DNA from: Methanotorris igneus Kol 5
Lineage (GTDB): Archaea; AGJL01; Methanococci; Methanococcales; Methanococcaceae
Assembly: GCF_000214415.1 (NCBI RefSeq)
Contig: NC_015562.1
Coordinates: forward strand, 496,001 to 560,000
Length of the DNA: 64,000 bases
Direction of reading: 5' to 3'
The position numbers were made by a program, and so were the translations under genes. Positions 1 through 64,000 of the stretch are shown here, one piece after another; positions within the stretch are counted from its first letter, which is position 1; every line of letters begins with the position of its first letter. A model generated the notes under the pieces. That model had not been told where the DNA came from, ran no database searches, and worked only from the letters and a program-made list of their open reading frames with translations.

Positions 1-448
1 TTTCTTTGGCAATTTTACATAGTTCCTCTTCATTTAGTGGCGTTATTATTTCTCCATTTGCGCCTATCCTCTCCTCAACCTCATATCTATCTCTTCTTTT
101 TATCAATGGCTTTGGTTTTTCAAAAAATAAATCATAAAGTTTAGGTCTTCTCTGCCTTCCTATTTCAATAACATCCCTGAATCCCTTTGTTGTTATTAAT
201 GCAATCTTTGGGGGTAAAAGATGTTCCTGCCCTAAAAACATGTTTGTTCCTAAGGTAGTTGCATGGACAAGAATATCTATCTCATTAAAATTTATTTTTG
301 CCTCCTTTATTGCATTAATTGCCCCAATTGCTGGACTTTTTGGTGTTGTTGGGACTTTTGTTATATGGAACTCTTTGCTATCTTCATCAAAATAAACAAG
401 GTCTGTAAATGTTCCTCCAATATCAATACCAACTCTGTATCTTCCCAT
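1..448 (-). CDS. hyuA: Hydantoinase A (HyuA) family protein, N-terminal part, cut by window edge
   Basis: The minus strand from 448 reads MGRYRVGIDIGGTFTDLVYF, the N-terminal phosphate-binding motif of the hydantoinase A / oxoprolinase family (actin-like ATPase fold). It continues with the conserved HATTLGTN region and the RQRRPKLYDL motif, then runs off the window at position 1, so about 149 N-terminal residues are visible. Family members hydrolyse hydantoins or 5-oxoproline in an ATP-dependent way, usually with a HyuB subunit; the substrate here is unknown. The ATG at 448 follows a GGGGG-type ribosome binding site. The next gene upstream on this strand is ftsY, separated by the hairpin array. 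Confidence 0.9.
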   Translation of the reverse strand, partial: MGRYRVGIDIGGTFTDLVYFDEDSKEFHITKVPTTPKSPAIGAINAIKEAKINFNEIDILVHATTLGTNMFLGQEHLLPPKIALITTKGFRDVIEIGRQRRPKLYDLFFEKPKPLIKRRDRYEVEERIGANGEIITPLNEEELCKIAKE

Positions 449-511
449 AAAAATCCCCCTCAAAATTAATAAAATTAAATTAAAAAATAAAAAACAAAAT
501 AACAATTATCT

Positions 512-663
512 ATACCTCCGAGCGTCAGCGAGGAGGTATTTCCTTTTTGATGAAACCAAACCGTAAAGTTTGGGCTACGAAAACCGAAAAGGTTTTCGTT
601 TAATCGAACCGAAGGTTCGAGCTACAAAACTCGAAGAGTTTTGTTCAACTTTTTCTAAAAGTT
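512..663. repeat. Array of six consecutive hairpins between ftsY and hyuA
   Basis: Six inverted repeats follow each other with almost no spacing: 512-539 (8-bp stem), 556-573 (6 bp), 577-599 (9 bp), 604-620 (7 bp, GAA/TTC triloop), 624-644 (9 bp, same triloop) and 647-663 (7 bp). Several are preceded by CTAC and followed by TTYAA. They lie directly downstream of the ftsY stop codon, so they would be in the ftsY 3' untranslated region. A transcript-end or RNA-stability role is possible, and an origin as small palindromic insertions is also possible. Confidence 0.75.
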
Positions 664-667
664 TCAA

Positions 668-1855
668 TTAGAATTCTCTCTCCGTTGAGAACTTAACCTC
701 TTCCTCCCCAAACAATTTATTCACCATCCAATCTACATCAAACTCAATTAGATCCTCATACCTCTGTCCAACACCCAAATACAAAATTGGCTTTCCAATA
801 GCATAGGCAATAGATAATGCAGCCCCTCCTTTTGCATCTGCATCAACCTTAGTTAAGATAACTCCATCAATATTCACTGCATTGTTAAACTCCTCTGCCT
901 GATAAATTGCATCATTTCCAGCCAATGCGTCCCCAACAAATATAACCAAATCTGGCTTTGTAACTCTAACAACTTTCTTAATCTCATCCATTAAGTTGAC
1001 ATTTGTTGCCTGCCTTCCTGCAGTATCTGCCAAAACAACATCAATACCTCTTGCCTTTGCATGCTGTATGGCATCATAGATTACTGCTGCACTATCAGCT
1101 CCTTTTTGATGCTTTATAACCTTAACTCCAACATTTTTTGCATGTTCTTCCAATTGCTCAATTGCTCCTGCTCTAAATGTGTCTCCTGCTGCTAAAACAA
1201 CAGAATAACCCTTATTTTTTAATTTATATGCCAACTTTGCAATAGATGTGGTCTTTCCAGTTCCATTGATTCCTACAAATACAAATACTGCCGGTTCTCC
1301 TTTTTTCTTTTTTTCTTTAATAATTTCCTCAACATCTATATGTTCTTGTGATAAAATTTCTTTTATAGCATTTTTTAATGCATTTATTGTAATTTCTTCT
1401 GGGTCATCATTAGGAGAGATTTTCATTCCAACCAACTGGTTCTTCAATGATTCAATAATCTTTTCAGCAACAACATAAGCAACATCCGCTTCCAACAACT
1501 CTAACTCCAACTCTTCCAAAACATCCTCAATATCATCCTCAGTTATAACAACCTCTTTTTTAAGAACTTTTTTAATTGTTTTTGTAATTTTGAACCTATC
1601 AAAGAAACTGATTTCTTTCTTTTGCGGAGTTTCTTCTATTTTTTCTATTGTTTTTTCTTTTTCCTTATCTTTGGTTGGGGTATCACGTTTTAAAAATCCG
1701 AATGGCGATTTTTTTTCACTTTTTTCCATCTGAGTTTGGGGTTTTTCTTCCTTTGATTGTTCAATAGTTACTTCTTTTGCTTCTCCTTTTTTGTATATTT
1801 TTTCAGTGAGTTTTGAGATGGTCTTTCCCAGTTTTTCCTTTAATTTTCCAAACAT
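668..1855 (-). CDS. ftsY: Signal recognition particle receptor FtsY
   Basis: This is the SRP receptor GTPase, which docks SRP-ribosome complexes at the membrane for co-translational targeting. A lysine/glutamate-rich N-terminal A domain (about 100 residues) is followed by the helical N domain and the G domain. The P-loop [10 protein letters not shown], the DTFRAGA and DTAGRQ motifs and the [14 protein letters not shown] segment are all clear. The frame opens at 1867, but the ATG at 1855 has GGTGA just upstream and starts a sensible MFGKLKEKL, so 1855 is preferred. A TATA-like TATATATAAAGG sits upstream on the minus strand near 1895-1908. The 3' end runs straight into the hairpin array. Confidence 0.96.
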
Positions 1856-1952
1856 GATTGTCACCATGAAAATTTTTCATTGTTCTTAAACTTTTTACCT
1901 TTATATATATTAATTTAGTATGTTTAATATTGTGTCACAAAAATGAACAAAA

Positions 1953-1968
1953 CCGAAAAATTTATATA
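1953..1968 (+). promoter_or_regulatory. BRE/TATA promoter of the hsp20 gene
   Basis: CCGAAAAA followed by TTTATATA is a strong archaeal BRE plus TATA box. Transcription would begin near 1990, leaving a leader of about 60 bases before the GGTGAT ribosome binding site at 2040 and the ATG at 2051. Confidence 0.7.
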
Positions 1969-2050
1969 GAACTTCAACGGTATGTATGTAATGAAGATAA
2001 AGAATAAATAGTATTAAGAACAAACCTTTTAGTGTAGGGGGTGATACTAC

Positions 2051-2500
2051 ATGTTCGGAAGAGACCCATTTGCAGAAATTGAAAAAATGATGATGGAAAT
2101 GTTCATGACTCCATTCACAACATCAAGAATGTCCTACAGAATGGGAGGGGGCACATCAATAGAAATCTCCGGAAAAGGTTTCATGCCAGTTGCAATTATT
2201 GAAGGGGATGAACACATTAAAGTCGTAGCAATGCTTCCAGGAGTCAATAAAGAAGACATCGTATTAAATGCTGTTGGAGACACACTTGAAATAAGGGCTA
2301 AGAAAGCCCCATTAATGATAACAGAATCTGAAAGAGTTGTCTACTCAGAAATTCCAGAAGATGAAGAATTATATAGAACAATAAAATTACCAGCAGCTGT
2401 AAAAGAAGAAAACGCATCAGCTAAATTCGAAAATGGATTATTAATTGTCACATTACCTAAAGCAGAAAAATCTGTTAAGAAAGGAATTAATATTGAGTAA
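2051..2500 (+). CDS. hsp20: Small heat shock protein, Hsp20 / alpha-crystallin family
   Basis: This 149-residue protein is a cytoplasmic ATP-independent chaperone that holds unfolding proteins in soluble oligomers. A short methionine-rich N-terminal arm ([18 protein letters not shown]) precedes the alpha-crystallin domain at about 45-140. That domain contains the [10 protein letters not shown] beta-strand motif and the typical closing segment [13 protein letters not shown]. The C-terminal tail GINIE supplies the I-x-I motif that bridges oligomer subunits. Length and motifs match M. jannaschii Hsp16.5-type proteins. It is a single gene with its own promoter, divergent from ftsY. Confidence 0.95.
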
Positions 2501-2709
2501 ATTCGTAATGTGATTTTTTTATTTTATTTTTATTTTTTGCTTTTTAGATTTATTAATTTAAATTAATAAATAAAATTTTTAAGATAATTACATTTAAATG
2601 AAATCTTTGGACTTATAAAGCTAAAAAACCATGCAAAAAATAAAAAAATAAGCATAGAATTGAGAATAGAATAATTATAGTTGTATTTAGCAATTATTTT
2701 TTAAATAAT

Positions 2710-2949
2710 TTAGTTTTTCAATAATCCTGCAGCATCTAATGCTAATCTAACTTCTTCTGTTGAAGCTCCTTTTTCAATATCTACTTTTTTGTCTGTTGGT
2801 TCAATGTGTTTTATGTTGCATCTTCTTCTTTTAACTTCTCCATCAATAAGGACAAAGTTTCTGTCTATTATGTCGACAATAACACATGTTTTTCCTGCTT
2901 CTCTTCCCATTGTTTTTATACAAACTCTCCCAATTTCAATTGCTGGCAT
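2710..2949 (-). CDS. rpl14e: 50S ribosomal protein L14e
   Basis: This 79-residue protein has the KOW-type start [20 protein letters not shown] and the archaeal L14e body ([22 protein letters not shown]). It binds the large ribosomal subunit. The ATG at 2949 is preceded by GAGGTGAGGT. It is the last gene of the minus-strand run L34e-cmk-L14e, an arrangement common in Euryarchaeota. Confidence 0.95.
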
Positions 2950-3032
2950 GATACCTCACCTCATTTTTTGTTGTTGTGATTGTCGCCAATCACAACTCAT
3001 TCTCAAAATGGGGAGGTATTAATATCATCTGC

Positions 3033-3569
3033 CTACTTTTTTAAGTTATCGATTGCGGTGCAGATGATATTAAATACCCCATCAACACCCCATTTTGATG
3101 TATCGATAACCAAATCATATATGGATAAATCATCTATATCTATGTTATATATCTCTTTATATCTTTTTTTCTCACTTTGCTCTCTTTCGAGCATCTTTCT
3201 CATGGCTTCTTCAACATCTTCATTTTCTCTAATACTTATTCTCTCAGCTCTAACCATTGGGGGGGCTTTGAGCCAAATTGCCAAATCTATTTTTATGTTA
3301 TTTCTCATTAACATCCATGCTGCTAATCTTCCTTCCAGTACAATATTCCCTTCTTTTGCCATTTCTACTTGCCTTCTGTCTATCTCTTTATCTACTTCTT
3401 CATTTTCCTCTGCATACTTACTGAACTCTGATAAATCCATGCCCATTTCTTTTGCCATGTCTCTGAATATGAATCCTGCACAAACGTGCTTTAAACCATA
3501 CTTTTCAGCAATTTTCTTTGCCATTGTTGTTGTTCCTGTTCCTGGCAGGCCCCCAATGGTTATGATCAT
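3033..3569 (-). CDS. cmk: Cytidylate kinase
   Basis: This 178-residue P-loop kinase transfers phosphate from ATP to CMP or dCMP in pyrimidine salvage. The nucleotide-binding loop [10 protein letters not shown] lies at residues 6-15, and [15 protein letters not shown] and VLEGRLA match the archaeal Cmk family. ATG 3569 starts [10 protein letters not shown]. It sits between L34e and L14e genes as in other Methanococcales, and the short intergenic gaps suggest co-transcription with them. Confidence 0.95.
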
Positions 3570-3693
3570 GCTTACACCTTAACTTAATTGAATAACTTCT
3601 TTAAAATTTAAAAATTAGTATATATACTTTTCGCATTTAAAAATTTTTGAAAATTTTGAAGGTATTTTAAAAATTAGTTAAATTCCTATTCGT

Positions 3694-3978
3694 TTACAAA
3701 GTTATATTTGACATGCTTCTTGCTTTTTGGATCATTAATCTTCTCAAACATTTTGGACACAAGTAGCCACCATATGGCCTCTCTGGCCTCTTCTCTGTCT
3801 TAGCAAGTTTTCTTATTTCAACAGGCCTTCCTCTTGGGACTCCATTTAAAATATTCCCACAAACTGCACACTTATGCTTTGCTGGTTTTTTTCTTCTGTA
3901 GTGGATTACAGTCCTGTTTCCAGGGACTCTTCTATATACCTTCCTGTATGAACTTGATCTGTACCTTGGAGCAGGCAT
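3694..3978 (-). CDS. rpl34e: 50S ribosomal protein L34e
   Basis: The protein begins [20 protein letters not shown] and carries a zinc-ribbon with CAVCG and CPKC pairs, as in archaeal L34e. An in-frame extension to 4008 exists, but the ATG at 3978 has GGAGGTTAT directly upstream and gives the family start, so 3978 is chosen. It is the first gene of the L34e-cmk-L14e operon. Its upstream region (3979-4180) borders the left end of the integrated element, so its promoter lies in the short chromosomal gap next to attL. Confidence 0.95.
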
Positions 3979-4180
3979 TTTATAACCTCCAATAAAATTT
4001 TCCAACATCTATTTAATCTTAAAATATATAAAGATTTTGGGTATTAAGATGCCACTACTCTTTATATGTCTCCAAAAGAGTTGATAAACAACATATTAAT
4101 CCATAAATTTAAATATATTTATGACAATTTCGAATATAAAATAATGAAAATAGAAAACAATCAAAACAACATTAAAATAA

Positions 4181-4238
4181 ATGGCGCAGGGGAAGGGATT
4201 TGAACCCTTGCGGGGCAGAGCCCCATGGGATTTCAAGT
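4181..4238 (-). repeat. attL: 58-bp direct repeat, 3' fragment of tRNA-Ser
   Basis: These 58 bases are identical to 28546-28603. They contain the CCA end, acceptor 3' strand, T arm and variable arm, up to the anticodon stem of tRNA-Ser. The 5' half of the tRNA is missing, so this copy is not a functional gene but the chromosomal remnant left by integration. Confidence 0.95.
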
Positions 4239-4600
4239 ATTGCGTTGTGATATAGTAAATACAAAACTAATATATAAAGTTTTCTATTAAAACAAAAGTG
4301 TTATTTTCAAGATTAGCATAAATCCGATAATGTTTTTAACCTTATTTTTTGATAATCTCAAAGAAAATTTTAAAGGACTGCTATTTTTGGAATATTGGTT
4401 TGTAAGATTAAAATTTTGCAGAATATATCGAAAGGTATAAATATATAGATTGTAGTAATTCTATACTAATATTGGATTGAACTACTCTTTTTAGCCCTTC
4501 CCCTTCCGAGATACGTTCTATGAGGAGGGGGCTTTAGGGTAGAGGTTAGTGTCGTTGTCTTTTTAAAAAGTTGATTATTTTGGATTTTGGAGGGGTTATT
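4239..4600 (+). promoter_or_regulatory. Promoter and structured leader of the element's long plus-strand operon
   Basis: This gene-free stretch holds one clear promoter: a BRE-like CGAAAGG at 4429-4435 and TATAAATATA at 4436-4445. The predicted leader contains a GC-rich hairpin, CCCCTTCC (4500-4507) pairing with GGAGGGGG (4524-4531), followed by a T-rich run. GGAGGGG at about 4589 is the ribosome binding site of the first gene. The hairpin stands out against the AT-rich background and could act in attenuation or mRNA protection. Confidence 0.55.
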
Positions 4601-4930
4601 GTGTATGTGCATGTTTGTCCTTATTGTCTCAATCCTGTTTTATGTTATCAAAAGGATTATTTAGAGCACGAAGTGCATCCAGTTAAGGTGGATGTTGAAA
4701 ATTTAGAGTGTAGTGTTCTTTTAGGCTCAAAAATCTACAAAAATGCCCAATGTTCAAATTTGCAGGGATTGAAAATTGTTGCTGGAAAAATAGCGAGTAA
4801 GTTAAAGTTGGGTGGTGATGAGAAAAAAGCGTTCATGGAAAAGGTTGAAGAGTTAAAAAGGCAACATCCTCGGTGGAAAGATTATAAGATTTTAGAAACT
4901 GCTTTAAATTCTGTTTTACAGGGTGGTTGA
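4601..4930 (+). CDS. Small protein with CxxC zinc-binding motif, unknown function
   Basis: I do not recognise this protein of about 109 residues. The frame is open from 4571, but GTG 4601 follows a GGAGGGG ribosome binding site and is the better start. The N-terminus carries CPYC, a further Cys and the HEVH cluster, which could bind zinc. The C-terminal half is a lysine/glutamate-rich helix (EKVEELKRQHPRWKDYKILE). It is the first gene of the long surface/assembly operon, and its stop overlaps the next gene by a few bases. A DNA- or RNA-binding role is only a guess. Confidence 0.7.
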   Translation: MYVHVCPYCLNPVLCYQKDYLEHEVHPVKVDVENLECSVLLGSKIYKNAQCSNLQGLKIVAGKIASKLKLGGDEKKAFMEKVEELKRQHPRWKDYKILETALNSVLQGG

Positions 4931-5252
4931 GTTGGGTGTTAAATCAATTATTCAAATGTTGTTGTTTTTGGGGGTTTCTTTTTATCTAATTTGGAAGAAG
5001 TTGATTTTAACGGAGTTTGCTATTTTGGGTACTATTGTGGGTTTGATTATTCATTGGAGTTTGACAAATAAGGGAAACAAAGATATTATCAATATTAAAC
5101 CACTTGGGGCTGGTTTTAGAGTTCTGTTTTATGATATTTATCTGGCAACTATCTTCATTCGGGGGTTTTTGGATGGGTTCAGTTATGAAATTCTGTTTTG
5201 GATTGGAATTCTTGTTTTGTTGATTACCATGGACTATTTTGTTGAGGGGTGA
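4923..5252 (+). CDS. Small integral membrane protein, unknown function
   Basis: This roughly 109-residue hydrophobic protein has about three membrane segments: IIQMLLFLGVSFYLIW, FAILGTIVGLIIHWSL and ILFWIGILVLLITMDYF. The GTG at 4923 overlaps the end of the previous gene; TTG 4932 after GGTGGTTGAG is an alternative start. Its stop overlaps the ribosome binding site of the next gene, so translation is probably coupled. Position at the head of the structural operon suggests a membrane component of a virion-like or secretion-like assembly. Confidence 0.7.
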   Translation: MVELGVKSIIQMLLFLGVSFYLIWKKLILTEFAILGTIVGLIIHWSLTNKGNKDIINIKPLGAGFRVLFYDIYLATIFIRGFLDGFSYEILFWIGILVLLITMDYFVEG

Positions 5253-5257
5253 TTACT

Positions 5258-7315
5258 ATGGTGAAAAAAATATTATTTATTTTGCTTTCACTTTTAGCAG
5301 TAGTATCAATATCTGCGGTAAGTGCTGAATCTTATATGGTTAAGATTGATGGGCTGAGTGATGATGTAATTAATCAAACGTTACAGTCCATTACGTGGAA
5401 GTATTATACTCCTCAGTATAATTTCATTGGAAATGGAATTATAACATTTCCAACAGAGAAAGATTATATTAGATTCATTCTTCCATATGATGGAGGAAAT
5501 GCTTTTGCATTTCCACCAGAGATTGTAGAAATTCCATACGGATACGTTGTTACATTCAGGGGCTCAGCAAGTCGTTCGGCATCATGTATTATTGAATTTG
5601 AGGATTATACAATGCCATCGACTATTGCAATAGGGGGTTATACACCTGGTGGTGGAAGTGGAATATACGATGACAGCGGAAATCGCTTATCTGGAAATAC
5701 ATACGCATACAATCTTAGACCTCTGAATACTATTGTAATTAAAGTGTGGGATAATGGTGTTGGACCTTCATGGACGAAGGGGGCTATATTCTCTAAGGCT
5801 CCTGTGAAAAATATAACTAATAATGGAATTTCGGCATCTATTGTTCAATATAAACGTATTAAATATCCTTTAACAATAAAAACCGCACCAGGTGCTGAAG
5901 TATATGTTGATGGAGTTAAAGAAGGAACAACTGATGAAAATGGAGTTTTTACAACTTTCAAAGAGCCTGGAACTTATACAGTTAAAGTAGTTATTAGTGG
6001 AATTTCATCAATCGAAAAAACAGTAGATGTTCAATCAGATATAAACAATACAGTTAGTTTTGATTATGGAACTGTAAATATTAAAGTAGTTGATGGGCTT
6101 TCAGGAGAAAGTTTAGCGGGTGTAAGTGTTTCAGGAGATTTAACAACAACAATTGATGGAACTTTTACAACTAATATGCCTTATGGAGAATATACTTTAA
6201 TCTTCCATAAGGGTGGTTATTGGAATGATACAAGGACAATAACTGTAGATGGGGACAAAAACATAACAATCGAATTATTCCCAACTAAAAGCATTTTGAA
6301 AATCTCACAAACACCTGAGGATATTGAAACTTATCCATCCTCAATGTTTGAAGTAGTTCTAAATCTTGAACCAATTCAAGATGCCTATTCAACCAAATTG
6401 TACATTACGGGAGTTGATGTCATAAAGATCCAAAAGAACGGCATAAACATTCCAGAATCTAATGATGGTTCATATATTATTGGGGATCTTAAAGAACCTA
6501 CAAATGTGAAGATTGTATTTGCAACTCCTGATTCTACTGGAGGGCATCAATTTATTGTTAGATTCATATGCTCTGATATTCTTGGGAATGAGTATGTTAC
6601 TCAGAAAACCATTACTTATCAAGTTCAGGATTTACCATTCATTGTGCAACAACCTCCATCATGGAGTATTGGGGATAATGAAGTATCTATTATTGAACAG
6701 TCTGGAGATGATTATTCAGTATTGTTAATGTTAAAGAATGCTAATGGTTCAGTAATTTGGTCTAAAAGCGGTGCACTAAGCGCTTATGACACTCAAACAT
6801 TCACAATCCCAATAACTGCTCCAGGAAATTATGTTTTAGAAATTTCAGCAAAAAACGGAGAGGTAACAACATACGTTCCAATAACCGTAGTTGAGCCAAT
6901 AAAACTTCTAACTCCAGAAGTTGAAGCAGGTAAGGGGCAAGTAGCAACAGTTGAATTGGAAATAAAAAACCCAACTAATGAAGTAAAATACTACGATGCA
7001 ATAATCACTGGCAGTATATTTTCAAATAATTCAGAGACTCCAAAGACTACGTTTTCAATTGCACCTGGAGAAACAAAAACAGTAGAATTAAAGTTTGAAG
7101 TTCCAGATGATTTAGAATATGATAGTTATGAAATTTCAGTTCAAGTATTCGAAAAAGATAGTTCAAAACCGATATTCACTGACAAAGTTGTATTGAAGAT
7201 TGTTGAAAGTTCATTCCTTCCAATTGGTGGGGGAGAGGACATTCCAACATGGGCATTGGCAGTAGGTATTCTTTTAATTGGGGGAATTGGGGCATACTTT
7301 ATTATGAAAAGATAA
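5258..7315 (+). CDS. Large membrane-anchored surface protein with PEGA-like domains
   Basis: This 685-residue protein has an N-terminal signal peptide (VKKILFILLSLLAVVSISAV) and a C-terminal membrane anchor (WALAVGILLIGGIGAYFIMKR). The first 170 residues are beta-rich and unrecognised. PEGA-like and carboxypeptidase-regulatory-like beta domains follow at about 200-350 (AEVYVDGVKEGTT, DGTFTTNMPYGEYTL). The last third has CARDB-like or NEW3-like beta-sandwich signatures (GQVATVELEIKNPTNEVKYY). It would be exported and stand outside the membrane. ATG 5258 after GGGGTGATT is preferred to the GTG at 5249. It may be a spike, adhesin or vesicle coat of the element. Confidence 0.8.
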   Translation: MVKKILFILLSLLAVVSISAVSAESYMVKIDGLSDDVINQTLQSITWKYYTPQYNFIGNGIITFPTEKDYIRFILPYDGGNAFAFPPEIVEIPYGYVVTFRGSASRSASCIIEFEDYTMPSTIAIGGYTPGGGSGIYDDSGNRLSGNTYAYNLRPLNTIVIKVWDNGVGPSWTKGAIFSKAPVKNITNNGISASIVQYKRIKYPLTIKTAPGAEVYVDGVKEGTTDENGVFTTFKEPGTYTVKVVISGISSIEKTVDVQSDINNTVSFDYGTVNIKVVDGLSGESLAGVSVSGDLTTTIDGTFTTNMPYGEYTLIFHKGGYWNDTRTITVDGDKNITIELFPTKSILKISQTPEDIETYPSSMFEVVLNLEPIQDAYSTKLYITGVDVIKIQKNGINIPESNDGSYIIGDLKEPTNVKIVFATPDSTGGHQFIVRFICSDILGNEYVTQKTITYQVQDLPFIVQQPPSWSIGDNEVSIIEQSGDDYSVLLMLKNANGSVIWSKSGALSAYDTQTFTIPITAPGNYVLEISAKNGEVTTYVPITVVEPIKLLTPEVEAGKGQVATVELEIKNPTNEVKYYDAIITGSIFSNNSETPKTTFSIAPGETKTVELKFEVPDDLEYDSYEISVQVFEKDSSKPIFTDKVVLKIVESSFLPIGGGEDIPTWALAVGILLIGGIGAYFIMKR

Positions 7316-7350
7316 TCTCTTTTTTAAAATCTCATTTTTTAGGTGGTTTT

Positions 7351-9234
7351 ATGTGGTTTTTAAAAGCATCTAAAAGATTTGTTTTAAAAAAGTTAAAATC
7401 AAAAAGAGGGATTATTCCTGCAATCGTTGCAGGAGTGCTTGTAGGGCTACTCATCGGTGCCGCAATCGATTATATATCTGACGGGGAACTTGACTTAGAC
7501 ATGAAAAAAGATTCTGCAGTAGTTACTGATGGTAAGATGCCAACTGACAAGGAGCTTATAAATGATACTGATATTGAAAGCACATTTGCAATGACAAAAG
7601 CAACATCTGAGGATGAAGTTGCAAAGGACCTTTTGGAATTAAGGCAACAACTTCAAACTACGTTGGTAGCGTATGATAAGCAAGTTACTGGGAGTTTGGC
7701 AGATATTAGGGTAACACTTAAAGGACCTGATAAAATTTATGGACCTTCTGCATTCCCAGTATTGATAAATATATATGCCCCATGCGCAGACGATCCAAGT
7801 GAAAATAAGGTCCACATCCAGGAAGTCAAGGTTTATGTGGTGGATAGTAATGGACAGAAATGGTGGATAACAACGTGGAAAGGAGATAAAATATTAAGAA
7901 ACTCTGAATACACATGGCATTTTATTGTTAAGACGCCCGATCCATATTATGGAATAGCAAAAAGCATGCTAACAACTCCTGATAGAGAAAAACTATTGGA
8001 ATTATTAAATTCTAAGTTAGATAAGTTTGAATTAGTTGTTGAGGTGAAAGGTTACAGGGAAGTTTGGATTTGGAAAACAATTACACATGAGGATGGTACT
8101 GTAACAGAGGTAAAAGAGCATGTTAGAGACGATCCAATTTCAGCAACACTTACATCATTATCTGCATGGAATCATGAAAATGCTGGAAAATATTCAACAG
8201 GTGGGTTCTCAGGTTCATTACCTATTAAGTTCGCAGATAAAAGGGAATATGTGGCATACAAAACAGATGTTAATGGTGCTGTCTCAAATATGATTGCAAG
8301 GGTTTGGGCAACTCCTGTTCACGTGCTCTCATCATCTGCTGATTACAAAGTTGCATTTATTGCTAATCCAAGCTACTTTAACCCACTTAACCCTGTGATT
8401 GCAGATGACTTTACAGCATTTGTTTTAAGAAATTATAATGGAAATTGGGTTGTTGCATCAAAATCTTCTGATAATTTTGGAGATCTTGGAAATTTGAATA
8501 TTTTTGCTACATCTTTACAGTATAAAACAGATGACCTAACAACAGGATATGAGACATATATTTTGATTTTTGCAAACGTGAAAGTTAATGATGACGCAGG
8601 ACAAAGAGAACTGCCAATATGGTTAATTGCCAAGCCAGCGATTTCAGTACTAACAAACACTGAAGTAACACTAAGTGACGAAAGAGTGCAAGAAATTGCT
8701 GAATTACTGCAAAAAGATGAGATGACTGATGAAGACATTGCAAGGATACAAGACACTTTAGCTACAATGATTTCATCACTTGAAAAGAAGAAAAATGCGG
8801 CTTTAAACTTTGCAGATAAGACAACAAATGAAGATGCAAAAGATCTCGCAAAAAAAGCAGCAGAATATTATGATAAATCAATTGAACAGTTGAGAAGCAT
8901 TGAAGGTTCAAAAGATGCGGACAAAATAAAATTAGCATTGAAGTTGTCAAAAAACTATGAGATGATTGGTGACTATTACTACTCAGCAGCACAAAAAACA
9001 GCATGGGGATTGGAAGAACAGGCACAGTTGGATATTCAGAATGCACAGAAAATAGAAGAAACTACAAAACAATATGAACCGTCAGTATGGTTCAGTGCAG
9101 GTTCTATGGTGGGTAGTGCTTGGCAGTCATTTAAAGAAGGCCTTGGAATTGGAAATATTCCAGATTGGGTGCTTATTTTAGTGGTGATTATTTTGGTCGT
9201 TGGCGGTGCGATAATTGTACTTAAGCTCTTCTAA
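7351..9234 (+). CDS. Large protein with N- and C-terminal membrane anchors, unknown function
   Basis: This 627-residue protein starts with a basic stretch (WFLKASKRFVLKKLKSKRG) and a glycine/alanine-rich membrane helix (IIPAIVAGVLVGLLIGAAI), and ends with IPDWVLILVVIILVVGGAIIV. The large middle part would be outside the cell, and at about 470-590 it becomes helical and acidic, probably coiled-coil. The upstream in-frame extension into the previous gene is rejected because AGGTGG lies just before ATG 7351. Its size, paired anchors and place after the 685-residue protein suggest the two act together. I do not recognise a known family. Confidence 0.78.
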   Translation: MWFLKASKRFVLKKLKSKRGIIPAIVAGVLVGLLIGAAIDYISDGELDLDMKKDSAVVTDGKMPTDKELINDTDIESTFAMTKATSEDEVAKDLLELRQQLQTTLVAYDKQVTGSLADIRVTLKGPDKIYGPSAFPVLINIYAPCADDPSENKVHIQEVKVYVVDSNGQKWWITTWKGDKILRNSEYTWHFIVKTPDPYYGIAKSMLTTPDREKLLELLNSKLDKFELVVEVKGYREVWIWKTITHEDGTVTEVKEHVRDDPISATLTSLSAWNHENAGKYSTGGFSGSLPIKFADKREYVAYKTDVNGAVSNMIARVWATPVHVLSSSADYKVAFIANPSYFNPLNPVIADDFTAFVLRNYNGNWVVASKSSDNFGDLGNLNIFATSLQYKTDDLTTGYETYILIFANVKVNDDAGQRELPIWLIAKPAISVLTNTEVTLSDERVQEIAELLQKDEMTDEDIARIQDTLATMISSLEKKKNAALNFADKTTNEDAKDLAKKAAEYYDKSIEQLRSIEGSKDADKIKLALKLSKNYEMIGDYYYSAAQKTAWGLEEQAQLDIQNAQKIEETTKQYEPSVWFSAGSMVGSAWQSFKEGLGIGNIPDWVLILVVIILVVGGAIIVLKLF

Positions 9235-9306
9235 TGCTCTTTTGTGTTCTTTTATTTTTTAAATTCTCTTTTTCAAACTTTAACAAATATTTTGGAGGTG
9301 TTTTTT

Positions 9307-9801
9307 ATGGCGTCTAAAACTAACTGGGGAATGTGGTTTGTAAAGGCATCAGTTTGTTCTCTTGCAGCAGGAGGATTATTCTACTATGCAGGACAGCAAT
9401 CAGTTACTTTTAATGAGATAGTAACAACCTTTGCATCACTCCCCTTACTCGTTGTTATTCTTGTTGAAATACTCGACAAATTCGTGGATAAGAGTGATGT
9501 GTACAAAAACATTTATGCGTTTGTACAAACGAAAAATGATGCTTCTGCATATTTTGCAGTGTTCCTTACAGCAGTTCTCGCATTCTTTGGGATTTTATGG
9601 TTGATTACAGGTTCTTTAACATTAAACGTTGGAACGGTAAGTCCAGCAGTAATAACTGTTGCAGGATTGCTCACTCTGTATATTTTAGCTCCTGAAACGG
9701 GAGACGATGAAATCATACTATTTTTATGGGTAGGAGCTACAATAGCAACATTTGGAAAGTATTTCACTTTGATACCTCATATTCCAGGGTTTGGAGGATA
9801 A
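9307..9801 (+). CDS. Polytopic membrane protein, unknown function
   Basis: This 164-residue protein has four or five hydrophobic segments (ASVCSLAAGGLFYYAG, FASLPLLVVILVEIL, YFAVFLTAVLAFFGILWLI, VITVAGLLTLYILA and FLWVGATIATFGKYF). ATG 9307 follows GGAGGTG at a good distance, so the 21-residue upstream extension is not used. Small hydrophobic proteins of this kind form the coat of spindle-shaped archaeal viruses and membrane channels of related plasmids; which applies here cannot be read from sequence. Confidence 0.75.
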   Translation: MASKTNWGMWFVKASVCSLAAGGLFYYAGQQSVTFNEIVTTFASLPLLVVILVEILDKFVDKSDVYKNIYAFVQTKNDASAYFAVFLTAVLAFFGILWLITGSLTLNVGTVSPAVITVAGLLTLYILAPETGDDEIILFLWVGATIATFGKYFTLIPHIPGFGG

Positions 9802-9819
9802 ATGAACAGGTGATTATAT

Positions 9820-10143
9820 GTGATTCAGCAAGTTATAGCAGCAATCTTAACTTTTTTGCTATGTTTTGTGTGTAGTGATAAGGTAATGGTAATTGGAGAA
9901 AAGTTGGGGCTGGATGGGACATTAGCTTGGTGTGTTACTACATTTTTAGTTATAATATCGGTATGGAAGCTTGCATCTAGAGATTGGGGCTTTGGAGATG
10001 CAGTTGCAACAATTGTCATTAGTATTTTAATAATGTTGTATTACACGCAAGATGTAGGGAAGATTGTTTTAGAAATTTCTAAAGTCATATTGGGTATTAG
10101 TGTTGGAGTTATAATTGGATATCTTGCTAAAGGTGATGATTAA
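9820..10143 (+). CDS. Small membrane protein, unknown function
   Basis: This 107-residue protein has three or four membrane helices (VIAAILTFLLCFVCS, LAWCVTTFLVIISVW, ATIVISILIMLYYT and VILGISVGVIIGYLA). It starts with GTG 9820 after AGGTGATTAT. The size and repeated two-helix pattern recall coat proteins of spindle-shaped viruses, but also simple holin-like proteins. It lies within the same plus-strand operon with 18 bases to the gene before and overlapping control signals with the gene after. Confidence 0.72.
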   Translation: MIQQVIAAILTFLLCFVCSDKVMVIGEKLGLDGTLAWCVTTFLVIISVWKLASRDWGFGDAVATIVISILIMLYYTQDVGKIVLEISKVILGISVGVIIGYLAKGDD

Positions 10144-10153
10144 GGTGGGTGAA

Positions 10154-10444
10154 ATGGATGTAAGCTCTATTTTGAGTATAATACAGCAACATTGGTTGGA
10201 GATTCTCATTATCCTTGCAATTGGCTTTATTTTAAGAAATATAAAGTGGATTGCAATAGCAGTGCTGATTTTTATAGCACTATCTTACTTTGGCCTTTTA
10301 GACCAAATAAAAGATGTGATATTTGGCCAAAGAGGAATAATTCTTGATTTTCTCAAAAACTACACATCCACATTGATAAATCAGACAATAAATGAAACTC
10401 TGAACCAAACAATCAACCAAACCATTTCAAATCTAACCACATAG
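10154..10444 (+). CDS. Small membrane protein with sequon-rich C-terminal tail
   Basis: This 96-residue protein has two adjacent hydrophobic segments (HWLEILIILAIGFIL and WIAIAVLIFIALSYFGLL) and a C-terminal tail packed with N-glycosylation sequons (NYT, NQT, NET, NQT, NQT and NLT). The tail should therefore face outwards and be heavily glycosylated. ATG 10154 after GGTGGGTGAA is preferred over the upstream start within the previous gene. It is part of the element's surface operon. Confidence 0.72.
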   Translation: MDVSSILSIIQQHWLEILIILAIGFILRNIKWIAIAVLIFIALSYFGLLDQIKDVIFGQRGIILDFLKNYTSTLINQTINETLNQTINQTISNLTT

Positions 10445-10452
10445 GTGAAAAA

Positions 10453-10590
10453 ATGGCTAAAAAAGTAGTTGGAAGAATAAAAAGGCAAAAGGGGAAGTTC
10501 TACTATGTGGACAAACAAGGCAACATTGTTGAAGCTGATAGAAAAGACATGATGAAAAATAAAAGAAAATCTAAAAAGAAAAAAAGGTGA
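10453..10590 (+). CDS. Very basic 45-residue protein, candidate nucleic-acid binder
   Basis: A short gene fits exactly between its neighbours: GGTGAAAAA ribosome binding site, ATG 10453 and TGA at 10588-10590. It encodes MAKKVVGRIKRQKGKFYYVD and ends in a run of lysines and arginines (KNKRKSKKKKR). The stop codon overlaps the ribosome binding site of the next gene, which argues for real, coupled translation. A strongly basic small protein in a structural operon could condense DNA, like VP2 of fuselloviruses; this is inference. Confidence 0.72.
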   Translation: MAKKVVGRIKRQKGKFYYVDKQGNIVEADRKDMMKNKRKSKKKKR

Positions 10591-10594
10591 TTAA

Positions 10595-11146
10595 ATGGAA
10601 CGGAACATTACTATTGGATTAATAATTGCTCTGGTGCTCACATGCATTGGAGCGTTCTGGATGAGCTCACATAGTAGTGAGGGTGGAGGATTTTTAATTG
10701 ATTTTTTACAAAATTTAACAGCTGATAACTCAACAACTAATGATACCTACCTAAACGATACCTACACAAATTCAACAATTAATGAAACAATTAACAATAC
10801 TGACAATTCAACAGTAAATGAAACAGTAACCGATGATAATTCAACAACATTAACACTATCATTCTCAACTGCTGCTGTATTTGACAACTCAACTAACAGT
10901 TCTATAATATCAGTTGATGCATCAAAAGAGAACATAACCGTCGGTATTGTGTTATTTACATCCTATGACAATGCCAACTTCACTGAAGCAGCATCACTTG
11001 CTAATGTAACATTGCCGACAACAATAACTGTTCCAGTAAATACATCATATTCGGAGATGTATTACTACTTAGAGATACTGTATAACAATGTTACCTATGT
11101 AATCCCTGAGAACACAACTGAAGTTGTCAACATAAGTATAACATAA
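10595..11146 (+). CDS. Signal-anchored, densely N-glycosylated stalk-like protein
   Basis: This 183-residue protein has an N-terminal membrane anchor (ITIGLIIALVLTCIGAFWM) and then an Asn/Thr/Ser-rich exterior with close to twenty N-x-S/T sequons (for example NST, NDT, NET and NNT in quick succession around residues 40-85). The last hundred residues are beta-rich. Such proteins are common as glycosylated surface stalks of archaeal cells and viruses. ATG 10595 lies four bases after the previous stop. Confidence 0.75.
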   Translation: MERNITIGLIIALVLTCIGAFWMSSHSSEGGGFLIDFLQNLTADNSTTNDTYLNDTYTNSTINETINNTDNSTVNETVTDDNSTTLTLSFSTAAVFDNSTNSSIISVDASKENITVGIVLFTSYDNANFTEAASLANVTLPTTITVPVNTSYSEMYYYLEILYNNVTYVIPENTTEVVNISIT

Positions 11147-11154
11147 GTGGTATT

Positions 11155-11610
11155 ATGAAACGCATTCTCTTTTTTACTTTTTTAACTGTCTTTTTAATTT
11201 CTTTTGCTATTTTAGGACATCAGAAAGACGATAATGAGATAATAAAAGAGAAACTTTTAGAATTTGGCTATCCTGCAAAAGGATATGTCATAATCAACAA
11301 TACTATCAGGTATTCAGACGGTTCTTTTGTGGTCCTATCAACACCACCAAAAAAGTATCCAATAACTGCCATTGGTGCGTACAATCTTGCTAAGAAATAC
11401 CTTGATGAAAAATACAACAAGATGTTGGAAGAGCATAATTATTATCTTGATGTTGAACCTGGGAGTATTAGAGAATATGAAAAAGATGGGAACTATTACT
11501 GGCAGTTTAAGTTATTATTTGGAAAGAAAGGAACAAAAGGAGATTTCATGGGCTATGTTTTAGTTAATAGAAAAACGGGTAGTGTGAAGATTAAGGGGCT
11601 CTTTGGGTAG
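11155..11610 (+). CDS. Exported protein with PepSY-like C-terminus, unknown function
   Basis: This 151-residue protein begins with a signal or anchor sequence (RILFFTFLTVFLISFAIL). The C-terminal part reads AIGAYNLAKKYLDEKYN followed by YYWQFKLLFGKK and GYVLVNRKTGSVKIKG, which looks like the helix plus beta-strands of a PepSY-type domain. PepSY domains often inhibit or modulate secreted proteins. The family match is weak and should be treated as suggestive only. Confidence 0.7.
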   Translation: MKRILFFTFLTVFLISFAILGHQKDDNEIIKEKLLEFGYPAKGYVIINNTIRYSDGSFVVLSTPPKKYPITAIGAYNLAKKYLDEKYNKMLEEHNYYLDVEPGSIREYEKDGNYYWQFKLLFGKKGTKGDFMGYVLVNRKTGSVKIKGLFG

Positions 11611-11615
11611 GGAAT

Positions 11616-12239
11616 ATGATACAAAAAATTATGACTATTTTAATGCTGGTCCTATTGAGTGGTGCCTATGCTAATTCAATTGTGGTGTATAATCCAGAGA
11701 CTGGAACCTATTACACTTGCTATCCGAAGAACACAACTAATGGAAAAACAATTTACATACTCAATGTTAGCAGTGCCACTCGGGATGATAACATCACAAT
11801 AATACATAAAATTGTCATAGAGAACCAAACTGCAGTAATGGTCAGGGCATATAATGCTCTAATTGCTGAATTAGAAAGAAACATATCAAAATTACAAAAA
11901 GAACTTGATAAGAAAAACAAATTGTTAGCAGAATATATCTCTTACAAAAAGAAGAACGTAGAGTTACAAAAAAACATTACACAATTACAAAAACAAATTA
12001 CAACACTAAAAGCAGAAAATGAACTAATCAAACAACAAAATGAAGTATATAAATCAATTATAACTGATTTAATCAACAAACAATCAAATGAAACAAAAGA
12101 AGAATACATTATGGCATATAATGAATGGAAAAAGGATGTTTCTAACTTCAAAACTTCTGTTATCATTGGGGGATTAGTATGTTTAATAATTGGAGTACTA
12201 TTAATAAAGTTCAAAAAAAGGTATGACTATCCAGTGTGA
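11616..12239 (+). CDS. Exported coiled-coil protein with C-terminal anchor
   Basis: This 207-residue protein has a signal peptide (IQKIMTILMLVLLSGAYA), a short beta domain with several sequons, a long coiled coil at about 85-150 (LERNISKLQKELDKKNKLLA and ELQKNITQLQKQITTLKAEN), and a C-terminal membrane helix (VIIGGLVCLIIGVLLI) with a basic tail. It resembles a stalk or fibre that spans out from the membrane. It is the last gene of the surface operon; a gap of about 150 bases with a TATA-like TATATAT near 12281 precedes the ATPase gene. Confidence 0.75.
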   Translation: MIQKIMTILMLVLLSGAYANSIVVYNPETGTYYTCYPKNTTNGKTIYILNVSSATRDDNITIIHKIVIENQTAVMVRAYNALIAELERNISKLQKELDKKNKLLAEYISYKKKNVELQKNITQLQKQITTLKAENELIKQQNEVYKSIITDLINKQSNETKEEYIMAYNEWKKDVSNFKTSVIIGGLVCLIIGVLLIKFKKRYDYPV

Positions 12240-12387
12240 AAACTTTTTTTTGACTGTTTTTTTTCAACTACTACACGATGCTATATATTTTTTTATTCGC
12301 TATTTGGCTAATAAATCAATATTTTCTAAAAATAACAATTTTTAGGGATTTTTAATTTTTTTAACTACTACAAAGTGGTGGCCAGTT

Positions 12388-13731
12388 ATGGAAGTGCAAA
12401 TATATCTTGGTAGAGGGAAGGCATTAGGTTGGAGAAAACACGGAAATAAAACTCTAAGAAAACTATCAATAAAAACAGAAGAAGCAAATCACACATTATT
12501 CATTGGAGGTTCAGGGTTTGGAAAGACAACAGTCATGAGGGGGATGATAGAAGCTATATGGGCGGCATACACCGAAAAAGGGATTTATCCATTAATCTTT
12601 GTTTTTGAAAGAAAAATTGACGTTTCAAAAGCCGAAAAAATAAAAGAAATCTATTATATTGAAACCCAAAAATATCCCCGAGCACAATGCATGAAAAAAT
12701 ATGGAGAAAAGACGTGGAAATACGTTGAGTGGTATATCCAACAAATGAAAAAATACCCCCACCTATATGGAAGCCCTGGAGATTTTGCCATGGGAATGCC
12801 AAATGTTTTAGGAAAATACACAAGATTGTCTGGAGATAATTCTATTTTGGGATACTTTGGTTTAGAACCAAAAGCATATCCAGTTACTCGATTTGTATTT
12901 AGGCCAAGAAGGCGTCTAAACAATATAAAAGCAGATAACGGCTGGAAAACTGAAGTTATAGATGCAAAGATAAAATATAGCAACATAAACTATGCATTTC
13001 TTGAAAACCTAACAAATGTCGGAACTGGGACACTACACGGAGAAAGATTAAGAAAAATATGGGATATTGAGGGTATTAGAGACCCAGATAAAGTTTTGGA
13101 AATTGCACTCCAACATGAGAAAAACCCTGATAACCCATCTAAAACATACATGAGAATTGAAGAAACGATGGACAGATTAAAAAAAGACAGACTATTTTCC
13201 TCAGATGAAAGTTTCTTCAAACACATATCCCCAAAAAGAATTAACATCATCGATTTTTCCCAAAACTCCGATTTAACCCATGAAGAAGAGAACCTTATTT
13301 TTAAAATGATTGTTGAGTGGGCGATAAAAGTAGCATTCAAGTATAAAATCCCCGTCTTCTTTTTCATTGATGAAATTCAAAACTTCATAACAAACCAGCA
13401 TGGAAAGTATGCAATTACAAAAATCTACAGAGAAGGAAGGTCTTTGGGAATAAACCTCTTTGGAGCTACCCAGTTTCTAACAGGATTAGATAAAATATTG
13501 ATTGACGGTGCTATGCACATTGCCATAGTTGGGAAAGTTGTAAGATTAGATGACGCTAAATTATTGGCAAACATGGTTCCAAACCTCGACATTGATGATA
13601 TCATGATGGAAGAATGCAATTCAATAGATGAATACTTGAAAATCAAACAAAAGAACAAGTTTAGGGGCTATTTTATTTACGACAAACAATTTTGTGAAAG
13701 AATTACCTACAGACATCCACAATCCTTGTAG
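12388..13731 (+). CDS. HerA/FtsK-superfamily ATPase (DNA packaging, transfer or secretion motor)
   Basis: This 447-residue P-loop motor has Walker A GGSGFGKTT at residues 40-48, Walker B FFFIDEIQNF near 324-333 and the sensor-like segment SLGINLFGATQF near 355. The DE pair and the GATQ sensor are typical of the HerA/FtsK/VirB4 group, hexameric ATPases that pump DNA or proteins. In an integrated element this is either a genome-packaging, conjugation-like or assembly ATPase. It lacks membrane helices, so it would act on the cytoplasmic side of the proteins encoded upstream. The start ATG 12388 follows GTGGTGG. Confidence 0.88.
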   Translation: MEVQIYLGRGKALGWRKHGNKTLRKLSIKTEEANHTLFIGGSGFGKTTVMRGMIEAIWAAYTEKGIYPLIFVFERKIDVSKAEKIKEIYYIETQKYPRAQCMKKYGEKTWKYVEWYIQQMKKYPHLYGSPGDFAMGMPNVLGKYTRLSGDNSILGYFGLEPKAYPVTRFVFRPRRRLNNIKADNGWKTEVIDAKIKYSNINYAFLENLTNVGTGTLHGERLRKIWDIEGIRDPDKVLEIALQHEKNPDNPSKTYMRIEETMDRLKKDRLFSSDESFFKHISPKRINIIDFSQNSDLTHEEENLIFKMIVEWAIKVAFKYKIPVFFFIDEIQNFITNQHGKYAITKIYREGRSLGINLFGATQFLTGLDKILIDGAMHIAIVGKVVRLDDAKLLANMVPNLDIDDIMMEECNSIDEYLKIKQKNKFRGYFIYDKQFCERITYRHPQSL

Positions 13732-13740
13732 GTGGACTAT

Positions 13741-14514
13741 ATGGGACTCTTTGGAAAGCTCAAGACCAAACCCAACATACAAGAGACACCACCAAATACA
13801 CCACAACAAGAACCAGAAAATCCTCAAAACACAGAAATCCAAGAAACTAAAAAAGAAAAAACATTAAACCCAATCAAAATACTAAAAAAGAAAAAAATTG
13901 ACAAAGAAAAAGAAAATACGGCATTAGTAGCATTGGCACCATATAAAGTAAAACAAAAAATCATCATTTGGAACACTGGGAGGGGAGAAAAAATATACGG
14001 ATATCCAGTAGCAATGATACCCCACCCAAACGGCATGTATGTAATACTATACAGGAGAAGATGCATGGACTGGCTTGAAGAACTCACTGTAACCATAAAA
14101 TCACTAATTACTGGAAAAAAAGAGCAGTATAGGGCAGTGCATGTTCCAGAAGAATGTTTGGACATTTCTGAGGACATCATTACAATCTATGCTCATAGTT
14201 TTGCCATTGTTGACAACCATACTGAAATTGCAATCCCACTTGCAAAAGACCCAAGAGAAAGACTTGCATACCTATTGGCACACCAAGAAGCAGAGATGTA
14301 TAGGAATGCACTTGAAAAAATTGGATATGAACTCACAAATGTTATTGACTCTGCTCTTAACTTAAACCCAACCATGAGGGCATATATTGGAAAAGAAACC
14401 ATGAGTGACAAGAAGAAAAAGACGTCCAAAACCAAAGAGTTTGCAGGGTTTGATATGAGTTTCTCTTTTGACAAGTTCTTGAAATCTTTAGGTGATTATG
14501 ATGAACGAGAATGA
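13741..14514 (+). CDS. Unrecognised cytoplasmic protein downstream of the ATPase
   Basis: This 257-residue protein has a Pro/Gln/Glu-rich disordered N-terminus (residues 10-40), a lysine-rich patch (KILKKKKIDKEKE) and then a folded alpha/beta region with PYKVKQKIIIWNTGRGEKIY and MIPHPNGMYVILYRRR. A helical part, AYLLAHQEAEMYRNALEKIG, follows. No membrane segment is seen. ATG 13741 lies just after GGTGGACTAT, which overlaps the ATPase stop, so it is probably translated together with the ATPase and may be its partner. Confidence 0.75.
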   Translation: MGLFGKLKTKPNIQETPPNTPQQEPENPQNTEIQETKKEKTLNPIKILKKKKIDKEKENTALVALAPYKVKQKIIIWNTGRGEKIYGYPVAMIPHPNGMYVILYRRRCMDWLEELTVTIKSLITGKKEQYRAVHVPEECLDISEDIITIYAHSFAIVDNHTEIAIPLAKDPRERLAYLLAHQEAEMYRNALEKIGYELTNVIDSALNLNPTMRAYIGKETMSDKKKKTSKTKEFAGFDMSFSFDKFLKSLGDYDERE

Positions 14515-14827
14515 AAATTTTGAAGGTTTTGAAGACATTTCATTTGAAGAAGAAGACATAAAAATTCCAGATTTTGGAGATGATGAACCAACTGAAAAAC
14601 CCGAAAACACCCAGCCAGAACGCAAACCCGAAACAACCCCTGTACAAGAAGAAAAACTAATCAATTTTGATGAACTTTACAAAAAAATAATGATTAGAAT
14701 AGGAGAACGGTTGAAAATCATACATAACATCACGTATCAAGATAGAATCAAGATTTTGACAGTTGAAATTCTAAACGATTTAGAACTGCTTAATGAACTC
14801 ATAAAAGCAAAACTTGGAGGTGAATAA
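14501..14827 (+). CDS. Small acidic protein, unknown function
   Basis: This protein of about 108 residues is strongly acidic in its first half (ENFEGFEDISFEEEDIKIPD) with a Pro/Glu/Thr linker, then a helical C-terminal half (KIMIRIGERLKIIHNIT, LNDLELLNELIKAKLGG). ATG 14501 follows GGTGAT inside the end of the previous gene. It overlaps that gene and is followed immediately by the next one. No known family is evident. Confidence 0.7.
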   Translation: MNENENFEGFEDISFEEEDIKIPDFGDDEPTEKPENTQPERKPETTPVQEEKLINFDELYKKIMIRIGERLKIIHNITYQDRIKILTVEILNDLELLNELIKAKLGGE

Positions 14828-14828
14828 A

Positions 14829-15308
14829 ATGGGATTCTTAAGTATATTCAAAAGGGATAGACAAGAGAATATCCAAAACCTACAACAAACTGAAATAAGA
14901 GAAATAAATGATTATGAGACCAAATACAACGAACTACTTGAAGAAATCAACATGCTAAAAAATGATTTGCTTGCAATGTTTAGAAAAGATGCTTATTATC
15001 TAAGTTTAAGCAAGATTGCCTATACGGGTGGAGTAGAAGAAGCCGAAATATGGATTGATTATCATTCTGGAAGGATTTCAGCATTGACAGCACCATTAAC
15101 AAGATTATTTAGAATAATTGGAGAAGACCCATCAATATTAGAGCAAATACTCCTTGAAGAAAAGAATAAAGCGATTAATGACATCCTAAGTTGTGAGAAA
15201 ATACAAGAAGCATTAGAAGAAGACATTAAACAACTGAGGGAAGCTAAAGACTTCAAAGAAAAATTAGAGCAGTTTAAAAAACTCATTGAAGAAGGGAAAA
15301 TAAGATAA
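14829..15308 (+). CDS. Helical protein, unknown function
   Basis: This 159-residue protein is rich in Lys, Glu and Leu and predicted largely helical, with probable coiled coils at about 20-50 and 115-155. ATG 14829 follows GGAGGTGAATAAA, which overlaps the end of the preceding gene. It ends the long plus-strand operon; the next genes are on the other strand. I do not recognise it. Confidence 0.7.
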   Translation: MGFLSIFKRDRQENIQNLQQTEIREINDYETKYNELLEEINMLKNDLLAMFRKDAYYLSLSKIAYTGGVEEAEIWIDYHSGRISALTAPLTRLFRIIGEDPSILEQILLEEKNKAINDILSCEKIQEALEEDIKQLREAKDFKEKLEQFKKLIEEGKIR

Positions 15309-15338
15309 GAGGACTATGGATAAATTGTGGCTCATTAA

Positions 15339-15722
15339 TTATTTGATAAATTTTACATTTGAAGAATAATCTTTAACTAATGTTTCTATAAGACCTTGTG
15401 GGTATTCCCACATATCTATTATAAATTCTACAGGATTTCCACAATTTGGACAATTTCCTTCATAAGATATCGGCCATAATATTTCTTGATCCATATCTTT
15501 TACTTTTTGAGCTACTTTTTCACCCTCGTTAATCTCTACCTCTGCATCAAACCTTTCTCCACAATCACAACAAATAACAGGAACATAAGCTGATACAATC
15601 TTACAATTGGCGTAAGTTACTGGAAATGACCCTCCCCCTTCAGTGATTTCTATAGTATAATCTTCCCAGTGTGTCCCATCTGCGTCATCTTTTGGACATT
15701 TTATATTGATAATTACTTTCAT
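15339..15722 (-). CDS. Zinc-ribbon protein, unknown function
   Basis: This 127-residue protein has two knuckles, CCDCG near residue 51 and CPNCG near residue 91, which together would bind one zinc ion. The rest is beta-rich and acidic. It starts with ATG 15722 after a GGGGGG ribosome binding site. It is convergent with the long operon and seems to be a cargo gene of the element rather than part of the assembly set. Confidence 0.75.
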   Translation of the reverse strand: MKVIINIKCPKDDADGTHWEDYTIEITEGGGSFPVTYANCKIVSAYVPVICCDCGERFDAEVEINEGEKVAQKVKDMDQEILWPISYEGNCPNCGNPVEFIIDMWEYPQGLIETLVKDYSSNVKFIK

Positions 15723-15884
15723 GGACTATTACCCCCCAAAAGCTTCGAAATCATGTTGGTATTTTAATATCCTGTTGTTATTGTATTTAAATATTATTAT
15801 TTACCATTTTACATTGATGTCTCAACTTCAATAAAAGACCAAAAAGACCAAAATAAAGGAAATAAGGTATAGAGAGATGATATA

Positions 15885-16370
15885 TCATAAACCAAATATC
15901 TCAATGAGGCCTTTTATCCTTATTATCCAATCTGCAATATATTCTCCCTTAATTATAGTAGTTCTTATATAATGTTTTATTTTGCTCCATAGATGTTCTT
16001 TTTCATTAGCATCTGTTGTTGTAAGGATTTTGTGTGCTAAATATCCAATATTAAGTGCCTCATTATCTAATTGAGAAGAGGTTCCGATAATGTTTAGTAT
16101 TTTTCTAACCACTGTATCAATAATTTCTACCCTGGATTTGCCTTTAATAACTATATCAGCCCCCCTATTGGAAAATTGGCTATTTGCTATCGTAAGGTTA
16201 GAACTATGTACATCCAAACCAATATCATTATTATGCAAATATACTCTACTCATAGACACTTGGGAATTCTCAGCAACTATTCCTACAGGAAAATTCTTTA
16301 TAATTACATTGCGGAGAACTACATCTCTTGCATTATTGAGTTTAATAGCAGTAGGGTGATAGCTTAACAT
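15885..16370 (-). CDS. Right-handed beta-helix repeat protein
   Basis: This 161-residue protein shows about four beta-helix coils of the NosD/pectate-lyase type in its first 100 residues (ARDVVLRNVIIKNFPVGIVA, NSQVSMSRVYLHNNDIGLDV, SNLTIANSQFSNRGADIVI). The C-terminal 60 residues are helical. There is no signal peptide. It is short for a beta-helix protein and may be a fragment of a larger one, although ATG 16370 has a proper GGTGTT ribosome binding site. Function unknown. Confidence 0.68.
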   Translation of the reverse strand: MLSYHPTAIKLNNARDVVLRNVIIKNFPVGIVAENSQVSMSRVYLHNNDIGLDVHSSNLTIANSQFSNRGADIVIKGKSRVEIIDTVVRKILNIIGTSSQLDNEALNIGYLAHKILTTTDANEKEHLWSKIKHYIRTTIIKGEYIADWIIRIKGLIEIFGL

Positions 16371-16670
16371 AGTAACACCATTCTCATTTTTTATTTATTG
16401 TTGAAGGTTAGGGGAAGTGAAAACATTAACATTCACAATATTTGGTTTATTTTTTGGATTTTAGATTATTTATTAATTTTGCATAAGACTAAAAAATATA
16501 GACAAAAAATCTATTCCTGTGGATATACCATATTTCTTGTTTATCATGTAAATTCAGATGATGTTAGAGTTTTATGACCTATTGGATTTACCAGTAAAAG
16601 GTAATCTTTTGGTTATTTTATTACCCAAGGTTAGAAATTTTTGGACACTCTTAAACATGGTGGGGATACC
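16371..16670. other. Intergenic region before the second recombinase gene
   Basis: This AT-rich stretch contains an inverted repeat GGTAAT (16600-16605) to ATTACC near 16620, and GGTGGGGAT just before the recombinase start at 16671. No gene is supported. It might include a promoter or the recombination site of the adjacent recombinase, but nothing decisive is visible. Confidence 0.35.
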
Positions 16671-17222
16671 ATGAAAGATAATTGGGACATGGAACTCGAC
16701 TATGAAGAAGCCAAAAAACAACTACTAAAACTAATAGAACAATACCGAACCAAAAAACCACTATACCAAAAGGATAAAATTGCCCTCACATACCTCTTAA
16801 TTGGACTAATCCAATTAAGAAATGGATGCAGAATAGGGGAGGCAGTTGAAGGGCTAATAAAAATAATAGAAACAAATGAAAAAGAAGTCAAAGTCAAAGT
16901 AGAAAAAAGAAAAGACAACACAAAAAGAAAAATAATCTTACCAAAAGAAATCACAAACAACGATTTAGAAACTGTTAAAGAAGTTATTGAATCTTGGAAA
17001 GGAAAAGAATTAAGAAGAATAGCAAATAACGCATCAAAATGGTTTTTAACAAACCTTAAAATCAACACACACTCCCTTAGGTATGCATACATCTCCCATT
17101 TAGGAAGGCAACAAATCCCAGCCCAAATAATAGCCTCAATTACAAAACACAAAAACATGAACATGATCATGAAATACACTCAAGAAAAGATAGCAGATGA
17201 TGTTTTAAGGAGGATAGGATGA
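16671..17222 (+). CDS. Small tyrosine recombinase (catalytic domain only)
   Basis: This 183-residue protein contains the tyrosine recombinase catalytic set: Arg54 in LRNGCRIGEA, His134 and Arg137 in THSLRYAY, His160 in ITKHKNM and the nucleophile Tyr169 in MKYTQ. There is almost no N-terminal core-binding domain, so it is shorter than a usual integrase. The ATG at 16671 follows GGTGGGGAT. It overlaps by four bases with an HTH protein gene, so the pair probably works together, for example in resolution or inversion. It is distinct from the integrase at the right end. Confidence 0.85.
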   Translation: MKDNWDMELDYEEAKKQLLKLIEQYRTKKPLYQKDKIALTYLLIGLIQLRNGCRIGEAVEGLIKIIETNEKEVKVKVEKRKDNTKRKIILPKEITNNDLETVKEVIESWKGKELRRIANNASKWFLTNLKINTHSLRYAYISHLGRQQIPAQIIASITKHKNMNMIMKYTQEKIADDVLRRIG

Positions 17223-17737
17223 TTGAAATCGACCTTAATAAAATAGTAAATTGGAAAGAAATTGAAAGAATAAAAAACCTATCCAAAAAAGATTTTGTAT
17301 TAGTTAGAATTCCAAAAGGCGTATATGAAAACAAAAAAATGAAATACAAAATTGAAATGTTAAAAAAAGAACCAACCATATACTTAGAAATAAAAACAAA
17401 GAAAAGAGGGAGAAAGAAAAAAGTTGACGACCCTATAAAGCAAAAGATTATTAACTTAATAAAAGAAGGCTACTCAATTAGAGAAGTTGGGAAAGAATTG
17501 GGTATATCAAAATCCACAGTTTGGGAATATGCAAAAGAAACAATCAAAGAAATGAAAAAAGAAGAACTTATGCAATTGGTTTGGAAGTATAAAGAATACC
17601 TAATTAAAAATGAACTATACACCCCACAAGTGCAAATACTATTTTCTGAATTAGAAATGCATATTAAAAATAATGATTTTGAAAATACCCATAAAAAATT
17701 AAAAGAGATAATAAAATATACCAACGAGGATGATTAA
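17219..17737 (+). CDS. Helix-turn-helix protein paired with the small recombinase
   Basis: This 172-residue protein has a basic AT-hook-like stretch (KTKKRGRKKKVDDP) followed by a resolvase-type helix-turn-helix (IREVGKELGISKSTVWEYAK) near residues 85-108, and a helical C-terminus. Its ATGA start overlaps the recombinase stop. It likely binds specific DNA and either directs the recombinase or represses the operon. Confidence 0.8.
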   Translation: MIEIDLNKIVNWKEIERIKNLSKKDFVLVRIPKGVYENKKMKYKIEMLKKEPTIYLEIKTKKRGRKKKVDDPIKQKIINLIKEGYSIREVGKELGISKSTVWEYAKETIKEMKKEELMQLVWKYKEYLIKNELYTPQVQILFSELEMHIKNNDFENTHKKLKEIIKYTNEDD

Positions 17738-17749
17738 TTTAATTCTCGC

Positions 17750-18523
17750 TTAATGAGTAAATCTATAAAGTTCTGCTTTTTGTGGGTCTATCTTTTCAAC
17801 TTCTTCTAAAATTTCTTTTTCTTTATAAGTGAGTCCCATTCTATGATACAGTTCTGCTTTTTTAAGCATAATATCCACATTGTCAGGTTCTATTTTTAAT
17901 GCTTCATCATAACACAATAGAGCATCTTTATATTTTCCTTTTAATTCTAAATAATCTGCCTTTTGAACCCAATAATACGCATTATCTGGATTTAATTCTA
18001 TAGCTTTGTTGATATACTCGATAGATTTATCCAAGTCATCAAGAATATAGCACTGAGCCATATAAGAGTAGTAAATATCTTTGTTTGGGTTCAATTCTAT
18101 TGCTTTACCAATGTATTTCCTTGCAGTTTTGTAATCACATGTTACGGCATAGTGGGAAGGTTCATTAGTAATATAGTATGATGTATATGTTAAACCCATC
18201 CAGAAATAAGCATCTGCAAAGTTAGGGTCTATTCGGATGGATTTATTAAAACATTCTACAGCTTTGGCTGATTCATTAAGCTGATAATAAATCTTTCCCT
18301 TAAGGTACCAAGCCCACTTATCGTTTGGATTTTCTTTAATTGCCTTATCACAATAGATCAGAGCCGTTTGATACCTACCCTCTTTATACATATTGAAAGC
18401 AGTTGCTACGTTGGGAGATATTTCATTTTTACTATTTTTAGATGATTGGGGAATATCAACACATCCAGCGATGGTAACTACTACACAAATAAATATAAAC
18501 CCCAACTTACTAAAAATCCTCAA
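17750..18523 (-). CDS. Tetratricopeptide-repeat lipoprotein-like protein
   Basis: This 257-residue protein begins with a signal sequence ending in VVVTIAGCVD, which resembles a lipobox with a Cys for membrane anchoring. It then holds about six TPR units (for example YCDKAIKENPNDKWAWYLKG and ECFNKSIRIDPNFADAYFWM). TPR proteins hold protein complexes together. The start is TTG 18523, supported by GGAGGTGGTG upstream. It is convergent with the recombinase pair and appears to be cargo. Confidence 0.85.
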   Translation of the reverse strand: MRIFSKLGFIFICVVVTIAGCVDIPQSSKNSKNEISPNVATAFNMYKEGRYQTALIYCDKAIKENPNDKWAWYLKGKIYYQLNESAKAVECFNKSIRIDPNFADAYFWMGLTYTSYYITNEPSHYAVTCDYKTARKYIGKAIELNPNKDIYYSYMAQCYILDDLDKSIEYINKAIELNPDNAYYWVQKADYLELKGKYKDALLCYDEALKIEPDNVDIMLKKAELYHRMGLTYKEKEILEEVEKIDPQKAELYRFTH

Positions 18524-18667
18524 TAGGCACCACCTCCCCCTCTATAAAAATACTATTATCTTGCTATTTTCATTAAAATTTTTTCCATTTGAATTTTTTT
18601 ATCTTAAAAATTTATATATTCAAATTTATAAATCCAAAAACCAAATAAAAAATAAAAATTAAGCAAT

Positions 18668-18828
18668 TCAAATAATCTCAAACTCTCCTTTTCTTAATAT
18701 TTCTTCTAACATCCAATATGAAATTCCATACTTCTTCTCAAACTCTTTTGCACTTAATTCAAAAAATCAATCATGCGAATTCTTATCCTCCTACCTTCTT
18801 TGGTTTGATTTTTGCCATCTTCAACCAT
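18668..18828 (-). pseudogene. Short frameshifted gene at the end of the minus-strand operon
   Basis: A GGTGGTTTAA ribosome binding site precedes ATG 18828, giving MVEDGKNQTKEGRRIRIRMI and then a stop. Shifting frame at the run of six A/T bases at 18761-18766 gives a continuous ending, FFELSAKEFEKKYGISYWML then EEILRKGEFEII, which looks like a helix-turn-helix-like tail. One extra base in the run would restore a protein of about 53 residues. It may be a broken gene, a sequencing slip or a slippage-translated gene. Confidence 0.55.
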
Positions 18829-18837
18829 TTAAACCAC

Positions 18838-19050
18838 CTATAACGCTCCAAATCTTTTAACTTCTTTGGCCTCTTGGATGAGTTTGTTAATCCTTGCATT
18901 GTTTCTTTGAATCTGCTCCTCTATCTCCACCATCATAGCATAAAGTTCATCCCTCATTTTTTGGAGTTCTTTCTTCTCCTTAATTAATTGGGCATTTTCT
19001 CTCTTCAACCGTCTAATCTCATCTAAAATACTTTTAACCCCCATCCCCAT
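18838..19050 (-). CDS. Small coiled-coil protein
   Basis: This 70-residue protein is almost entirely a coiled coil (ILDEIRRLKRENAQLIKEKK). ATG 19050 follows GGTGGTTGT. Its stop codon overlaps the ribosome binding site of the frameshifted gene downstream, so it belongs to the minus-strand operon 20121-18668. Function unknown; such proteins often mediate oligomerisation of a partner. Confidence 0.72.
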   Translation of the reverse strand: MGMGVKSILDEIRRLKRENAQLIKEKKELQKMRDELYAMMVEIEEQIQRNNARINKLIQEAKEVKRFGAL

Positions 19051-19087
19051 ACAACCACCTTTTTAATTTCTCATTTAGACACGAATC

Positions 19088-19276
19088 TCATTTGATGAAG
19101 ATTGCATCATACCCCTTCTCCCCCTTCATAATATTGTGCAATGTTATAATCTCCCTAATCAACCCCTCTGCATTAGTTAAATGGGTTAAAAATCCAATCT
19201 CATCCCCATTATGATAATCAGATTTTGCCCTTTCAACTTCATTAACAAGTCTTGATAAAAGACCCTCAACCTCCAT
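19088..19276 (-). CDS. Small helical protein, unknown function
   Basis: This protein of 62 residues (MEVEGLLSRLVNEVERAKSD) appears to be two or three helices. ATG 19276 follows GGTGGTGGTT and is preferred over the open frame from 19306 that overlaps the previous gene. Operon position is the only clue to its role. Confidence 0.68.
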   Translation of the reverse strand: MEVEGLLSRLVNEVERAKSDYHNGDEIGFLTHLTNAEGLIREIITLHNIMKGEKGYDAIFIK

Positions 19277-19293
19277 AACCACCACCAAAACAT

Positions 19294-19914
19294 TTATAAA
19301 TCCCAAAAAATAGAAAGAAAAATGGCATTAGAGGTATCTTTTATAATATTTATTTTTTGAATTGAAACTGGCTCATGTGCCTTTGCTATTCCTTCTTCCC
19401 TTAATTCCTTAATGCAATTCTGAATGTCTTTTAAAGTTAGAGGTTTGTAAATCCCTTCCCCGCAAGGGTTCCCCTGTTCATCCATAGACAGCCAGAATAT
19501 CGGGGCAATCCTATTCCCCTTTTCCAATTCTTCACGCATCTCCTGTTTCAATAAATTCTTTAGTATTTCCTTTGTATCAACTCCAAGTTCTTCCAATTCA
19601 TCTAAAATATCATTAATAATTTGCTCCTTCTCCTTCTCAGTTAAATTAACAGCATACTTAACATCCTCAACCTGCTTTATCCTATACTTTACATATTCCT
19701 CCTTGCTAATCCTAACATCCTCTCCAAGCCCACGCCATTTGTTGCCCCTATGGTATATTACAGTGCCATTGTTTGAAATGTATTTGTAAAACCTCTCTTT
19801 CTTTTCCATAGACCTCACCCTTTCAGCATAGGTTTTAAGAACCTTGTCATCCAAACCTCCATGTTGTCTCAACTTTTCAGGTAATGAATAGTTAGGGGCT
19901 ACAACTTCTTCCAT
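19294..19914 (-). CDS. Unrecognised cytoplasmic protein of the element
   Basis: This 206-residue protein has no signal or membrane segment. It is charged and mostly helical in the middle (LTEKEKEQIINDILDELEEL and LLKQEMREELEKGNR), with a predicted alpha/beta C-terminus (IAPIFWLSMDEQGNPCGEGI). ATG 19914 follows GGAGGAATAG. It is the second gene of the minus-strand operon driven by the operator-promoter near 20286-20336. Confidence 0.72.
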   Translation of the reverse strand: MEEVVAPNYSLPEKLRQHGGLDDKVLKTYAERVRSMEKKERFYKYISNNGTVIYHRGNKWRGLGEDVRISKEEYVKYRIKQVEDVKYAVNLTEKEKEQIINDILDELEELGVDTKEILKNLLKQEMREELEKGNRIAPIFWLSMDEQGNPCGEGIYKPLTLKDIQNCIKELREEGIAKAHEPVSIQKINIIKDTSNAIFLSIFWDL

Positions 19915-19935
19915 AACTATTCCTCCAATCTCTTT

Positions 19936-20121
19936 TTAAAAATCCCAAATTTTCTCAACCCCAAGTAACTCAAGAAACTCAATAATTCGCTCCCCCTGCT
20001 TTTTTGAACATTCCATTTCCCCAACAACCTCAACCCCCTTCCGAACCTCAATTTTATATTTTTTAGAATGTCCATCATAAGCAATCCAGACTGACTTATC
20101 CCCTATTTTATACTCCTTCAT
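19936..20121 (-). CDS. Small protein, first gene of the minus-strand operon
   Basis: This 61-residue protein (MKEYKIGDKSVWIAYDGHSK) is predicted beta-beta-alpha, and KKYKIEVRKGVEVVGEMECS suggests a small nucleic-acid- or protein-binding fold. ATG 20121 follows GTGATTGCT. It lies downstream of the long structured leader, so it is the gene most directly affected by any leader control. Confidence 0.68.
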   Translation of the reverse strand: MKEYKIGDKSVWIAYDGHSKKYKIEVRKGVEVVGEMECSKKQGERIIEFLELLGVEKIWDF

Positions 20122-20130
20122 AGCAATCAC

Positions 20131-20285
20131 ACTTAGGACCTATGGCGAAAATTTTCCGCACAAACTATTATGGTCCTTTGGCGAAACTTTTTCGCATATA
20201 GATCCAGGGCTTACCTCCCACCCAACTCTGGCAACGCCGTCATGTTGCTTGGGTGGTCATTTAATTAATTCTGTTAGTAAAATTA
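20131..20285 (-). ncRNA. Structured 5' leader RNA of the minus-strand operon (candidate)
   Basis: Read on the minus strand this gene-free region is far richer in GC than its surroundings and folds into several hairpins. CCACCCAA (20251-20258 on the plus strand) pairs with TTGGGTGG near 20218, with an inner GCAAC/GTTGC stem. GCGAAAAAGTTTCGC forms a second hairpin, and a GGACC to GGTCC stem encloses a third built on GCGGAAAATTTTCGC. In an AT-rich hyperthermophile such GC-rich folding usually marks functional RNA. It begins near the predicted start site and ends at the ribosome binding site of the first gene. It matches no riboswitch I know. Confidence 0.5.
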
Positions 20286-20336
20286 TGTTCGAACATATTT
20301 TTACGAATAGACATATAATTATAATCATATATAAAA
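20286..20336 (-). promoter_or_regulatory. Promoter plus operator of the minus-strand operon, copy of the 24.9 kb site
   Basis: The minus strand has a TATA box TTTTATATATG (20336-20326). About 29 bases after the TATA start comes a 22-bp sequence (20307-20286) identical to 24946-24967 at the plus-strand replication operon. The region between the TATA box and the 22-mer also matches at 18 of 24 positions. The shared core contains TTCG and TATGTTCGAACA half-sites, placed at the predicted start of transcription as expected for a repressor operator. Confidence 0.72.
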
Positions 20337-20511
20337 TCTTCTCTTTAAATTTCTTAATATGTGAGATTAGAAAAGTTAATAACAAAAGGTAAAAAGAAAA
20401 TTTTTTATTCATTAAAATAAATTATTCAAAATAAATTAACTGATGTCTATTTTGGGAATGTTTTCTTAATACCTTACATTGTTTTTATTGTTATTAGGAG
20501 ATGTGATAATC

Positions 20512-21729
20512 ATGGATGCAACATTTGCTGGAAGTACCATACCCAATATAACAAATCGTCCTCAATTATACGAATGGTTAGAAAGAAACATGGAGAGATC
20601 TTATAAAGACATTTTAGATGACACAAAATTAGAACCCGAACAAAATGTTGTAAAAACATATATTTTAGAGTCGAATACCCATCCTAAAAAATTATCAAGA
20701 ATAATAAAAACTGGAAAAATAGAGCTATTGGATGAATATGAGTTCTACATGTTACGTATTGGTGATGAAGGTTACTTTTTCATAGATGCTAAAAACCCAA
20801 GATTTTGGAAATTATACACATTACAAAAATCAGAAGAGTCTGATAAATATTTTAATAAATTAATAAGTCCAATAAAATCAAGATTAGATAACCTATGGAT
20901 GCCCACAGGCGATTTAGAAAAATTCCTAAAAAAAGCAGATTATGTTAGGGGGTTATCAACTAAACATGATGAAACTCCATTTTACTTAGACAATGGTGTT
21001 GAAGAAATAGCTAATAAATTATCGATTAGTGGTAATGGAGAAAGTGTCTATAAGTTAATTGAAATTATCCAATCATTATCTCCAGATGACATTCAAGAAT
21101 TTGAAAAACTAATTGAGGATTTCCAATTGTCAAATGATACAAAAATAAAAAAGATATTTAACACTATCAAAAAATTGCATGAGTTTAAACACTTAATGAG
21201 AATTACAAAATCAAAAATAAAGATTGTTTCAGAAGATGATAAAGATAAATTTGTCTTAGAAGATATTTATTATTGGGGGAAATTTACAGTTAAAGGAACA
21301 TCAATAGAAAAACACAACGAAATTGTAGATGAAACTATAGAAAATTACGAACAAAAAATTGAAATTATTGAAGATTCCTTAATTGACTATACTTCAAGTG
21401 ATTGGGACGATAGAATACCATTAATTTACGAATTTGAAAAAGAAATTGAGGATTTAAAAAGTTTTGTAGAAGGGTTAATATCAGTAAAAGAACCTTTTAG
21501 AATTTGGGGATTAGCCAAACAAGTTGAAGAAGATATGTATTACATTTCAGGAGTGGATTTGCACAATGGAGACAGGTTTTCATTAGAGGTTACTCCATGG
21601 TGGATGAGGTTATACTTACCTAAAGGCTCATGTGGAAACACTGCTCTAAGATTACTATCTAATATCCAACAGACATACGATTCTGAGACAATTTTAGAGG
21701 TGGAAAAGCATGGGGAAAGAATCAGATAA
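20512..21729 (+). CDS. Unrecognised protein of a two-gene module with a PD-(D/E)XK nuclease
   Basis: This 405-residue protein begins MDATFAGSTIPNITNRPQLY. It has a mixed alpha/beta N-terminal part (about 1-120), a long helical middle (ESVYKLIEIIQSLSPDDIQE and onwards, including the coiled-coil-like ETIENYEQKIEIIEDSLIDY) and a C-terminal beta-rich part near FSLEVTPWWMRLYLPKGS. ATG 20512 follows GATGTGATAATC. It overlaps the nuclease gene by 20 bases, so both are translated together. I do not recognise a family; it may be a sensor or recognition subunit. Confidence 0.8.
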   Translation: MDATFAGSTIPNITNRPQLYEWLERNMERSYKDILDDTKLEPEQNVVKTYILESNTHPKKLSRIIKTGKIELLDEYEFYMLRIGDEGYFFIDAKNPRFWKLYTLQKSEESDKYFNKLISPIKSRLDNLWMPTGDLEKFLKKADYVRGLSTKHDETPFYLDNGVEEIANKLSISGNGESVYKLIEIIQSLSPDDIQEFEKLIEDFQLSNDTKIKKIFNTIKKLHEFKHLMRITKSKIKIVSEDDKDKFVLEDIYYWGKFTVKGTSIEKHNEIVDETIENYEQKIEIIEDSLIDYTSSDWDDRIPLIYEFEKEIEDLKSFVEGLISVKEPFRIWGLAKQVEEDMYYISGVDLHNGDRFSLEVTPWWMRLYLPKGSCGNTALRLLSNIQQTYDSETILEVEKHGERIR

Positions 21730-23038
21730 CAGAACTTTAGATTTTCATTTTAAGAAATATGGAAGAAAGGGAACCTCAACAGAACCTACATATAAAGATA
21801 TTATTGAATACATAACTGCTCTAATTTCAGAAAATATTGAAGACTATCAATCTCAACATACTAAACTAATCAACATAATATTAAATCTTGTTTACCCTAT
21901 AAAACATTTTCCCCATCCTCTATATGACTTAGGATATCGACCTAAAAAAGGTAGTACTCTTGGAGTAAAAATTGTTCTTGATGGAATATATTACACTGAA
22001 AATGGAAATCCTGCAGAAATAACTCCAGATGTTATACTTGTTAATGACAATGATACACATGTTCTCATTTTTGAATGTAAATCTAAAAGTATCAAAGAAG
22101 AGCAATTAAAAAAATATCTGAAACTAAAAGAAAATTTGCATGCTATTATAAATAAAGGATACATTTCTGTCATAAAAAATCCTGGCTTATATAAATCTGA
22201 TGTAAGTTACATATCATTTGATGACTTAACTACGCATCCTGTTTTAAAAGATACAGAAGATATCCAAATTTTAAAAGTTTCACCTGGAGAAATTTCACTT
22301 AAACATGGTAGTTATGAAAATTCAAAATTAAATAATATTTTTCCAATAACTTGGGGAGAGAAAGAGAAACCTTCTTATGATTTACTGATTTGTGATGCTG
22401 AGAATAACGAAGAGGGAAGTCTATTCAAAATGCTTATACTCAGAGAACTTATATCTATGGCATTATTTGGACATGATGAACCAGAAGTGGGAATGGTATT
22501 TAGTGAAAAGATTACCCTCCCAAAAGGTGAATATTCATTAGAAAGTTTAGAAGAAAATAATTTTAAAGAAATTGAAAATATTCTACAAAAACTTTGTAAA
22601 AGGAAATGCGTAATAGATAAGGAAAACAAACTATTAAGAGTAGATAAAGATATTGTAATATTGCCAGAAGATAAACCTCTAAATGCAAATGTTTTTAAAT
22701 TAATTGACGCTCTCGATATTTCTATAAATATGAACTCACTTGTTGAGAAAGAATTTACTGTAGGAACTCTAATGGATGCATTATACAGGAGCACAAGTAT
22801 CTCCATAATTGATTATTTTTATAAGGATTATAAAAATATAGTCAGTAACCGAATTGAGAAAACATTAAGGTTATTTAGTAATAGAAATTTGAAAAAGTAT
22901 CTTAGAAAAGTATCAGGAAAATGGAGAATTAAAGTAATCAAAGATAAAAGAATGGCAAGAAAATTTGGAGAATCATGTAAAAGAGAGCTTGAGACTATAA
23001 AAGGTAGGCAAACTACATTAGATGAGTCAGCAAAATAG
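21710..23038 (+). CDS. PD-(D/E)XK-type nuclease, candidate defence effector
   Basis: This 442-residue protein shows the restriction-endonuclease-like signature: Pro106-Asp107 in EITPDVILVN, and Glu122-Cys-Lys124 in VLIFECKSKS, separated by a spacing normal for this fold and followed by an amphipathic helix. The remaining 300 residues are unrecognised and helix-rich. The extreme C-terminus RQTTLDESAK resembles the first half of a PCNA-interacting box but lacks the aromatic pair. It overlaps the upstream gene by 20 bases; AT-rich non-coding DNA flanks the pair. Nuclease chemistry is inferred from the motif only. Confidence 0.75.
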   Translation: MGKESDNRTLDFHFKKYGRKGTSTEPTYKDIIEYITALISENIEDYQSQHTKLINIILNLVYPIKHFPHPLYDLGYRPKKGSTLGVKIVLDGIYYTENGNPAEITPDVILVNDNDTHVLIFECKSKSIKEEQLKKYLKLKENLHAIINKGYISVIKNPGLYKSDVSYISFDDLTTHPVLKDTEDIQILKVSPGEISLKHGSYENSKLNNIFPITWGEKEKPSYDLLICDAENNEEGSLFKMLILRELISMALFGHDEPEVGMVFSEKITLPKGEYSLESLEENNFKEIENILQKLCKRKCVIDKENKLLRVDKDIVILPEDKPLNANVFKLIDALDISINMNSLVEKEFTVGTLMDALYRSTSISIIDYFYKDYKNIVSNRIEKTLRLFSNRNLKKYLRKVSGKWRIKVIKDKRMARKFGESCKRELETIKGRQTTLDESAK

Positions 23039-23386
23039 AAAAAAGACAATAAGGTTTGTTTTTGTGAATATTCAAAACTTTAATTTGCCTCTAACGCTTT
23101 TTTACCACCTAATTTAAAATACCACACATACAAAGCCAATGATAGTAAAACTAATTAACCCCAAGAAGTCAGCCCCATAATCACAAACAAAGTTTGATTA
23201 TCCATAACTACCAACACTCTCTTTTGTTGTTATATCTTATGTCAGTTGTTGGTTTTATTAGTTTTGGTGTGGCAGTGTTCTACGGACCAGAAAAGAAAAA
23301 AATAAAAAACTCAATGAATTAGCTTTATTTTTATGAGATTTAGAATATTTGGTTTTAATTTGTTGTAATCTCAAAAGTTTAGTAAT

Positions 23387-23788
23387 GTTCATGAAAGTTC
23401 GTTCGTAGTTCATTTTGTTTTTTAAAAAGAAGCTCAAGTTCACGTTGTTCGCTATTTATATTTATAAAAAAATAAAATCTAAATAAATTTTTAAAACATA
23501 TTAAAATAAAGAATATTTTTTCTCATTGTATAGTATATATATAGAAAATCCATGAACTAATGAACTTGGTCTTTTCTAAGCCAGATTTAATGAACAACCT
23601 AATGAACTTCCATGAACAAGAATTTTATGTTTTCCAATTTATTAGAACTAAAAATTTGCACAAAAACACAACCAAATGGGGATTTTTATTCCGTTTAATT
23701 TTGGTGTTTTGATATTTGATAAAAATCCTTATTTTGCCTTAATATTGTTTGTTCGTCCTTATTTTTAAAAGTTCATTGGTTTGTTCAT
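23387..23788. repeat. Repeat cluster 1: GTTCA/TGAAC iteron-like sites around an AT core
   Basis: This gene-free region (23039-23808) carries many copies of a short motif. In the left part it reads GTTCA or GTTCG (23387, 23397, 23401, 23408, 23437, 23445). After an AT-rich core of about 95 bases it reads ATGAAC (23552, 23560, 23590, 23602, 23612). Then it returns to GTTCG or GTTCA at 23750-23788. The common form is AATGAACTT. Inverted clusters flanking an AT core are typical of archaeal plasmid origins or of a complex operator. GTTCG half-sites also occur in the two shared operators. Confidence 0.6.
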
Positions 23789-23808
23789 TTGGAATTGTAT
23801 ATTTAAAT

Positions 23809-24072
23809 TTATGGAATAATAGTAGATTCATCATAGATAATATTGTGTATCATAGACAGTTGCTTTTTCTTTAGATTTTTGAAATTATCCTCAATTTCAT
23901 AGAAAATTAATGCTTTTTTTCCTTCATCAGTAATTTTATAATATGATTTTGGTAATTTATATCCTTCTTGTTCTTCCCATTTTTCAACTAATCCTGCCTC
24001 AACAAGTTCATTTAATAATTTACTCAAATTACTTTGGTTAATATTTATTTCTCTTTTTAAATAGGTTTGTTT
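23809..24072 (-). pseudogene. Truncated winged-helix paralogue
   Basis: The open frame reads YLKREININQSNLSKLLNEL and onwards, and aligns along its whole length with the intact winged-helix protein encoded at 24462-24797. Shared features are the LxELVE segment, LPKxYYxxT, GKKAL/GKRVL and the IIYD/IIYG tail. The N-terminal helix and a normal start codon are missing: a stop lies at 24073-24075, and only TTG 24027 could start internally. It is best read as an N-terminally broken duplicate, or a gene using an unusual start. Confidence 0.65.
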
Positions 24073-24108
24073 TTATTGAAATATTAAAAATTTATAGTTT
24101 ATATAGGA

Positions 24109-24455
24109 TTTGCAACAGAATAAAAAGAGATGCAAAGAAAAAAAGCAATTTGCAACGTTTGCAACTCTAATGAGATATAAAATAAAATATATACATAAAA
24201 GAAATAACAAAAAATTATAGAAAGTATATTTTTATTGTATATCTATATATATTATATAATGTTGCAAACGTTGCAAATCCAATAATTTTGTTGCAAACAG
24301 CCAGATTTTGTTGCAAATCTTTTGCATAGATATATACACTTGTATTTTTAAATTTTCTCTCTTTTTCTTCTGTAAATTGTCAAAAACGCAATTTTTGACA
24401 TTTTTTAAATCTCGTCAATTTGGGCTTATTTTTGGATTTACAACAATTTGCAAAG
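24109..24455. repeat. Candidate replication origin: 18-bp inverted repeats flanking an AT-rich core
   Basis: ATTTGCAACGTTTGCAAC at 24148-24165 is the exact reverse complement of 24261-24278. Between them lie 95 bases with only about ten G or C. Further copies of the GTTGCAAA unit occur at 24109-24116, 24290-24298, 24310-24318 and 24445-24455. This is the layout of an archaeal origin: recognition repeats in opposite orientation around an unwinding element. Close by lie two winged-helix genes, the candidate replication ATPase and PCNA. Confidence 0.7.
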
Positions 24456-24461
24456 AGTTTA

Positions 24462-24797
24462 TTAGTAACTACTTGCGATAACTTTATCCCCATAGATAAT
24501 TTTAATTGGAGTATCATCTTCTTTCTTTAAAGCATTACAAAGTTTATATACCATTAAAACTCTTTTTCCAAAATTTGTTAATGAATAGTACGTTTTTGGC
24601 AGTAAAGCGTCAGTCTCCTCTCTTCTTTTGTTAAGTATTTCTGATTCTACAAGTTCATCTAAGATGTTTCCTAATGTTCCCTTATGAATGTTTAAATCTT
24701 TATGAAGTTGCCCAAAATGAACCTCTCCGTGAGTATCTAAATATTGAAGTATCTCCTTTACGTGTTTTTTTGCAAGTAATTTCAATAAATTTTCCAT
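24462..24797 (-). CDS. Winged-helix DNA-binding protein
   Basis: This 111-residue protein is one winged helix (HVKEILQYLDTHGEVHFGQL, LNIHKGTLGNILDELVESEI, then the wing LLPKTYYSLTNFGKRVL) with a short C-terminal tail. It lies next to the repeat clusters and is a good candidate for binding them or for repressing its own promoter. ATG 24797 follows GGGGTGAAAATGT. A truncated paralogue is encoded 390 bases downstream. Confidence 0.85.
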   Translation of the reverse strand: MENLLKLLAKKHVKEILQYLDTHGEVHFGQLHKDLNIHKGTLGNILDELVESEILNKRREETDALLPKTYYSLTNFGKRVLMVYKLCNALKKEDDTPIKIIYGDKVIASSY

Positions 24798-24908
24798 ACA
24801 TTTTCACCCCTAAAGTCTTCCCGTTTGTTGTTATTATTCATATTTTTGTGGTTTATTTTATAAAAGAGTATAAACACTTTTAAATATTCGGAAATATTTT
24901 TATGTTCG

Positions 24909-24969
24909 ACCGAAAAGTATTTATATGGTTGTAATTATAATACTGTTCGTAAAAATATGTTCGAACAGT
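24909..24969 (+). promoter_or_regulatory. Promoter plus palindromic operator of the replication operon
   Basis: A BRE ACCGAAAAG (24909-24917) and TATA box TATTTATAT (24918-24926) lead to an 8-bp inverted repeat, ACTGTTCG (24942-24949) and CGAACAGT (24962-24969), centred close to the expected transcription start. A 22-bp part of it (24946-24967) is identical to 20286-20307 in front of the minus-strand operon. An operator placed over the start site implies repression of the following genes. Confidence 0.75.
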
Positions 24970-24975
24970 GATAGC

Positions 24976-25164
24976 ATGCCAGAAATAAAGAAAAAGAGAT
25001 GGGCTAAGGCGAGGATAATATTTCCAGCAATATATGGTAAAATAAAGGAACAAGGTAATTCTGCAAGATTTTTTCCTTCAATACCTGCTGAATATGTTGG
25101 TAAAAAAGCAGTTTTGGTAATTTTAGAAGAAGATAAAGAATTGGACGGTGGTGGGGATGAATAA
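24976..25164 (+). CDS. DUF2080-like small protein, possible AbrB-fold regulator
   Basis: This 62-residue protein (MPEIKKKRWAKARIIFPAIY) has a C-terminal part, EQGNSARFFPSIPAEYVGKK then AVLVILEE, which resembles the DUF2080 family of small transposon-associated proteins and the swapped-hairpin AbrB fold. It is directly downstream of the palindromic operator and upstream of the wHTH-ATPase, so autoregulation is plausible. ATG 24976 follows GTGATAG. Its stop lies eight bases into the next gene. Confidence 0.7.
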   Translation: MPEIKKKRWAKARIIFPAIYGKIKEQGNSARFFPSIPAEYVGKKAVLVILEEDKELDGGGDE

Positions 25165-26389
25165 CAAAATAAAATTAAATGAAACTGATAAGAAAGTTCT
25201 TGATTTCATTTTAGAAAATGGAGAATCAACCAGACAGGAAATCATAGATGCGTTAGGAGTTAAAAGCGGTTCTTTAACGAACTCAATAAATAAGCTTGAA
25301 AAACTTGGTTACATTAAAACTGAAAAGCAAGGCAATCAAACTGTCATCATTCCAATAACTCCAACCCAGCCATCTATACACAATGACAACACCAATATAA
25401 TCCACTTAGACTTCTCCAAAATCAAATCTCTAACTCATTTGAGAGATATTATAAACTCTCACCTAAGGGCTAATAATTGGAGTATTGGGAATTATGATTT
25501 AGTTATAACTGCTTTAATCATTGCCAAATTCACACAAAATTTAAGGTTGTTAATTTTTGGTTCTCAGGGTATTGGTAAAACTTGCTGTATAAAGGCAGTG
25601 TTTCCAGATAATGATGGATTTATTGAGTATGATTTGCATAGGAAACAACTAAAAGAGGTCGTTAATCTCAGAGAGCATATAAGAATCATCGAACAGCAGT
25701 ATAGGCACACTTGGGGGGCTGAAAATCCAGCAACTTTTGACCAATATACTATAGTTCCATTAAGTAGGATTGCACCATCTGACTTAGTTTTCAGATTCAT
25801 TCCTATTAGGGTCTTACAATATAAATATGTTCCAAATTATAGGCCAGTGGTTTTCGATATTTCTAATTTCAAATTAATTGAGCCACCTTTAGATGTCTAT
25901 GACAAGCTTCACAACATTATGAAACATTTGTTATATTTCAACAATTGTGATGAATCTGCAAAATCAAAGATTAGGGATTTCAAGTACAGGGAAATTCTTT
26001 CTTTATATTCTTTAACGGCTAAGGAGGGGGAGTTTAATTTAAATGCTGAACAATGGAAGATTGAGAGGAAATATGAAAGATATTTGGAAAATCCATTCCG
26101 TTCTGTTAATTTAAGGGTTTTACAAGAAGATGAAGAAATGTGGTTTAGGGCATCTTTGGATATGCAACTTATGAGGAATTCTTATGAGGTTTTAAGGTTT
26201 GCATTTTCCATATCAAGGTCTGAAGATGCGATTGGAGAAACTTACGATTTTATTAAAGAAATTTTGGCAACATGGACAAAAGTTAGGGATGAAAGGCCAA
26301 AAAGAAGAGATAGATCAAAAGTAAAGGTTAGAAGTGAGGCACAATCTTACTATGTTGATAGCCAGGGTGTTGTCCATAATGTTGTCTAA
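25157..26389 (+). CDS. Winged-helix plus P-loop ATPase, candidate replication initiator
   Basis: This 410-residue protein starts with an MarR/wHTH-type domain at 1-70 (DFILENGESTRQEIIDALGV), then a P-loop GSQGIGKT near residue 136 and a possible Walker B strand (RPVVFDISNF) near 230. The C-terminal 150 residues are helical and basic. The combination of DNA-binding wing and ATPase, placed next to the origin-like repeats and before PCNA, suggests a replication initiator or helicase loader of the element. It is not a recognisable MCM or Cdc6. ATG 25157 follows GGTGGTGGGG. Confidence 0.75.
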   Translation: MNNKIKLNETDKKVLDFILENGESTRQEIIDALGVKSGSLTNSINKLEKLGYIKTEKQGNQTVIIPITPTQPSIHNDNTNIIHLDFSKIKSLTHLRDIINSHLRANNWSIGNYDLVITALIIAKFTQNLRLLIFGSQGIGKTCCIKAVFPDNDGFIEYDLHRKQLKEVVNLREHIRIIEQQYRHTWGAENPATFDQYTIVPLSRIAPSDLVFRFIPIRVLQYKYVPNYRPVVFDISNFKLIEPPLDVYDKLHNIMKHLLYFNNCDESAKSKIRDFKYREILSLYSLTAKEGEFNLNAEQWKIERKYERYLENPFRSVNLRVLQEDEEMWFRASLDMQLMRNSYEVLRFAFSISRSEDAIGETYDFIKEILATWTKVRDERPKRRDRSKVKVRSEAQSYYVDSQGVVHNVV

Positions 26390-26418
26390 ATTTTTTTTAA
26401 CATAATGAGGGGGCTGTC

Positions 26419-27162
26419 ATGTTCAAAGCAGTAATTAGTGGAGCCAAGAACTTCAAAAAGGTTATTGATGCCGCAAGCAATCTTTTAATTGAGATTTGCT
26501 TTGAAGTTAATGAAGAGAGGGTAAAAGCAATAGCAATGGATCCAGATCATGTTGCCTTAGTAAGTATAGATATACCAAAAGAGGCATTTGATGAATATGA
26601 GGCAGACGTTCATAGTATCGGTGTTGACTTAGAGGCATTTAAAAAGATAATGAACATGGCAAAAGCAAAAGACAAGTTAATTTTAGAGTTGGATGAGGAG
26701 AAAGATAAATTAAATGTGGTATTTAAAGGGGCTATGACGAGAAAATTTGCCCTCGCTTTGTATGATGTTTCATCTTTAGATCTTCAAGTTCCAGATATTG
26801 AGTATCCAAATGAAATCTTAATTAAAGCAGGTCCATTTGTTGATGCGTTAAAGGGTGCGAATTTGGTAAGCGACTGGGCAACTTTAAAAGTTGAGGATGG
26901 TAAGTTTATTGTTTATGCAAAAGGGGATTTAAACGAGAGTGAGACGGTCTTTGAGGAAGATAGTGAGAGTATTATCAGCATGAACATTGGAGAAGATGCA
27001 AAGAGTACTTTCTACCTTGAGTATTTAAGGGATATGACAAAGGCAGCATCATCAGGTGATATTTTAAAAATCTACTTGGGGAGTGACATGCCTGTTAAGG
27101 TTGAGTATGATGTTGCTGGGGCTAATTTGACATTTTTACTCGCTCCGAGAATTGAATCATAA
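26419..27162 (+). CDS. pcn: DNA polymerase sliding clamp (PCNA) carried by the element
   Basis: This 247-residue protein is a full-length archaeal PCNA, with [10 protein letters not shown], the [18 protein letters not shown] segment, the interdomain region near [10 protein letters not shown], and the C-terminal [24 protein letters not shown] trimers encircle DNA and tether polymerases, ligase and nucleases. ATG 26419 follows GAGGGGG. It lies between the candidate initiator and the integrase, so it is part of the element's replication operon. A separate chromosomal PCNA is expected elsewhere but is not in this window. Confidence 0.95.
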
Positions 27163-27203
27163 CCTTACCATTTTGCAGAGTTACAAATGTTTTGGTGGTT
27201 CCA

Positions 27204-27461
27204 ATGGAATCAAAGAGAATGACTTTTTACCTCTGTAAAAATGTTGATAGTAGGAGGTTAAGGTATTATTTACATAAACTTGAAAATTTAAAAGAGTTAG
27301 ACCCTGAGATGTTTAAAAAAGTTATTGAATCTAAGAAGGAGTGTAGAAGAACAATTACTTTAACTGAGGAGGAGATTAAAATTTGTGAAAAATATGGAAG
27401 GGCAACTAATCTGTATTTAAATTATGTTATAATGGTGAGTGAGGATGGGGAGCGAGTTTAA
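27204..27461 (+). CDS. Small protein overlapping the integrase gene, unknown
   Basis: This 85-residue protein (MESKRMTFYLCKNVDSRRLR) is predicted helical with a strand, and is rich in Lys, Arg and Glu. ATG 27204 follows GGTGGTTCCA. It overlaps the integrase start by 17 bases. Its position suggests an accessory role in integration or excision, or a small regulator, but no family is recognised. Confidence 0.72.
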   Translation: MESKRMTFYLCKNVDSRRLRYYLHKLENLKELDPEMFKKVIESKKECRRTITLTEEEIKICEKYGRATNLYLNYVIMVSEDGERV

Positions 27462-28425
27462 TATTAAAAATCTTCTTTTGGTTAAGAGGAAGAGGGATGA
27501 GATTGAAGAGACTGATGAGATGAGGCAGTGGTTGGAGAGGTTTAAGGAGGAGAGGGAGTTTGATGGTATAAAGCCATCAACGATTCATAATGATTTGGCT
27601 CGGTTGAGGGTCTTTTTGGATTTTTGTTATAATCGTTTGGGGAAATCGCCTGATAAGCTTCAAACGCATGATTTTGTTAAGTTCTTTAATTACTTAGAGG
27701 TTGAACGAAAATTGTCTAAGAATACTCAAAAGAGATATTATGACCTTTTAAAAGTGTTTTATAGGGTTTTGAGGATGTATCCTGTTATAAAGGGTTTTGT
27801 TGAAGAGTCGAAGGATAGGAAGAGGTTTTCGAGGATTGAGGTTAAGCATTATGATCCTGTTGATGATAGGATGTTGAATTTGATTTTGGAGAGGATTATT
27901 GGGTCTAATAGTAGGGTGAGTATTAGGAATGCTCTTATTGTTAGAATGCTTTGGGATACGGGTTGTAGGATTTCTGAGATTTTGAATTTGAAGTATAGGG
28001 ATTGTGATTTTGATAGTGGGGTGTTTAGAATTACTGATACTAAGACACATGAGGAGAGGAAGGTTGTTTGTTCGGAGGCTACTTTGGAGGCGTTAAAATG
28101 GTATGTGCAGTTTAATGTTAGGCAGGGTCCTGATGATTATATATTCCAAAAGCAGAATGGGGATAAGTTGAGTAGGGATACGATTACTAAGGTGTTTAAT
28201 AGGGTTGTTAAGGAGCTTAAAAAAGAGGGGAAGATCCCACAAAATAGGAGGATTGTGATTCATTCTCTTAGGCATGGTAGGTGTGTGGATTTGTTGGAAA
28301 AGGGGATTCCTGTCGATATTGTTAAAGAATACCTTGGCCATAAAACTTTAGATACTACATTGTTTTATTCTCATTCAAAAGAGAGGACTGAAAAGCTTTT
28401 GAAGACTATAAAAAAGATTCTTTAA
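27445..28425 (+). CDS. int: Integrase, tyrosine recombinase family
   Basis: This 326-residue protein has an N-terminal SAM-like core-binding domain (about 25-125) and a catalytic domain with the complete active site: Arg175 in DTGCRISEIL, Lys200 in TDTKTHEER, His273 and Arg276 in VIHSLRHGR, His299 in YLGHKTLDTT and Tyr308 in LFYSHS. It is the enzyme expected to recombine the 58-bp tRNA repeat, and its stop is 120 bp from attR. The gene is uninterrupted, unlike SSV-type integrases that are split on integration. Its codons are richer in G and T than its neighbours'. ATG 27445 follows GGTGAGTGAGG. Confidence 0.95.
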   Translation: MGSEFNIKNLLLVKRKRDEIEETDEMRQWLERFKEEREFDGIKPSTIHNDLARLRVFLDFCYNRLGKSPDKLQTHDFVKFFNYLEVERKLSKNTQKRYYDLLKVFYRVLRMYPVIKGFVEESKDRKRFSRIEVKHYDPVDDRMLNLILERIIGSNSRVSIRNALIVRMLWDTGCRISEILNLKYRDCDFDSGVFRITDTKTHEERKVVCSEATLEALKWYVQFNVRQGPDDYIFQKQNGDKLSRDTITKVFNRVVKELKKEGKIPQNRRIVIHSLRHGRCVDLLEKGIPVDIVKEYLGHKTLDTTLFYSHSKERTEKLLKTIKKIL

Positions 28426-28545
28426 AGTCCGATGGTATAATAGTATAAAAGGATTTTAAAATTCCACGGGATTTAGTCCTGTGTAAAAAGTGGGTGTAAA
28501 TATCTATAATTTGTCTAAATTTGGATAAAATTTTGTAAAAAAAGT

Positions 28546-28603
28546 ATGGCGCAGGGGAAGGGATTTGAACCCTTGCGGGGCAGAGCCCCATGGGATTTCA
28601 AGT
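28546..28603 (-). repeat. attR: 58-bp direct repeat inside intact tRNA-Ser
   Basis: Identical to attL at 4181-4238. Here the repeat forms the 3' part of the complete tRNA-Ser gene, from the CCA end through the T arm and variable arm to the anticodon stem. The crossover lies within these 58 bases. Confidence 0.95.
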
Positions 28604-28636
28604 CCCACGCCTTTGTCCAGGCTCGGCCACCCCTGC
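28547..28636 (-). tRNA. trnS: tRNA-Ser(UGA), integration target
   Basis: The minus strand folds as a class II tRNA. The acceptor stem is GCAGGGG with CCCCTGC and discriminator G, and the encoded CCA end is present. The anticodon loop CTTGAAA carries UGA, the long variable arm is GGGGC-TCT-GCCCC, and the T arm AAGGG-TTCAAAT-CCCTT is complete. A TATA-like box lies upstream on the minus strand at 28664-28673. The 3' half of the gene was supplied by the integrated element. Confidence 0.97.
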
Positions 28637-28692
28637 ACGCTCACATTATTAAAAGGTAAAAGTAGTATATAAACTTTACGCTTACATAGTCG

Positions 28693-29392
28693 GAGAGTGT
28701 CAAGATAAGTTTTAATATTTAATCCACAAAAATAGTAAATATGGAGCTCACGATAGAAGTGATAAAGGAACGAATTAAAGAGAAAAAGCTCTTTAAGCGA
28801 AATAAGATACCGGTGGAGATTAAGATTTTGGCAGGTCTTTTATACTATTTAGGTTTATCGCTAAGAAAGACGAGCTCGTTCTTATCCCAATTCGGAAAGA
28901 TAAGTCATGAATCAGTTAGAACTTACTATCACACGATTAAAGAAGTTCTAAACGAGCCTGAGAGAAAGACAAGAAACCTAATAGCAATCGATGAAACCAA
29001 ACTGAAGGTTGGAGATAAGACTATTTACGTATGGTCTGCTATCGATGTAGAAACGAAAGAATGCTTAGGAGTTTATGTATCAGAAAGTAGGAGTTCCCTC
29101 GATACAATATCTTTTGTAAGAAGTATTTTAAAATTTTGTTCCAACAAGCCCAAAATTCTAGTCGATGGTAGAACGTGGTATCCTTGGGCGTTACAGAAGT
29201 TAGGCTTAGAATTCGAAAGAATTCGATTTGGGCTGAGAAACTGTGTAGAAAGCTTCTTTTCAGTGCTTAAAGGAAGAACTAAAAGGTTCTTTAATAGATT
29301 TCCCATGAATAGTAGTTTTAAAACGGTTGTTAGTTGGGTTAAGAGCTTTATAATGTTTTACAATTGGTGGAAGTCGTTAAGTTGACACTCTC
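28693..29392 (+). mobile_element. IS6-like insertion sequence, about 700 bp
   Basis: An 11-bp perfect inverted repeat, GAGAGTGTCAA (28693-28703) and TTGACACTCTC (29382-29392), encloses a single DDE transposase gene. No clear target duplication is visible: only TCG/TTCGG is shared at the borders. It lies between tRNA-Ser and nadC, immediately outside the integrated element. The ends and reading frame are intact. Confidence 0.85.
28741..29385 (+). CDS. IS6/IS240-like DDE transposase
   Basis: This 214-residue transposase has an N-terminal HTH ([20 protein letters not shown]) and a DDE catalytic core with Asp84 in [10 protein letters not shown], Asp142 in ILVDGRTW and Glu170 in [13 protein letters not shown]. 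The size and spacing fit the short archaeal IS6-type transposases common in M. jannaschii. It would catalyse movement of the surrounding 700-bp element. Confidence 0.88.
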
Positions 29393-29421
29393 TTCGGAAA
29401 TACTGTATTATATTAAAAAAC

Positions 29422-30273
29422 TTACAAAATGTCCACATCTAAACTTATATCTATGGCTCTTGCAGAATGTATCAAGCATCCCATTGAGATAACATCAACA
29501 TTATATTTTGCGTAATCTAAGATATTATCCTCTTTAATTCCTCCACTAACTTCAACTATTGGTCTATAGTTATGCTCTTTTTCATAATTGTCTATAATCT
29601 TTAATGCTTCCCCAACTTCTTCTGGTTTAAAATTATCAAGCAAAACAATATCTGGTTTGTATTTTAAAACTTCCCTTAACTGCTCTAAGTTATCAACCTC
29701 AACCTCTATCTTCTTTGTGAAACTTACCTTTTTTACTCTCTCAAATGCCTTCTCAATACCAACTGCCGCTATGTGATTATCTTTAATCATTACACAATCA
29801 TCTAACCTAAACCTATGTGTATCTCCACCCCCAACAGACACAGCATATTTTTCAAGGATTGAGAGCATCGGTAGGGTCTTTCTTGTGCAGGCAATCCTTA
29901 CATTTTTATTAATTTGCCTAACTTTTTTAATTACGTTGTAGGTTTTTGTTGCAATTCCTGAGAGGTGCATTAAAAAATTCAAAACCGTCCTCTCTAATAT
30001 TAGGATAGTTCTCGCGTCTCCATAAACCTCCAATATATCTCCATGCACCAAATCCCCTTCCTTTACCAATGGTTTGCATTTTATACCATAAGATTTAAAT
30101 AACTCAACAACAAAATCTAAACCACAGACGACACATTCTTCTTTGGATTTTATAACTCCTTTGCAGGCCAAATCTTTTGGGATAATTAATTCTGTTGTGA
30201 TATCTCCAAATCCAACGTCATGGCTTAGAGATTCTTTTAATATCCTTAATGCATAATCCTTAATCATAATCAT
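29422..30273 (-). CDS. nadC: Nicotinate-nucleotide pyrophosphorylase (quinolinate phosphoribosyltransferase)
   Basis: This 283-residue enzyme converts quinolinate and PRPP to nicotinate mononucleotide, releasing CO2, in NAD synthesis. Recognisable motifs are LSHDVGFGDITTELI at the N-terminus, RTVLNFLMHLSGIAT, the CTRKTLPMLSILEKYAVSVG segment, GGGDTHRFRL, VMIKDNHI, EVEVDNLEQ and VEVSGGI. The start is ATG 30273 after CGTGATACT rather than the longer frame from 30357. It is a single gene just beyond the IS6-like element. Confidence 0.96.
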   Translation of the reverse strand: MIMIKDYALRILKESLSHDVGFGDITTELIIPKDLACKGVIKSKEECVVCGLDFVVELFKSYGIKCKPLVKEGDLVHGDILEVYGDARTILILERTVLNFLMHLSGIATKTYNVIKKVRQINKNVRIACTRKTLPMLSILEKYAVSVGGGDTHRFRLDDCVMIKDNHIAAVGIEKAFERVKKVSFTKKIEVEVDNLEQLREVLKYKPDIVLLDNFKPEEVGEALKIIDNYEKEHNYRPIVEVSGGIKEDNILDYAKYNVDVISMGCLIHSARAIDISLDVDIL

Positions 30274-30456
30274 AGTATCACGTTCTTTTATAGTTGTTTG
30301 TGTTAGATATTGGGCATAATTATAATGAATTTGAATGCTATAGAGTATTATTTTCAAATTTTAAGAATTTTTAAGAATGGTTAGATATTTTTGGAATTTG
30401 AAGTATATAAATAAATTCCAAAAAATTCCACAGACAACTAATTTTTGAGGGACATT

Positions 30457-30858
30457 ATGTTAAAAACATTACCACCAACATTAAGAGACAAAAAAAGATA
30501 CCTTGTGTTTGAGATTATCTATGAGGATGAGTTAAGTGAAAGTGAAATTATCAACATTATTAGAAATGCTACTATAAATTATTATGGTGTTTGGGGAACG
30601 TCAAAATCAAATCCTTGGCTTGTTTATTATGATTTTCCGTATGGGATTTTAAGGTGTAGACATACAGAGGTTGATTATGTTAGGAGTGCTTTGATATTTG
30701 TAAAAGAGTATAAAAATAAGCCAATAAATATTGTTGTCCTTGGAGTCTCTGGAACTGTAAGGAAGGCAAAAATAAAATTTTTGGGGATAACTCCAAAAAG
30801 ATTATACATGAAGAGGTTGAAGGAATCTAAATCCAAAAATAATTCCAAAAATAATTAA
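30457..30858 (+). CDS. rnp2: RNase P protein component 2 (Pop5/Rnp2)
   Basis: This 133-residue protein matches archaeal Pop5: [20 protein letters not shown] at the start, and [20 protein letters not shown] with [15 protein letters not shown] later. It supports the RNase P RNA in cutting 5' leaders from pre-tRNAs. ATG 30457 follows GAGGGACATT. Its stop overlaps the stop of RNase Z on the opposite strand, so the enzymes for the 5' and 3' ends of tRNA are tail to tail. Confidence 0.93.
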
Positions 30859-31808
30859 TCCAAAATAGAAATAGAACATGTTTTTTTCTTTAAATCATAG
30901 ACCATGAAGTCCTCCGCTATAATAATATCCATATCTCCATTGTATTCTTTAATCTGCTTCTCATAAATTGAGATGTCATCATCATACCTTGCTGAGATGT
31001 GGGTTAATATTAGTGTCTCCACTTTTGCAATCTCCGCAATCTTTATAGCATCTTCAACGGTTGAATGCATAGTTTCTATGGCATTTTCTTTTAAAGTGTT
31101 GTCATAGGTTGCCTCATGAATCAAAACCCCACACCCCAACTCCTTCAAAAATTTCCCAAATTCTTCTATTGGAACTGTATCTCCACTATACCCAACACAT
31201 ATACCTTTTTTTGGGGGTAACAGAACTTCTTCTGGCTTTATAACCCTTCCATCCTCTAATTTAACTGGAATACCATCCTTCAATTTTTTTAAATCTGGAC
31301 CTACTTTAACGCCTAAGGCCTTTGCTTTATTTATGTCTAACCTTGGTTTTTTCTTTTCTTTAAAAACATAGGCATAAGATGGAACTGAGTGTTTTACTGG
31401 GAAAGCATAGACCTCAAATTTCTCATTATCTATTATTTTTACCGCCTCTTTAGAATTTATTTCATATACATTTACTTTAAAGTTAATTCCATGATAGCCA
31501 ACACTTAGTGCATGTATCATCATCTCTTTTGTCCCTACGGGGCCATAGATATTTATTTCCTCCTTTCTCCCAGCAAATGCCATGGACTGCAACAATCCTG
31601 GGATGCCTAATATATGATCCCCATGCAAATGGGAGATGAATATATTTTTTATTTTCATTGGAGAGACTTCTGTATACATCATCTGTCTTTGAGCATTTTC
31701 CCCACAATCAAATAGAAGGACTTCTCCATTAATTTTTAGGGCTATTGATGCATGTGCCCGTTTTTTCGTTGGAACTGCTGCACCAGTCCCTAAGAAAATT
31801 AACTTCAT
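30855..31808 (-). CDS. rnz: Ribonuclease Z
   Basis: This 317-residue metallo-beta-lactamase-fold enzyme trims the 3' end of pre-tRNAs. The zinc-binding HLHGDH motif is at residues 60-65 ([20 protein letters not shown]), with [10 protein letters not shown], the GYSGDT motif and the terminal [10 protein letters not shown] motif present. ATG 31808 begins [17 protein letters not shown], the family start. The length is normal. Confidence 0.96.
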
Positions 31809-31822
31809 AATCTCCCATCAAA

Positions 31823-32215
31823 TTAATTTTTTAACTCCTCATTTATTACATCCTCTACTTCAATTTCGTCTATCCACTGTTTGACACTCTCACACCATTG
31901 TGTTACAGTTTCTTTTATTATTCTTTTAACCTCCTCAAAAGGTAATGCCTCATATATGTAAAAATATCCGCCCTCTTTAATATTTACTTGCTTTCTTTTT
32001 ACTAAGCCCACATTCATTAAATTTTGAACTGCTCTTTGGACAGTACTTCTATCTCTGTTAAGTTTTTCTGCAATTTTGTTTATTCTTGATGGGCCATTTT
32101 TTAATATTTCAAAATAAACTACCACATCAAAAACCTTCAATCCAAATGTGCAACACATTAAGTTTTCGAGTGTGAAGGTCGTGCATGGAGTTTTTAATAT
32201 TAATTTATTGCCCAT
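31823..32215 (-). CDS. HTH transcriptional regulator (TrmB/ArsR-like)
   Basis: This 130-residue protein has a winged-helix domain with RINKIAEKLNRDRSTVQRAV followed by NLMNVGLVKRKQVN and a wing, then a helical tail. A CC pair at residues 21-22 and further cysteines might bind metal or sense redox. It lies 14 bases upstream of rnz on the same strand and may be co-transcribed. The target genes are unknown. Confidence 0.85.
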   Translation of the reverse strand: MGNKLILKTPCTTFTLENLMCCTFGLKVFDVVVYFEILKNGPSRINKIAEKLNRDRSTVQRAVQNLMNVGLVKRKQVNIKEGGYFYIYEALPFEEVKRIIKETVTQWCESVKQWIDEIEVEDVINEELKN

Positions 32216-32529
32216 AGTATCACCGCTTGTGTTGTGTGTGCCACAACTAATAACTATACATTATAAAGTATATTAAGTTTATTGTAGAAATAGAAAGTGC
32301 GTAATATTGTCAGAACTTTTGCTTGGAAATTATTAGCTGCGAAACTTTCTGGCCATTTTTAAGTATTGTTACAACATAAAATTTTCTTGACAAATTTTGC
32401 ATTTGTTTTCGTAATTATTGTTTTTGTTTATAATTTTTAGTGATATTTTTAGTCGATTTTCTCAAACTCAATTTTATAACCTATTTTAAGCTTGAATATT
32501 TCGAGTGAGGGTCAATTTTTAAAATAAAA
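32216..32529. other. Intergenic region upstream of the HTH regulator
   Basis: This 314-base AT-rich stretch holds the regulator's promoter (TATA-like sequence near 32260-32275 on the minus strand) and the end of the RNA ligase transcript. No gene, tRNA or strong hairpin could be supported in it. Confidence 0.4.
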
Positions 32530-33690
32530 TCACCATAGACCACCATTTAAATGACTCAGAACTTTGTCGTTAGTTGCAGAATATATCTTCCCAATTTTCA
32601 CCTTTATTTTATATTCATCATCTGCCTTTATTTTTTCCATGTTTTTGATGATAAATTGCATATGTAATCTCTTTAAGTATTCTAAAAACTCTTTCAAATC
32701 CTCCTCGCTATCTACGACAATTTCAAAGTCCTCTGTAACTCTCTCACCACTATGAACCTTTTTTATTGTGTCTACCATTGGGTATAGGATAGATTCTCCA
32801 ATATCCAATGCCCTCTTTTTTAATGCATCATCATTTTCATTGAATTCAAATGCTTGATATCCCTCCCTGACAACTCTACTAAACATAAAGTCAACTCCCA
32901 AATCATAGAAGAACGTAAATGCCGCCTTTAAATCCCCGCACTGTGTTTTATGTGTTGTGTATTTTATTGGATTTATTGCCATATCTGGGTCTTTTAAAAC
33001 AACTCCTTCCCTATTCTCAGCGTTTAATCTATCAATAATCTCCTTTATGTATTCATGAGCATCTTCCTTGTCAAATTCCCCAATCGGCTCAACATAAGGA
33101 AGGTTGTATTTTTTGCAGATTTCTATTTTCTCTTTTATGGATAAAGGTTCATTTGTTTCTCTATCTCTTATATCAAAAATGTAAAATCCTAAGTTTTCCC
33201 AGCCCCTATCGACTTCTTCATAATAGTGTGGCACATAGGGATTGTTTAATCCAATCATCTCCCCGCACAGCATTAGGTTTGGATTGTTATCAAAGAATTT
33301 AGTGTTTAATATTTGTATTGCTTTTTTTGTTGTGAATGGGCAAACATGTCCTCCTCTTGTAATTGCAACAATATTATTATTTATTTTTGCTATTCTAACA
33401 TTATAACCATCCAACTTTTCCTCAACAACGACCTTATCAATGAAGTAATTCTTTATCGTTGGATTTAACACTAACGCCCTTCTAATTTTTGGGTATCCCA
33501 TAATATAATCCAAATTTTCATTTAAAAATAAAGCCGTTCCTCTCTCAATATGTTTTATCTTTTTTCTAAATGCAATCATTGGAACTCCTTTATATTCTTC
33601 TCTAATGATTATCCCTCTTTTGAATCCCCTTCTTATATCCTCTTCTCTCAACTTCAATCTTTCCGCAATTAAAGCGTAATCTATTTCCAT
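32530..33690 (-). CDS. ATP-dependent RNA ligase (Rnl3 / Pab1020 type)
   Basis: This 386-residue protein matches the archaeal homodimeric RNA ligase family. The nucleotidyl-transfer motif I is EEKLDGYNVR with Lys92, and motif III/IIIa-like (LMLCGEMIG, GFYIFDIRD), motif IV (REGVVLKD) and motif V (IKYTTHKTQ) are visible. A helical C-terminal dimerisation domain follows. Such ligases join or circularise RNA ends. ATG 33690 starts MEIDYALIAERL. It is adjacent to a fresh insertion sequence just upstream. Confidence 0.93.
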   Translation of the reverse strand: MEIDYALIAERLKLREEDIRRGFKRGIIIREEYKGVPMIAFRKKIKHIERGTALFLNENLDYIMGYPKIRRALVLNPTIKNYFIDKVVVEEKLDGYNVRIAKINNNIVAITRGGHVCPFTTKKAIQILNTKFFDNNPNLMLCGEMIGLNNPYVPHYYEEVDRGWENLGFYIFDIRDRETNEPLSIKEKIEICKKYNLPYVEPIGEFDKEDAHEYIKEIIDRLNAENREGVVLKDPDMAINPIKYTTHKTQCGDLKAAFTFFYDLGVDFMFSRVVREGYQAFEFNENDDALKKRALDIGESILYPMVDTIKKVHSGERVTEDFEIVVDSEEDLKEFLEYLKRLHMQFIIKNMEKIKADDEYKIKVKIGKIYSATNDKVLSHLNGGLW

Positions 33691-33725
33691 AAAATCACCA
33701 AGAACTAAATGTTTACTTTTTCAGT

Positions 33726-34747
33726 GAGGTTGTCGAAAAATACGAATACTATAAATAATAGTAATAATAATTATGAGCGGCAGAAAAACCAAAAGAAAAG
33801 GATACTGGAAAGCCTACGATAAGAGGTTTAAGATATTCAATATTAAGTACACTTATGATTTTGTTTCATTTATTATAAATATTTTACTTCCATATAAAGA
33901 AAAACGCAAAGTAGGAAGGCCTTTAGCTATAAGTTACAATGAATATATAGCTACTCTAATAATAAAACACATTTTTAGAATTAGTTTAAGAGATTTAGAA
34001 ACTCTTTCCGATTATTTACATAAAAAGCATATAGATAGCTCCACATACGGAAAAGCTTTTCAGAGGATTAAAATAAGCGATTTAACTAAAATAATCGTTG
34101 GATTACACTTAATTATTGCTAATTCGTTAAAATCATCGGTTATAATTTACATAGCTGATTCCACTGGAGTCCATTTATTAAGAGTGTATTGTGAAAGAAT
34201 CAGAGTTGTGAATAATGAAATAAAAAAGGTAAAGTATCGGGTTTTTGACAAAATGCACGTATTAGCTTGCTATTATAAAGATTATGGATTAATTTCGATT
34301 GTTATGGTAAAATGGGATAATGGATATAGTTCAGACAGTAAAAACTTACTAAAAATGATAAAATCTTTAGATTTTGTGAAAGGTGCGATAATATTGTTGG
34401 ATGGTGGTTACGATGATGAAGATTTACTTAGAGAGTTGTTATCTATAGACCTCATTCCAATAGTTAAAACAAAAGAGTTTAAATGGGATTACGGTATTTC
34501 TAAAATCAGAAAGAAAGTTAAAAAATTGTTTGATAAGAAACTGTATAAAATTAGAGGGGTAATAGAAGCGATATTTGGAGGGCTAAAAACTAAATTTAGA
34601 TTAACTCTAAATGAAAAACTACCTGAAAGTAGATGTAGAGCTACTTTAGCAGTAGCAATCGTTCATAATATTTTAACACTAATGAGAGTTATTAGTATTA
34701 GAGAGTAATATTTAAATTCATTGATGAAATAATTTTTCGACAACCTC
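33726..34747 (+). mobile_element. Intact DDE insertion sequence with 9-bp target duplication, 1,022 bp
   Basis: Perfect 16-bp terminal inverted repeats (GAGGTTGTCGAAAAAT at 33726-33741, and its complement ending at 34747) enclose one transposase gene. A perfect 9-bp direct repeat TTTTTCAGT flanks the element at 33717-33725 and 34748-34756, showing a recent, unrearranged insertion. It lies between the RNA ligase and PHP genes without breaking either. Confidence 0.95.
33773..34708 (+). CDS. DDE transposase, IS4/IS5-superfamily type
   Basis: This 311-residue transposase has the RNase H-like DDE residues: Asp in IIYIADSTGVH, Asp in ILLDGGYDDEDL and the YKIRGVIEAIFGGLKTK segment that fits the Y-(2)-R-(3)-E-(6)-K signature of the IS4/IS5 superfamily. 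ATG 33773 starts SGRKTKRKGYWKAYDKRF. It fills nearly the whole element and looks functional. Confidence 0.92.
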   Translation: MSGRKTKRKGYWKAYDKRFKIFNIKYTYDFVSFIINILLPYKEKRKVGRPLAISYNEYIATLIIKHIFRISLRDLETLSDYLHKKHIDSSTYGKAFQRIKISDLTKIIVGLHLIIANSLKSSVIIYIADSTGVHLLRVYCERIRVVNNEIKKVKYRVFDKMHVLACYYKDYGLISIVMVKWDNGYSSDSKNLLKMIKSLDFVKGAIILLDGGYDDEDLLRELLSIDLIPIVKTKEFKWDYGISKIRKKVKKLFDKKLYKIRGVIEAIFGGLKTKFRLTLNEKLPESRCRATLAVAIVHNILTLMRVISIRE

Positions 34748-34814
34748 TTTTTCAGTTTTTTGGTTGTTCTACTAATGACAAGATATCGATGAGGCTTTAA
34801 AAGGTCTATTTGGA

Positions 34815-35510
34815 TTATATGTTAAACTTCTTCCTAATTTTTTTGGTTATTTTGCTAAACAACAATATGTTCAAATTACTACCTTTTTTTGCATAGTATT
34901 TAGGTGAAATCCATGGGTTTTTCTCTAAATTTTTACTTAAAATTTCCATGTCCTTTTTGTATTTAGATAATAACTTTAAAAATTCCCTTGGGTTGTCCCT
35001 ATCAAACGGCTCAGCGTTGATATATGCATTTCCAATTTCCCAAATAAAGTGAGCATCACTTCCAACACCAATTAACAAATCATATTTTTTTGCATACTCA
35101 AATGCCCTTATATTTGGCTCATTAGTTATGCATCTACTATTAAAAACCTCCACAATATCTACTTTTTTTATAAACTCTTTGTTATCCAGAATGTTAAATT
35201 TGCATAGAGACCTTCTCCTCCTTTCATCAAAAGGATGCGGCAAATAAACTAATCCTCCCTGCTCTTTGACCTTATCTATTGCTTCAAATATATCCTTCTC
35301 GTTAATCTCTTCATTTAAAAATAATCCAATAAATTCTCCCCTATCTGTTGCTATCTCTTCCCCAGTTATGCCAAAGTCCGTTTTGGTTAGTGTGTTATGG
35401 TCTGCGATTACTGGGGTAATATTATTCTTTAAACAAATCTTTTTTAATAAATTTATATTGTTCAATGAGCATTTTGAGCGTATAGTGTGAACATGCATGT
35501 CTACTTTCAT
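34815..35510 (-). CDS. PHP-domain metal-dependent phosphoesterase
   Basis: This 231-residue protein has the PHP metal-binding pattern: DMHVHT at the start, then VIADHNTLT, the GEEIAT region, YLPHPFD, and VGSDAHFIWEIG near the end. PHP proteins hydrolyse phosphate esters with two or three metal ions; the substrate is unknown. ATG 35510 starts MKVDMHVHT. It is read away from the insertion sequence. Confidence 0.9.
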   Translation of the reverse strand: MKVDMHVHTIRSKCSLNNINLLKKICLKNNITPVIADHNTLTKTDFGITGEEIATDRGEFIGLFLNEEINEKDIFEAIDKVKEQGGLVYLPHPFDERRRRSLCKFNILDNKEFIKKVDIVEVFNSRCITNEPNIRAFEYAKKYDLLIGVGSDAHFIWEIGNAYINAEPFDRDNPREFLKLLSKYKKDMEILSKNLEKNPWISPKYYAKKGSNLNILLFSKITKKIRKKFNI

Positions 35511-35564
35511 TAAAAGTTCACCATTTTTAATGTTTTTTGTGTGTTTAACTTTAAAGTAAAAATT

Positions 35565-35835
35565 TTATTTATTACTTTCCCACATTGCATGAAGTAAGCC
35601 ACCAAATAGGATTATGCTTAGATATGTTATTGTCCTATATAATATAACCACTGCAAGCCCTTTAGCCTCTAAAATATGTTTTAATTTCAATATATATATT
35701 AATGCATACTCAACAACCCCAAACCAGAGGGCGTTAATGGAACTGCTGTTAGTAGAGCTGAAGATAAATCTGCAAAAATGGAAAAAATAATTGATAAATC
35801 AATACCTAAAGAAATAAAAATAAAATTCCTTCAAT
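35565..35835 (-). pseudogene. Decayed C-terminal remnant of a UPF0104/flippase-like membrane protein
   Basis: The minus strand reads FSIFADLSSALLTAVPLTPS, GLG and, after a one-base frameshift, VVEYALIYILKLKHILEAKG followed by LAVVILYRTITYLSIILFGG and a stop at 35565. The AVPLTPSGLGxVE motif and the final LYRTITY helix are typical of the lysylphosphatidylglycerol-synthase transmembrane (flippase) family. There is no start codon or full-length frame, so only the last third survives. The stretch from 35836 to 36045 shows no readable remainder. Confidence 0.65.
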
Positions 35836-36081
35836 TATCCGGTTGTGGAATTTTTTGCATGTATTTGGATATCAGATGAAATCCTTCGGTTTCATTACCC
35901 ATCTCGCTTTGCTTGGTGATAATAAAATTTTAAGAGGAATTGCAATCATGGTCAAATTTTCAAATAAAGTCTAAAACATAAATTTAATTTGATTGTGCAT
36001 AATTCTCATTTATAACGTAAACGACTATATCTCCATTTTTATTTTTTGGCTTTAATTAGTATCAATTATATTATTCCGTTG

Positions 36082-36270
36082 TTACAGTTTTCCAACCTCC
36101 AAAATCCTTATTTCTACACGCAACCTTTAAAAAAGGTTGCATCCAAAAATATAAAATTAGAATTTAATTTTTTTATAATTCACCAACACCTAAAATTCTT
36201 ATTTCTACACGAAACTTTTAAAAAGTTTCATCAAAACGGATGCATTGCTTCGCTTCGCTCAGCAATGCCT
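36082..36270 (-). repeat. Two degenerate copies of the pseudo-GTPase gene's 3' end, each next to a hairpin
   Basis: The true gene end (36279-36316) encodes KIRILGVGEL then stop. A copy at 36173-36210 reads VEIRILGVGEL and stop, and another at 36082-36119 reads VEIRILEVGKL and stop, in the same orientation. Each copy runs directly into a palindrome: GAAACTTTTAAAAAGTTTC at 36211-36229 and an 8-9-bp stem GCAACCTTT/AAAGGTTGC at 36120-36140. A third hairpin, GCATTGCT/AGCAATGC, lies at 36240-36267. The changes between copies are mostly synonymous. Confidence 0.8.
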
Positions 36271-36278
36271 CTTATTTT

Positions 36279-37208
36279 TTATAATTCACCAACCCCCAAA
36301 ATCCTTATTTTTGCACTTCCATCCAATAATACAATTTTTTCTCCTTTCTCATACACAATAGGTTTTTTTAGTTTTAATGTTATGTTATCGTTTTCTCTTT
36401 CAACAACTTTACAACTTACTGCCTGCAATCCACAAATTATTTGATATTCCTCTCCAGCTTTTACTTCCTTTTGCATGAATGGATTCCATTTTATATTCAA
36501 AGAAATTTCATCAGAAACTTCCAAATTTCCATTTGATAGTATCATCCCTCTCTCCAATTCGTCAGTTGTTACTCCTTTTAATGCAAGCCCAACCCTACTA
36601 CCCAAACCTGCCTCCTTAACATCCTTATCATGCACTTGAATGCTCCTAACCATAACTTCCTTATCGGTTGGATAAAGCCTTAGTTTATCATGGACCTTAA
36701 CTTCTCCTTTTTCAACTTTCCCCAATATAACAGTCCCCACACTCTTAACTGTAAAGAAGTGGTCTATTGGGATTTTTGTAAACTCACTACTATTTTCTTT
36801 TTTTATTTCCAAATTTGCCATTTTTTCTCTTATCTTTATGAAATCTTTTTCCATTATGTCAAAATTTTTCATTGAAGTTGTGGATATTATTGCCTTCAAT
36901 TGCTCAACATCAACATACTCTCCAACAACAAAGGTTCCATTTTCAACTCCAAACATATCCAATGCCAATAATGTCTCTCCTAACTCTGGTTTTATCTCAT
37001 CAACAAAAACTAAGGCATAATCTGTCATGTTTATTGTGTATATTAGAGGTTGTATTCTGTCTGGATATCTTGTTGGCTCAACATACAATACAGCATCGTC
37101 TCCAACCTTGTAGTTATATAGGGTTATGTCTGTTGACGTTCCTTTTTTTCCTAACTCTCTCCCAACATTTTCAATATCCCCAAAAAGCCCTACACTAATA
37201 TTTTTCAC
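36279..37208 (-). CDS. EF-Tu/SelB-like protein lacking GTPase motifs (pseudo-GTPase)
   Basis: This 309-residue protein has an N-terminal domain laid out like a translation GTPase but without the normal P-loop (LFGDIENVGRELGKKGTS instead of GHVDHGKT) and without an NKxD motif. Domains II and III of EF-Tu type follow, with FTVKSVGTVILGKVEKGEVK, VRSIQVHDKDVKEAGLGSRV and the C-terminal barrel ending in KIRILGVGEL. It may bind tRNA or another partner without GTP hydrolysis. ATG 37208 follows GGTGAAATT. Its 3' end is repeated downstream. Confidence 0.82.
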   Translation of the reverse strand: MKNISVGLFGDIENVGRELGKKGTSTDITLYNYKVGDDAVLYVEPTRYPDRIQPLIYTINMTDYALVFVDEIKPELGETLLALDMFGVENGTFVVGEYVDVEQLKAIISTTSMKNFDIMEKDFIKIREKMANLEIKKENSSEFTKIPIDHFFTVKSVGTVILGKVEKGEVKVHDKLRLYPTDKEVMVRSIQVHDKDVKEAGLGSRVGLALKGVTTDELERGMILSNGNLEVSDEISLNIKWNPFMQKEVKAGEEYQIICGLQAVSCKVVERENDNITLKLKKPIVYEKGEKIVLLDGSAKIRILGVGEL

Positions 37209-37385
37209 AATTTCACCTTTTTTGTTTTTATTTTTCGGTTTGGTTAAATATTGTGAATTCTTTCCATGTATTTGACAAAAAATTTTTGAAAGAACGATAA
37301 GCCATGCATAAATTTCATTAATGAAACAACTAATTATTTAATATTGGAACTTTTAATAAAATTTAATATGAGTTATGAAAATCAT

Positions 37386-37433
37386 AAATTATATAGAATA
37401 TATAACTACAACGATAATATTAGTTTGTTGTAG
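37386..37433 (+). promoter_or_regulatory. Promoter and leader hairpin of the purine permease
   Basis: AAATTATATAGAATATATAA (37386-37405) supplies TATA-like sequence. It is followed by a 7-bp hairpin, CTACAAC (37406-37412) and GTTGTAG (37427-37433), at the predicted 5' end of the mRNA. GGAGGGATT at 37451 is the ribosome binding site. No purine riboswitch core was found. Confidence 0.45.
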
Positions 37434-37461
37434 ATTCTTCAACCAAATTAGGAGGGATTCT

Positions 37462-38766
37462 ATGCTGAGTAAGATTGCCGAGTATTTTGAATTTGAGAAG
37501 TATAAGACAGATTTTAGAGTTGAGGTATTAGCAGGGATTACAACATTTATGACAATGGCATATATTATCTTTGTGAATCCGATGATATTGAGTAATGCTG
37601 GAATGGACTTTGGGGCAGTTATGGTTGCAACCTGTATATCATCTGCGATAGCCACATTGTTAATGGGTGTTTTTGCAAGATATCCATTTGCACTCGCTCC
37701 TGGAATGGGGCTAAATGCATACTTTACCTATGGTGTTTGCTTAGGTATGGGTGTTGATTGGAGAGTTGCCTTAGGAGCTGTGTTCATATCCGGGATATTG
37801 TTTGTAATTTTAACACTTACAAAAATAAGAACAATGATATTTAATGCAATTCCAAATGCTATAAAATATGGAACTGCTGTTGGTATTGGTTTGTTCATTG
37901 CGTTTATTGGGTTGAAAAGTGCTGGAATTATTGTTGATAGTGAGGCAACATTGGTTACATTGGGTAATTTATTGGAGCCATCAACATTGCTTGCAATGTT
38001 TGGAATATTTTTGACAGGGATTTTACTTTGTAGAAAAGTTGTTGGGGCTATTTTGTGGGGTATTATAATTACTGCATTGATTGGAATGATTTTAGGCATT
38101 TCTCCATTCCCAGAGGGTATCGTATCAATGCCTCCTTCAATAGCCCCAACATTCATGCAATTAGACATAATGGGAGCTTTGAATTTGGGATTATTAACAA
38201 TAGTATTGTCATTCTTCTTTGTTGATTTATTCGATACATTGGGAACATTAAGTGCTTTAAGCTCTCAGGCAGGATATTTGAAGGATGGAAAATTACCAAG
38301 GTCTGAGAGGGCATTAATGTCAGACTCTATTGGAACTGTTCTTGGCTCAATTTTAGGAACTTCAACAGTAACCACATACATTGAATCTGCAGCAGGGATT
38401 GCAGTTGGTGGAAGGACTGGTTTTGTTTCAATAATTGTGGCTTTATTGTTTTTGTTGGCATTATTCTTCTATCCAATAGTAAAAGCAATCCCTGCCTATG
38501 CAACCGCTCCAGCATTAGTTATTGTTGGGGCATTGATGATGACATGTGTAAAATACATAGATTGGGATGACGTTTCAGAGGCAATCCCTGCGTTTATAAC
38601 CCTTATATCCATTCCATTGACTTTCAGTATAGCAACTGGTTTGGCACTGGGCTTTATAACTTATCCAATATTGAAGGTGTTTAGTGGAAAAGCAAAAGAA
38701 GTTCACTGGCTTGTTTATATATTGGCAGTAGTCTTTGCTTTGAGATTTGTCTATCTCTCTGGATAA
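37462..38766 (+). CDS. Purine (adenine/guanine/hypoxanthine) permease, AzgA-type NCS2 family
   Basis: This 434-residue integral membrane protein has the AzgA-like start FRVEVLAGITTFMTMAYIIF, the substrate-region motifs ALAPGMGLNAYFTY and DLFDTLGTL, and GTSTVTTYIESAAGIAVGGR. It has 12-14 membrane helices and imports nucleobases with a proton or sodium ion. ATG 37462 follows GGAGGGATTCT and is preferred to the longer frame from 37375. Confidence 0.93.
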   Translation: MLSKIAEYFEFEKYKTDFRVEVLAGITTFMTMAYIIFVNPMILSNAGMDFGAVMVATCISSAIATLLMGVFARYPFALAPGMGLNAYFTYGVCLGMGVDWRVALGAVFISGILFVILTLTKIRTMIFNAIPNAIKYGTAVGIGLFIAFIGLKSAGIIVDSEATLVTLGNLLEPSTLLAMFGIFLTGILLCRKVVGAILWGIIITALIGMILGISPFPEGIVSMPPSIAPTFMQLDIMGALNLGLLTIVLSFFFVDLFDTLGTLSALSSQAGYLKDGKLPRSERALMSDSIGTVLGSILGTSTVTTYIESAAGIAVGGRTGFVSIIVALLFLLALFFYPIVKAIPAYATAPALVIVGALMMTCVKYIDWDDVSEAIPAFITLISIPLTFSIATGLALGFITYPILKVFSGKAKEVHWLVYILAVVFALRFVYLSG

Positions 38767-39022
38767 ATAAAACTCTTTTTCTTTGAAAACTTAATTTTAC
38801 AACATTATTCTCTTGAAATTTAAAAAAATAAAAACAGTGTTAAATTTGATAGTAAAAATCATTAAAATGAGATTTTATATGAGGTTTTTGTGATTTTAAA
38901 AGTAGAAAAACCCAAATTTTTGCTAAAATCTTTTAGCCCACTTTAAAATTTATTGTGGTTAAATAATTGATATAAATTCTGAAACTACAATATTTTTCAT
39001 TGCTATTATTCACTTGCTCGTC

Positions 39023-39101
39023 TGATGATTCCTCGAAGATGAATTTGAATATTGCCTTTTGAACATACACCTATTCTCCACGAAACTTTTTAAAAAGTTT
39101 C
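39023..39101 (-). repeat. Degenerate copy of the argF 3' end joined to a 20-bp palindrome
   Basis: Positions 39023-39078 match the argF 3' region (39131-39187) at about 85 percent, with largely synonymous changes. The minus strand reads [20 protein letters not shown], against [18 protein letters not shown] in the gene. The copy stops matching at CTATTCTC and, after CACG, meets the perfect palindrome GAAACTTTTTAAAAAGTTTC at 39082-39101, which is followed by ATTAAAA and the argF stop. The rest of 38767-39115 is AT-rich with no gene. Confidence 0.8.
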
Positions 39102-39115
39102 ATTAAAAATGATGT

Positions 39116-40048
39116 TTATCTAATGTCGCTTGATGATTTCTCGAATATGAACTTGAATATTGCCTTCTGAGCATGCAATCTATTCTCTGCCTCATCATAA
39201 ACAACAGAATGTTCTCCATCAATAACCTCATCAGTTATCTCCATTCCCCTATTTGCTGGGAGGCAATGCATGACGATTACATCATCTTTTGCATATTCTA
39301 AAAGCTTCTCATTTATTTGGAACGGTGGGAAAATTTTCATGACATGCTCTAAGTTTTTCTCATCCCCCATACTGATCCAAACATCAGTATATAAAATATC
39401 TGCGTCCTCAGCAGCCTCAATTGGGTCGTTTGTTAATTTTAATGAACCTTCTCCATACTCATCAATAATTTCCAATGCCTTCAAGACATTTAACGCATTC
39501 GGCTCATAACCCCTTGGTGTTGCAACAACCATATCCATTCCAACCAATGCAGAGCCAAGTATTAAGGAGTTGCAGACGTTATTCCCATCCCCCAAATATG
39601 CAATTTTCTTCCCTTTAAAGGATTTTTTATACTCTTTTATTGTTAAGAGGTCTGCCAGTATTTGGCACGGGTGGGCAAGATTGCTTAATGCATTTATAAC
39701 TGGGACTGTTCCATATTTTGCTAAATCTTCTAATGTTTTGTGCTCATAAACCCTTGCAACTATTGCATCAACATATCTACTCATAACTCTTGCAGTATCC
39801 TTAATACTTTCTTTTTTTCCCAAATGTATTTCATTCTGGTTCATTATTAAAGAATGCCCACCAAGTTCATGAACTGCTATATCAAAACTCATTCTTGTTC
39901 TTGTGGATGGTTTTTCAAATATTATGGCAATACTTTTATCTTTTAAAATTTTTTCATGATTGTATCTGTTCTTTTTGAAGTATTCTGCATATTCTAATAT
40001 TTTCTCTACATCCTCCCTTCTTAACACATCCAAATCCAATAAATGCAT
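39116..40048 (-). CDS. argF: Ornithine carbamoyltransferase
   Basis: This 310-residue enzyme makes citrulline from ornithine and carbamoyl phosphate in arginine synthesis. The carbamoyl-phosphate site STRTR is at residues 48-52 ([20 protein letters not shown]), and the ornithine side motifs are [13 protein letters not shown] and [11 protein letters not shown] 40048 starts MHLLDLDVL. Its last codons seem to have been replaced by a duplicated copy: an older-looking C-terminus lies just downstream. Confidence 0.96.
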
Positions 40049-40131
40049 AATTCCACCTAAATTTTAATACTTGTTAGAGTTAATAATTTATAAGATTATA
40101 AAAGAATTATTATAAATCTTTTGGTGATAGT

Positions 40132-40725
40132 ATGCACTATTTTTCAGAGAAGCCAACATCAAAACACAATGTAAAGATTATTGAGGATATTATAAGGGGA
40201 AAACATTTAATTTTCAAGACAGATTCTGGGATTTTTTCCCCAAATAAGGTTGATAAGGGTACTAAATTACTTGCTGAGGAAGTTGAAGTTGATAAGGATG
40301 ATGATGTTTTAGACGTAGGTTGTGGGTATGGAGTTATAGGCATAGCTCTTGCTGATGAAGTTAATTCAGTTGTTATGACTGACATTAACAGAAGAGCTGT
40401 AAAATTGGCAAGGGAAAATGTAAAGTTGAATAAGTTGGAAGATTTGAATATTGAAATTTATCAAGGAGATTTATATGAAAAGGTTAAGCATAAAAAGTAC
40501 GATGTAATTATATCAAACCCACCAATAAAGGCGGGGAAAAAGGTTATACATAGAATTATTGAAGAGGGAAAGGAATTATTAAAAGATAATGGGAGTTTGT
40601 GGGTTGTTATTCAAACTAAACATGGAGCAAAATCTCTTGCAAAATTTATGGAAGAGGTTTTTGGGAATGTCGAAACCGTTACAATAAAAGGGGGATATAG
40701 GATATTAAAGTCAGTAAAAGAATAA
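40132..40725 (+). CDS. SAM-dependent methyltransferase, RsmC / MJ0882-like
   Basis: This 197-residue class I methyltransferase has motif I VLDVGCGYGVIGIALA and the catalytic NPPIKAGK motif that marks N-methylation of bases. It corresponds to the MJ0882-type family, related to RsmC, that methylates guanine in rRNA. ATG 40132 follows GGTGATAGT. A TATA-like sequence lies in the gap after argF, which is divergent. Confidence 0.92.
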   Translation: MHYFSEKPTSKHNVKIIEDIIRGKHLIFKTDSGIFSPNKVDKGTKLLAEEVEVDKDDDVLDVGCGYGVIGIALADEVNSVVMTDINRRAVKLARENVKLNKLEDLNIEIYQGDLYEKVKHKKYDVIISNPPIKAGKKVIHRIIEEGKELLKDNGSLWVVIQTKHGAKSLAKFMEEVFGNVETVTIKGGYRILKSVKE

Positions 40726-40839
40726 GTATTCTCAAATTGCAAAACTACTATCGGTAAAGGAACAGGTATTTATTGCAAAATAATTCATAATATAATCTAT
40801 ATATTTTTATATTTTTGTATATTAATAGTAGGTGAAAAA

Positions 40840-42066
40840 ATGAAATCTTATTATGATACAATTCCCAATTTTAAATATTGGGATGTAGAAGCATGGAAAG
40901 AATATATTCAAAAGTATATCGTCCCAATATATGAAAATACAAAATATCTTTTAGAACTTAAAGATGAACTTTCTTTATATGTGGGGAAAACTCTGGAAAC
41001 TTTGAGAGAAAATAACAAAGACCTTATGCCATTCTTTGTTGGGGGAATTGATGAAGAAGGAAATTATGAAGAAAGTAGCATTGCAAGATTAATCTATTTA
41101 ATGTTTGGAATTTATATTGAGCCAAAGGTATTTATTGGGGAGGGGAGATTAAAAGAGGCCATAATAACATCCAAAAATGAGGATGAATGGACATTTCTTA
41201 GGTTTTTGAAAGAAATGAATGAATGCAGTTTAAATATTATTAAAAAATCAGAAATCAAACTTTCATCTATCAAAATTGATGACACAATTCAAAATCCAAG
41301 TAAGATTTTGGAAATATTAAATGAGCTTTATAAAGGTTGTGTTTCCTTCAATGCAAGTTATAACTATTACACATTCTTTATTGTAAGTGCTATGGGAGTT
41401 CATTGGAAATACCTAATTTCAACATACCCAAAATTGAATGAATATGATGGGATAAAGGAATTCTTGGGATTCCATCCAATGTTTGTTCCAGATGCTGAGG
41501 ATGAATTTAAAAAGGACTATACAATATGGAGATACAAAAATGAAGGAATTGCAAGTAATTTATTTGCCATGCAATTATATTTATGGTATCTTTTTGACTT
41601 TATCAATTATGATGATTACAAAGAAATCTTTGGATATGTTATTGAGGATCCAAAGAATCTAAGGGAGGAATTTAGGAAACTTGTTAAAACTACTCTTGGG
41701 TGTGAGGGAGAAATAACCATTAAAAATATAAAAATAAATCCAAAAGATGTGTATTTGGTGGCGATAGAAAAGGAGTATATCATTAAATGGCCAAAAAAAG
41801 AAGTTGTTGATAGGTTCTATGATGCCTTTGAAAGAAGATGGAAATTATCCCATTATTTCAGAAGGGAATATGAGATACCTTTTGAAGAGGAAAGGTCAAA
41901 ACCTAAAATTTTACTTTCAGATTTTTTAGATGAGGTTGCTCCTTTCTTATTCCTAAAACTTGCCTATTTTAGCCTAAGTATGTTTTTCCTACCCGACCCA
42001 ACCTGTGCGGATAATCCTCTAAAAAGTCCCCATAATAAATTAATATATTCCCATATTTGTGGGTAA
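40840..42066 (+). CDS. Unrecognised protein upstream of the TnpB element
   Basis: This 408-residue protein (MKSYYDTIPNFKYWDVEAWK) is helix-rich with many aromatic residues and no signal peptide or clear membrane helix. No catalytic motif is recognised. ATG 40840 follows GGTGAAAAA. Its last 30 residues are compositionally different and include LPDPTCADNPLKSPHNKL, so the true C-terminus could have been altered by the nearby transposon. Function unknown. Confidence 0.75.
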   Translation: MKSYYDTIPNFKYWDVEAWKEYIQKYIVPIYENTKYLLELKDELSLYVGKTLETLRENNKDLMPFFVGGIDEEGNYEESSIARLIYLMFGIYIEPKVFIGEGRLKEAIITSKNEDEWTFLRFLKEMNECSLNIIKKSEIKLSSIKIDDTIQNPSKILEILNELYKGCVSFNASYNYYTFFIVSAMGVHWKYLISTYPKLNEYDGIKEFLGFHPMFVPDAEDEFKKDYTIWRYKNEGIASNLFAMQLYLWYLFDFINYDDYKEIFGYVIEDPKNLREEFRKLVKTTLGCEGEITIKNIKINPKDVYLVAIEKEYIIKWPKKEVVDRFYDAFERRWKLSHYFRREYEIPFEEERSKPKILLSDFLDEVAPFLFLKLAYFSLSMFFLPDPTCADNPLKSPHNKLIYSHICG

Positions 42067-42079
42067 AAGTATGGGGTCT

Positions 42080-43590
42080 GTCCATCGTGAGGATTTAGTA
42101 GTAAATGTGAATAAAAGTGCTTCCGCTTAAATTAACCCTCACGATGGACTTGGGTGACATCGGTCTCAACTCTCCTCTGGGTTCATTGGAGAGTAAATCA
42201 TCGACCTCCACCCCAGTCACGGACATAAAAACCTAACGGTTTTTAAGTTCCCGTCGCTTCGCTCCGGGAGAACTCCAACTCCGCCTAAGAGTTTTTTAAC
42301 TAATTTAACTCCTCTTTTAAAGATATTAAAAGAGCCGACGAACTGCCTATTGAAAACTCCACATTTTTCGCATGTTACAACCTGTCCCTCTTGGGACTCC
42401 ATTTTACTCCCGCATACGGGACAGGTTTTTGAAGTATAGTGAGGATTAACGTAAAAAACAATACTCTTATACTCTAACTTTTTCGCTATCTCTCTCCAGC
42501 TTGTCCTATCTAAATCTCTGTTAAAGTTCGAATTTTTATACATATTGAGCTTATCCAAATCCTCAAAGATAAAAATTGCATTTGGAAAGAGTTTAGATAG
42601 CTGGGAAGTTAATTTGTTAATAAAATCTTCAACTCGATTTTTTCTCCTATTATAATACTTTTTTAGCAATATACTGATTCTTTTTGGGGCTTTTTTATAA
42701 ATCGACTTTAACTTATCGATAATAACATCATAAACATTCTTTATTCTACGCAGTTCAGATAAATCAATTCTAATCCACCCTTCCTCTGGATGGAATAAAT
42801 CTAACGACTTTAAGTTGCTATCTACACCGATAACGACTTTTTTATCCGATAAATTTAAAGGTTTTTTAAAGGTTATTAATGCCTCGTTGTCCTTTAAAAT
42901 AATCTCTCCAATGTCAAAACCTTTAATTTTTTCGAAAAACCATTCATTTTTAATGTCTAAAACTAAATACTCCTTCCTCGCTTTTATCGTTATCCTTATC
43001 GTTCCATTTTCTTTATCGTATTTTATTAGGGTATTTTTAACTCTAACAAAAGGTCTTTTAAATGTCGGTTTATTTCTTTTTCTTTTACCATCTAAATAAT
43101 TCGATTTCCAACTCTCTATTGTTGAATAAGCCACTTTAATAGCCCCATCAACATAATGAGAAGCAAAATTCCATCCATTTAGTAAATAATTTCTTAGTTC
43201 TCTTTTGAAATCCTTATCTTTTGGAATTTCTGGGATTAATCGGGTGGTTGTGTAGTATTTGTATTTATTTTTAGATTTAAATCGATGTTTAACTTGTTTT
43301 TCTTTCCAGTTGATATTTTCCCAGATAATATCAACTGCTTTCTGAGAGGTACTCATAAATCCATCTAACAAGTTTTTTAAATCGTAATTATGTTTAATCT
43401 TGTAAGTTAATACGATTTCGGATGGAAGTTTGTTTTTATTTTGCATTATTCTCGCCTGCAGTATCTTTAATCGTTTTTACATAGCCCCCAACAACCCACA
43501 TACAATTTTTCCAAGTTTATATCTAATCATTAATAATAACCAATACTCATTTAATATTTAACAGTTTCGGAAGGGGTTCTCCCAACGTAG
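42080..43590 (-). mobile_element. IS1341/IS605-type TnpB element without tnpA (borders approximate)
   Basis: A single tnpB gene is present with no Y1 transposase. The right-end region downstream of tnpB contains a GC-rich hairpin (CTCTCC with GGAGAG, near 42172-42195) and a perfect 13-bp inverted repeat GTCCATCGTGAGG / CCTCACGATGGAC at 42080-42092 and 42137-42149. The left end on the minus strand follows TTTGA near 43591-43595, a plausible target motif. Exact ends could not be fixed by eye; GC content in the right end suggests an omega-RNA-like transcript. Confidence 0.7.
42217..43446 (-). CDS. tnpB: TnpB-family protein with an incomplete RuvC active site
   Basis: This 409-residue protein has RuvC motif I (GVDSNLKSLDL), motif II (FEDLDKLN) and the zinc finger CPVCG / CEKCG. 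The third acidic motif, normally DRDxNA, reads NRQFVGSFNI, so the catalytic Asp is Gln. TnpB proteins are RNA-guided nucleases; a change here suggests loss of cutting with possible retention of RNA-guided DNA binding. ATG 43446 has only a weak ribosome binding site. The 3' end of the gene overlaps the likely guide RNA scaffold. Confidence 0.88.
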   Translation of the reverse strand: MQNKNKLPSEIVLTYKIKHNYDLKNLLDGFMSTSQKAVDIIWENINWKEKQVKHRFKSKNKYKYYTTTRLIPEIPKDKDFKRELRNYLLNGWNFASHYVDGAIKVAYSTIESWKSNYLDGKRKRNKPTFKRPFVRVKNTLIKYDKENGTIRITIKARKEYLVLDIKNEWFFEKIKGFDIGEIILKDNEALITFKKPLNLSDKKVVIGVDSNLKSLDLFHPEEGWIRIDLSELRRIKNVYDVIIDKLKSIYKKAPKRISILLKKYYNRRKNRVEDFINKLTSQLSKLFPNAIFIFEDLDKLNMYKNSNFNRDLDRTSWREIAKKLEYKSIVFYVNPHYTSKTCPVCGSKMESQEGQVVTCEKCGVFNRQFVGSFNIFKRGVKLVKKLLGGVGVLPERSDGNLKTVRFLCP

Positions 43591-43615
43591 TCAAATATAG
43601 ACAATAATTGTTGAT

Positions 43616-43909
43616 GTGTATTTTGTTGATAGGAATGAGAACTACGAAATTGAAACACTATTTGAAGAAGGTTTTGGAAAAATCCACAAAACAATAGAAA
43701 AATATAATCCAAATGAAAAAATTAGCATTATTGTTGAAAACATAACGGCTTTTTTACATGCAAAGGAATTTTCCAGTTTAATAAACCTTATTGAAAAGAA
43801 ACAAAGGTATAAAAGTTTAGAAATCAATTTTTATACACTTGACATTAAAAATAAAAAACTAATTGATCTAAAAGATTATCTAAGGAAATTAAACTTAAGT
43901 TCAATATAA
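43616..43909 (+). CDS. Short fragment-like ORF next to the TnpB element, unknown
   Basis: An open frame from about 43603 (DVYFVDRNENYEIETLFEEG) to 43909 encodes about 97 residues and looks like the C-terminal end of a larger alpha/beta protein (EKISIIVENITAFLHAKEFS). It lies beside the left end of the transposon and has no good ribosome binding site, so it may be a gene cut by the insertion. Function unknown. Confidence 0.45.
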   Translation: MYFVDRNENYEIETLFEEGFGKIHKTIEKYNPNEKISIIVENITAFLHAKEFSSLINLIEKKQRYKSLEINFYTLDIKNKKLIDLKDYLRKLNLSSI

Positions 43910-43951
43910 GGGCTGTTAATAACCAATAACTAAAAAATAGTATTAGGTAAT

Positions 43952-44785
43952 TCACTCCAATCCATTCAATCTATACAAATACTCCCTAGCAAAGCATCCC
44001 TTAGACTTAACCTTAAAAAGTTCTCCATTAAAATTCTCAATATTTCCCATATAAAAATGGCCTTCCAAAGTAGGGCATGGATAGATATCTCCAACTTCAT
44101 TAACAAATAATAAATCTCCCCTATTTAAAAAACAATAATCCCATTTTCTTTGATAAAGATTTTTTATATAAACTGGATATTTAGATAAGTTATTAAGAAC
44201 TTTTTCAAACTCCCTAATATTTGGCATTAATTTTAAATCCTCTCTCTTCTTAGGTTTTAATAAATCAAAACTAAAGCTCTTAACTCCTAATGCAATTAGA
44301 TAATTAACAAACTCCTCCAAATGAGGAAGGTTTTTATTTGTTATTACAATAGTAACTCCAAAAGGAATGTTGTATTCTTTCAATAAGTATATTCCTTTTA
44401 GGGTGTCTAATGTAGAAGATCCCCCCTCTTTATAAGGCCTTAATACATCATTAACCTCTAAACCATCAATGCTAACTCCTACATTTATATTTAACTCCTT
44501 AATTTCTTCTATATAATCACTTAGCAAAGTTCCATTTGTTTGAATAGCATATCTAAAATTTCCTTTATCTTCTGTATAATTAACAACTTTCTCAATCAAT
44601 TTGAAATTTAATAATGGTTCTCCTCCAGTAAATTGAATCTTTATATTATCATCAAAATTTAAGAGGTAGTTAATGGCTTTCTTAGCTATTCTAAATTCCA
44701 TATCTTTATTATTTTTATTTAAAGAGTAGCAGTATGTGCAATTCAAATTACACCTATCTGTTATCTTTAAAATTAGAAATTTCAT
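43952..44785 (-). CDS. Radical SAM protein coupled to the CobN-like chelatase
   Basis: This 277-residue radical SAM enzyme has the [4Fe-4S] motif CNLNCTYC near residues 12-19, the GGEP motif in QFTGGEPLLNF, and further cysteines near the C-terminus (DYCFLNRG, IYPCPTLEG, KSKGCFA) that could bind a second cluster as in SPASM/twitch proteins. ATG 44785 overlaps the stop of the CobN-like gene by four bases, so the two are translated together. A role in tetrapyrrole modification or opening, or in maturing a partner, is inferred from context only. Confidence 0.88.
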   Translation of the reverse strand: MKFLILKITDRCNLNCTYCYSLNKNNKDMEFRIAKKAINYLLNFDDNIKIQFTGGEPLLNFKLIEKVVNYTEDKGNFRYAIQTNGTLLSDYIEEIKELNINVGVSIDGLEVNDVLRPYKEGGSSTLDTLKGIYLLKEYNIPFGVTIVITNKNLPHLEEFVNYLIALGVKSFSFDLLKPKKREDLKLMPNIREFEKVLNNLSKYPVYIKNLYQRKWDYCFLNRGDLLFVNEVGDIYPCPTLEGHFYMGNIENFNGELFKVKSKGCFAREYLYRLNGLE

Positions 44786-47700
44786 AATTTCTCCTCTATC
44801 AATCCTTCTATTTCTAAGTATTTCTTCCTTAACTTTTCTTTCATCTTATCATCAGCTTTCCACATGCCTCTTTCTATAGCCTCTAATAGCCTTTCAGTTA
44901 TGTTTAAGAGAGCATAAGGATTATTTTCTCTAAAAAATTGTTCCATATCTTTATCAAAAACATACTTCTCAGCTATCTCCTCATACATCCAATCGTCTAT
45001 TATATTTGATGTGGCATCCCATTGAAAGATATGGTCAATATACTTTGAAAAGTCACTTGCCCCTTTATAACCATGCCTTTTAAGCCCTTCAATCCACTTA
45101 GGATTTAAAATCTTAGTCCTAAATATCTGTTTTCCTTCCTCTTTTAAATGCTTAGTCTTTATCTTATTTGGATTTGAAGTGTCTCCAATATAGCTCTTTG
45201 GTTGCTTTTTTGAATAATATGTTACAGCAACTATCATCCCCCCATGATAACTATTAAAATCATCTCCTTCAAATATATCCCACTCTTGGCTATCTTCATT
45301 CTTAACAGTTAGCTCTATTTTTGATAATCTATTAATAAACTCCTCCTTAGCCTCCTTTCCATAAATCCCCTTTCCATAGGCATAACCTCCCCACTCAACA
45401 TAAACTTTAGCCAAATCTTCCAACGATTGCCAGTTCTTGCTCTCCAACAAATCAGCAACTCCAGCCCCATAACATCCTGGCTTGCATCCAAATATCCTAT
45501 ACAAAGAGGTTTCTCTTGCTGTCCTCTCATCCACACCTTTCTTTATCTTCTCCTCAACATCTCTCTTATAATGCTTTCTTATAAAGTTCATTTCATCTGG
45601 TTCATCCAAATTAGCAACCATCTTTATAGCTTCATCTATCAAATCAATAACCTGTGGAAAAGTATCTCTAAATAAACCACTAATTCTTAGAGTAACATCA
45701 ATCCTTGGTCTTCCTAACTCCTCCAATGGGATAACCTCTAAACCTACAACTTTTCCATGTTTCCAAACAGGCCTAACCCCTAAGAGATAGAGAATTTCTC
45801 CAATATCATCTCCTTTTGTTCTCATTGTTGGTGAGCCCCAAACAATTATTCCAACATATTCTGGATACCTTCCTTCTTCTTCTAAGTATTTATTTAATAA
45901 ATCTTCAGCTAACTTCTTTCCCGTCTCATAGGCTCCCTTGCTGGGAATCTCCTGAGGATTGCAGGAATAGAAGTTTCTTCCAGTAGGTAGGCAGTTTATA
46001 TCTTTTGTAGGAGCTCCAGCTATTTTTGGTGGAATGTATTTGCCTTCTAAGGCATTAACGGCATTCTCTATCTCCTCATTAACCCTCATTAAATCCCTGT
46101 GAATCTTTGAAACTATCTTTAAAATCTCTCCAATTTCCTCATTCACTTTTATAGTTTTTAAATTATCTATCTCTTTCTCATTAAAACCTTTCTCCATAAA
46201 TTCCTTTAATAAATTTAATCCAATCTCATTTATTTTATCTATAATTTTATGATTCTTCCCCTTATTTTTATTTAGCTCTTCCCAATCATAGCCTAAGGTC
46301 TTAGCTAATCTCTCCAAATAATTAAATTGGTATCTAACAATCATAAATAGCATGTTAATTAGTTTATCTCCTTTTAGAGGAACTCCCATTATATGCAAGC
46401 CCTCATTTATCTGCCTGTTCTTTAACTCCTCTAAATAATCATGGATTTTATTTAATGAACTTTCAAAGTTTTCTTCATTAATATTTTCCCCAATAATTTT
46501 CCCATCTAATAAATCCTCATCTAACTTCAATTCTCTAATTTTATTTAAAATCTCTTTTTTTAGAAACTCTTTTTTCTCTTTATTTTCTGCCTCATAATAC
46601 TCATCAATGTTTTTTTCCAACTCTTCCAAATCTCCATATAAGTCAGATACTGTCATTGGGGGGATTAGATGGCTTATTATTGTTGCATAGCCCCTCCTCT
46701 TTGCCTGTGTTCCCTCTCCAGGATTGTTAACTATGTAGGGATAAATATTTGGCAGCTCCATACAAATATCTGGATAACAATCTTTAGACAATCCAGCCCC
46801 TTTCCCTGGAAGCCATTCTAAACTTCCATGCTTTCCTATATGCATTACTGCATCTGCTTTAAAAACATCCTTAATCCATTTATAAAAGGCAATATAGTAG
46901 TGTGTTGGTGGCATGTCTGGAGAGTGATATATGGCAGAGGGATTTTCTCCGAAGCCCCTTGGTGGCTGAACAGAGATAAAGATATTCCCATTTATTATTC
47001 CTGGAATAATTAACTCTCCATTAAAATTCATGACATCTCCAGGAATTGCACCCCAATTTTTTATTAACTCTTTTTTAACTTTTTCAGATAATGAATTAAA
47101 CCACTTCTCATAATCTTCCTTCTTTATTTTTCCAACAGCCTTTTTTATTATCTCCTCTGTCAAAAATCTCTTATCATTTGTAGGATATCTTAAAAGCTCT
47201 TTAATTAACTCAGTTCCATTTTTATATATTTTATCAACAACAAAGCCCCTCTTTTTTAATTCTTTTAGAATATTTAATACACTTTCTGGGCTATCTAATC
47301 CAAAGGCACTTGCTATTTTATCATTTCTTGGTGGATAGTTGTGAAAAATTATCGCTATTCTTTTTTCACTATTTTTCTTTAATTTTAAATTTGTATATTT
47401 TAATGCTAAATCAACAATCTTCTCAGCCCTATCTTTTATTGCCCTATACTTTATAATTGGAACTCCAACATCACCATCTTTAACCTTCTCTTTTCCACCA
47501 ATTGGGAAGTGGATTATAGCTCCATCAAACTCTGGCATAGCCATTCCAATAACCAAATCAATTGGATTTATTGACATTGATTTTTCCCAATCTTTAATAA
47601 ATCCAGTGCTAACAATCCCCTGCAAAATTGGAACATCTAAATCTTTTAAAAATTCTGGTTCATCCTTTAAAATATCTACCTTAACTCCCATAGAAAGAGT

Positions 47701-48465
47701 GAACATGGTGGTATTTATTAAAACATGGATAAATGGTTTCCCATCTTTATAAAAGAATCTTTTAAACGTTTCCAATATTCCCAAACTTCCCAATTCATTT
47801 TTTAAATGAGATGTGAAAACTGCTACAGGTATGGCATCCTTTTTTTCAATAATTTTAATTAAATCGTTGAGATAATCAATATTGTTTGCAATAAACCAAT
47901 TTCTATAAAATAAGATTCCAATTACTGGTTTTCCATTTATTTCTTTCCCAATATTTTTTAGATGATTTAAATAATCATCTAAAGTTTCAAAGTGTCTTCC
48001 TCCATAATAGATACCTTGCCAGGGCATAGGTTTTGGTTTTTCATAAGGAATGCTTTTGTCTCCAAACTTATTGGCTAAATATAATAAGAGATTTTTGTAA
48101 TTTTCAATCCCTTCATAACCCAAATATTTTATAACTTCTTTTTTAATTTCCTCACTTACTGTTGTAGCCTCATCCAAATCTGGATGAACTTCATTTAATG
48201 TAGGGAGTGGAAGGAAAGGAATGCTATTTTTTAAGGTGAATTCTTTTAATTCATCAAAGTATTTAAATGCACTTTTTCCTCCCATGAGTTTTGTAAATAC
48301 AATGTTGGCATCTTTAATAAATTCTATAAATTCCTTAAACTCTTCCTCGCTACATTTGTAATCCAATATTTTAAGTTCAATTCCATACTTTTTTACTTCC
48401 TTATATGCCTCTTCAAAAACCAAATCATCACTATCCACAGTTGAAACAAACCCGATTTTTATCAT
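44782..48465 (-). CDS. cobN: CobN / Mg-chelatase H-like protein
   Basis: This 1,227-residue protein belongs to the class I chelatase large-subunit family (CobN, ChlH/BchH). Clear family segments are PRGFGENPSAIYHSPDMPPT, MHIGKHGSLEWLPGKGAGLS, NNPGEGTQAKRRGYATIISH and FRDTFPQVIDLIDEAI. These enzymes insert or, in the HmuS branch, may remove the central metal of tetrapyrroles. No CobS/CobT or ChlD/ChlI partner is present here; instead the gene sits with transport, radical SAM and ferredoxin genes, which fits uptake or salvage rather than synthesis. ATG 48465 follows GGTGAAAAT. Confidence 0.92.
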   Translation of the reverse strand: MIKIGFVSTVDSDDLVFEEAYKEVKKYGIELKILDYKCSEEEFKEFIEFIKDANIVFTKLMGGKSAFKYFDELKEFTLKNSIPFLPLPTLNEVHPDLDEATTVSEEIKKEVIKYLGYEGIENYKNLLLYLANKFGDKSIPYEKPKPMPWQGIYYGGRHFETLDDYLNHLKNIGKEINGKPVIGILFYRNWFIANNIDYLNDLIKIIEKKDAIPVAVFTSHLKNELGSLGILETFKRFFYKDGKPFIHVLINTTMFTLSMGVKVDILKDEPEFLKDLDVPILQGIVSTGFIKDWEKSMSINPIDLVIGMAMPEFDGAIIHFPIGGKEKVKDGDVGVPIIKYRAIKDRAEKIVDLALKYTNLKLKKNSEKRIAIIFHNYPPRNDKIASAFGLDSPESVLNILKELKKRGFVVDKIYKNGTELIKELLRYPTNDKRFLTEEIIKKAVGKIKKEDYEKWFNSLSEKVKKELIKNWGAIPGDVMNFNGELIIPGIINGNIFISVQPPRGFGENPSAIYHSPDMPPTHYYIAFYKWIKDVFKADAVMHIGKHGSLEWLPGKGAGLSKDCYPDICMELPNIYPYIVNNPGEGTQAKRRGYATIISHLIPPMTVSDLYGDLEELEKNIDEYYEAENKEKKEFLKKEILNKIRELKLDEDLLDGKIIGENINEENFESSLNKIHDYLEELKNRQINEGLHIMGVPLKGDKLINMLFMIVRYQFNYLERLAKTLGYDWEELNKNKGKNHKIIDKINEIGLNLLKEFMEKGFNEKEIDNLKTIKVNEEIGEILKIVSKIHRDLMRVNEEIENAVNALEGKYIPPKIAGAPTKDINCLPTGRNFYSCNPQEIPSKGAYETGKKLAEDLLNKYLEEEGRYPEYVGIIVWGSPTMRTKGDDIGEILYLLGVRPVWKHGKVVGLEVIPLEELGRPRIDVTLRISGLFRDTFPQVIDLIDEAIKMVANLDEPDEMNFIRKHYKRDVEEKIKKGVDERTARETSLYRIFGCKPGCYGAGVADLLESKNWQSLEDLAKVYVEWGGYAYGKGIYGKEAKEEFINRLSKIELTVKNEDSQEWDIFEGDDFNSYHGGMIVAVTYYSKKQPKSYIGDTSNPNKIKTKHLKEEGKQIFRTKILNPKWIEGLKRHGYKGASDFSKYIDHIFQWDATSNIIDDWMYEEIAEKYVFDKDMEQFFRENNPYALLNITERLLEAIERGMWKADDKMKEKLRKKYLEIEGLIEEKL

Positions 48466-48582
48466 ATTTTCACCATTTAAATTAAATTAAAAAACTTTCA
48501 AATAATTTTGATAAATTATATATTACATATTAATTAAAAATTTTTTGGAATGTGATAAAGTAATTTTAAATAAGGTGAAAAC

Positions 48583-49014
48583 ATGGAAAAGAAAAAAGAA
48601 CTTTTAAAGAAAATTAGGGAATTTATGATTTTAAATTTGGAAATTAAAAAACTTTCAAAGGAATTAGGAATTAATGAGATACATGATACTTACGAAAAAG
48701 TTACAAAACTTGTTAGAGAACCAAATAAAAAATTATATAAGATGCTTTATGATGCAGCAATGGAAATAGAATATGAAGAATTTGGTGGAAAGAAAAGGAA
48801 AGAAATCCCATGGTTCCCAAAAATAGATTATAAAAAATGCAAAAATTGTAAGAAATGCGTTGAGTTTTGCCCTAAAGGCGTCTATGATTTAGAAAATGGC
48901 AGAGTTGTTGTTAAATATCCCTACAACTGCATAATTAACTGCAATGCCTGTTCTTATATGTGTTGTGAAAACAATGCTATAATTTTCCCGGAGAATAAAA
49001 TAGAAAGATTATAA
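48583..49014 (+). CDS. Ferredoxin-like protein with two [4Fe-4S] motifs
   Basis: This 143-residue protein has a helical, lysine-rich N-terminus of about 75 residues, then the cluster motif CKNCKKCVEFCPKGVY and a second cysteine set in CIINCNACSYMCC. The second set has an unusual spacing. It is divergent from the CobN-like gene with about 115 bases between, and could supply electrons to the radical SAM or chelatase reaction. ATG 48583 follows GGTGAAAAC. Confidence 0.85.
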   Translation: MEKKKELLKKIREFMILNLEIKKLSKELGINEIHDTYEKVTKLVREPNKKLYKMLYDAAMEIEYEEFGGKKRKEIPWFPKIDYKKCKNCKKCVEFCPKGVYDLENGRVVVKYPYNCIINCNACSYMCCENNAIIFPENKIERL

Positions 49015-49087
49015 TTTCTCATTAATATCCTATTTTGTTTTTATCTCTTATCTTTTATTTATTTTTCTTTTTTTCTTTTATTGATTT

Positions 49088-50230
49088 TTAGATGAGTTTT
49101 GATAATAGTTGATTTTTTAAATCTTTAATACTTCCATTAAATTTAATAACTTTTTTATTGCTCTTCTTAGCTTCTTCTATAAGTTTTAAATTTAATTTAT
49201 TCATTTCTCCAATTGGAAAGTTGGTATCTATTACAACATCACACATTTTTAAGTAGTTTAATGCTTTTATGTAGTTTTCCTCCGAAATTGGTTGGTATGC
49301 CTTTTCTTTAATAATCTCAACTTCCATTGTTTTTGCTACAATATAGTCAATGTCATTCTCATGTAAAACCCCACAATAAATTTTATACCCGCTCTTAACT
49401 AAATATCTTAAAACATTCGCCCCGCTACCCCCACCACAAACAACAAAAACTTTTTTGTCGGCAGTATTTTCATTTTTTAATTCAAAGTAACCAATTTCTT
49501 TGCAGAAATTTGCATTTTTTATATTGTAAAGGTTATTTACTGTTTCTTTATCCATAACATCTTCTGGATGTCCATAAGCTATTATTTTGCCATCTTTGAT
49601 TAGTGCTATTTTGTCAGCAATTCTTAAAGCAAGCTCTATGTCATGAATTGTCACAACTATGGCAAGATTATTTTCTATTGCTAATTTTCTCAGCAACAAA
49701 GTAAGTTCTATCTTATGTCTTGCATCTAAGAAGGATGTAGGTTCATCTAAAATTAAAACCTTTGGTTCCTGAGCAAGAGCTCTTGCTATCATTATCTTCT
49801 GCCTTTCCCCATCACTCATTTCAAGGAAGTTTTTTTCAAGTAGATGTAGTGCATTAACCGCCTTTGCAGAATTTATGATAATTTCCTTATCTTTCTCTGA
49901 TAATCTTCCAAATAAATCTGTATATGGATGCCTCCCTATTGCAATTATGTCAAATCCTGTTAAATTTCCAGGATTTACCCTCTCTGTTAAAACCACGGCC
50001 ATTTTTTTAGCAAGTTGAGAAGGTTTTAGTCTATGTATTATATTTGAATTCAAATAAACAACTCCTTTTATGGGTTCTAAATATGTTGCTATACACTTTA
50101 ACAGTGTTGATTTTCCAACTCCATTTGGGCCTATTATTGCCAAAATTTCCCCTTCTTTAACTTCTAAGTTTACATTATTAACAACAACCCTCTTATGATA
50201 TCCAACGGCAAGATTTTCTGTTTTTAACAT
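49088..50230 (-). CDS. BtuD/FepC-type ABC transporter ATPase with extra C-terminal domain
   Basis: This 380-residue protein starts with a standard ABC ATPase of about 255 residues: Walker A GPNGVGKST near residue 38, signature MSDGERQKIM, Walker B VLILDEPTS and the switch His in VTIHDIELA. An additional C-terminal domain of about 120 residues begins VFVVCGGGSGANVLRYLVKS and looks like a Rossmann-type nucleotide-binding fold. The ATPase would power the two BtuC-like permeases encoded 10 kb away on the other strand. ATG 50230 follows GGTGATTAA. Confidence 0.92.
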   Translation of the reverse strand: MLKTENLAVGYHKRVVVNNVNLEVKEGEILAIIGPNGVGKSTLLKCIATYLEPIKGVVYLNSNIIHRLKPSQLAKKMAVVLTERVNPGNLTGFDIIAIGRHPYTDLFGRLSEKDKEIIINSAKAVNALHLLEKNFLEMSDGERQKIMIARALAQEPKVLILDEPTSFLDARHKIELTLLLRKLAIENNLAIVVTIHDIELALRIADKIALIKDGKIIAYGHPEDVMDKETVNNLYNIKNANFCKEIGYFELKNENTADKKVFVVCGGGSGANVLRYLVKSGYKIYCGVLHENDIDYIVAKTMEVEIIKEKAYQPISEENYIKALNYLKMCDVVIDTNFPIGEMNKLNLKLIEEAKKSNKKVIKFNGSIKDLKNQLLSKLI

Positions 50231-50290
50231 TTAATCACCACTAATATTATAATTTTGCTAAAAACTAAAAAAGAAAAAATTATGTAATTT

Positions 50291-52300
50291 TTATGGGAAT
50301 AACAATTCTCTTTTATAAATTAATAGCAATCCTATCAAAAATCCAATTAAAGAAACTACAGTATTTGCAATATCATCCTCAATTTCAACTTTTTTTGTGA
50401 TCGTGTAATTTTTTACAATTTTATTTACTTTTATGATAACTTTTGACTGGTTGATTGTTAAATTATAATGATAATCGTTAAACTTTATCATTTTTGGACT
50501 AATAACTTCAATATTTTCTTTAAAATTCCATATGTATTTAACTAATCTTTTATAAGGTAAATGATATTCAACATATCCTTTTATTTGAGTACTTTTTGAG
50601 ATATTTATTGGAATTGAAAATGATTTTGTTTCATTTGGTAGTAATTCAAATGAAATATGTGTTTTAGCAGGATTGTAGTTAGAATAATCTGAAAAGTAAA
50701 TATATCCATAAATTTTTTCAGAGAATGGATTTGTTAAGGTAATATTGCAAAATATTGTTACATTGGATTCATTGGAGTGTATTGTTTTATTGCTAAGTGT
50801 AACATTTATTGGACTTAACTTTTTTATCTCAATTAGACATTCATCATATGAAGTAGCTCCAAATGTATCATTAACCTTTAATCTTACAAGATAAATTCCT
50901 TCTTTTTTATATCTATGGGAAGGATTTGCATTTGTTGAAGTTGAGTTATCACCAAACTCCCAATAGTAGTTAAGTTTATCCCCTTCATTATCATAACACA
51001 AGGAATAGAAGTTAACATCATAGTTATCAACTATCTCAAATACAAAATATGCCTTTGGTGGGGTGTTGTTTTCCCTTGGAATTATGTGGATGATTTTTTT
51101 ATCTTTTAATGGAACTTCAACAATCCCATTTTCATCAAACAAATAAATCTGAGAGATTTTTATCTCTGTTGTTACATTTTCATTTTTTATTGGTTCTATC
51201 CAAAAAGATAAAATGCTAAAATTTCCACTTGTAGTTCCATTTATTTTAATGTCAAAATCTATTGTGTCGTTTTCAACTGTCCAATTTTTATCTATAGTGG
51301 ATAAACTTGTTGATATATCACTAATTTTCAATAATGTTGAGTTATAGATTATTTTTCCCTTAATTTCAGATATATTTGCATTTAAGTTTTTTGCTTCAAT
51401 GTAAATGAATCCTTTGTCTCCATAAGAGATGTTCTTTTCAGTTGTTGAAAAACCTACATAACTTTCTACATTAGCTCCACCAATTGTGAAGTTTGCTGGT
51501 TTTATAATTGTATTGTTCCCATTTATTTTTATAGATGCGTTAATTATGTAAGTTCCTTCTTTACTTGTGAAGAATGTCAATTTCATCAAATCAAAATTTT
51601 CTTTTGAGGTATTTAACTTAGCAAAGAAATTTAAACTATTATTGTTTAAATTCAAATCTACATTTGAAATGTTATTTTCTAAATAATAGAAGTTTAAACC
51701 TACAATGCTTAAATTTGGGTAATATATTGTTCCAGTTATATTGTATGTATTTTCTTTTGCGTTTTTTATTGAAATGAGAACATCAAAATTCTCATTTAAC
51801 TTTGGATTTATGGGGGTTATCTCAACAACCGTTGAATTTAACCCAACAATATTTACTTCAACAGAGTTGTAGGTTGCATCTAAGGTATTTCCATTTACAT
51901 CTGATAACTTAGGTTTTTGAGTTATTGTGTATGTTCCGTTATCTAATGCCTTAAATCTTAAAGTTGCTATTGTAAAGTTTCCATGTGGAGGGTTATCAAA
52001 CCATACAAGTGATATGGATATTTTTCCATTACTTACAGAAATATCTTTCAAGTTTGCATTATTGGCTATATCACTTAAAACAATGTCATCCTTAGTTATG
52101 TTTAATGCACTTGGAAAATAGATAATATCTTCAAATCCGCCTAAATTTTCTGATACATTTGCATATAATGTTAAATTAAAGTAGTCATACTCACTTACAC
52201 TAACATTTTCAGGAGTTAATATAACTTCATCTCCACTCACACGGAATAGAAGAGGTAAAAATAAAATTATAAATAACATTGGAAATTTCGACTTCATCAT
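50291..52300 (-). CDS. Surface protein with three cohesin-like domains, PKD domain and C-terminal anchor
   Basis: This 669-residue protein has a signal peptide (FPMLFIILFLPLLFRVSG) and three cohesin-like beta-sandwich domains at about 25-150, 155-275 and 280-405. The first carries SVSNGKISISLVWFDNPPHG and NFTIATLRFKAL. A PKD domain follows at about 410-490 (YYWEFGDNSTS, PSHRYKKEGIYLVRLKVND), then a glycosylation-rich region and a membrane helix (VSLIGFLIGLLLIYKREL). It should present cohesin domains outside the cell to dockerin-bearing partners. It is read with the ABC ATPase and two smaller cohesin genes. Confidence 0.8.
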   Translation of the reverse strand: MMKSKFPMLFIILFLPLLFRVSGDEVILTPENVSVSEYDYFNLTLYANVSENLGGFEDIIYFPSALNITKDDIVLSDIANNANLKDISVSNGKISISLVWFDNPPHGNFTIATLRFKALDNGTYTITQKPKLSDVNGNTLDATYNSVEVNIVGLNSTVVEITPINPKLNENFDVLISIKNAKENTYNITGTIYYPNLSIVGLNFYYLENNISNVDLNLNNNSLNFFAKLNTSKENFDLMKLTFFTSKEGTYIINASIKINGNNTIIKPANFTIGGANVESYVGFSTTEKNISYGDKGFIYIEAKNLNANISEIKGKIIYNSTLLKISDISTSLSTIDKNWTVENDTIDFDIKINGTTSGNFSILSFWIEPIKNENVTTEIKISQIYLFDENGIVEVPLKDKKIIHIIPRENNTPPKAYFVFEIVDNYDVNFYSLCYDNEGDKLNYYWEFGDNSTSTNANPSHRYKKEGIYLVRLKVNDTFGATSYDECLIEIKKLSPINVTLSNKTIHSNESNVTIFCNITLTNPFSEKIYGYIYFSDYSNYNPAKTHISFELLPNETKSFSIPINISKSTQIKGYVEYHLPYKRLVKYIWNFKENIEVISPKMIKFNDYHYNLTINQSKVIIKVNKIVKNYTITKKVEIEDDIANTVVSLIGFLIGLLLIYKRELLFP

Positions 52301-52312
52301 TATCCCCCAATA

Positions 52313-53131
52313 TTATCTAAATTTTGATAGGATAAAGCCAAAAAGAATCCCAGCCAATATTCCAGATAACAAATTAAAACCCAAAAATTTAAAACTACCC
52401 TTTTTTTCCACAACTACATTAACTATTGGTTGATATTCTGTTAGATTAATTTCCTTAACAATAACTTCCGGTTCCTTTATATTGGGAGTTATGTAGATTC
52501 TGTTTATTATTGTTGATGATGAAGATGATTCATATTCTTCCACATCTTCTTTCAGTTTCATCGTTGTATTTGTTACATTCCCAGCGCTTTTTATTGTTAT
52601 ATTTGCTCCGAGGAATTTTGTATTTGGATATTTTTTGAATGTTTTAGTGTAATAATCATAATATTCATTAACTCCATCATACTTATAACCCAATGTTGAA
52701 CTGACAGACCCTGATAAATTTAATTGAACTTCTCCTTCTTTAATTGGAATAAACATCACTTCTCCAATACAAAAATCTTCTTCAATAGGCTTATCAAAAA
52801 CAACTTTAGCATTAAATACACCATCTTTAAATTCATAGGATTTTAATTTCTCTTTTTTACAAATATCACTCCAATTAAACCCATATGGCTTTAAATAATC
52901 AGAGTAATTTATACAAATACTAACTCCACGGCATCCACCATCTTCCATTCCATTGTACTCGTCTTTAATTTCACCAATTTTTGGGATATTTTCTACCGTT
53001 ATGTTAAATTTAATAATCTCTCCATTTGAAACAACCTTTTCAGGGACTAATTTAACGTAGATATCCTCTGCATAAGAAATATCTAAAAAAATAGAAATAA
53101 GGGTTAAAAGAACTAAAAAACGCTTATTCAT
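52313..53131 (-). CDS. Membrane-anchored single cohesin-like protein
   Basis: This 272-residue protein has a signal peptide (RFLVLLTLISIFLDISYA), one cohesin-like domain at about 22-180 with disulfide-capable cysteines (DGGCRGVSICINYSDYLKPY), a Ser-rich linker and a C-terminal membrane helix (LSGILAGILFGFILSKF). ATG 53131 follows GGTGGTAGGTA and overlaps the upstream gene by eight bases. It would anchor one dockerin partner directly to the membrane. Confidence 0.75.
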   Translation of the reverse strand: MNKRFLVLLTLISIFLDISYAEDIYVKLVPEKVVSNGEIIKFNITVENIPKIGEIKDEYNGMEDGGCRGVSICINYSDYLKPYGFNWSDICKKEKLKSYEFKDGVFNAKVVFDKPIEEDFCIGEVMFIPIKEGEVQLNLSGSVSSTLGYKYDGVNEYYDYYTKTFKKYPNTKFLGANITIKSAGNVTNTTMKLKEDVEEYESSSSSTIINRIYITPNIKEPEVIVKEINLTEYQPIVNVVVEKKGSFKFLGFNLLSGILAGILFGFILSKFR

Positions 53132-53681
53132 TACCTACCACCTTTTTTATAATGTAGGCCACCAATCCTACTAAAAGAACTGCAAATATAATCGTTATTG
53201 GATTAAATAAAAATGAATCATTTTTTTCTGTTTTTTGAGTAGAATTGGATGTTATTTTTAGATTTACTGTTTTTTGAGGAATTTTAATAGCATTTCCTTC
53301 ACTATCTGAGGCTACTGCCTTTATTGTTATTGTTGCATTTCCACTTTTTATGGCTTTTATTTTGAATTCGCCAACTTTAAAGTCTTCATTTTTTGGATTT
53401 GTTAAAAAAGCATACTGTATTGCTGCACTCCTGTTTTTATTCATTGTCATTGTTAAGTTATAATCTGCTCCAACATCATATGTAATCACATCATCTACTA
53501 CAAGGTTATCAGAAAGGTAAATATTACATTCTAAACCTCCACAACTTGAAACATTATTTGCGTAAACTTCTACAGTAAATAAATCTCCTTTTTTAACTTT
53601 AGGAGGGGCGTTTACTGAAATATCTATTGCCATGCATGTTGGAAGTATAAGAAGAATCAGTAATGCAGCAAACTTTTTCAT
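53124..53681 (-). CDS. Small membrane-anchored cohesin-like protein
   Basis: This 185-residue protein is close to a minimal anchored cohesin: signal peptide (FAALLILLILPTCMA), cohesin domain at about 20-145 (KVKKGDLFTVEVYANNVSSC, VGEFKIKAIKSGNATITIKA) and a C-terminal helix (PITIIFAVLLVGLVAYIIKK). ATG 53681 follows GGTGATAAC. It is the first gene of the minus-strand run and is divergent from the first dockerin-bearing binding protein, so the two promoters share one intergenic region. Confidence 0.8.
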   Translation of the reverse strand: MKKFAALLILLILPTCMAIDISVNAPPKVKKGDLFTVEVYANNVSSCGGLECNIYLSDNLVVDDVITYDVGADYNLTMTMNKNRSAAIQYAFLTNPKNEDFKVGEFKIKAIKSGNATITIKAVASDSEGNAIKIPQKTVNLKITSNSTQKTEKNDSFLFNPITIIFAVLLVGLVAYIIKKVVGNE

Positions 53682-53835
53682 GTTATCACCAAATTAAAGA
53701 TTACTTTATTAATAATAAAAATTACCGTAAAATATATATACTTATTGCTATAATCTTAACTAAAGATTTTTTTAATACTATTAACCATTTGTTTAAAATA
53801 ATAATAATCTAATATAAATGTTAAATGGTGGTATG

Positions 53836-55188
53836 ATGCCGAAAAATATTAATACCACTGGGTATATATTACTTACCGTTTTCTTACTATTAGTGCCTGT
53901 ATATGCAGAAGGTGATTACAACTATAGATTGGGTGATGTAAATAAGGATGGTTCCATTAATATTGCAGATGTGGTTTATCTCTTCAAACATAGAGACCTC
54001 AACATAGAAGATGGTGATTTAAACGCAGATAATAGTATAGATATTGCCGACGTCGTTTATCTCTTTGTTAATTATCAAAAAATGAGGGAGCCAATTCACT
54101 ACGCCCAAAATATAAAAATAACGTACTATGATGAAAATGGAAATATAGTAAATCCATACAATGGAGAAAGCTATGCTTATAAAATAGTTGAAGATGCCAC
54201 TGGGCAGAGATTTTTATTAAAAAATGAAACTCAGCCAATTCCTTCCTGGGCTGAAGGAAAATACGACAAGGTAATTAATGTTCCATTAAAAAAGGTCGTT
54301 GTAATGAGTTCTACCCACATAGCTTTAATGGAACCACTAAACAATGACGGTTCAGTAATCAGTTCAGTGAAGGGAATAATGTGGGGAGGAACATACAAGT
54401 GGTACTTTAAAGACATTGAAGAAGGGCTTAATAATGGCTCAATAATTGACGTTGGTTCATCATGGAATCCAAATTATGACTTGATCATCAATATCTCACC
54501 ACAGGTTGTATTTGTCTATCCAGGATACAGTGGAGATAAAATAATTGAAAAATGTAAAGAACTTAATTTAACTTACGTTGCTGATGCAGAATACTTAGAA
54601 AATTCCTATCTTGCAAGATGTGAATGGGTAAAGATGTTTGCAGCATTTTACAACAAGGAAGACGTTGCAAGCAAATACTTCACAAGAATAGAAAAGAGAG
54701 CATTGAACGTTAAAAGATTAACAAGAAACTGTGATAGGCCATTAGTGGCATGGGGTAAGAATTACCCAAGTTATGGAGGAACCTACGTACCTAAAGCACA
54801 ATCTTATGTGGCTAAGGGAATAATGGAAGACTGCAAAGGAGATTATATATTCAAAGACATTCCAGGAACTGGCAGCGAGTGCATAAGTTATGAGACCTTT
54901 GCAGAAAGAGCAAAAGATGCAGATATTTGGGTGATTCCATCAAGCACAGCATGGTTGTCAAACTTCAAAGAAGACCATCCAGGATACGAGAACTTCAAAG
55001 CTGTGCAGAATGGTAGATTGTTCTGCATAAGTGGTGATTATTGGCAACTTGGATTGATGAATACGGATGAAGTACTGTACGATTTAGCAACAATAATACA
55101 CCCTGAAGTGTTTAAAGGAAGAACCACCCATTACTTCCTCAAATATGATCCAAATACAAATACTGCTGAACCATATACAGCAGAATAA
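53836..55188 (+). CDS. Dockerin-bearing ABC substrate-binding protein 1 (BtuF/FepB-like)
   Basis: This 451-residue exported protein has a signal peptide (GYILLTVFLLLVPVYA), then at about 32-82 a dockerin domain with two calcium-loop repeats (DVNKDGSINIADVVYLF and DLNADNSIDIADVVYLF). A class III periplasmic-binding domain follows (VPLKKVVVMSSTHIALMEPL, ISPQVVFVYPG, LATIIHPEVFKG). Such binding proteins capture metal chelates, hemes or cobamides. ATG 53836 lies after GGTGGT; ATG 53833 and the open frame from 53818 are alternatives. Confidence 0.9.
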   Translation: MPKNINTTGYILLTVFLLLVPVYAEGDYNYRLGDVNKDGSINIADVVYLFKHRDLNIEDGDLNADNSIDIADVVYLFVNYQKMREPIHYAQNIKITYYDENGNIVNPYNGESYAYKIVEDATGQRFLLKNETQPIPSWAEGKYDKVINVPLKKVVVMSSTHIALMEPLNNDGSVISSVKGIMWGGTYKWYFKDIEEGLNNGSIIDVGSSWNPNYDLIINISPQVVFVYPGYSGDKIIEKCKELNLTYVADAEYLENSYLARCEWVKMFAAFYNKEDVASKYFTRIEKRALNVKRLTRNCDRPLVAWGKNYPSYGGTYVPKAQSYVAKGIMEDCKGDYIFKDIPGTGSECISYETFAERAKDADIWVIPSSTAWLSNFKEDHPGYENFKAVQNGRLFCISGDYWQLGLMNTDEVLYDLATIIHPEVFKGRTTHYFLKYDPNTNTAEPYTAE

Positions 55189-55245
55189 TGGATTATAAAT
55201 TTCCCAGTTTCTTTTTACTTTAAAAATTTTAAAGGTGACAGTGGG

Positions 55246-58200
55246 ATGAAATGGAAAACAGCGTTATTATCGATTTTGGTTATATCTCTTATGGGAGTGT
55301 ATGGTGAAAATGTAACAGTAGAATTAGTCCCATCTAATTTAAATGTAAATTTAGGGCAGAGTTTTAATTTAACCTTAGAAGTAAAAAATGTTCCAAATGG
55401 AACTATTTCTGATGGATACAATAACTATTCAGGATATTGTAGTGGAATTGAAACCTATATTTATTTTAACTCAAGTGCATTGAATATATCTGAGAATGAC
55501 ATCGTCTTAAGTGGTGATATAACCAATAATATAAAAGATAAAAGTATTTCTGTGAGTAACGGAAGAATATGGATATCTATATGGTTTAGCAATCCTCTAC
55601 ATGGAAACTTTACAATAGCTACTTTAAGATTTAAAGCATTAGAACAATCAGATACAGAAGTTACCTTAGGGGGAACAGTAGTTTCAAATTCAGATGGAGA
55701 TTATACATGGAAAGTTAGTAATAACAACTTAATTTTGAAAAATTCACATGTAAAAATAGTTGTAGAACCTATTGCCGACTTATTAGTACCTAAAACTGTA
55801 AATGCAGAACTTGGAGATAATGTAACCATTTCAGTGGTTGTTGCTCCAAAAGAAAATAAAACTTTAAAGACAATTGAAGGAACATTGTCATTCGATAAAA
55901 ATATGTTAGAGCCTTTCAATATATCATCAAGTGTAGGAAATGTTTTCTTCAACAGTTCAAACAACTTTTTCAAAATAAGCAATTTAAACCAATCAACAAA
56001 CTTCACAATTAACATCACCTACAATGTGATAAATGTTGGAAATACCACAGTAAAATTGGATAATATCTATATGGAAGATATTAATGGAAGTTACGTAAAG
56101 GGCATTTCATCAAATGCAACCACAATAATAATTCCGGGGCCTGATTTAGTAGTGGAGGAAATAATTCCAGTATCACTAAAAGCATATACAAATAACACAA
56201 TACCTGTATTAATAAAGAATATTGGAGAGAGAAATGTAACAGGCAACTTCTCAGTTAAGTTGTTGGCAGATACATATGAAATAGGAACCTCCACAGTTAA
56301 TGGATTAAATGTTGGGGAAGTTAAGGAAATAAACTTTACATTCATGCCTATGGAGGAAAGGAATTATACACTTTGTGCCTTAGTCGATTGTGCCAATGAT
56401 GTAAAAGAGATTAATGAAAATAATAACAAATATGTTATTAAATTATATGCTACAGAGGAGCCAATAAGTGTAAATTTAATATCATCAACAAACTTAACAA
56501 AAACTGAAAAAACTTTTGAAGTAAATATAACATTAAACAACATAACATCTGACAGACCTGCAAAGGCAATAGAGGGAGTTTTAACATATAATCCTAAGAT
56601 ATTAAAATGCATAAACTTCACATTCCTTATAAATTCATCTGAAATAAATGGAACATTGTTACAAAATGTAACATATGAAAATGATAAAGTAATATTCAAA
56701 TTAATGGATGGAATTATTAACCATTCCATCGTTGTTGCAACTGCTAAGTTCGAGGCATTAGATGTTGGAAACTCAGATATTGAATTGTCAGATTTAGTTG
56801 TATCTGACATAAATGGTTATAAATTCAATAAAATATCAACAAACAAAGTAAACATTGTTGTACAAGGACCAAACATTAAAATAGCTAACATTAATGTACC
56901 AAATCCATCAATATACAGAATTCCAACAACAATAAACATTACAGTAACAAACAATGGACATCAAGACGCAAAACCATTCGATATTGTGTTGTATGCAGAC
57001 ACTGAAGAAATTGGAAAAGTAACTGTTAATGGATTAAATATTAGCCAAAGTAAAACGATAACACTCAATTGGACTCCAGATGATATAAAAACATTCACAA
57101 TAGTGGCATTAGCTGATCCAAATAATGCAATTAAAGAAGAAAATGAAAGCGATAACAAGCTTGTTAAGAAAATAAATGTTGTTGAAATCCCAGTTTGGGT
57201 TAATATATATAACACAACACCAATTGTCAATGGAACATTTAATGCTACAATAGAAGTTAATGGAATAAATGAAAGATTATGTAGTGGATATGATGGAAAG
57301 TTGATATTCAAAAACTTAAAGATTGAAAGCATAAAGCTTATTGGAACAAACAACTACACAATAAACAACAATGAATTAATATTTACAGGATACAATTTCA
57401 CAAAATCTGGAAACTTCAAAATAGCAAACATAACATTTAAGATAATTGATGAAAATAAAAGTTACTCAGCAATATTGAAGTACATGGTTTTATCAGACAA
57501 AGATGGATATAAGTTTGAGAGAGTATTTATCAACAACACAATATTAGATGAAAACTTACAAAAAGTCTTTAAAGGTCTGCATATTGAAGCAGATGTACTT
57601 GATAAAGTGGATATTGACAATGTGAAGTTAGAATCTGTTGGAAATATTAACATAACAGCATTGCCTATTAAAATTGGAAATGTGGCGGATGAGATTACTA
57701 TTCCAAAAGTTAGTGAAAACTTATCAATAAACATTACGGATGATGTTATATCAACGATGAGTTTAATTTCTAACGAAGCAGAATCTCTAAGTGAAATCAC
57801 AAAAGTTATTGACAATGAAAAAGAGTTAAATGAAACACTAAATAAAATAACAGAAGATATTAAGCCAGTATTATGTGTTGGATTTAACATAACAAATATA
57901 ACAAAAGAAGAACCAAAAGTAGAAATTATTGGAAATGAGAAAGTTATAAAAGCAAAAGTAAAACTTAAAGTAGAAAATATATCCAATAAAGGATTTACCA
58001 TAATAAGAATTCCAATAGGAACTTTAAAAGTTAAAGAAATAACCATAAACAACGGAACAGAAAACATAACCTTAAAAGAAAACGATATAACAAGTACAAT
58101 TGGATGGTATAGAATTCCGGTTAGTGGAGTGTTAGAGATAACCTTAATTAAAGACCCAGAAGTAAGCATTGAGCTTGCAGCAACATTACCAGTATCTACA

Positions 58201-58689
58201 TCAACAACTACAACTTACTACAGCGGTGGAGGAGGCCATCACAGAGCTATTGAGCAATACCCAGGAGTAGCAGAAGATATAAAATCAGAGAAGATAAAAG
58301 AAATGGTTTATAAGGCTAAGATAATCCTCGGCTCAGAAGTAGATAACAACTTATCTGCAAAATACCTTAAGAATACCACTGAATTAGTGAATCAGTCATT
58401 AGAAATAAAAGAAGATTGTATTTTAATTGGAGGGCCAGTAGCTAACCCAGTAGTTAAAAAATACCTTTGGACGTTCCCAGTTAAAGTAACTAATGACTAT
58501 CCAGGTAAGAATAGAGGGGTTATTGAGAAACAAATAATAAACGGTCATACAGTTATCTTATTAGCAGGTTCAGACAGATGGGGAACAAAGGCAGCGGTTG
58601 AATACTTCAAAACATTAGATGATATTCCAGATGAGCCAATATTCGTAGAATGGAAAGATGGGAAGGCTGTGAAGATTGAAAAGCCATAA
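55246..58689 (+). CDS. Multi-cohesin scaffold protein with S-layer-type C-terminus
   Basis: This 1,147-residue exported protein has a signal peptide, cohesin-like domains at about 20-165, 172-300, 403-535 and 642-775, and CARDB-like spacers at about 303-400 and 540-640 (NIGERNVTGNFSVKLLADTY). After a Thr/Gly linker near 983-1000, the final 145 residues contain LIGGPVANPVV, NDYPGKNRGVIEK and LLAGSDRWGTKAAVEYFK, the signature of methanococcal S-layer protein C-termini. It would sit in the cell wall and hold several dockerin partners. It lies between two dockerin-bearing binding protein genes. ATG 55246 follows GGTGACAGTGGG. Confidence 0.88.
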   Translation: MKWKTALLSILVISLMGVYGENVTVELVPSNLNVNLGQSFNLTLEVKNVPNGTISDGYNNYSGYCSGIETYIYFNSSALNISENDIVLSGDITNNIKDKSISVSNGRIWISIWFSNPLHGNFTIATLRFKALEQSDTEVTLGGTVVSNSDGDYTWKVSNNNLILKNSHVKIVVEPIADLLVPKTVNAELGDNVTISVVVAPKENKTLKTIEGTLSFDKNMLEPFNISSSVGNVFFNSSNNFFKISNLNQSTNFTINITYNVINVGNTTVKLDNIYMEDINGSYVKGISSNATTIIIPGPDLVVEEIIPVSLKAYTNNTIPVLIKNIGERNVTGNFSVKLLADTYEIGTSTVNGLNVGEVKEINFTFMPMEERNYTLCALVDCANDVKEINENNNKYVIKLYATEEPISVNLISSTNLTKTEKTFEVNITLNNITSDRPAKAIEGVLTYNPKILKCINFTFLINSSEINGTLLQNVTYENDKVIFKLMDGIINHSIVVATAKFEALDVGNSDIELSDLVVSDINGYKFNKISTNKVNIVVQGPNIKIANINVPNPSIYRIPTTINITVTNNGHQDAKPFDIVLYADTEEIGKVTVNGLNISQSKTITLNWTPDDIKTFTIVALADPNNAIKEENESDNKLVKKINVVEIPVWVNIYNTTPIVNGTFNATIEVNGINERLCSGYDGKLIFKNLKIESIKLIGTNNYTINNNELIFTGYNFTKSGNFKIANITFKIIDENKSYSAILKYMVLSDKDGYKFERVFINNTILDENLQKVFKGLHIEADVLDKVDIDNVKLESVGNINITALPIKIGNVADEITIPKVSENLSINITDDVISTMSLISNEAESLSEITKVIDNEKELNETLNKITEDIKPVLCVGFNITNITKEEPKVEIIGNEKVIKAKVKLKVENISNKGFTIIRIPIGTLKVKEITINNGTENITLKENDITSTIGWYRIPVSGVLEITLIKDPEVSIELAATLPVSTSTTTTYYSGGGGHHRAIEQYPGVAEDIKSEKIKEMVYKAKIILGSEVDNNLSAKYLKNTTELVNQSLEIKEDCILIGGPVANPVVKKYLWTFPVKVTNDYPGKNRGVIEKQIINGHTVILLAGSDRWGTKAAVEYFKTLDDIPDEPIFVEWKDGKAVKIEKP

Positions 58690-58868
58690 ATTTTCTACAA
58701 TATTATTTTTGTTTTGTAATCATAAAAATCTAAATTTTATTCCTACTTTTAACAGTATTTAAAAAAATAAATCATAAATTATATATATCTATTTTATCAA
58801 ATTATTACTACAATGTTATTTAATAAAATTATTGACATAAGGTTTTAATAATTATGGGGTGGATAGCG

Positions 58869-60200
58869 ATGGTTAAAAAAATACTTAAAATACTTTCAGC
58901 TATGTTGATGATTTTATTAACACCAATAGTATTTGGAGAAAATATTGGAGATGTAAATGGGGATGGTTCAATAAATATTGCAGATGTAGTATATCTTTTT
59001 AAGCATAGGGACGTTGGATTAGAAAAAGGAGATTTAAACTGTGATAATTCAGTTGATATTGCAGATGTTGTGTATCTATTTAACAACTACCAAAAGTGGA
59101 GAGAACCTGTAGTATTCGCTAAAAACTTTGAAATAGAATATTATGACGCAAATGGAAATCCAGTAAGTTATGATGATAATTGGGCATATAAAATTATAAC
59201 AACAAAATACGGAAATGAGATATATAATAAATACTGCATTGTAAGAGAAGGAGAAGAACCACCAAGCAATTTACCTTCTGATGTAAAAGTCATCTACGCT
59301 CCTGTAAAAAAAGTTGCTACATTAAGTGCATTCCAAGTAGCAATGCTTGAAGCATTAGATAACGACAGTGTAAGGGAATCTATAAGAGGGGTATCTGAAT
59401 ATACATACACCAAAATAAAGGATTATGGAGTATTCCCCAAATTAAAATCTTATGTCGATAATGGAAATATTGTTCCAATTGGAAAATGGGGTGCTATAGA
59501 TAAAGAGGCTTTATTGAACATAAGTCCAGATATAGTATTCCTTGCGTGGACCCATGGTTATTTAGCTACGGATATGAATACAGTTTCAGATTTAGGTATG
59601 AATTATTTAGTAACTGTTGAATCAAATGAACCTGACTTCCTTGCAAAGGCAGAATGGGCAAAAGTTTATGCTGCATTTTATAACTTAGACAAGAAAGGAA
59701 ATGATTTCTTACAAAAAGTTTGGGAAAAGAGAAATGAATTAATAAGAAAAACAAGAAACGCCGCTTACAGACCAAAAGTTGCTATGCTCTACTGGTCACC
59801 ATATTCTGGACCTTGGGTATATTGTGCCCAAAACTACTATGCAAAATGGATATTGGATGTTAAAGGAGATTACTGCTTCCTTGATATTCCAGGAACTTCT
59901 TATGTAAATCTTGACAAAGAAACAACCTTGGAACATATTAATGGATGTGATGTGTTCATTTACATGAACTGGAACTCACTGAATGAGCCAATGGACACAC
60001 TTGATGAATTAAAAGAAAGAAGACCTGACTTAGCACCAGTATTAGACAGTGCAAAGAGGGTATATACAACAAAATTCAGTTACTCATATGATGGAAATGT
60101 AAATATGGACTTATTAATGGAAGATTTTGCAAGGATGATACATCCAGAATGCTTTGATGGTGGAGATAGCAACTTACATTACTTCAAGAAGTTGAAATAA
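58869..60200 (+). CDS. Dockerin-bearing ABC substrate-binding protein 2 (BtuF/FepB-like)
   Basis: This 443-residue paralogue of the protein encoded at 53836-55188 has a signal peptide (ILKILSAMLMILLTPIVFG), an almost identical dockerin at about 26-76 (DVNGDGSINIADVVYLF, DLNCDNSVDIADVVYLF) and a BtuF/FepB-type binding domain (APVKKVATLSAFQVAMLEAL, NISPDIVFLAWTHG, FARMIHPECFDG). The two binding domains differ more than the dockerins, so they may bind different ligands. ATG 58869 after GGGGTGGATAGCG is preferred over 58854. Confidence 0.9.
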   Translation: MVKKILKILSAMLMILLTPIVFGENIGDVNGDGSINIADVVYLFKHRDVGLEKGDLNCDNSVDIADVVYLFNNYQKWREPVVFAKNFEIEYYDANGNPVSYDDNWAYKIITTKYGNEIYNKYCIVREGEEPPSNLPSDVKVIYAPVKKVATLSAFQVAMLEALDNDSVRESIRGVSEYTYTKIKDYGVFPKLKSYVDNGNIVPIGKWGAIDKEALLNISPDIVFLAWTHGYLATDMNTVSDLGMNYLVTVESNEPDFLAKAEWAKVYAAFYNLDKKGNDFLQKVWEKRNELIRKTRNAAYRPKVAMLYWSPYSGPWVYCAQNYYAKWILDVKGDYCFLDIPGTSYVNLDKETTLEHINGCDVFIYMNWNSLNEPMDTLDELKERRPDLAPVLDSAKRVYTTKFSYSYDGNVNMDLLMEDFARMIHPECFDGGDSNLHYFKKLK

Positions 60201-60384
60201 TCCAATTTTTGATATATAGCATATTAATTTTTTAGGAACCAAGTCCATAAAAAATGTTTTAATATTTTTTAACTTTTTTACTTAAAATTTAAATTTATAA
60301 ATTTAACATATTTTTATATTTTTTCAAAATAAATATAATAACAATATTATATATAATCATTGAAGTTGAATAAGGTGATACATT

Positions 60385-61428
60385 TTGAAAATTAGAGTGG
60401 GCTTACTCTCGATATTTCTTTTATTTATATTATTTTCTTTGTTAATATTGAGTATAACAAACGGAACTATTAAAATAGAACCAAAAAATTTTTACAACTA
60501 TGTCTTAGAAGGCACTACTGGAAATCCCATATATGATAAAATAATTGAAAAGTGCAGAATACCAAGGACTGTTGGAGCGGTATTTGCAGGAATGGGGTTG
60601 GCTGTTGCAGGCTTGTTAATGCAAAGTTTGTTTAGAAATCCTCTTGCAGACCCCTACCTAATAGGAGTATCGGGTGGGGCCTCTTTAGGAGTAGCACTTT
60701 ATGTTTTTACATCTTTACTCTTCAAATTTGGCATACCCCACTCCATATGGGGATTTATTATATCTGCTTATTTAGGTTCATTATTATCCATGTTTGTTGT
60801 ATTATCTCTCGCAAAGAAGGTTAAACAGATTACTACACTTTTAATTGTTGGTCTTATGATAGGTTATATTTCATCTGGATTAATTACAATTGTTATTGCA
60901 TTTAGTGATTTTGTTGGGGTTAACAATGATGTTTTAGCAAGTTTTATGATGTGGGGATACGGTTCTTTGAGTTCATTAACAATGAAACAGTCATTAATAA
61001 TGGGAGTTTTAGTAGTTATATGCTGCTTTATAACATACTCTTTATCAAAATTCCTTGATGCCTATTTACTTGGAGAAAATTACGCAAAAAGTGTAGGAAT
61101 TGATATTAAAAAATTAAGAATTTTGATTATTTTAATATCTTGCATGATTACGGCAACTATTGTAGCATTTGCTGGACCTATAGGGTTTATTGGGTTGGTA
61201 TGTCCAATAACTGCAAGATTGTTGTGTGGAACGTCAAAACACATTTATGTAATCCCAAACGCCATGTTAATTGGGGCAATTTTCTTAATAGTGGCAGATA
61301 TTCTTGTGAGGCCAGGTATTGTAATTCCAACAACAAGTTCAGAATTGCCTTTAATGTGTCCTTTGGCAATAATAGGATCTCCAATTGCTATAATCATATA
61401 CATAAAAAGAAAAATTATGGGGATTTAA
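60385..61428 (+). CDS. BtuC/FecCD-type ABC transporter permease 1
   Basis: This 347-residue membrane protein of about ten helices has the family motifs [40 protein letters not shown] and, near the C-terminus, [19 protein letters not shown]. It forms the channel for metal-chelate or cobamide import. It starts with TTG 60385 after GGTGATACATT. A TATA-like sequence near 60343 lies in the gap after the second binding protein. The next permease begins one base after its stop. Confidence 0.93.
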
Positions 61429-62442
61429 ATGAGAAAAACTCTTATTATTTTGTTGTTAGTGATATTAACTTCTTCACTCTTTGTCTATGGAATTTTTAAA
61501 GGAGGAAATGCAAAATCGATAAGTATGGAAGATGTCAAGAATTTTTTGTTGTATGGAAGTACTGGAGATAAATTTAAAGATATATTAATATGGAAAATTA
61601 GAATTCCACCATTAATAACTGCCATAATAGTTGGTGCAGTTTTGTCTGTTTCTGGATTAAAGCTTCAAACATTATTTAGGAATCTTTTAGCTTCTCCTTA
61701 CACAACAGGCATTTCAAGTGGGGTTGTTCTTGGGGTGGCAATTACTATATTCCTTGGATTTTCATTTTCAAGTTTTTTGGGGGTATCTGATTATGTTGTG
61801 GGTGGCTGGATAGGAGCTGCTATAGCATTGGTTATTATATTGTTTCTTGCTTCAAAAATAAAGGATGTTAGTGGAGTGTTGGTTTGTACGTTGTTGTTTG
61901 GATATTTCTATTACGGGATTGAAAGTTATCTCATAAATTTTGCAGATAACGTGCAAATTCAAGAATTTTGGATGTATCTACAAGGCAGTTTTTCAGGTAC
62001 AGGATGGGAAGACATAAAATTAATGGTAGTTTGTTCATTAATCTTTCTGATTTCATCCTATTTACTCTCAAAACACTTAAATGCCTTATTGTTTGGTGAA
62101 AATTATGCAAAAAGTTTTGGTTTGAATATAAAACAAGTTAGAATAATAATTTTATTCCTTTCAGGTTTTATTGTTGGTGTGGTAATACCATTTGTAGGTT
62201 TAATTCCATTTATTGGAATTGCCTCTCCATATATTGCAAGGATTTTGATGAAAACATCAGACCACAGATGGACAATTCCTGCATCAATGTTAATTGGAAT
62301 GGTTATTTCACTAATGTGTTATTTAGTGTCAATAAAACTATTTGCTCCAAGAGTAGTTCCTGTAAAATCTATCTTAGATTTGTTAGGTGGGTTGTTGGTA
62401 GTTTATTTAATATATAAGTCAGAAAAAAATATGGCTCTATAA
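61429..62442 (+). CDS. BtuC/FecCD-type ABC transporter permease 2
   Basis: This 337-residue permease is homologous to the one just upstream: KIRIPPLITAIIVGAVLSVS, LQTLFRNLLASPYTTGISSG and VIPFVGLIPFIGIASPYIAR mark the FecCD family. It probably pairs with permease 1 as a heterodimer, as FecC and FecD do, although two homodimeric systems sharing one ATPase are also possible. ATG 61429 follows directly on the upstream stop. Confidence 0.92.
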   Translation: MRKTLIILLLVILTSSLFVYGIFKGGNAKSISMEDVKNFLLYGSTGDKFKDILIWKIRIPPLITAIIVGAVLSVSGLKLQTLFRNLLASPYTTGISSGVVLGVAITIFLGFSFSSFLGVSDYVVGGWIGAAIALVIILFLASKIKDVSGVLVCTLLFGYFYYGIESYLINFADNVQIQEFWMYLQGSFSGTGWEDIKLMVVCSLIFLISSYLLSKHLNALLFGENYAKSFGLNIKQVRIIILFLSGFIVGVVIPFVGLIPFIGIASPYIARILMKTSDHRWTIPASMLIGMVISLMCYLVSIKLFAPRVVPVKSILDLLGGLLVVYLIYKSEKNMAL

Positions 62443-62446
62443 TTTT

Positions 62447-62467
62447 GGCAAAACTCTGAGTTTTGCC
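62447..62467 (+). terminator. Palindromic hairpin at the end of the transporter operon
   Basis: GGCAAAACTC and GAGTTTTGCC form a 10-bp stem with a one-base centre, four bases after the permease stop. It belongs to the same style of palindromic hairpin seen after ftsY, argF and the pseudo-GTPase gene. A transcript-end or RNA-stability role is likely but unproven. Confidence 0.5.
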
Positions 62468-62573
62468 GTATATTAATTTTTCGCATAAGTGGATAAAAAC
62501 TTATAAAAATTATGATGCATAAATAATTTATCATGATTAATTGTTATAAATAGGTTTTTAAGATGGTGAAAAT

Positions 62574-63659
62574 ATGATTTCAAGGGAAGAAATGTTGGAA
62601 ATTTTTGAGGGATACAACAAAGATGAAATAACCATTGCAACACTCGGTAGCCACACAGCATTACATATCTTAAAAGGGGCAAAATTGGAAGGATTCTCAA
62701 CAGCTGTTATTACAGTTAAGGGGAGAGACGTCCCTTACAAGAGGTTTAAAGTTGCTGACAAATACATATACATTGACAACTTTGCTGACATATCAAAAGA
62801 AGAAGTCCAAGAAAAGTTGAGAGAAATGAATGCTATAATAGTCCCACACGGTTCCTTCATTGCATACTGTGGATTAGATAATGTTGAAAACAACTTCAGA
62901 GTTCCAATGTTCGGTAATAGAAAAATATTAAGATGGGAAGCGGAGAGGGATTTGGAAGGAAAACTTTTGAGGGAAAGTGGTCTAAGATTACCAAAAAAAT
63001 ACAACAGCCCAGATGAGATAGATGGGCCAGTTATGGTTAAATTCCCAGGGGCAAGAGGAGGAAAAGGTTACTTCGTCTGTTCATCAAAAGAGGAATTCGA
63101 TGCCAAAGTAAAGCAATTAAAGGAAAAAGGAATCTTAACCGATGAAGACATTGAGAAAGCACATATTGAGGAGTATGTTGTAGGGACAAACTTCTGTATC
63201 CACTACTTTTACTCACCACTAAAAGATGAAGTCGAACTTATGGGAATGGATAGGAGGTATGAGAGCAATATAGATGGACTCGTCAGGATTCCTGCAAAAG
63301 ACCAATTAGAAATGGATCTCAATGCATCCTATGTTATAACTGGGAACATTCCAGTCGTTATTAGAGAGAGTTTGTTGCCACAAGTGTTTGAAATGGGTGA
63401 CAAATTAGTTGCAAAGGCAAAAGAAATCGTTCCACCAGGAATGATTGGCCCATTCTGTTTGCAGAGTTTGTGTAATGAGAATTTGGAGTTAGTAGTGTTT
63501 GAAATGAGTGCAAGAATTGATGGAGGAACAAACAGTTTCATGAATGGAAGTGCTTACTCCTTCTTATACCATGGAGAACCATTAAGCATGGGACAGAGAA
63601 TAGCAAGAGAGATAAGGATGGCCTTAGAGTTAGATATGATAGATAAGATTATCTCATAA
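62574..63659 (+). CDS. purP: FAICAR synthetase (formate-dependent AICAR formyltransferase) PurP
   Basis: This 361-residue ATP-grasp enzyme formylates AICAR with formate and ATP, the archaeal version of step nine in purine synthesis. Family segments include TIATLGSHTALHILKGAKLE, FGNRKILRWEAERD, VMVKFPGARGGKGYF, EEYVVGTNFCIHYF and FEMSARIDGGTNSF. ATG 62574 follows GGTGAAAAT. The length matches M. jannaschii PurP. Confidence 0.96.
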   Translation: MISREEMLEIFEGYNKDEITIATLGSHTALHILKGAKLEGFSTAVITVKGRDVPYKRFKVADKYIYIDNFADISKEEVQEKLREMNAIIVPHGSFIAYCGLDNVENNFRVPMFGNRKILRWEAERDLEGKLLRESGLRLPKKYNSPDEIDGPVMVKFPGARGGKGYFVCSSKEEFDAKVKQLKEKGILTDEDIEKAHIEEYVVGTNFCIHYFYSPLKDEVELMGMDRRYESNIDGLVRIPAKDQLEMDLNASYVITGNIPVVIRESLLPQVFEMGDKLVAKAKEIVPPGMIGPFCLQSLCNENLELVVFEMSARIDGGTNSFMNGSAYSFLYHGEPLSMGQRIAREIRMALELDMIDKIIS

Positions 63660-64000
63660 TTCATTTTTAAAATTATGTTTATTGTTTTTAGAATATTCTT
63701 CATATATTTCTTTTATAATGGTTTTTATGTATTCATTAGGAATTTCTAAACCTTTTAACAAATCAATAACCTTTTCTTTATGTTTCTTTGAGGTTGGTAA
63801 ATCCCTCAGTGCCCTAAGTAGATACAATTTAAAGTCCTCATCTGTATTTTCAAAACTCTTTAATATATCCAAAACAACATCATCAACATCTCCTTTTTTA
63901 ATGTTTAAGGCCATTATCAATTTTAAGGCACGATACTTTATCTCCCACATATTATGGCTTAGGAGTTTAAGGATTTCTGGTAAAAAGTTATATACCAATT
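63654..64000 (-). CDS. HEAT-repeat-like protein, cut by window edge
   Basis: About 115 residues of an open frame are visible, ending at 63654 and continuing past the window. They form helical pairs typical of HEAT repeats (LPEILKLLSHNMWEIKYRAL, VLDILKSFENTDEDFKLYLL). The true start is outside the window. The stop overlaps the purP stop region on the opposite strand. Function unknown; HEAT repeats act as protein-binding scaffolds. Confidence 0.75.
   Translation of the reverse strand, partial: LVYNFLPEILKLLSHNMWEIKYRALKLIMALNIKKGDVDDVVLDILKSFENTDEDFKLYLLRALRDLPTSKKHKEKVIDLLKGLEIPNEYIKTIIKEIYEEYSKNNKHNFKNEL

What the first reader, a model, noticed from the sequence alone, without database searches (positions are those of the whole stretch)
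24148..24278. Perfect 18-bp inverted repeat around a nearly pure AT core: origin candidate
The two arms ATTTGCAACGTTTGCAAC are exact reverse complements separated by 95 bases with about ten G/C. Extra single units lie outside. The tandem GTTGCAAA units resemble iterons. The structure sits between two related winged-helix genes, upstream of the wHTH-ATPase and PCNA.
Basis: seen in the sequence. Interest (0 to 1): 0.75.

Follow-up and report, generated by a model that had tools for sequence, protein, structure and literature searches.

The report
Replication origin of archaeal integrated plasmid
The inverted repeat is almost certainly the replication origin of a plasmid integrated in a heat-loving methanogen; the same mirror-image layout recurs in relatives with different repeat sequences and different initiator proteins, which shows how such plasmids may swap their replication systems.

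Summary
The units form a mirror-symmetric array (spacings 20-20-9 | core | 9-20-20). The element is already published as MigKol5_IP1, a pT26-2-family integrated plasmid with no Rep protein recognised. I find the same structure in the FS406-22 element, where its noncoding DNA is as conserved as, or more conserved than, the neighbouring genes. I find the same layout in eight more places, always just downstream of a small wHTH gene. In all but one (a relic) that gene is divergent from an initiator gene with an N-terminal wHTH: MCM helicase in most relatives; here a wHTH-ATPase sits in the MCM position. The iteron sequence differs between lineages and tracks the initiator's own wHTH (AUC 0.94), not the small wHTH (0.54). 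The second wHTH is a truncated relic with its own second iteron/AT core, apparently left by replacement of the replication module. Best reading: a replication origin bound by the wHTH-ATPase; small wHTH and DUF2080 are probably regulators. Binding and initiation are untested. New variant of a known kind.

The parts
24109..24165 (.). left iteron arm: units at 24109, 24129 (GATGCAAA, one mismatch), 24149, 24158; perfect 18-bp arm 24148-24165
24166..24260 (.). AT-rich core, 95 bp, 10 G/C; putative unwinding region
   Evidence: 76% identical to FS406-22 core
24261..24317 (.). right iteron arm: GTTGCAAA at 24261, 24270, 24290, 24310; mirror image of the left arm; 90% identical to FS406-22
24378..24400 (-). 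hairpin TGTCAAAAA-N5-TTTTTGACA between wHTH gene and iterons; a shorter paired version in FS406-22
   Evidence: sequence
24462..24797 (-). small wHTH protein (111 aa, MarR/PadR-like); probable regulator
   Evidence: Pfam MarR 2.6e-06; family
24958..24967 (.). palindrome TGTTCGAACA in the divergent promoter of small wHTH / DUF2080; second copy at 20286-20295
24976..25164 (+). DUF2080 protein (62 aa)
   Evidence: Pfam PF09853 2.1e-23
25157..26389 (+). wHTH-ATPase (410 aa), proposed initiator: N-terminal wHTH plus P-loop domain; sits where MCM sits in relatives
   Evidence: Pfam HTH_24 7.2e-10; relatives; gene order
26419..27162 (+). PCNA sliding clamp
   Evidence: Pfam PCNA_N 1.5e-21, PCNA_C 2.3e-11
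27192..27461 (+). DUF2540 protein
   Evidence: Pfam 2.1e-28
27439..28425 (+). tyrosine integrase of the element
   Evidence: Pfam Phage_integrase 8.4e-34
28545..28602 (-). attR, inside tRNA-Ser(TGA) 28547-28636
   Evidence: boundary equals published 524,602 (PMC6972569)
4181..4238 (-). attL, partial tRNA-Ser copy
   Evidence: boundary equals published 500,181 (PMC6972569)
23809..24063 (-). truncated second small wHTH (N-terminal part missing), relic
   Evidence: full-length relative in G025, 68% identical
23386..23620 (.). second, unrelated iteron array (AGTTCA / TGAACT) around AT core 23452-23551; probable relic of an earlier origin

Best explanation
The structure is the replication origin of the integrated pT26-2-family plasmid MigKol5_IP1. 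The two mirror-image iteron arms are read by the N-terminal winged helix of the neighbouring wHTH-ATPase (25157-26389), which would assemble on both sides, melt the ~95-bp AT core and load or recruit the replicative machinery in two directions. The host MCM is the likely helicase, since no MCM was recognised among the element's proteins examined here and the published survey lists none. The element's own PCNA would help after excision. The small wHTH and DUF2080 proteins probably control the divergent promoter between them. Shown: the anatomy, its conservation, its association with initiator genes, and its sequence tracking the initiator's wHTH. Inferred: binding, melting, bidirectional initiation, and use of the host MCM.
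For: (1) The same array with the same unit recurs in the FS406-22 element downstream of its small wHTH, with a 94-bp core and the same 20-20-9 spacing on the wHTH side. Noncoding identity (right arm 90%, adjacent gap 86%, core 76%, left arm 75%) equals or exceeds that of the wHTH gene (65%) and ATPase gene (74%), and falls to 41% beyond 24065. (2) A different gene lies beyond it in FS406-22 (an Mrr-like nuclease), so it is not tied to the second wHTH. (3) Among 47 testable small-wHTH genes, the six best matches to the wHTH model all have an inverted iteron array downstream (score 7-15); 8 of 47 in all. Upstream scores are 5 or less, apart from the relic wHTH2, whose upstream region is origin 1 itself. 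In 585 control windows about 2% reach 7 outside the known arrays. (4) Gene order is initiator - short gene (DUF2080 in most) <> small wHTH - iterons; the initiator is MCM (Pfam MCM P-loop for two; others by sequence) or the wHTH-ATPase. (5) In G007 and G031 the array lies between convergent genes, so it cannot be a promoter operator there. (6) Pairs of loci sharing an iteron unit are recognised by initiator-wHTH identity with AUC 0.94, by small-wHTH identity with AUC 0.54. (7) Published work lists this element with one predicted ori and no recognised Rep (PMC6972569).
Against: No binding, melting or initiation data. GC skew of the integrated copy follows gene direction and does not point to the site. 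The wHTH-ATPase has no recognisable initiator or helicase family, and its predicted structure is poor outside the wHTH (mean pLDDT 48). Only two elements share the TTTGCAAC unit, so the specificity argument rests on few independent events; some different-unit pairs reach initiator-wHTH identity 0.42-0.49, above the 0.41 of G031 with its same-unit loci. The free plasmid pMEFER01 has repeats upstream of its MCM but a less regular array and no small wHTH. The published ori location is in a supplement I could not read.
Confidence: 0.82

Rival explanations
1. Origin as above, but the repeats are read by the small wHTH protein (24462-24797), which recruits the ATPase.
For: The small wHTH gene always lies immediately next to the array.
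Against: Small-wHTH similarity does not predict the unit (AUC 0.54): G011 vs G007/G024/G035 are 62-64% identical with different units; G031 is 25-29% identical to those with the same unit; igneus wHTH2 and G025 share the recognition helix NQSNLSKLLNELV but have different units. pMEFER01 has MCM and repeats but no small wHTH.
Confidence: 0.25
2. The repeats are operators: the small wHTH or another regulator binds them to control transcription.
For: MarR/PadR-like wHTH genes on both sides; transcription regulators often bind inverted repeats (general knowledge).
Against: The array lies downstream of the small wHTH gene; the gene beyond differs between elements and is a broken remnant here; in G007 and G031 the array lies between convergent genes. 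A separate palindromic operator candidate (TGTTCGAACA) sits in the divergent promoter.
Confidence: 0.08
3. A partition site (centromere) bound by a wHTH adaptor, as AspA does on pNOB8.
For: The initiator wHTH profile has weak sequence similarity to AspA (E about 0.005), no stronger than to many other wHTH regulators; iteron centromeres exist (general knowledge).
Against: No ParA-like gene was recognised among the proteins tested; the gene in the ATPase position is an MCM helicase in most relatives.
Confidence: 0.06
4. Terminal inverted repeats of a small non-autonomous transposon.
For: Perfect inverted repeat around an AT-rich core.
Against: Array of eight spaced units rather than termini; only one copy in the genome; conserved in place in a second element together with its surroundings.
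Confidence: 0.01

Closest known systems
pT26-2 plasmid family (MigKol5_IP1, MspFS406-22_IP1; Badel et al. 2019, PMC6972569)
   Same: This is that element: boundaries 500,181-524,602 correspond to window 4181-28602, target tRNA-Ser, PCNA noted.
   Different: The paper reports no Rep for it and no conserved ori consensus or location across the family; here an initiator candidate and a shared layout with changing units are identified.
SaPI and SCC replication modules (Rep, Cch2)
   Same: Initiator ATPase next to an iteron origin it recognises; the cited paper describes SaPI Rep as appearing to bind as two hexamers (PMC7581432).
   Different: SaPI Rep and Cch2 read DNA with a C-terminal domain; here the candidate reader is an N-terminal wHTH. 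Bacterial, and the ATPase is not recognisably related.
SV40 large T antigen / papillomavirus E1 origins
   Same: The initiator recognises its origin with an N-terminal double-stranded-DNA-binding domain (PMC7581432); two-sided site arrangement is comparable (own knowledge).
   Different: No sequence relationship found; helicase activity of the wHTH-ATPase unknown.
Archaeal Orc1/Cdc6 origins
   Same: Inverted repeats flanking an AT-rich region (own knowledge).
   Different: The initiator candidate is not matched as Orc1/Cdc6 by Pfam or NCBIfam.
MCM-encoding Methanococcales elements
   Same: Same gene order and mirror-symmetric iterons.
   Different: MCM helicase in place of the wHTH-ATPase; other unit (TTCAC type); spacing 24-60-8 instead of 20-20-9; core less AT-rich.

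Membership tests
Iteron-type replication origin | several short repeats in register beside an AT-rich region | tested here: met
Iteron-type replication origin | initiator gene adjacent with a DNA-binding domain | tested here: met
   wHTH plus P-loop protein at 25157-26389; MCM in the same position in relatives
Iteron-type replication origin | initiator binds the repeats and replication starts there | not testable with these tools
   needs gel shift, autonomous replication and marker-frequency assays
pT26-2 plasmid family | element boundaries and alignment with another listed member | tested here: met
   att repeats coincide with published boundaries; several blocks align with the FS406-22 element
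pT26-2 plasmid family | seven core genes | not tested
   taken from PMC6972569 Table 3, not re-derived here
MCM replicon | MCM P-loop domain in the initiator | tested here: not met
   no MCM match for the wHTH-ATPase; Pfam MCM matches in G007 and G024
Orc1/Cdc6-ORB origin | Orc1/Cdc6 initiator beside the origin | tested here: not met
   wHTH-ATPase has no such Pfam or NCBIfam match
Orc1/Cdc6-ORB origin | ORB motif | not tested
   motif not searched for

The most novel reading that the evidence does not exclude
Methanococcales plasmids share a swappable replication cassette: mirror-image iterons around a ~90-110 bp core behind a small wHTH gene, read by the initiator's own N-terminal wHTH, so that unit sequence and initiator change together; in one lineage an unrecognised wHTH-ATPase family has replaced MCM as initiator, and M. 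igneus preserves the scar of such a replacement (old origin and part of the old wHTH).
Probability: 0.55. Interest if true: 0.7.

Novelty: new variant of a known kind. Interest (0 to 1): 0.55.

Why it matters
No conserved origin had been found in this well-studied archaeal plasmid family, and several members were described as lacking a replication protein. A recognisable layout plus a candidate initiator makes replication of these plasmids directly testable, gives a rule for finding their origins, could yield shuttle vectors for hyperthermophilic methanogens, and gives a concrete case of replication-module replacement caught in the sequence.

Tried and rejected
GC skew of the integrated element: follows gene orientation, not informative. 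Searches for the ATPase in plasmid, phage and viral collections: none; only four genomes of the order carry it. Possible second contig of G012 with TTTGCAACGCTTGCAA: apparently unrelated DNA. Structure prediction of the ATPase: too poor to search with. The idea that the small wHTH reads the iterons: rejected as first choice. A clean separation of same-unit and different-unit pairs by initiator identity did not survive adding G025, so only the AUC is claimed. Most M. maripaludis-type small-wHTH genes have no clear array downstream.

Full report
Observation. The finding is exact. Arms 24148-24165 and 24261-24278 are perfect 18-bp reverse complements 95 bp apart, and the core has 10 G/C. The 8-bp units make a mirror array: 24109, 24129 (one mismatch), 24149, 24158 | 24261, 24270, 24290, 24310, spacings 20-20-9 | 103 | 9-20-20. 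In 300 dinucleotide shuffles of the element the best inverted repeat was 16 bp, and no other structure in the 64-kb window passes the same strict scan.

What carries it. The window lies in a 1,854,197-bp genome. A partial tRNA-Ser copy at 4181-4238 and tRNA-Ser at 28547-28636 bound a 24.4-kb element with a tyrosine integrase. These limits equal those published for MigKol5_IP1 of Methanotorris igneus Kol5, 500,181-524,602, a member of the pT26-2 plasmid family (PMC6972569). That paper gives it one predicted origin and no Rep protein, and reports no conserved origin sequence in the family.

Conservation. In the FS406-22 element (G008) the same array with the same unit follows the small wHTH gene, with a 94-bp core. 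A continuous block, window 24071-26384, aligns at 76%. Within it the right arm is 90%, the gap to the wHTH gene 86%, core 76%, left arm 75%, against 65% for the wHTH gene and 74% for the ATPase gene; identity falls to 41% beyond 24065. Noncoding DNA at least as conserved as neighbouring genes argues for function. What lies beyond it in FS406-22 is an Mrr-like nuclease gene, so the array is not an attachment of the second wHTH gene.

Recurrence. I searched the order for the small wHTH and scored inverted 7-mers in the 800 bp downstream of each of 47 genes. The six best members of the family by model score all have an array: FS406-22 15, igneus 14, G007 12, G024 12, G035 9, G011 7; also G005 9 and the igneus second copy 8. 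Upstream scores are 5 or less, apart from igneus wHTH2, whose upstream region is origin 1 itself. In 585 control windows about 2% reach 7 outside known arrays. G031 and G025, not in that test, also have arrays. In all loci but the relic the order is initiator gene - short gene (DUF2080-like in most) <> small wHTH - array. The initiator is MCM in G007, G024, G035, G031, G005 and G025 (Pfam for two of them, the rest by reading the sequence) and the wHTH-ATPase in igneus, FS406-22 and G011. The ATPase thus occupies the MCM position. In G007 and G031 the array lies between convergent genes, where it could not serve as a promoter operator.

Who reads the repeats. Units differ: TTTGCAAC (igneus, FS406-22), TCATACCG (G011), TTCAC type (G007, G024, G035, G031), CGGTTTAGA (G005), TTATCATACTTTTAAG (G025), AGTTCAT (igneus second copy). 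Identity of the initiator N-terminal wHTH predicts shared units with AUC 0.94; identity of the small wHTH gives 0.54. Telling contrasts: G011 and the G007 group have 62-64% identical small wHTHs but different units and different initiators; G031 has a small wHTH only 25-29% like that group, yet the same units; igneus wHTH2 and G025 share a recognition helix but not a unit. I therefore assign the iterons to the initiator's own wHTH, as an inference from few events; the domain boundaries were set by hand and the loci are not phylogenetically independent.

The second wHTH and second core. The left wHTH lacks its N-terminal part. Its start coincides with the end of the FS406-22 homology block (24071). 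Behind it lies a second iteron/AT core with another unit (23386-23620). The simplest history is that an incoming cassette (24071-26389) replaced an older replication module and left the old origin and part of the old wHTH behind. Whether the second origin still works is unknown.

Mechanism. Shown: anatomy, conservation, association, co-variation. Inferred: wHTH-ATPase molecules bind both mirror arms, the AT core melts, and forks leave both ways, probably with host MCM, helped by the element's PCNA. The small wHTH and DUF2080 probably regulate the divergent promoter that carries TGTTCGAACA. The ATPase family is unrecognised by Pfam and NCBIfam, and its predicted structure is reliable only in the wHTH.

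Verdict. A replication origin of a known plasmid family, with a newly recognised layout and initiator candidate: a new variant of a known kind. Confidence that it is the origin 0.82; that the initiator's wHTH reads the repeats about 0.65.

Noticed in passing
20286-20341 and 24912-24967: 56-nt inverted copies (82%) containing TGTTCGAACA, one upstream of the gene at 20479 and one in the wHTH/DUF2080 promoter; related copies in the FS406-22 element. Probably a shared operator.
   Followed up: partly
24404-24440; L020 11816-11852; L022 14583-14620; 23298-23339: A box like AAAATAAGCC-N-ATTGAGTTT near the edge of origins with different iterons (31 nt, 90% between igneus second origin and G011). Meaning unknown.
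   Followed up: partly
L075 4300-7186: The FS406-22 element region holds a second replicon candidate: a 781-aa ATPase with no Pfam match next to TGTCATTG iterons around an AT-rich core.
   Followed up: no
L021 306-1514: G012 initiator joins an igneus-like ATPase domain (67%) to a G011-like N-terminal wHTH: a natural domain swap; its origin lies beyond the contig end.
   Followed up: partly
23075-23215: Stretch in noncoding DNA 84% identical to FS406-22 L020 17751-17893, possibly a decayed gene.
   Followed up: no
L145 and L147 (small plasmids of G007 and G015): Free plasmids also show strong inverted-repeat arrays, candidate origins.
   Followed up: no

What the first reader, a model, noticed from the sequence alone, without database searches (positions are those of the whole stretch)
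43952..62442. Cohesin-dockerin scaffold built around a tetrapyrrole/metal-chelate uptake system
Seen in sequence: two BtuF/FepB-type binding proteins each start with a two-loop dockerin, and four exported proteins in the same locus consist of cohesin-like domains with membrane anchors or an S-layer-type end. The same locus holds BtuC-type permeases, a BtuD-type ATPase, a CobN-like chelatase, a radical SAM protein and a ferredoxin. Known: cohesin-dockerin pairs assemble cellulosomes, and scattered archaeal examples exist (Archaeoglobus), but I know of no described case that docks ABC binding proteins to the cell surface. Inference: this is a surface-docked capture machine for cobamides, hemes or similar metal complexes.
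Basis: partly seen in the sequence, partly recalled or inferred. Interest (0 to 1): 0.88.

Follow-up and report, generated by a model that had tools for sequence, protein, structure and literature searches.

The report
Cohesin-dockerin tether for metal-cofactor uptake proteins
A heat-loving methane-making archaeon appears to hold the two proteins that catch metal-containing cofactors at its surface with the cohesin-dockerin clip best known from cellulose-degrading bacteria; relatives lacking the clip fix the same proteins to the membrane with a lipid instead, which suggests a concrete job for archaeal cohesins, whose function has been unclear.

Summary
All dockerins in the genome (two, on two BtuF/FepB-type binding proteins) and all nine cohesin domains (four exported proteins) sit in one 10-kb divergent gene block with BtuC x2, BtuD and CobN. 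The cohesin-like domains are cohesins: a family profile finds solved cohesins at E=5e-11, and an AlphaFold2 model best matches the Archaeoglobus cohesin 2xdh (E=4e-9). Pfam's cohesin model misses them. Comparison across 36 Methanococcales genomes supports the function: 24 genomes have dockerin-bearing binding proteins and cohesins, 1 dockerin only, 0 cohesin only. In 5 genomes without cohesins, both binding proteins are ordinary lipoproteins without dockerin. In three genomes the two dockerins are 99% identical in DNA while the protein bodies are 30-35% alike (gene conversion); the first cohesins of CohA and CohS are homogenised too. Best reading: docking replaces the lipid anchor and displays metal-chelate binding proteins at membrane and S-layer. 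The ligand (corrinoid most likely) is unproven and no binding has been measured. Partial precedents exist: dockerins on ABC binding proteins in ANME archaea, and cohesins beside transporters in Methanococcus maripaludis, there guessed to hold a hydrogenase.

The parts
53818..55188 (+). SBP1: signal peptide without lipobox, dockerin (residues 39-86), BtuF/FepB-type binding protein body
   Evidence: likely start 53833
53932..54075 (+). dockerin of SBP1, two calcium loops GDVNKDGSINIADVVYLF / GDLNADNSIDIADVVYLF
58854..60200 (+). SBP2: signal peptide, dockerin (residues 32-79), binding-protein body of a second, divergent clade
58947..59090 (+). dockerin of SBP2
53124..53681 (-). CohC: one cohesin (53274-53597) plus C-terminal TM helix (residues 161-183)
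52313..53131 (-). CohB: one cohesin (52670-53032) plus C-terminal TM
   Evidence: TM read from the sequence
50291..52300 (-). CohA: three cohesins (51869-52198, 51518-51802, 51122-51430), PKD domain, C-terminal TM
   Evidence: TM read from the sequence
55246..58689 (+). CohS: scaffoldin-like, four cohesins (55345-55722, 55807-56112, 56500-56841, 57226-57531) with CARDB domains between, S-layer outer domain at the C-terminus
60385..61428 (+). BtuC-type permease 1
61429..62442 (+). BtuC-type permease 2
49088..50230 (-). BtuD-type ATPase with an extra C-terminal domain, colinear with the corrinoid-transporter ATPase model PRK09536 (224.5 bits, below its cut-off of 537)
44782..48465 (-). CobN-type class I chelatase large subunit, no ChlI/ChlD partner in the locus
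48583..49014 (+). ferredoxin, conserved beside CobN in a subset of relatives
43952..44785 (-). radical SAM protein, weakly linked to the locus
53682..53817 (.). divergent promoter region between the cohesin operon and the SBP operon, AT-rich with conserved TATA-like stretches

Best explanation
This is a type II ABC importer (two binding proteins, two BtuC-type permeases, BtuD-type ATPase) whose binding proteins are held at the cell surface not by a lipid but by a calcium-type dockerin-cohesin clip. Three cohesin proteins sit in the cytoplasmic membrane by a C-terminal helix (CohA, CohB, CohC) and keep the binding proteins near the permease; a fourth, CohS, carries four cohesins and an S-layer domain and would display the same binding proteins in the S-layer. 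Shown: gene content, cohesin and dockerin identity, confinement of all genomic copies to this locus, mutual exclusion of dockerin and lipobox among relatives, gene conversion of dockerins. Inferred: that the pairs bind (about 0.85); that S-layer and membrane sites share the same binding proteins (about 0.6); that the ligand is a metal tetrapyrrole, corrinoid most likely (about 0.5), handled by the adjacent CobN by metal insertion or removal.
For: Cohesins: profile vs PDB best E=5.1e-11, 30 of the top 31 distinct sequences are cohesins or cohesin-bearing proteins; AF2 pLDDT 87.8, Foldseek rank 1 = 2xdh Archaeoglobus cohesin, ranks 1-21 all cohesins. Dockerins; the SBP profile also finds PDB dockerins 5lxv_B, 5n5p_B, 2y3n_B. 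One locus holds every dockerin and every cohesin of the genome. Across 36 Methanococcales: dockerin+cohesin 24, dockerin only 1 (G015), cohesin only 0, neither 5. The five without cohesins keep BtuC, BtuD and both SBPs, but all ten SBPs have a lipobox cysteine and no dockerin, whereas dockerin-bearing SBPs show no lipobox (one chance-like pattern match inside a signal peptide, G023). The order CohS-SBP1 / CohC-CohB-CohA recurs across genera. G013, G024, G034: dockerins of SBP1 and SBP2 99% identical in DNA, with 53 and 47 consecutive identical codons in G013 and G034, bodies 30-35% identical in protein. Within-genome dockerin identity 83.5% vs 71% between orthologues; CohA-1/CohS-1 64% within vs 49% between. 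G005 and G006 keep dockerins with CohC as sole cohesin, so one membrane cohesin may suffice.
Against: No binding data and no complex model. The dockerin/lipoprotein switch is one lineage, in two genes, so the genome counts are not independent. G015 has a dockerin but no detectable cohesin even at E<=5. Nine divergent cohesins for two similar dockerins is unexplained. Foldseek does not separate BtuF from siderophore or heme binders. The window CobN is nearer to CobN (768 bits) than to the HmuS dechelatase (408 bits) and has no ChlI/ChlD beside it.
Confidence: 0.72

Rival explanations
1. Simple anchor swap: the clip only replaces the lipid anchor, keeping SBPs at the membrane; CohS and S-layer display are structural or incidental, with no shared use of binding proteins between layers.
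For: Lipoprotein orthologues in cohesin-less relatives; G005/G006 have only membrane-anchored CohC and retain dockerins.
Against: CohS is adjacent to SBP1 in most genomes, and its first cohesin is homogenised with CohA's first cohesin inside genomes, suggesting both bind the same dockerin.
Confidence: 0.25
2. The cohesins mainly anchor other exported proteins, such as an extracellular hydrogenase, as suggested for corrosive Methanococcus maripaludis.
For: Published suggestion for island V cohesins (PMC11452385).
Against: In this genome the SBPs are the only dockerin proteins; in genomes G019-G021 the confident dockerin hits are the SBPs; that paper does not mention dockerins.
Confidence: 0.06
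3. The domains are structural Ig-like sandwiches and calcium-stabilised helices that do not bind each other.
For: Identities to known cohesins are low (about 10-18%); Pfam PF00963 does not hit.
Against: Cohesins top both sequence and fold rankings; co-occurrence and parallel homogenisation of dockerins and of cohesins.
Confidence: 0.07
4. Same tether, but the ligand is a siderophore, other metal chelate or heme rather than a corrinoid (a rival only to the ligand part of the best explanation).
For: Nearest solved SBPs include CeuE, HtsA, heme binders and BtuF at similar scores.
Against: BtuD is colinear with the corrinoid-transporter ATPase model and permease 1 scores best with BtuC; a CobN homologue lies in the fetched neighbourhoods of SBP or BtuC genes in 15 genomes.
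Confidence: 0.4

Closest known systems
Bacterial cellulosome (type I/II cohesin-dockerin, scaffoldin, surface anchor)
   Same: Two-loop calcium dockerins on the cargo, multi-cohesin scaffold with a surface anchor; fold and profile match type II cohesins among others
   Different: Cargo are ABC binding proteins, not polysaccharide enzymes; dockerin is N-terminal; several cohesin proteins are membrane-anchored; archaeal S-layer domain as anchor
Archaeoglobus fulgidus non-cellulosomal cohesin/dockerin
   Same: Archaeal, hyperthermophilic; 2xdh is the best fold match
   Different: Its role is described as unclear (PMC11452385); here partner proteins and a transporter are adjacent
ANME dockerin-bearing ABC substrate-binding proteins (PMC9012536)
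   Same: Dockerins on ABC binding proteins of NikA/OppA and TroA type; multi-cohesin proteins in the same genomes
   Different: Reported as domain lists, with no locus, anchor or evolutionary test; other SBP classes as named there, although BtuF-type proteins fall in the broad TroA-like class (own knowledge), so overlap is possible
Methanococcus maripaludis Mic1c10 island V cohesins (PMC11452385)
   Same: Methanococcales cohesins encoded with siderophore and vitamin transporters, probably the same family as here
   Different: Authors propose anchoring of a hydrogenase; dockerins not mentioned
hmu heme uptake operon with CobN-like HmuS (PMC12583661) and Bacteroides BtuS (PMC6460266)
   Same: CobN-type chelatase linked to a metal-tetrapyrrole importer
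   Different: Window CobN is nearer to CobN than to HmuS; no outer-membrane system; that paper calls the role of archaeal CobN homologues unclear

Membership tests
Cohesin | cohesin beta-sandwich fold | tested here: met
   AF2 model, Foldseek ranks 1-21 cohesins, best 2xdh E=4.4e-9, TMt 0.72; modelled for CohC only
Cohesin | sequence homology to known cohesins | tested here: met
   family profile vs PDB, best E=5.1e-11, the top 18 are all cohesins
Cohesin | recognised by curated model PF00963 (a detection threshold, not a property of the fold) | tested here: not met
   no hit at E<=1 in the genome
Cohesin | binds a dockerin | not testable with these tools
Type I dockerin | two duplicated 12-residue calcium loops each followed by a helix | tested here: met
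   82 loops, N3, D5, D12 invariant; helices 49-57 and 76-90 in the SBP1 model
Type I dockerin | Pfam PF00404 above cut-off | tested here: inconclusive
   SBP2 28.1 bits (met), SBP1 17.4 bits (not met), cut-off 22.9
Cellulosome | dockerin-bearing polysaccharide-degrading enzymes | tested here: not met
   only the two SBPs carry dockerins
Scaffoldin | several cohesins on one exported, surface-anchored protein | tested here: met
   CohS four cohesins plus S-layer domain; CohA three plus TM
BtuCDF-class type II ABC importer | Peripla_BP_2 binding protein, BtuC/FecCD permeases and BtuD-type ATPase in one locus | tested here: met
BtuCDF-class type II ABC importer | cobalamin as ligand | not testable with these tools
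   structure search does not discriminate
HmuS heme dechelatase | closest to HmuS within the class I chelatases | tested here: not met
   CobN 7c6o 768 bits, ChlH 513, HmuS 408

The most novel reading that the evidence does not exclude
A two-storey capture relay: matched dockerins let the same metal-tetrapyrrole binding proteins exchange between an S-layer-embedded cohesin scaffold, which catches ligand outside, and membrane cohesins beside BtuCD, feeding imported cofactor to an adjacent CobN that inserts or removes the metal. This would give a general physiological role to archaeal cohesins and to orphan archaeal CobN.
Probability: 0.25. Interest if true: 0.85.

Novelty: new variant of a known kind. 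Interest (0 to 1): 0.7.

Why it matters
The function of non-cellulosomal archaeal cohesins and dockerins is described as unknown or unclear in the papers read (PMC5244752, PMC11452385). Here the partners, anchors and transporter sit together, and comparison across an order shows the clip trading places with a lipid anchor. That makes the question directly testable, including in Methanococcus, which is genetically tractable. It also offers a context for archaeal CobN homologues whose role is called unclear (PMC12583661), and an alternative to the published guess that Methanococcus cohesins hold a hydrogenase.

Tried and rejected
Pfam PF00963 for the cohesins: no hit; replaced by a family profile. 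NCBIfam gave nothing useful on the cohesin proteins scanned (CohB not scanned). The BtuD C-terminal domain has no convincing solved relative. Rfam: nothing over threshold at 43-63 kb. The phylum-wide search returned only the same 36 genomes, so spread outside the order was judged only from SBP relatives, none of which outside Methanococcales carries a dockerin. The HmuS-type dechelatase reading for CobN was weakened. Dockerin hits in the 494-516-aa proteins of G003, G023 and G034 fall in proteins that read as alkaline phosphatases and were taken as chance calcium-loop matches. Laying the whole genome in the Python box was not available. Peer et al. 2009, the main survey of non-cellulosomal cohesins, is not held, so precedence there is unchecked.
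Full report
What is there. The window is G000:C1:496001-560000 of a 1,854,197-base single-contig genome of the order Methanococcales. The size fits Methanotorris igneus as I remember it, unverified. Two divergent gene sets meet at 53,682-53,817: leftward CohC (185 aa), CohB (272), CohA (669), BtuD (380), then CobN (1227) and radical SAM (277), with a ferredoxin on the other strand; rightward SBP1 (456), CohS (1147), SBP2 (448) and two BtuC permeases. Pfam and NCBIfam confirm the transporter, CobN, radical SAM and ferredoxin parts, the CARDB, PKD and S-layer domains, and Dockerin_1 on SBP2 over the cut-off and on SBP1 under it.

Are they dockerins? Both proteins have two loops of the form D-x-N-x-D-x-x-x-x-x-x-D, each followed by a helix. 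In 82 loops from the order N3, D5 and D12 never vary. A profile of these SBPs also picks out solved dockerins. No other protein of the genome has one.

Are they cohesins? Pfam says nothing. An iterated profile shows that the four proteins share nine homologous domains. A first profile from CohC alone already ranked cohesins on top, but weakly (best E=0.06); with all nine domain types the best match to solved structures is E=5.1e-11 and the top 18 are all cohesins. The AF2 model of CohC (pLDDT 87.8) matches 21 cohesin chains first, led by the Archaeoglobus cohesin 2xdh. I count cohesin identity as shown. All nine genomic matches are in this locus.

Do they belong together? In the order, 25 of 36 genomes have the cohesins. 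Among genomes whose SBP N-terminus can be read, 24 have dockerin and cohesin, 1 (G015) has dockerin only, 5 (G002, G004, G007, G008, G014) have neither, and none has cohesin without dockerin. The five still have BtuC, BtuD and both SBPs, but all ten SBPs carry a lipobox cysteine after the signal peptide and a short linker where the others have the dockerin (in G002, G008 and G014 the lipobox of SBP1 is read by eye, as the pattern caught another cysteine or none). The SBP tree puts the lipoproteins in one clade within SBP1 and one within SBP2 (one frameshifted fragment, G033, is mislabelled there), so this is one lineage in which two genes changed together. It is a clean natural experiment but a single one, and the counts must not be read as independent.

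Concerted evolution. In G013, G024 and G034 the dockerins of SBP1 and SBP2 are 99% identical in DNA, in G013 over 53 consecutive identical codons that start and stop with the dockerin, while the bodies are 30-35% identical in protein. Over 16 genomes the two dockerins of one genome average 83.5% identity against about 71% for orthologues in different genomes. The first cohesins of CohA and CohS behave the same way, 64% within against 49% between genomes, with 96% in G031 and 89% in G013. Clade structure adds to such means, but the DNA-level tracts cannot be explained that way. Two binding proteins therefore appear to be kept in step with a shared partner, and a membrane-anchored and an S-layer-type cohesin are kept in step with each other. 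In the window itself, A1 and S1 are 54% identical and all other pairs 19-33%; why so many divergent cohesins are kept is open.

How it most likely works. SBPs without a lipid are held by cohesins on membrane-anchored CohA, CohB and CohC, and on CohS, whose S-layer outer domain would place it in the S-layer. G005 and G006, with CohC alone, suggest that the minimal device is one membrane cohesin. The ligand is inferred. The SBP1 model is a generic metal-chelate binding protein with BtuF, CeuE and heme binders all close. BtuD follows the corrinoid-transporter ATPase model PRK09536 over nearly its whole length, but under its cut-off. A CobN homologue lies near SBP or BtuC genes in 15 genomes. This CobN is nearer to cobaltochelatase CobN than to HmuS. 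The genome has a second CobN near ChlI- and VWA-type genes. A corrinoid is the best guess, about even odds.

What is known. Dockerins on ABC binding proteins, and multi-cohesin proteins, were listed for ANME archaea (PMC9012536; see also PMC5244752). Cohesins encoded with siderophore and vitamin transporters were noted in corrosive Methanococcus maripaludis and suggested to hold a hydrogenase (PMC11452385); dockerins are not mentioned in that paper. An Archaeoglobus cohesin-dockerin pair has been used as a high-affinity clip in E. coli (PMC9705933). A CobN-like protein in a heme importer operon removes metal in Bacteroidota, and the role of archaeal homologues was called unclear (PMC12583661). 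So the parts are known and a near precedent exists. The assembled locus, the anchor replacement and the conversion evidence I did not find in the papers searched.

Transfer. The locus does not follow the genome's kinship: SBP1 is 90% identical to a genome of another family (G001) but 79% to its congener G035, while the neighbouring PurP gene is 96% identical to G035 and 86% to G001. The block seems to have moved between genera as a unit.

Noticed in passing
window 49088-62442 versus 62574-63659: The uptake/cohesin block is closer to a genome of another family (SBP1 90% to G001) than to its own genus (79% to G035), while PurP next door is 96% to its own genus: likely horizontal transfer of the whole block.
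   Followed up: partly
L194:7602-16650 (G024): A second, separate cohesin-dockerin pair: a 1751-aa PKD/TED/CARDB protein ending in a classic type I dockerin, encoded next to a cohesin-plus-CARDB protein.
   Followed up: partly
L193:4844-11837 (own genome, ~607-614 kb): Second CobN paralogue with ChlI-like AAA and VWA genes nearby, unlike the window CobN, which has none; a transposase-like ORF lies between.
   Followed up: partly
L067 (G003): The CobN and radical SAM genes are broken into several ORFs in this genome although dockerin and cohesin genes are mostly intact.
   Followed up: no
L099:8052-9323 (G015): Orphan dockerin on an SBP without any detectable cohesin; this SBP has a long branch, as might follow cohesin loss.
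   Followed up: partly
L070 and L071 (G005, G006): A 1019-1024-aa exported protein without Pfam match stands where CohS would be next to SBP1; the dockerins there have an extra residue between the loops.
   Followed up: partly
window 42217-43446: TnpB-like transposon protein at the edge of the block; its N-terminal sequence recurs at L193:17559 near the second CobN, next to a resolvase-like gene.
   Followed up: no
C-termini of CohC in L077, L088, L089, L092-L097, L100: In other genera CohC ends not in a long TM helix but in a shorter tail, often ending in FGG or LGG: a different anchoring mode, unexplained.
   Followed up: no
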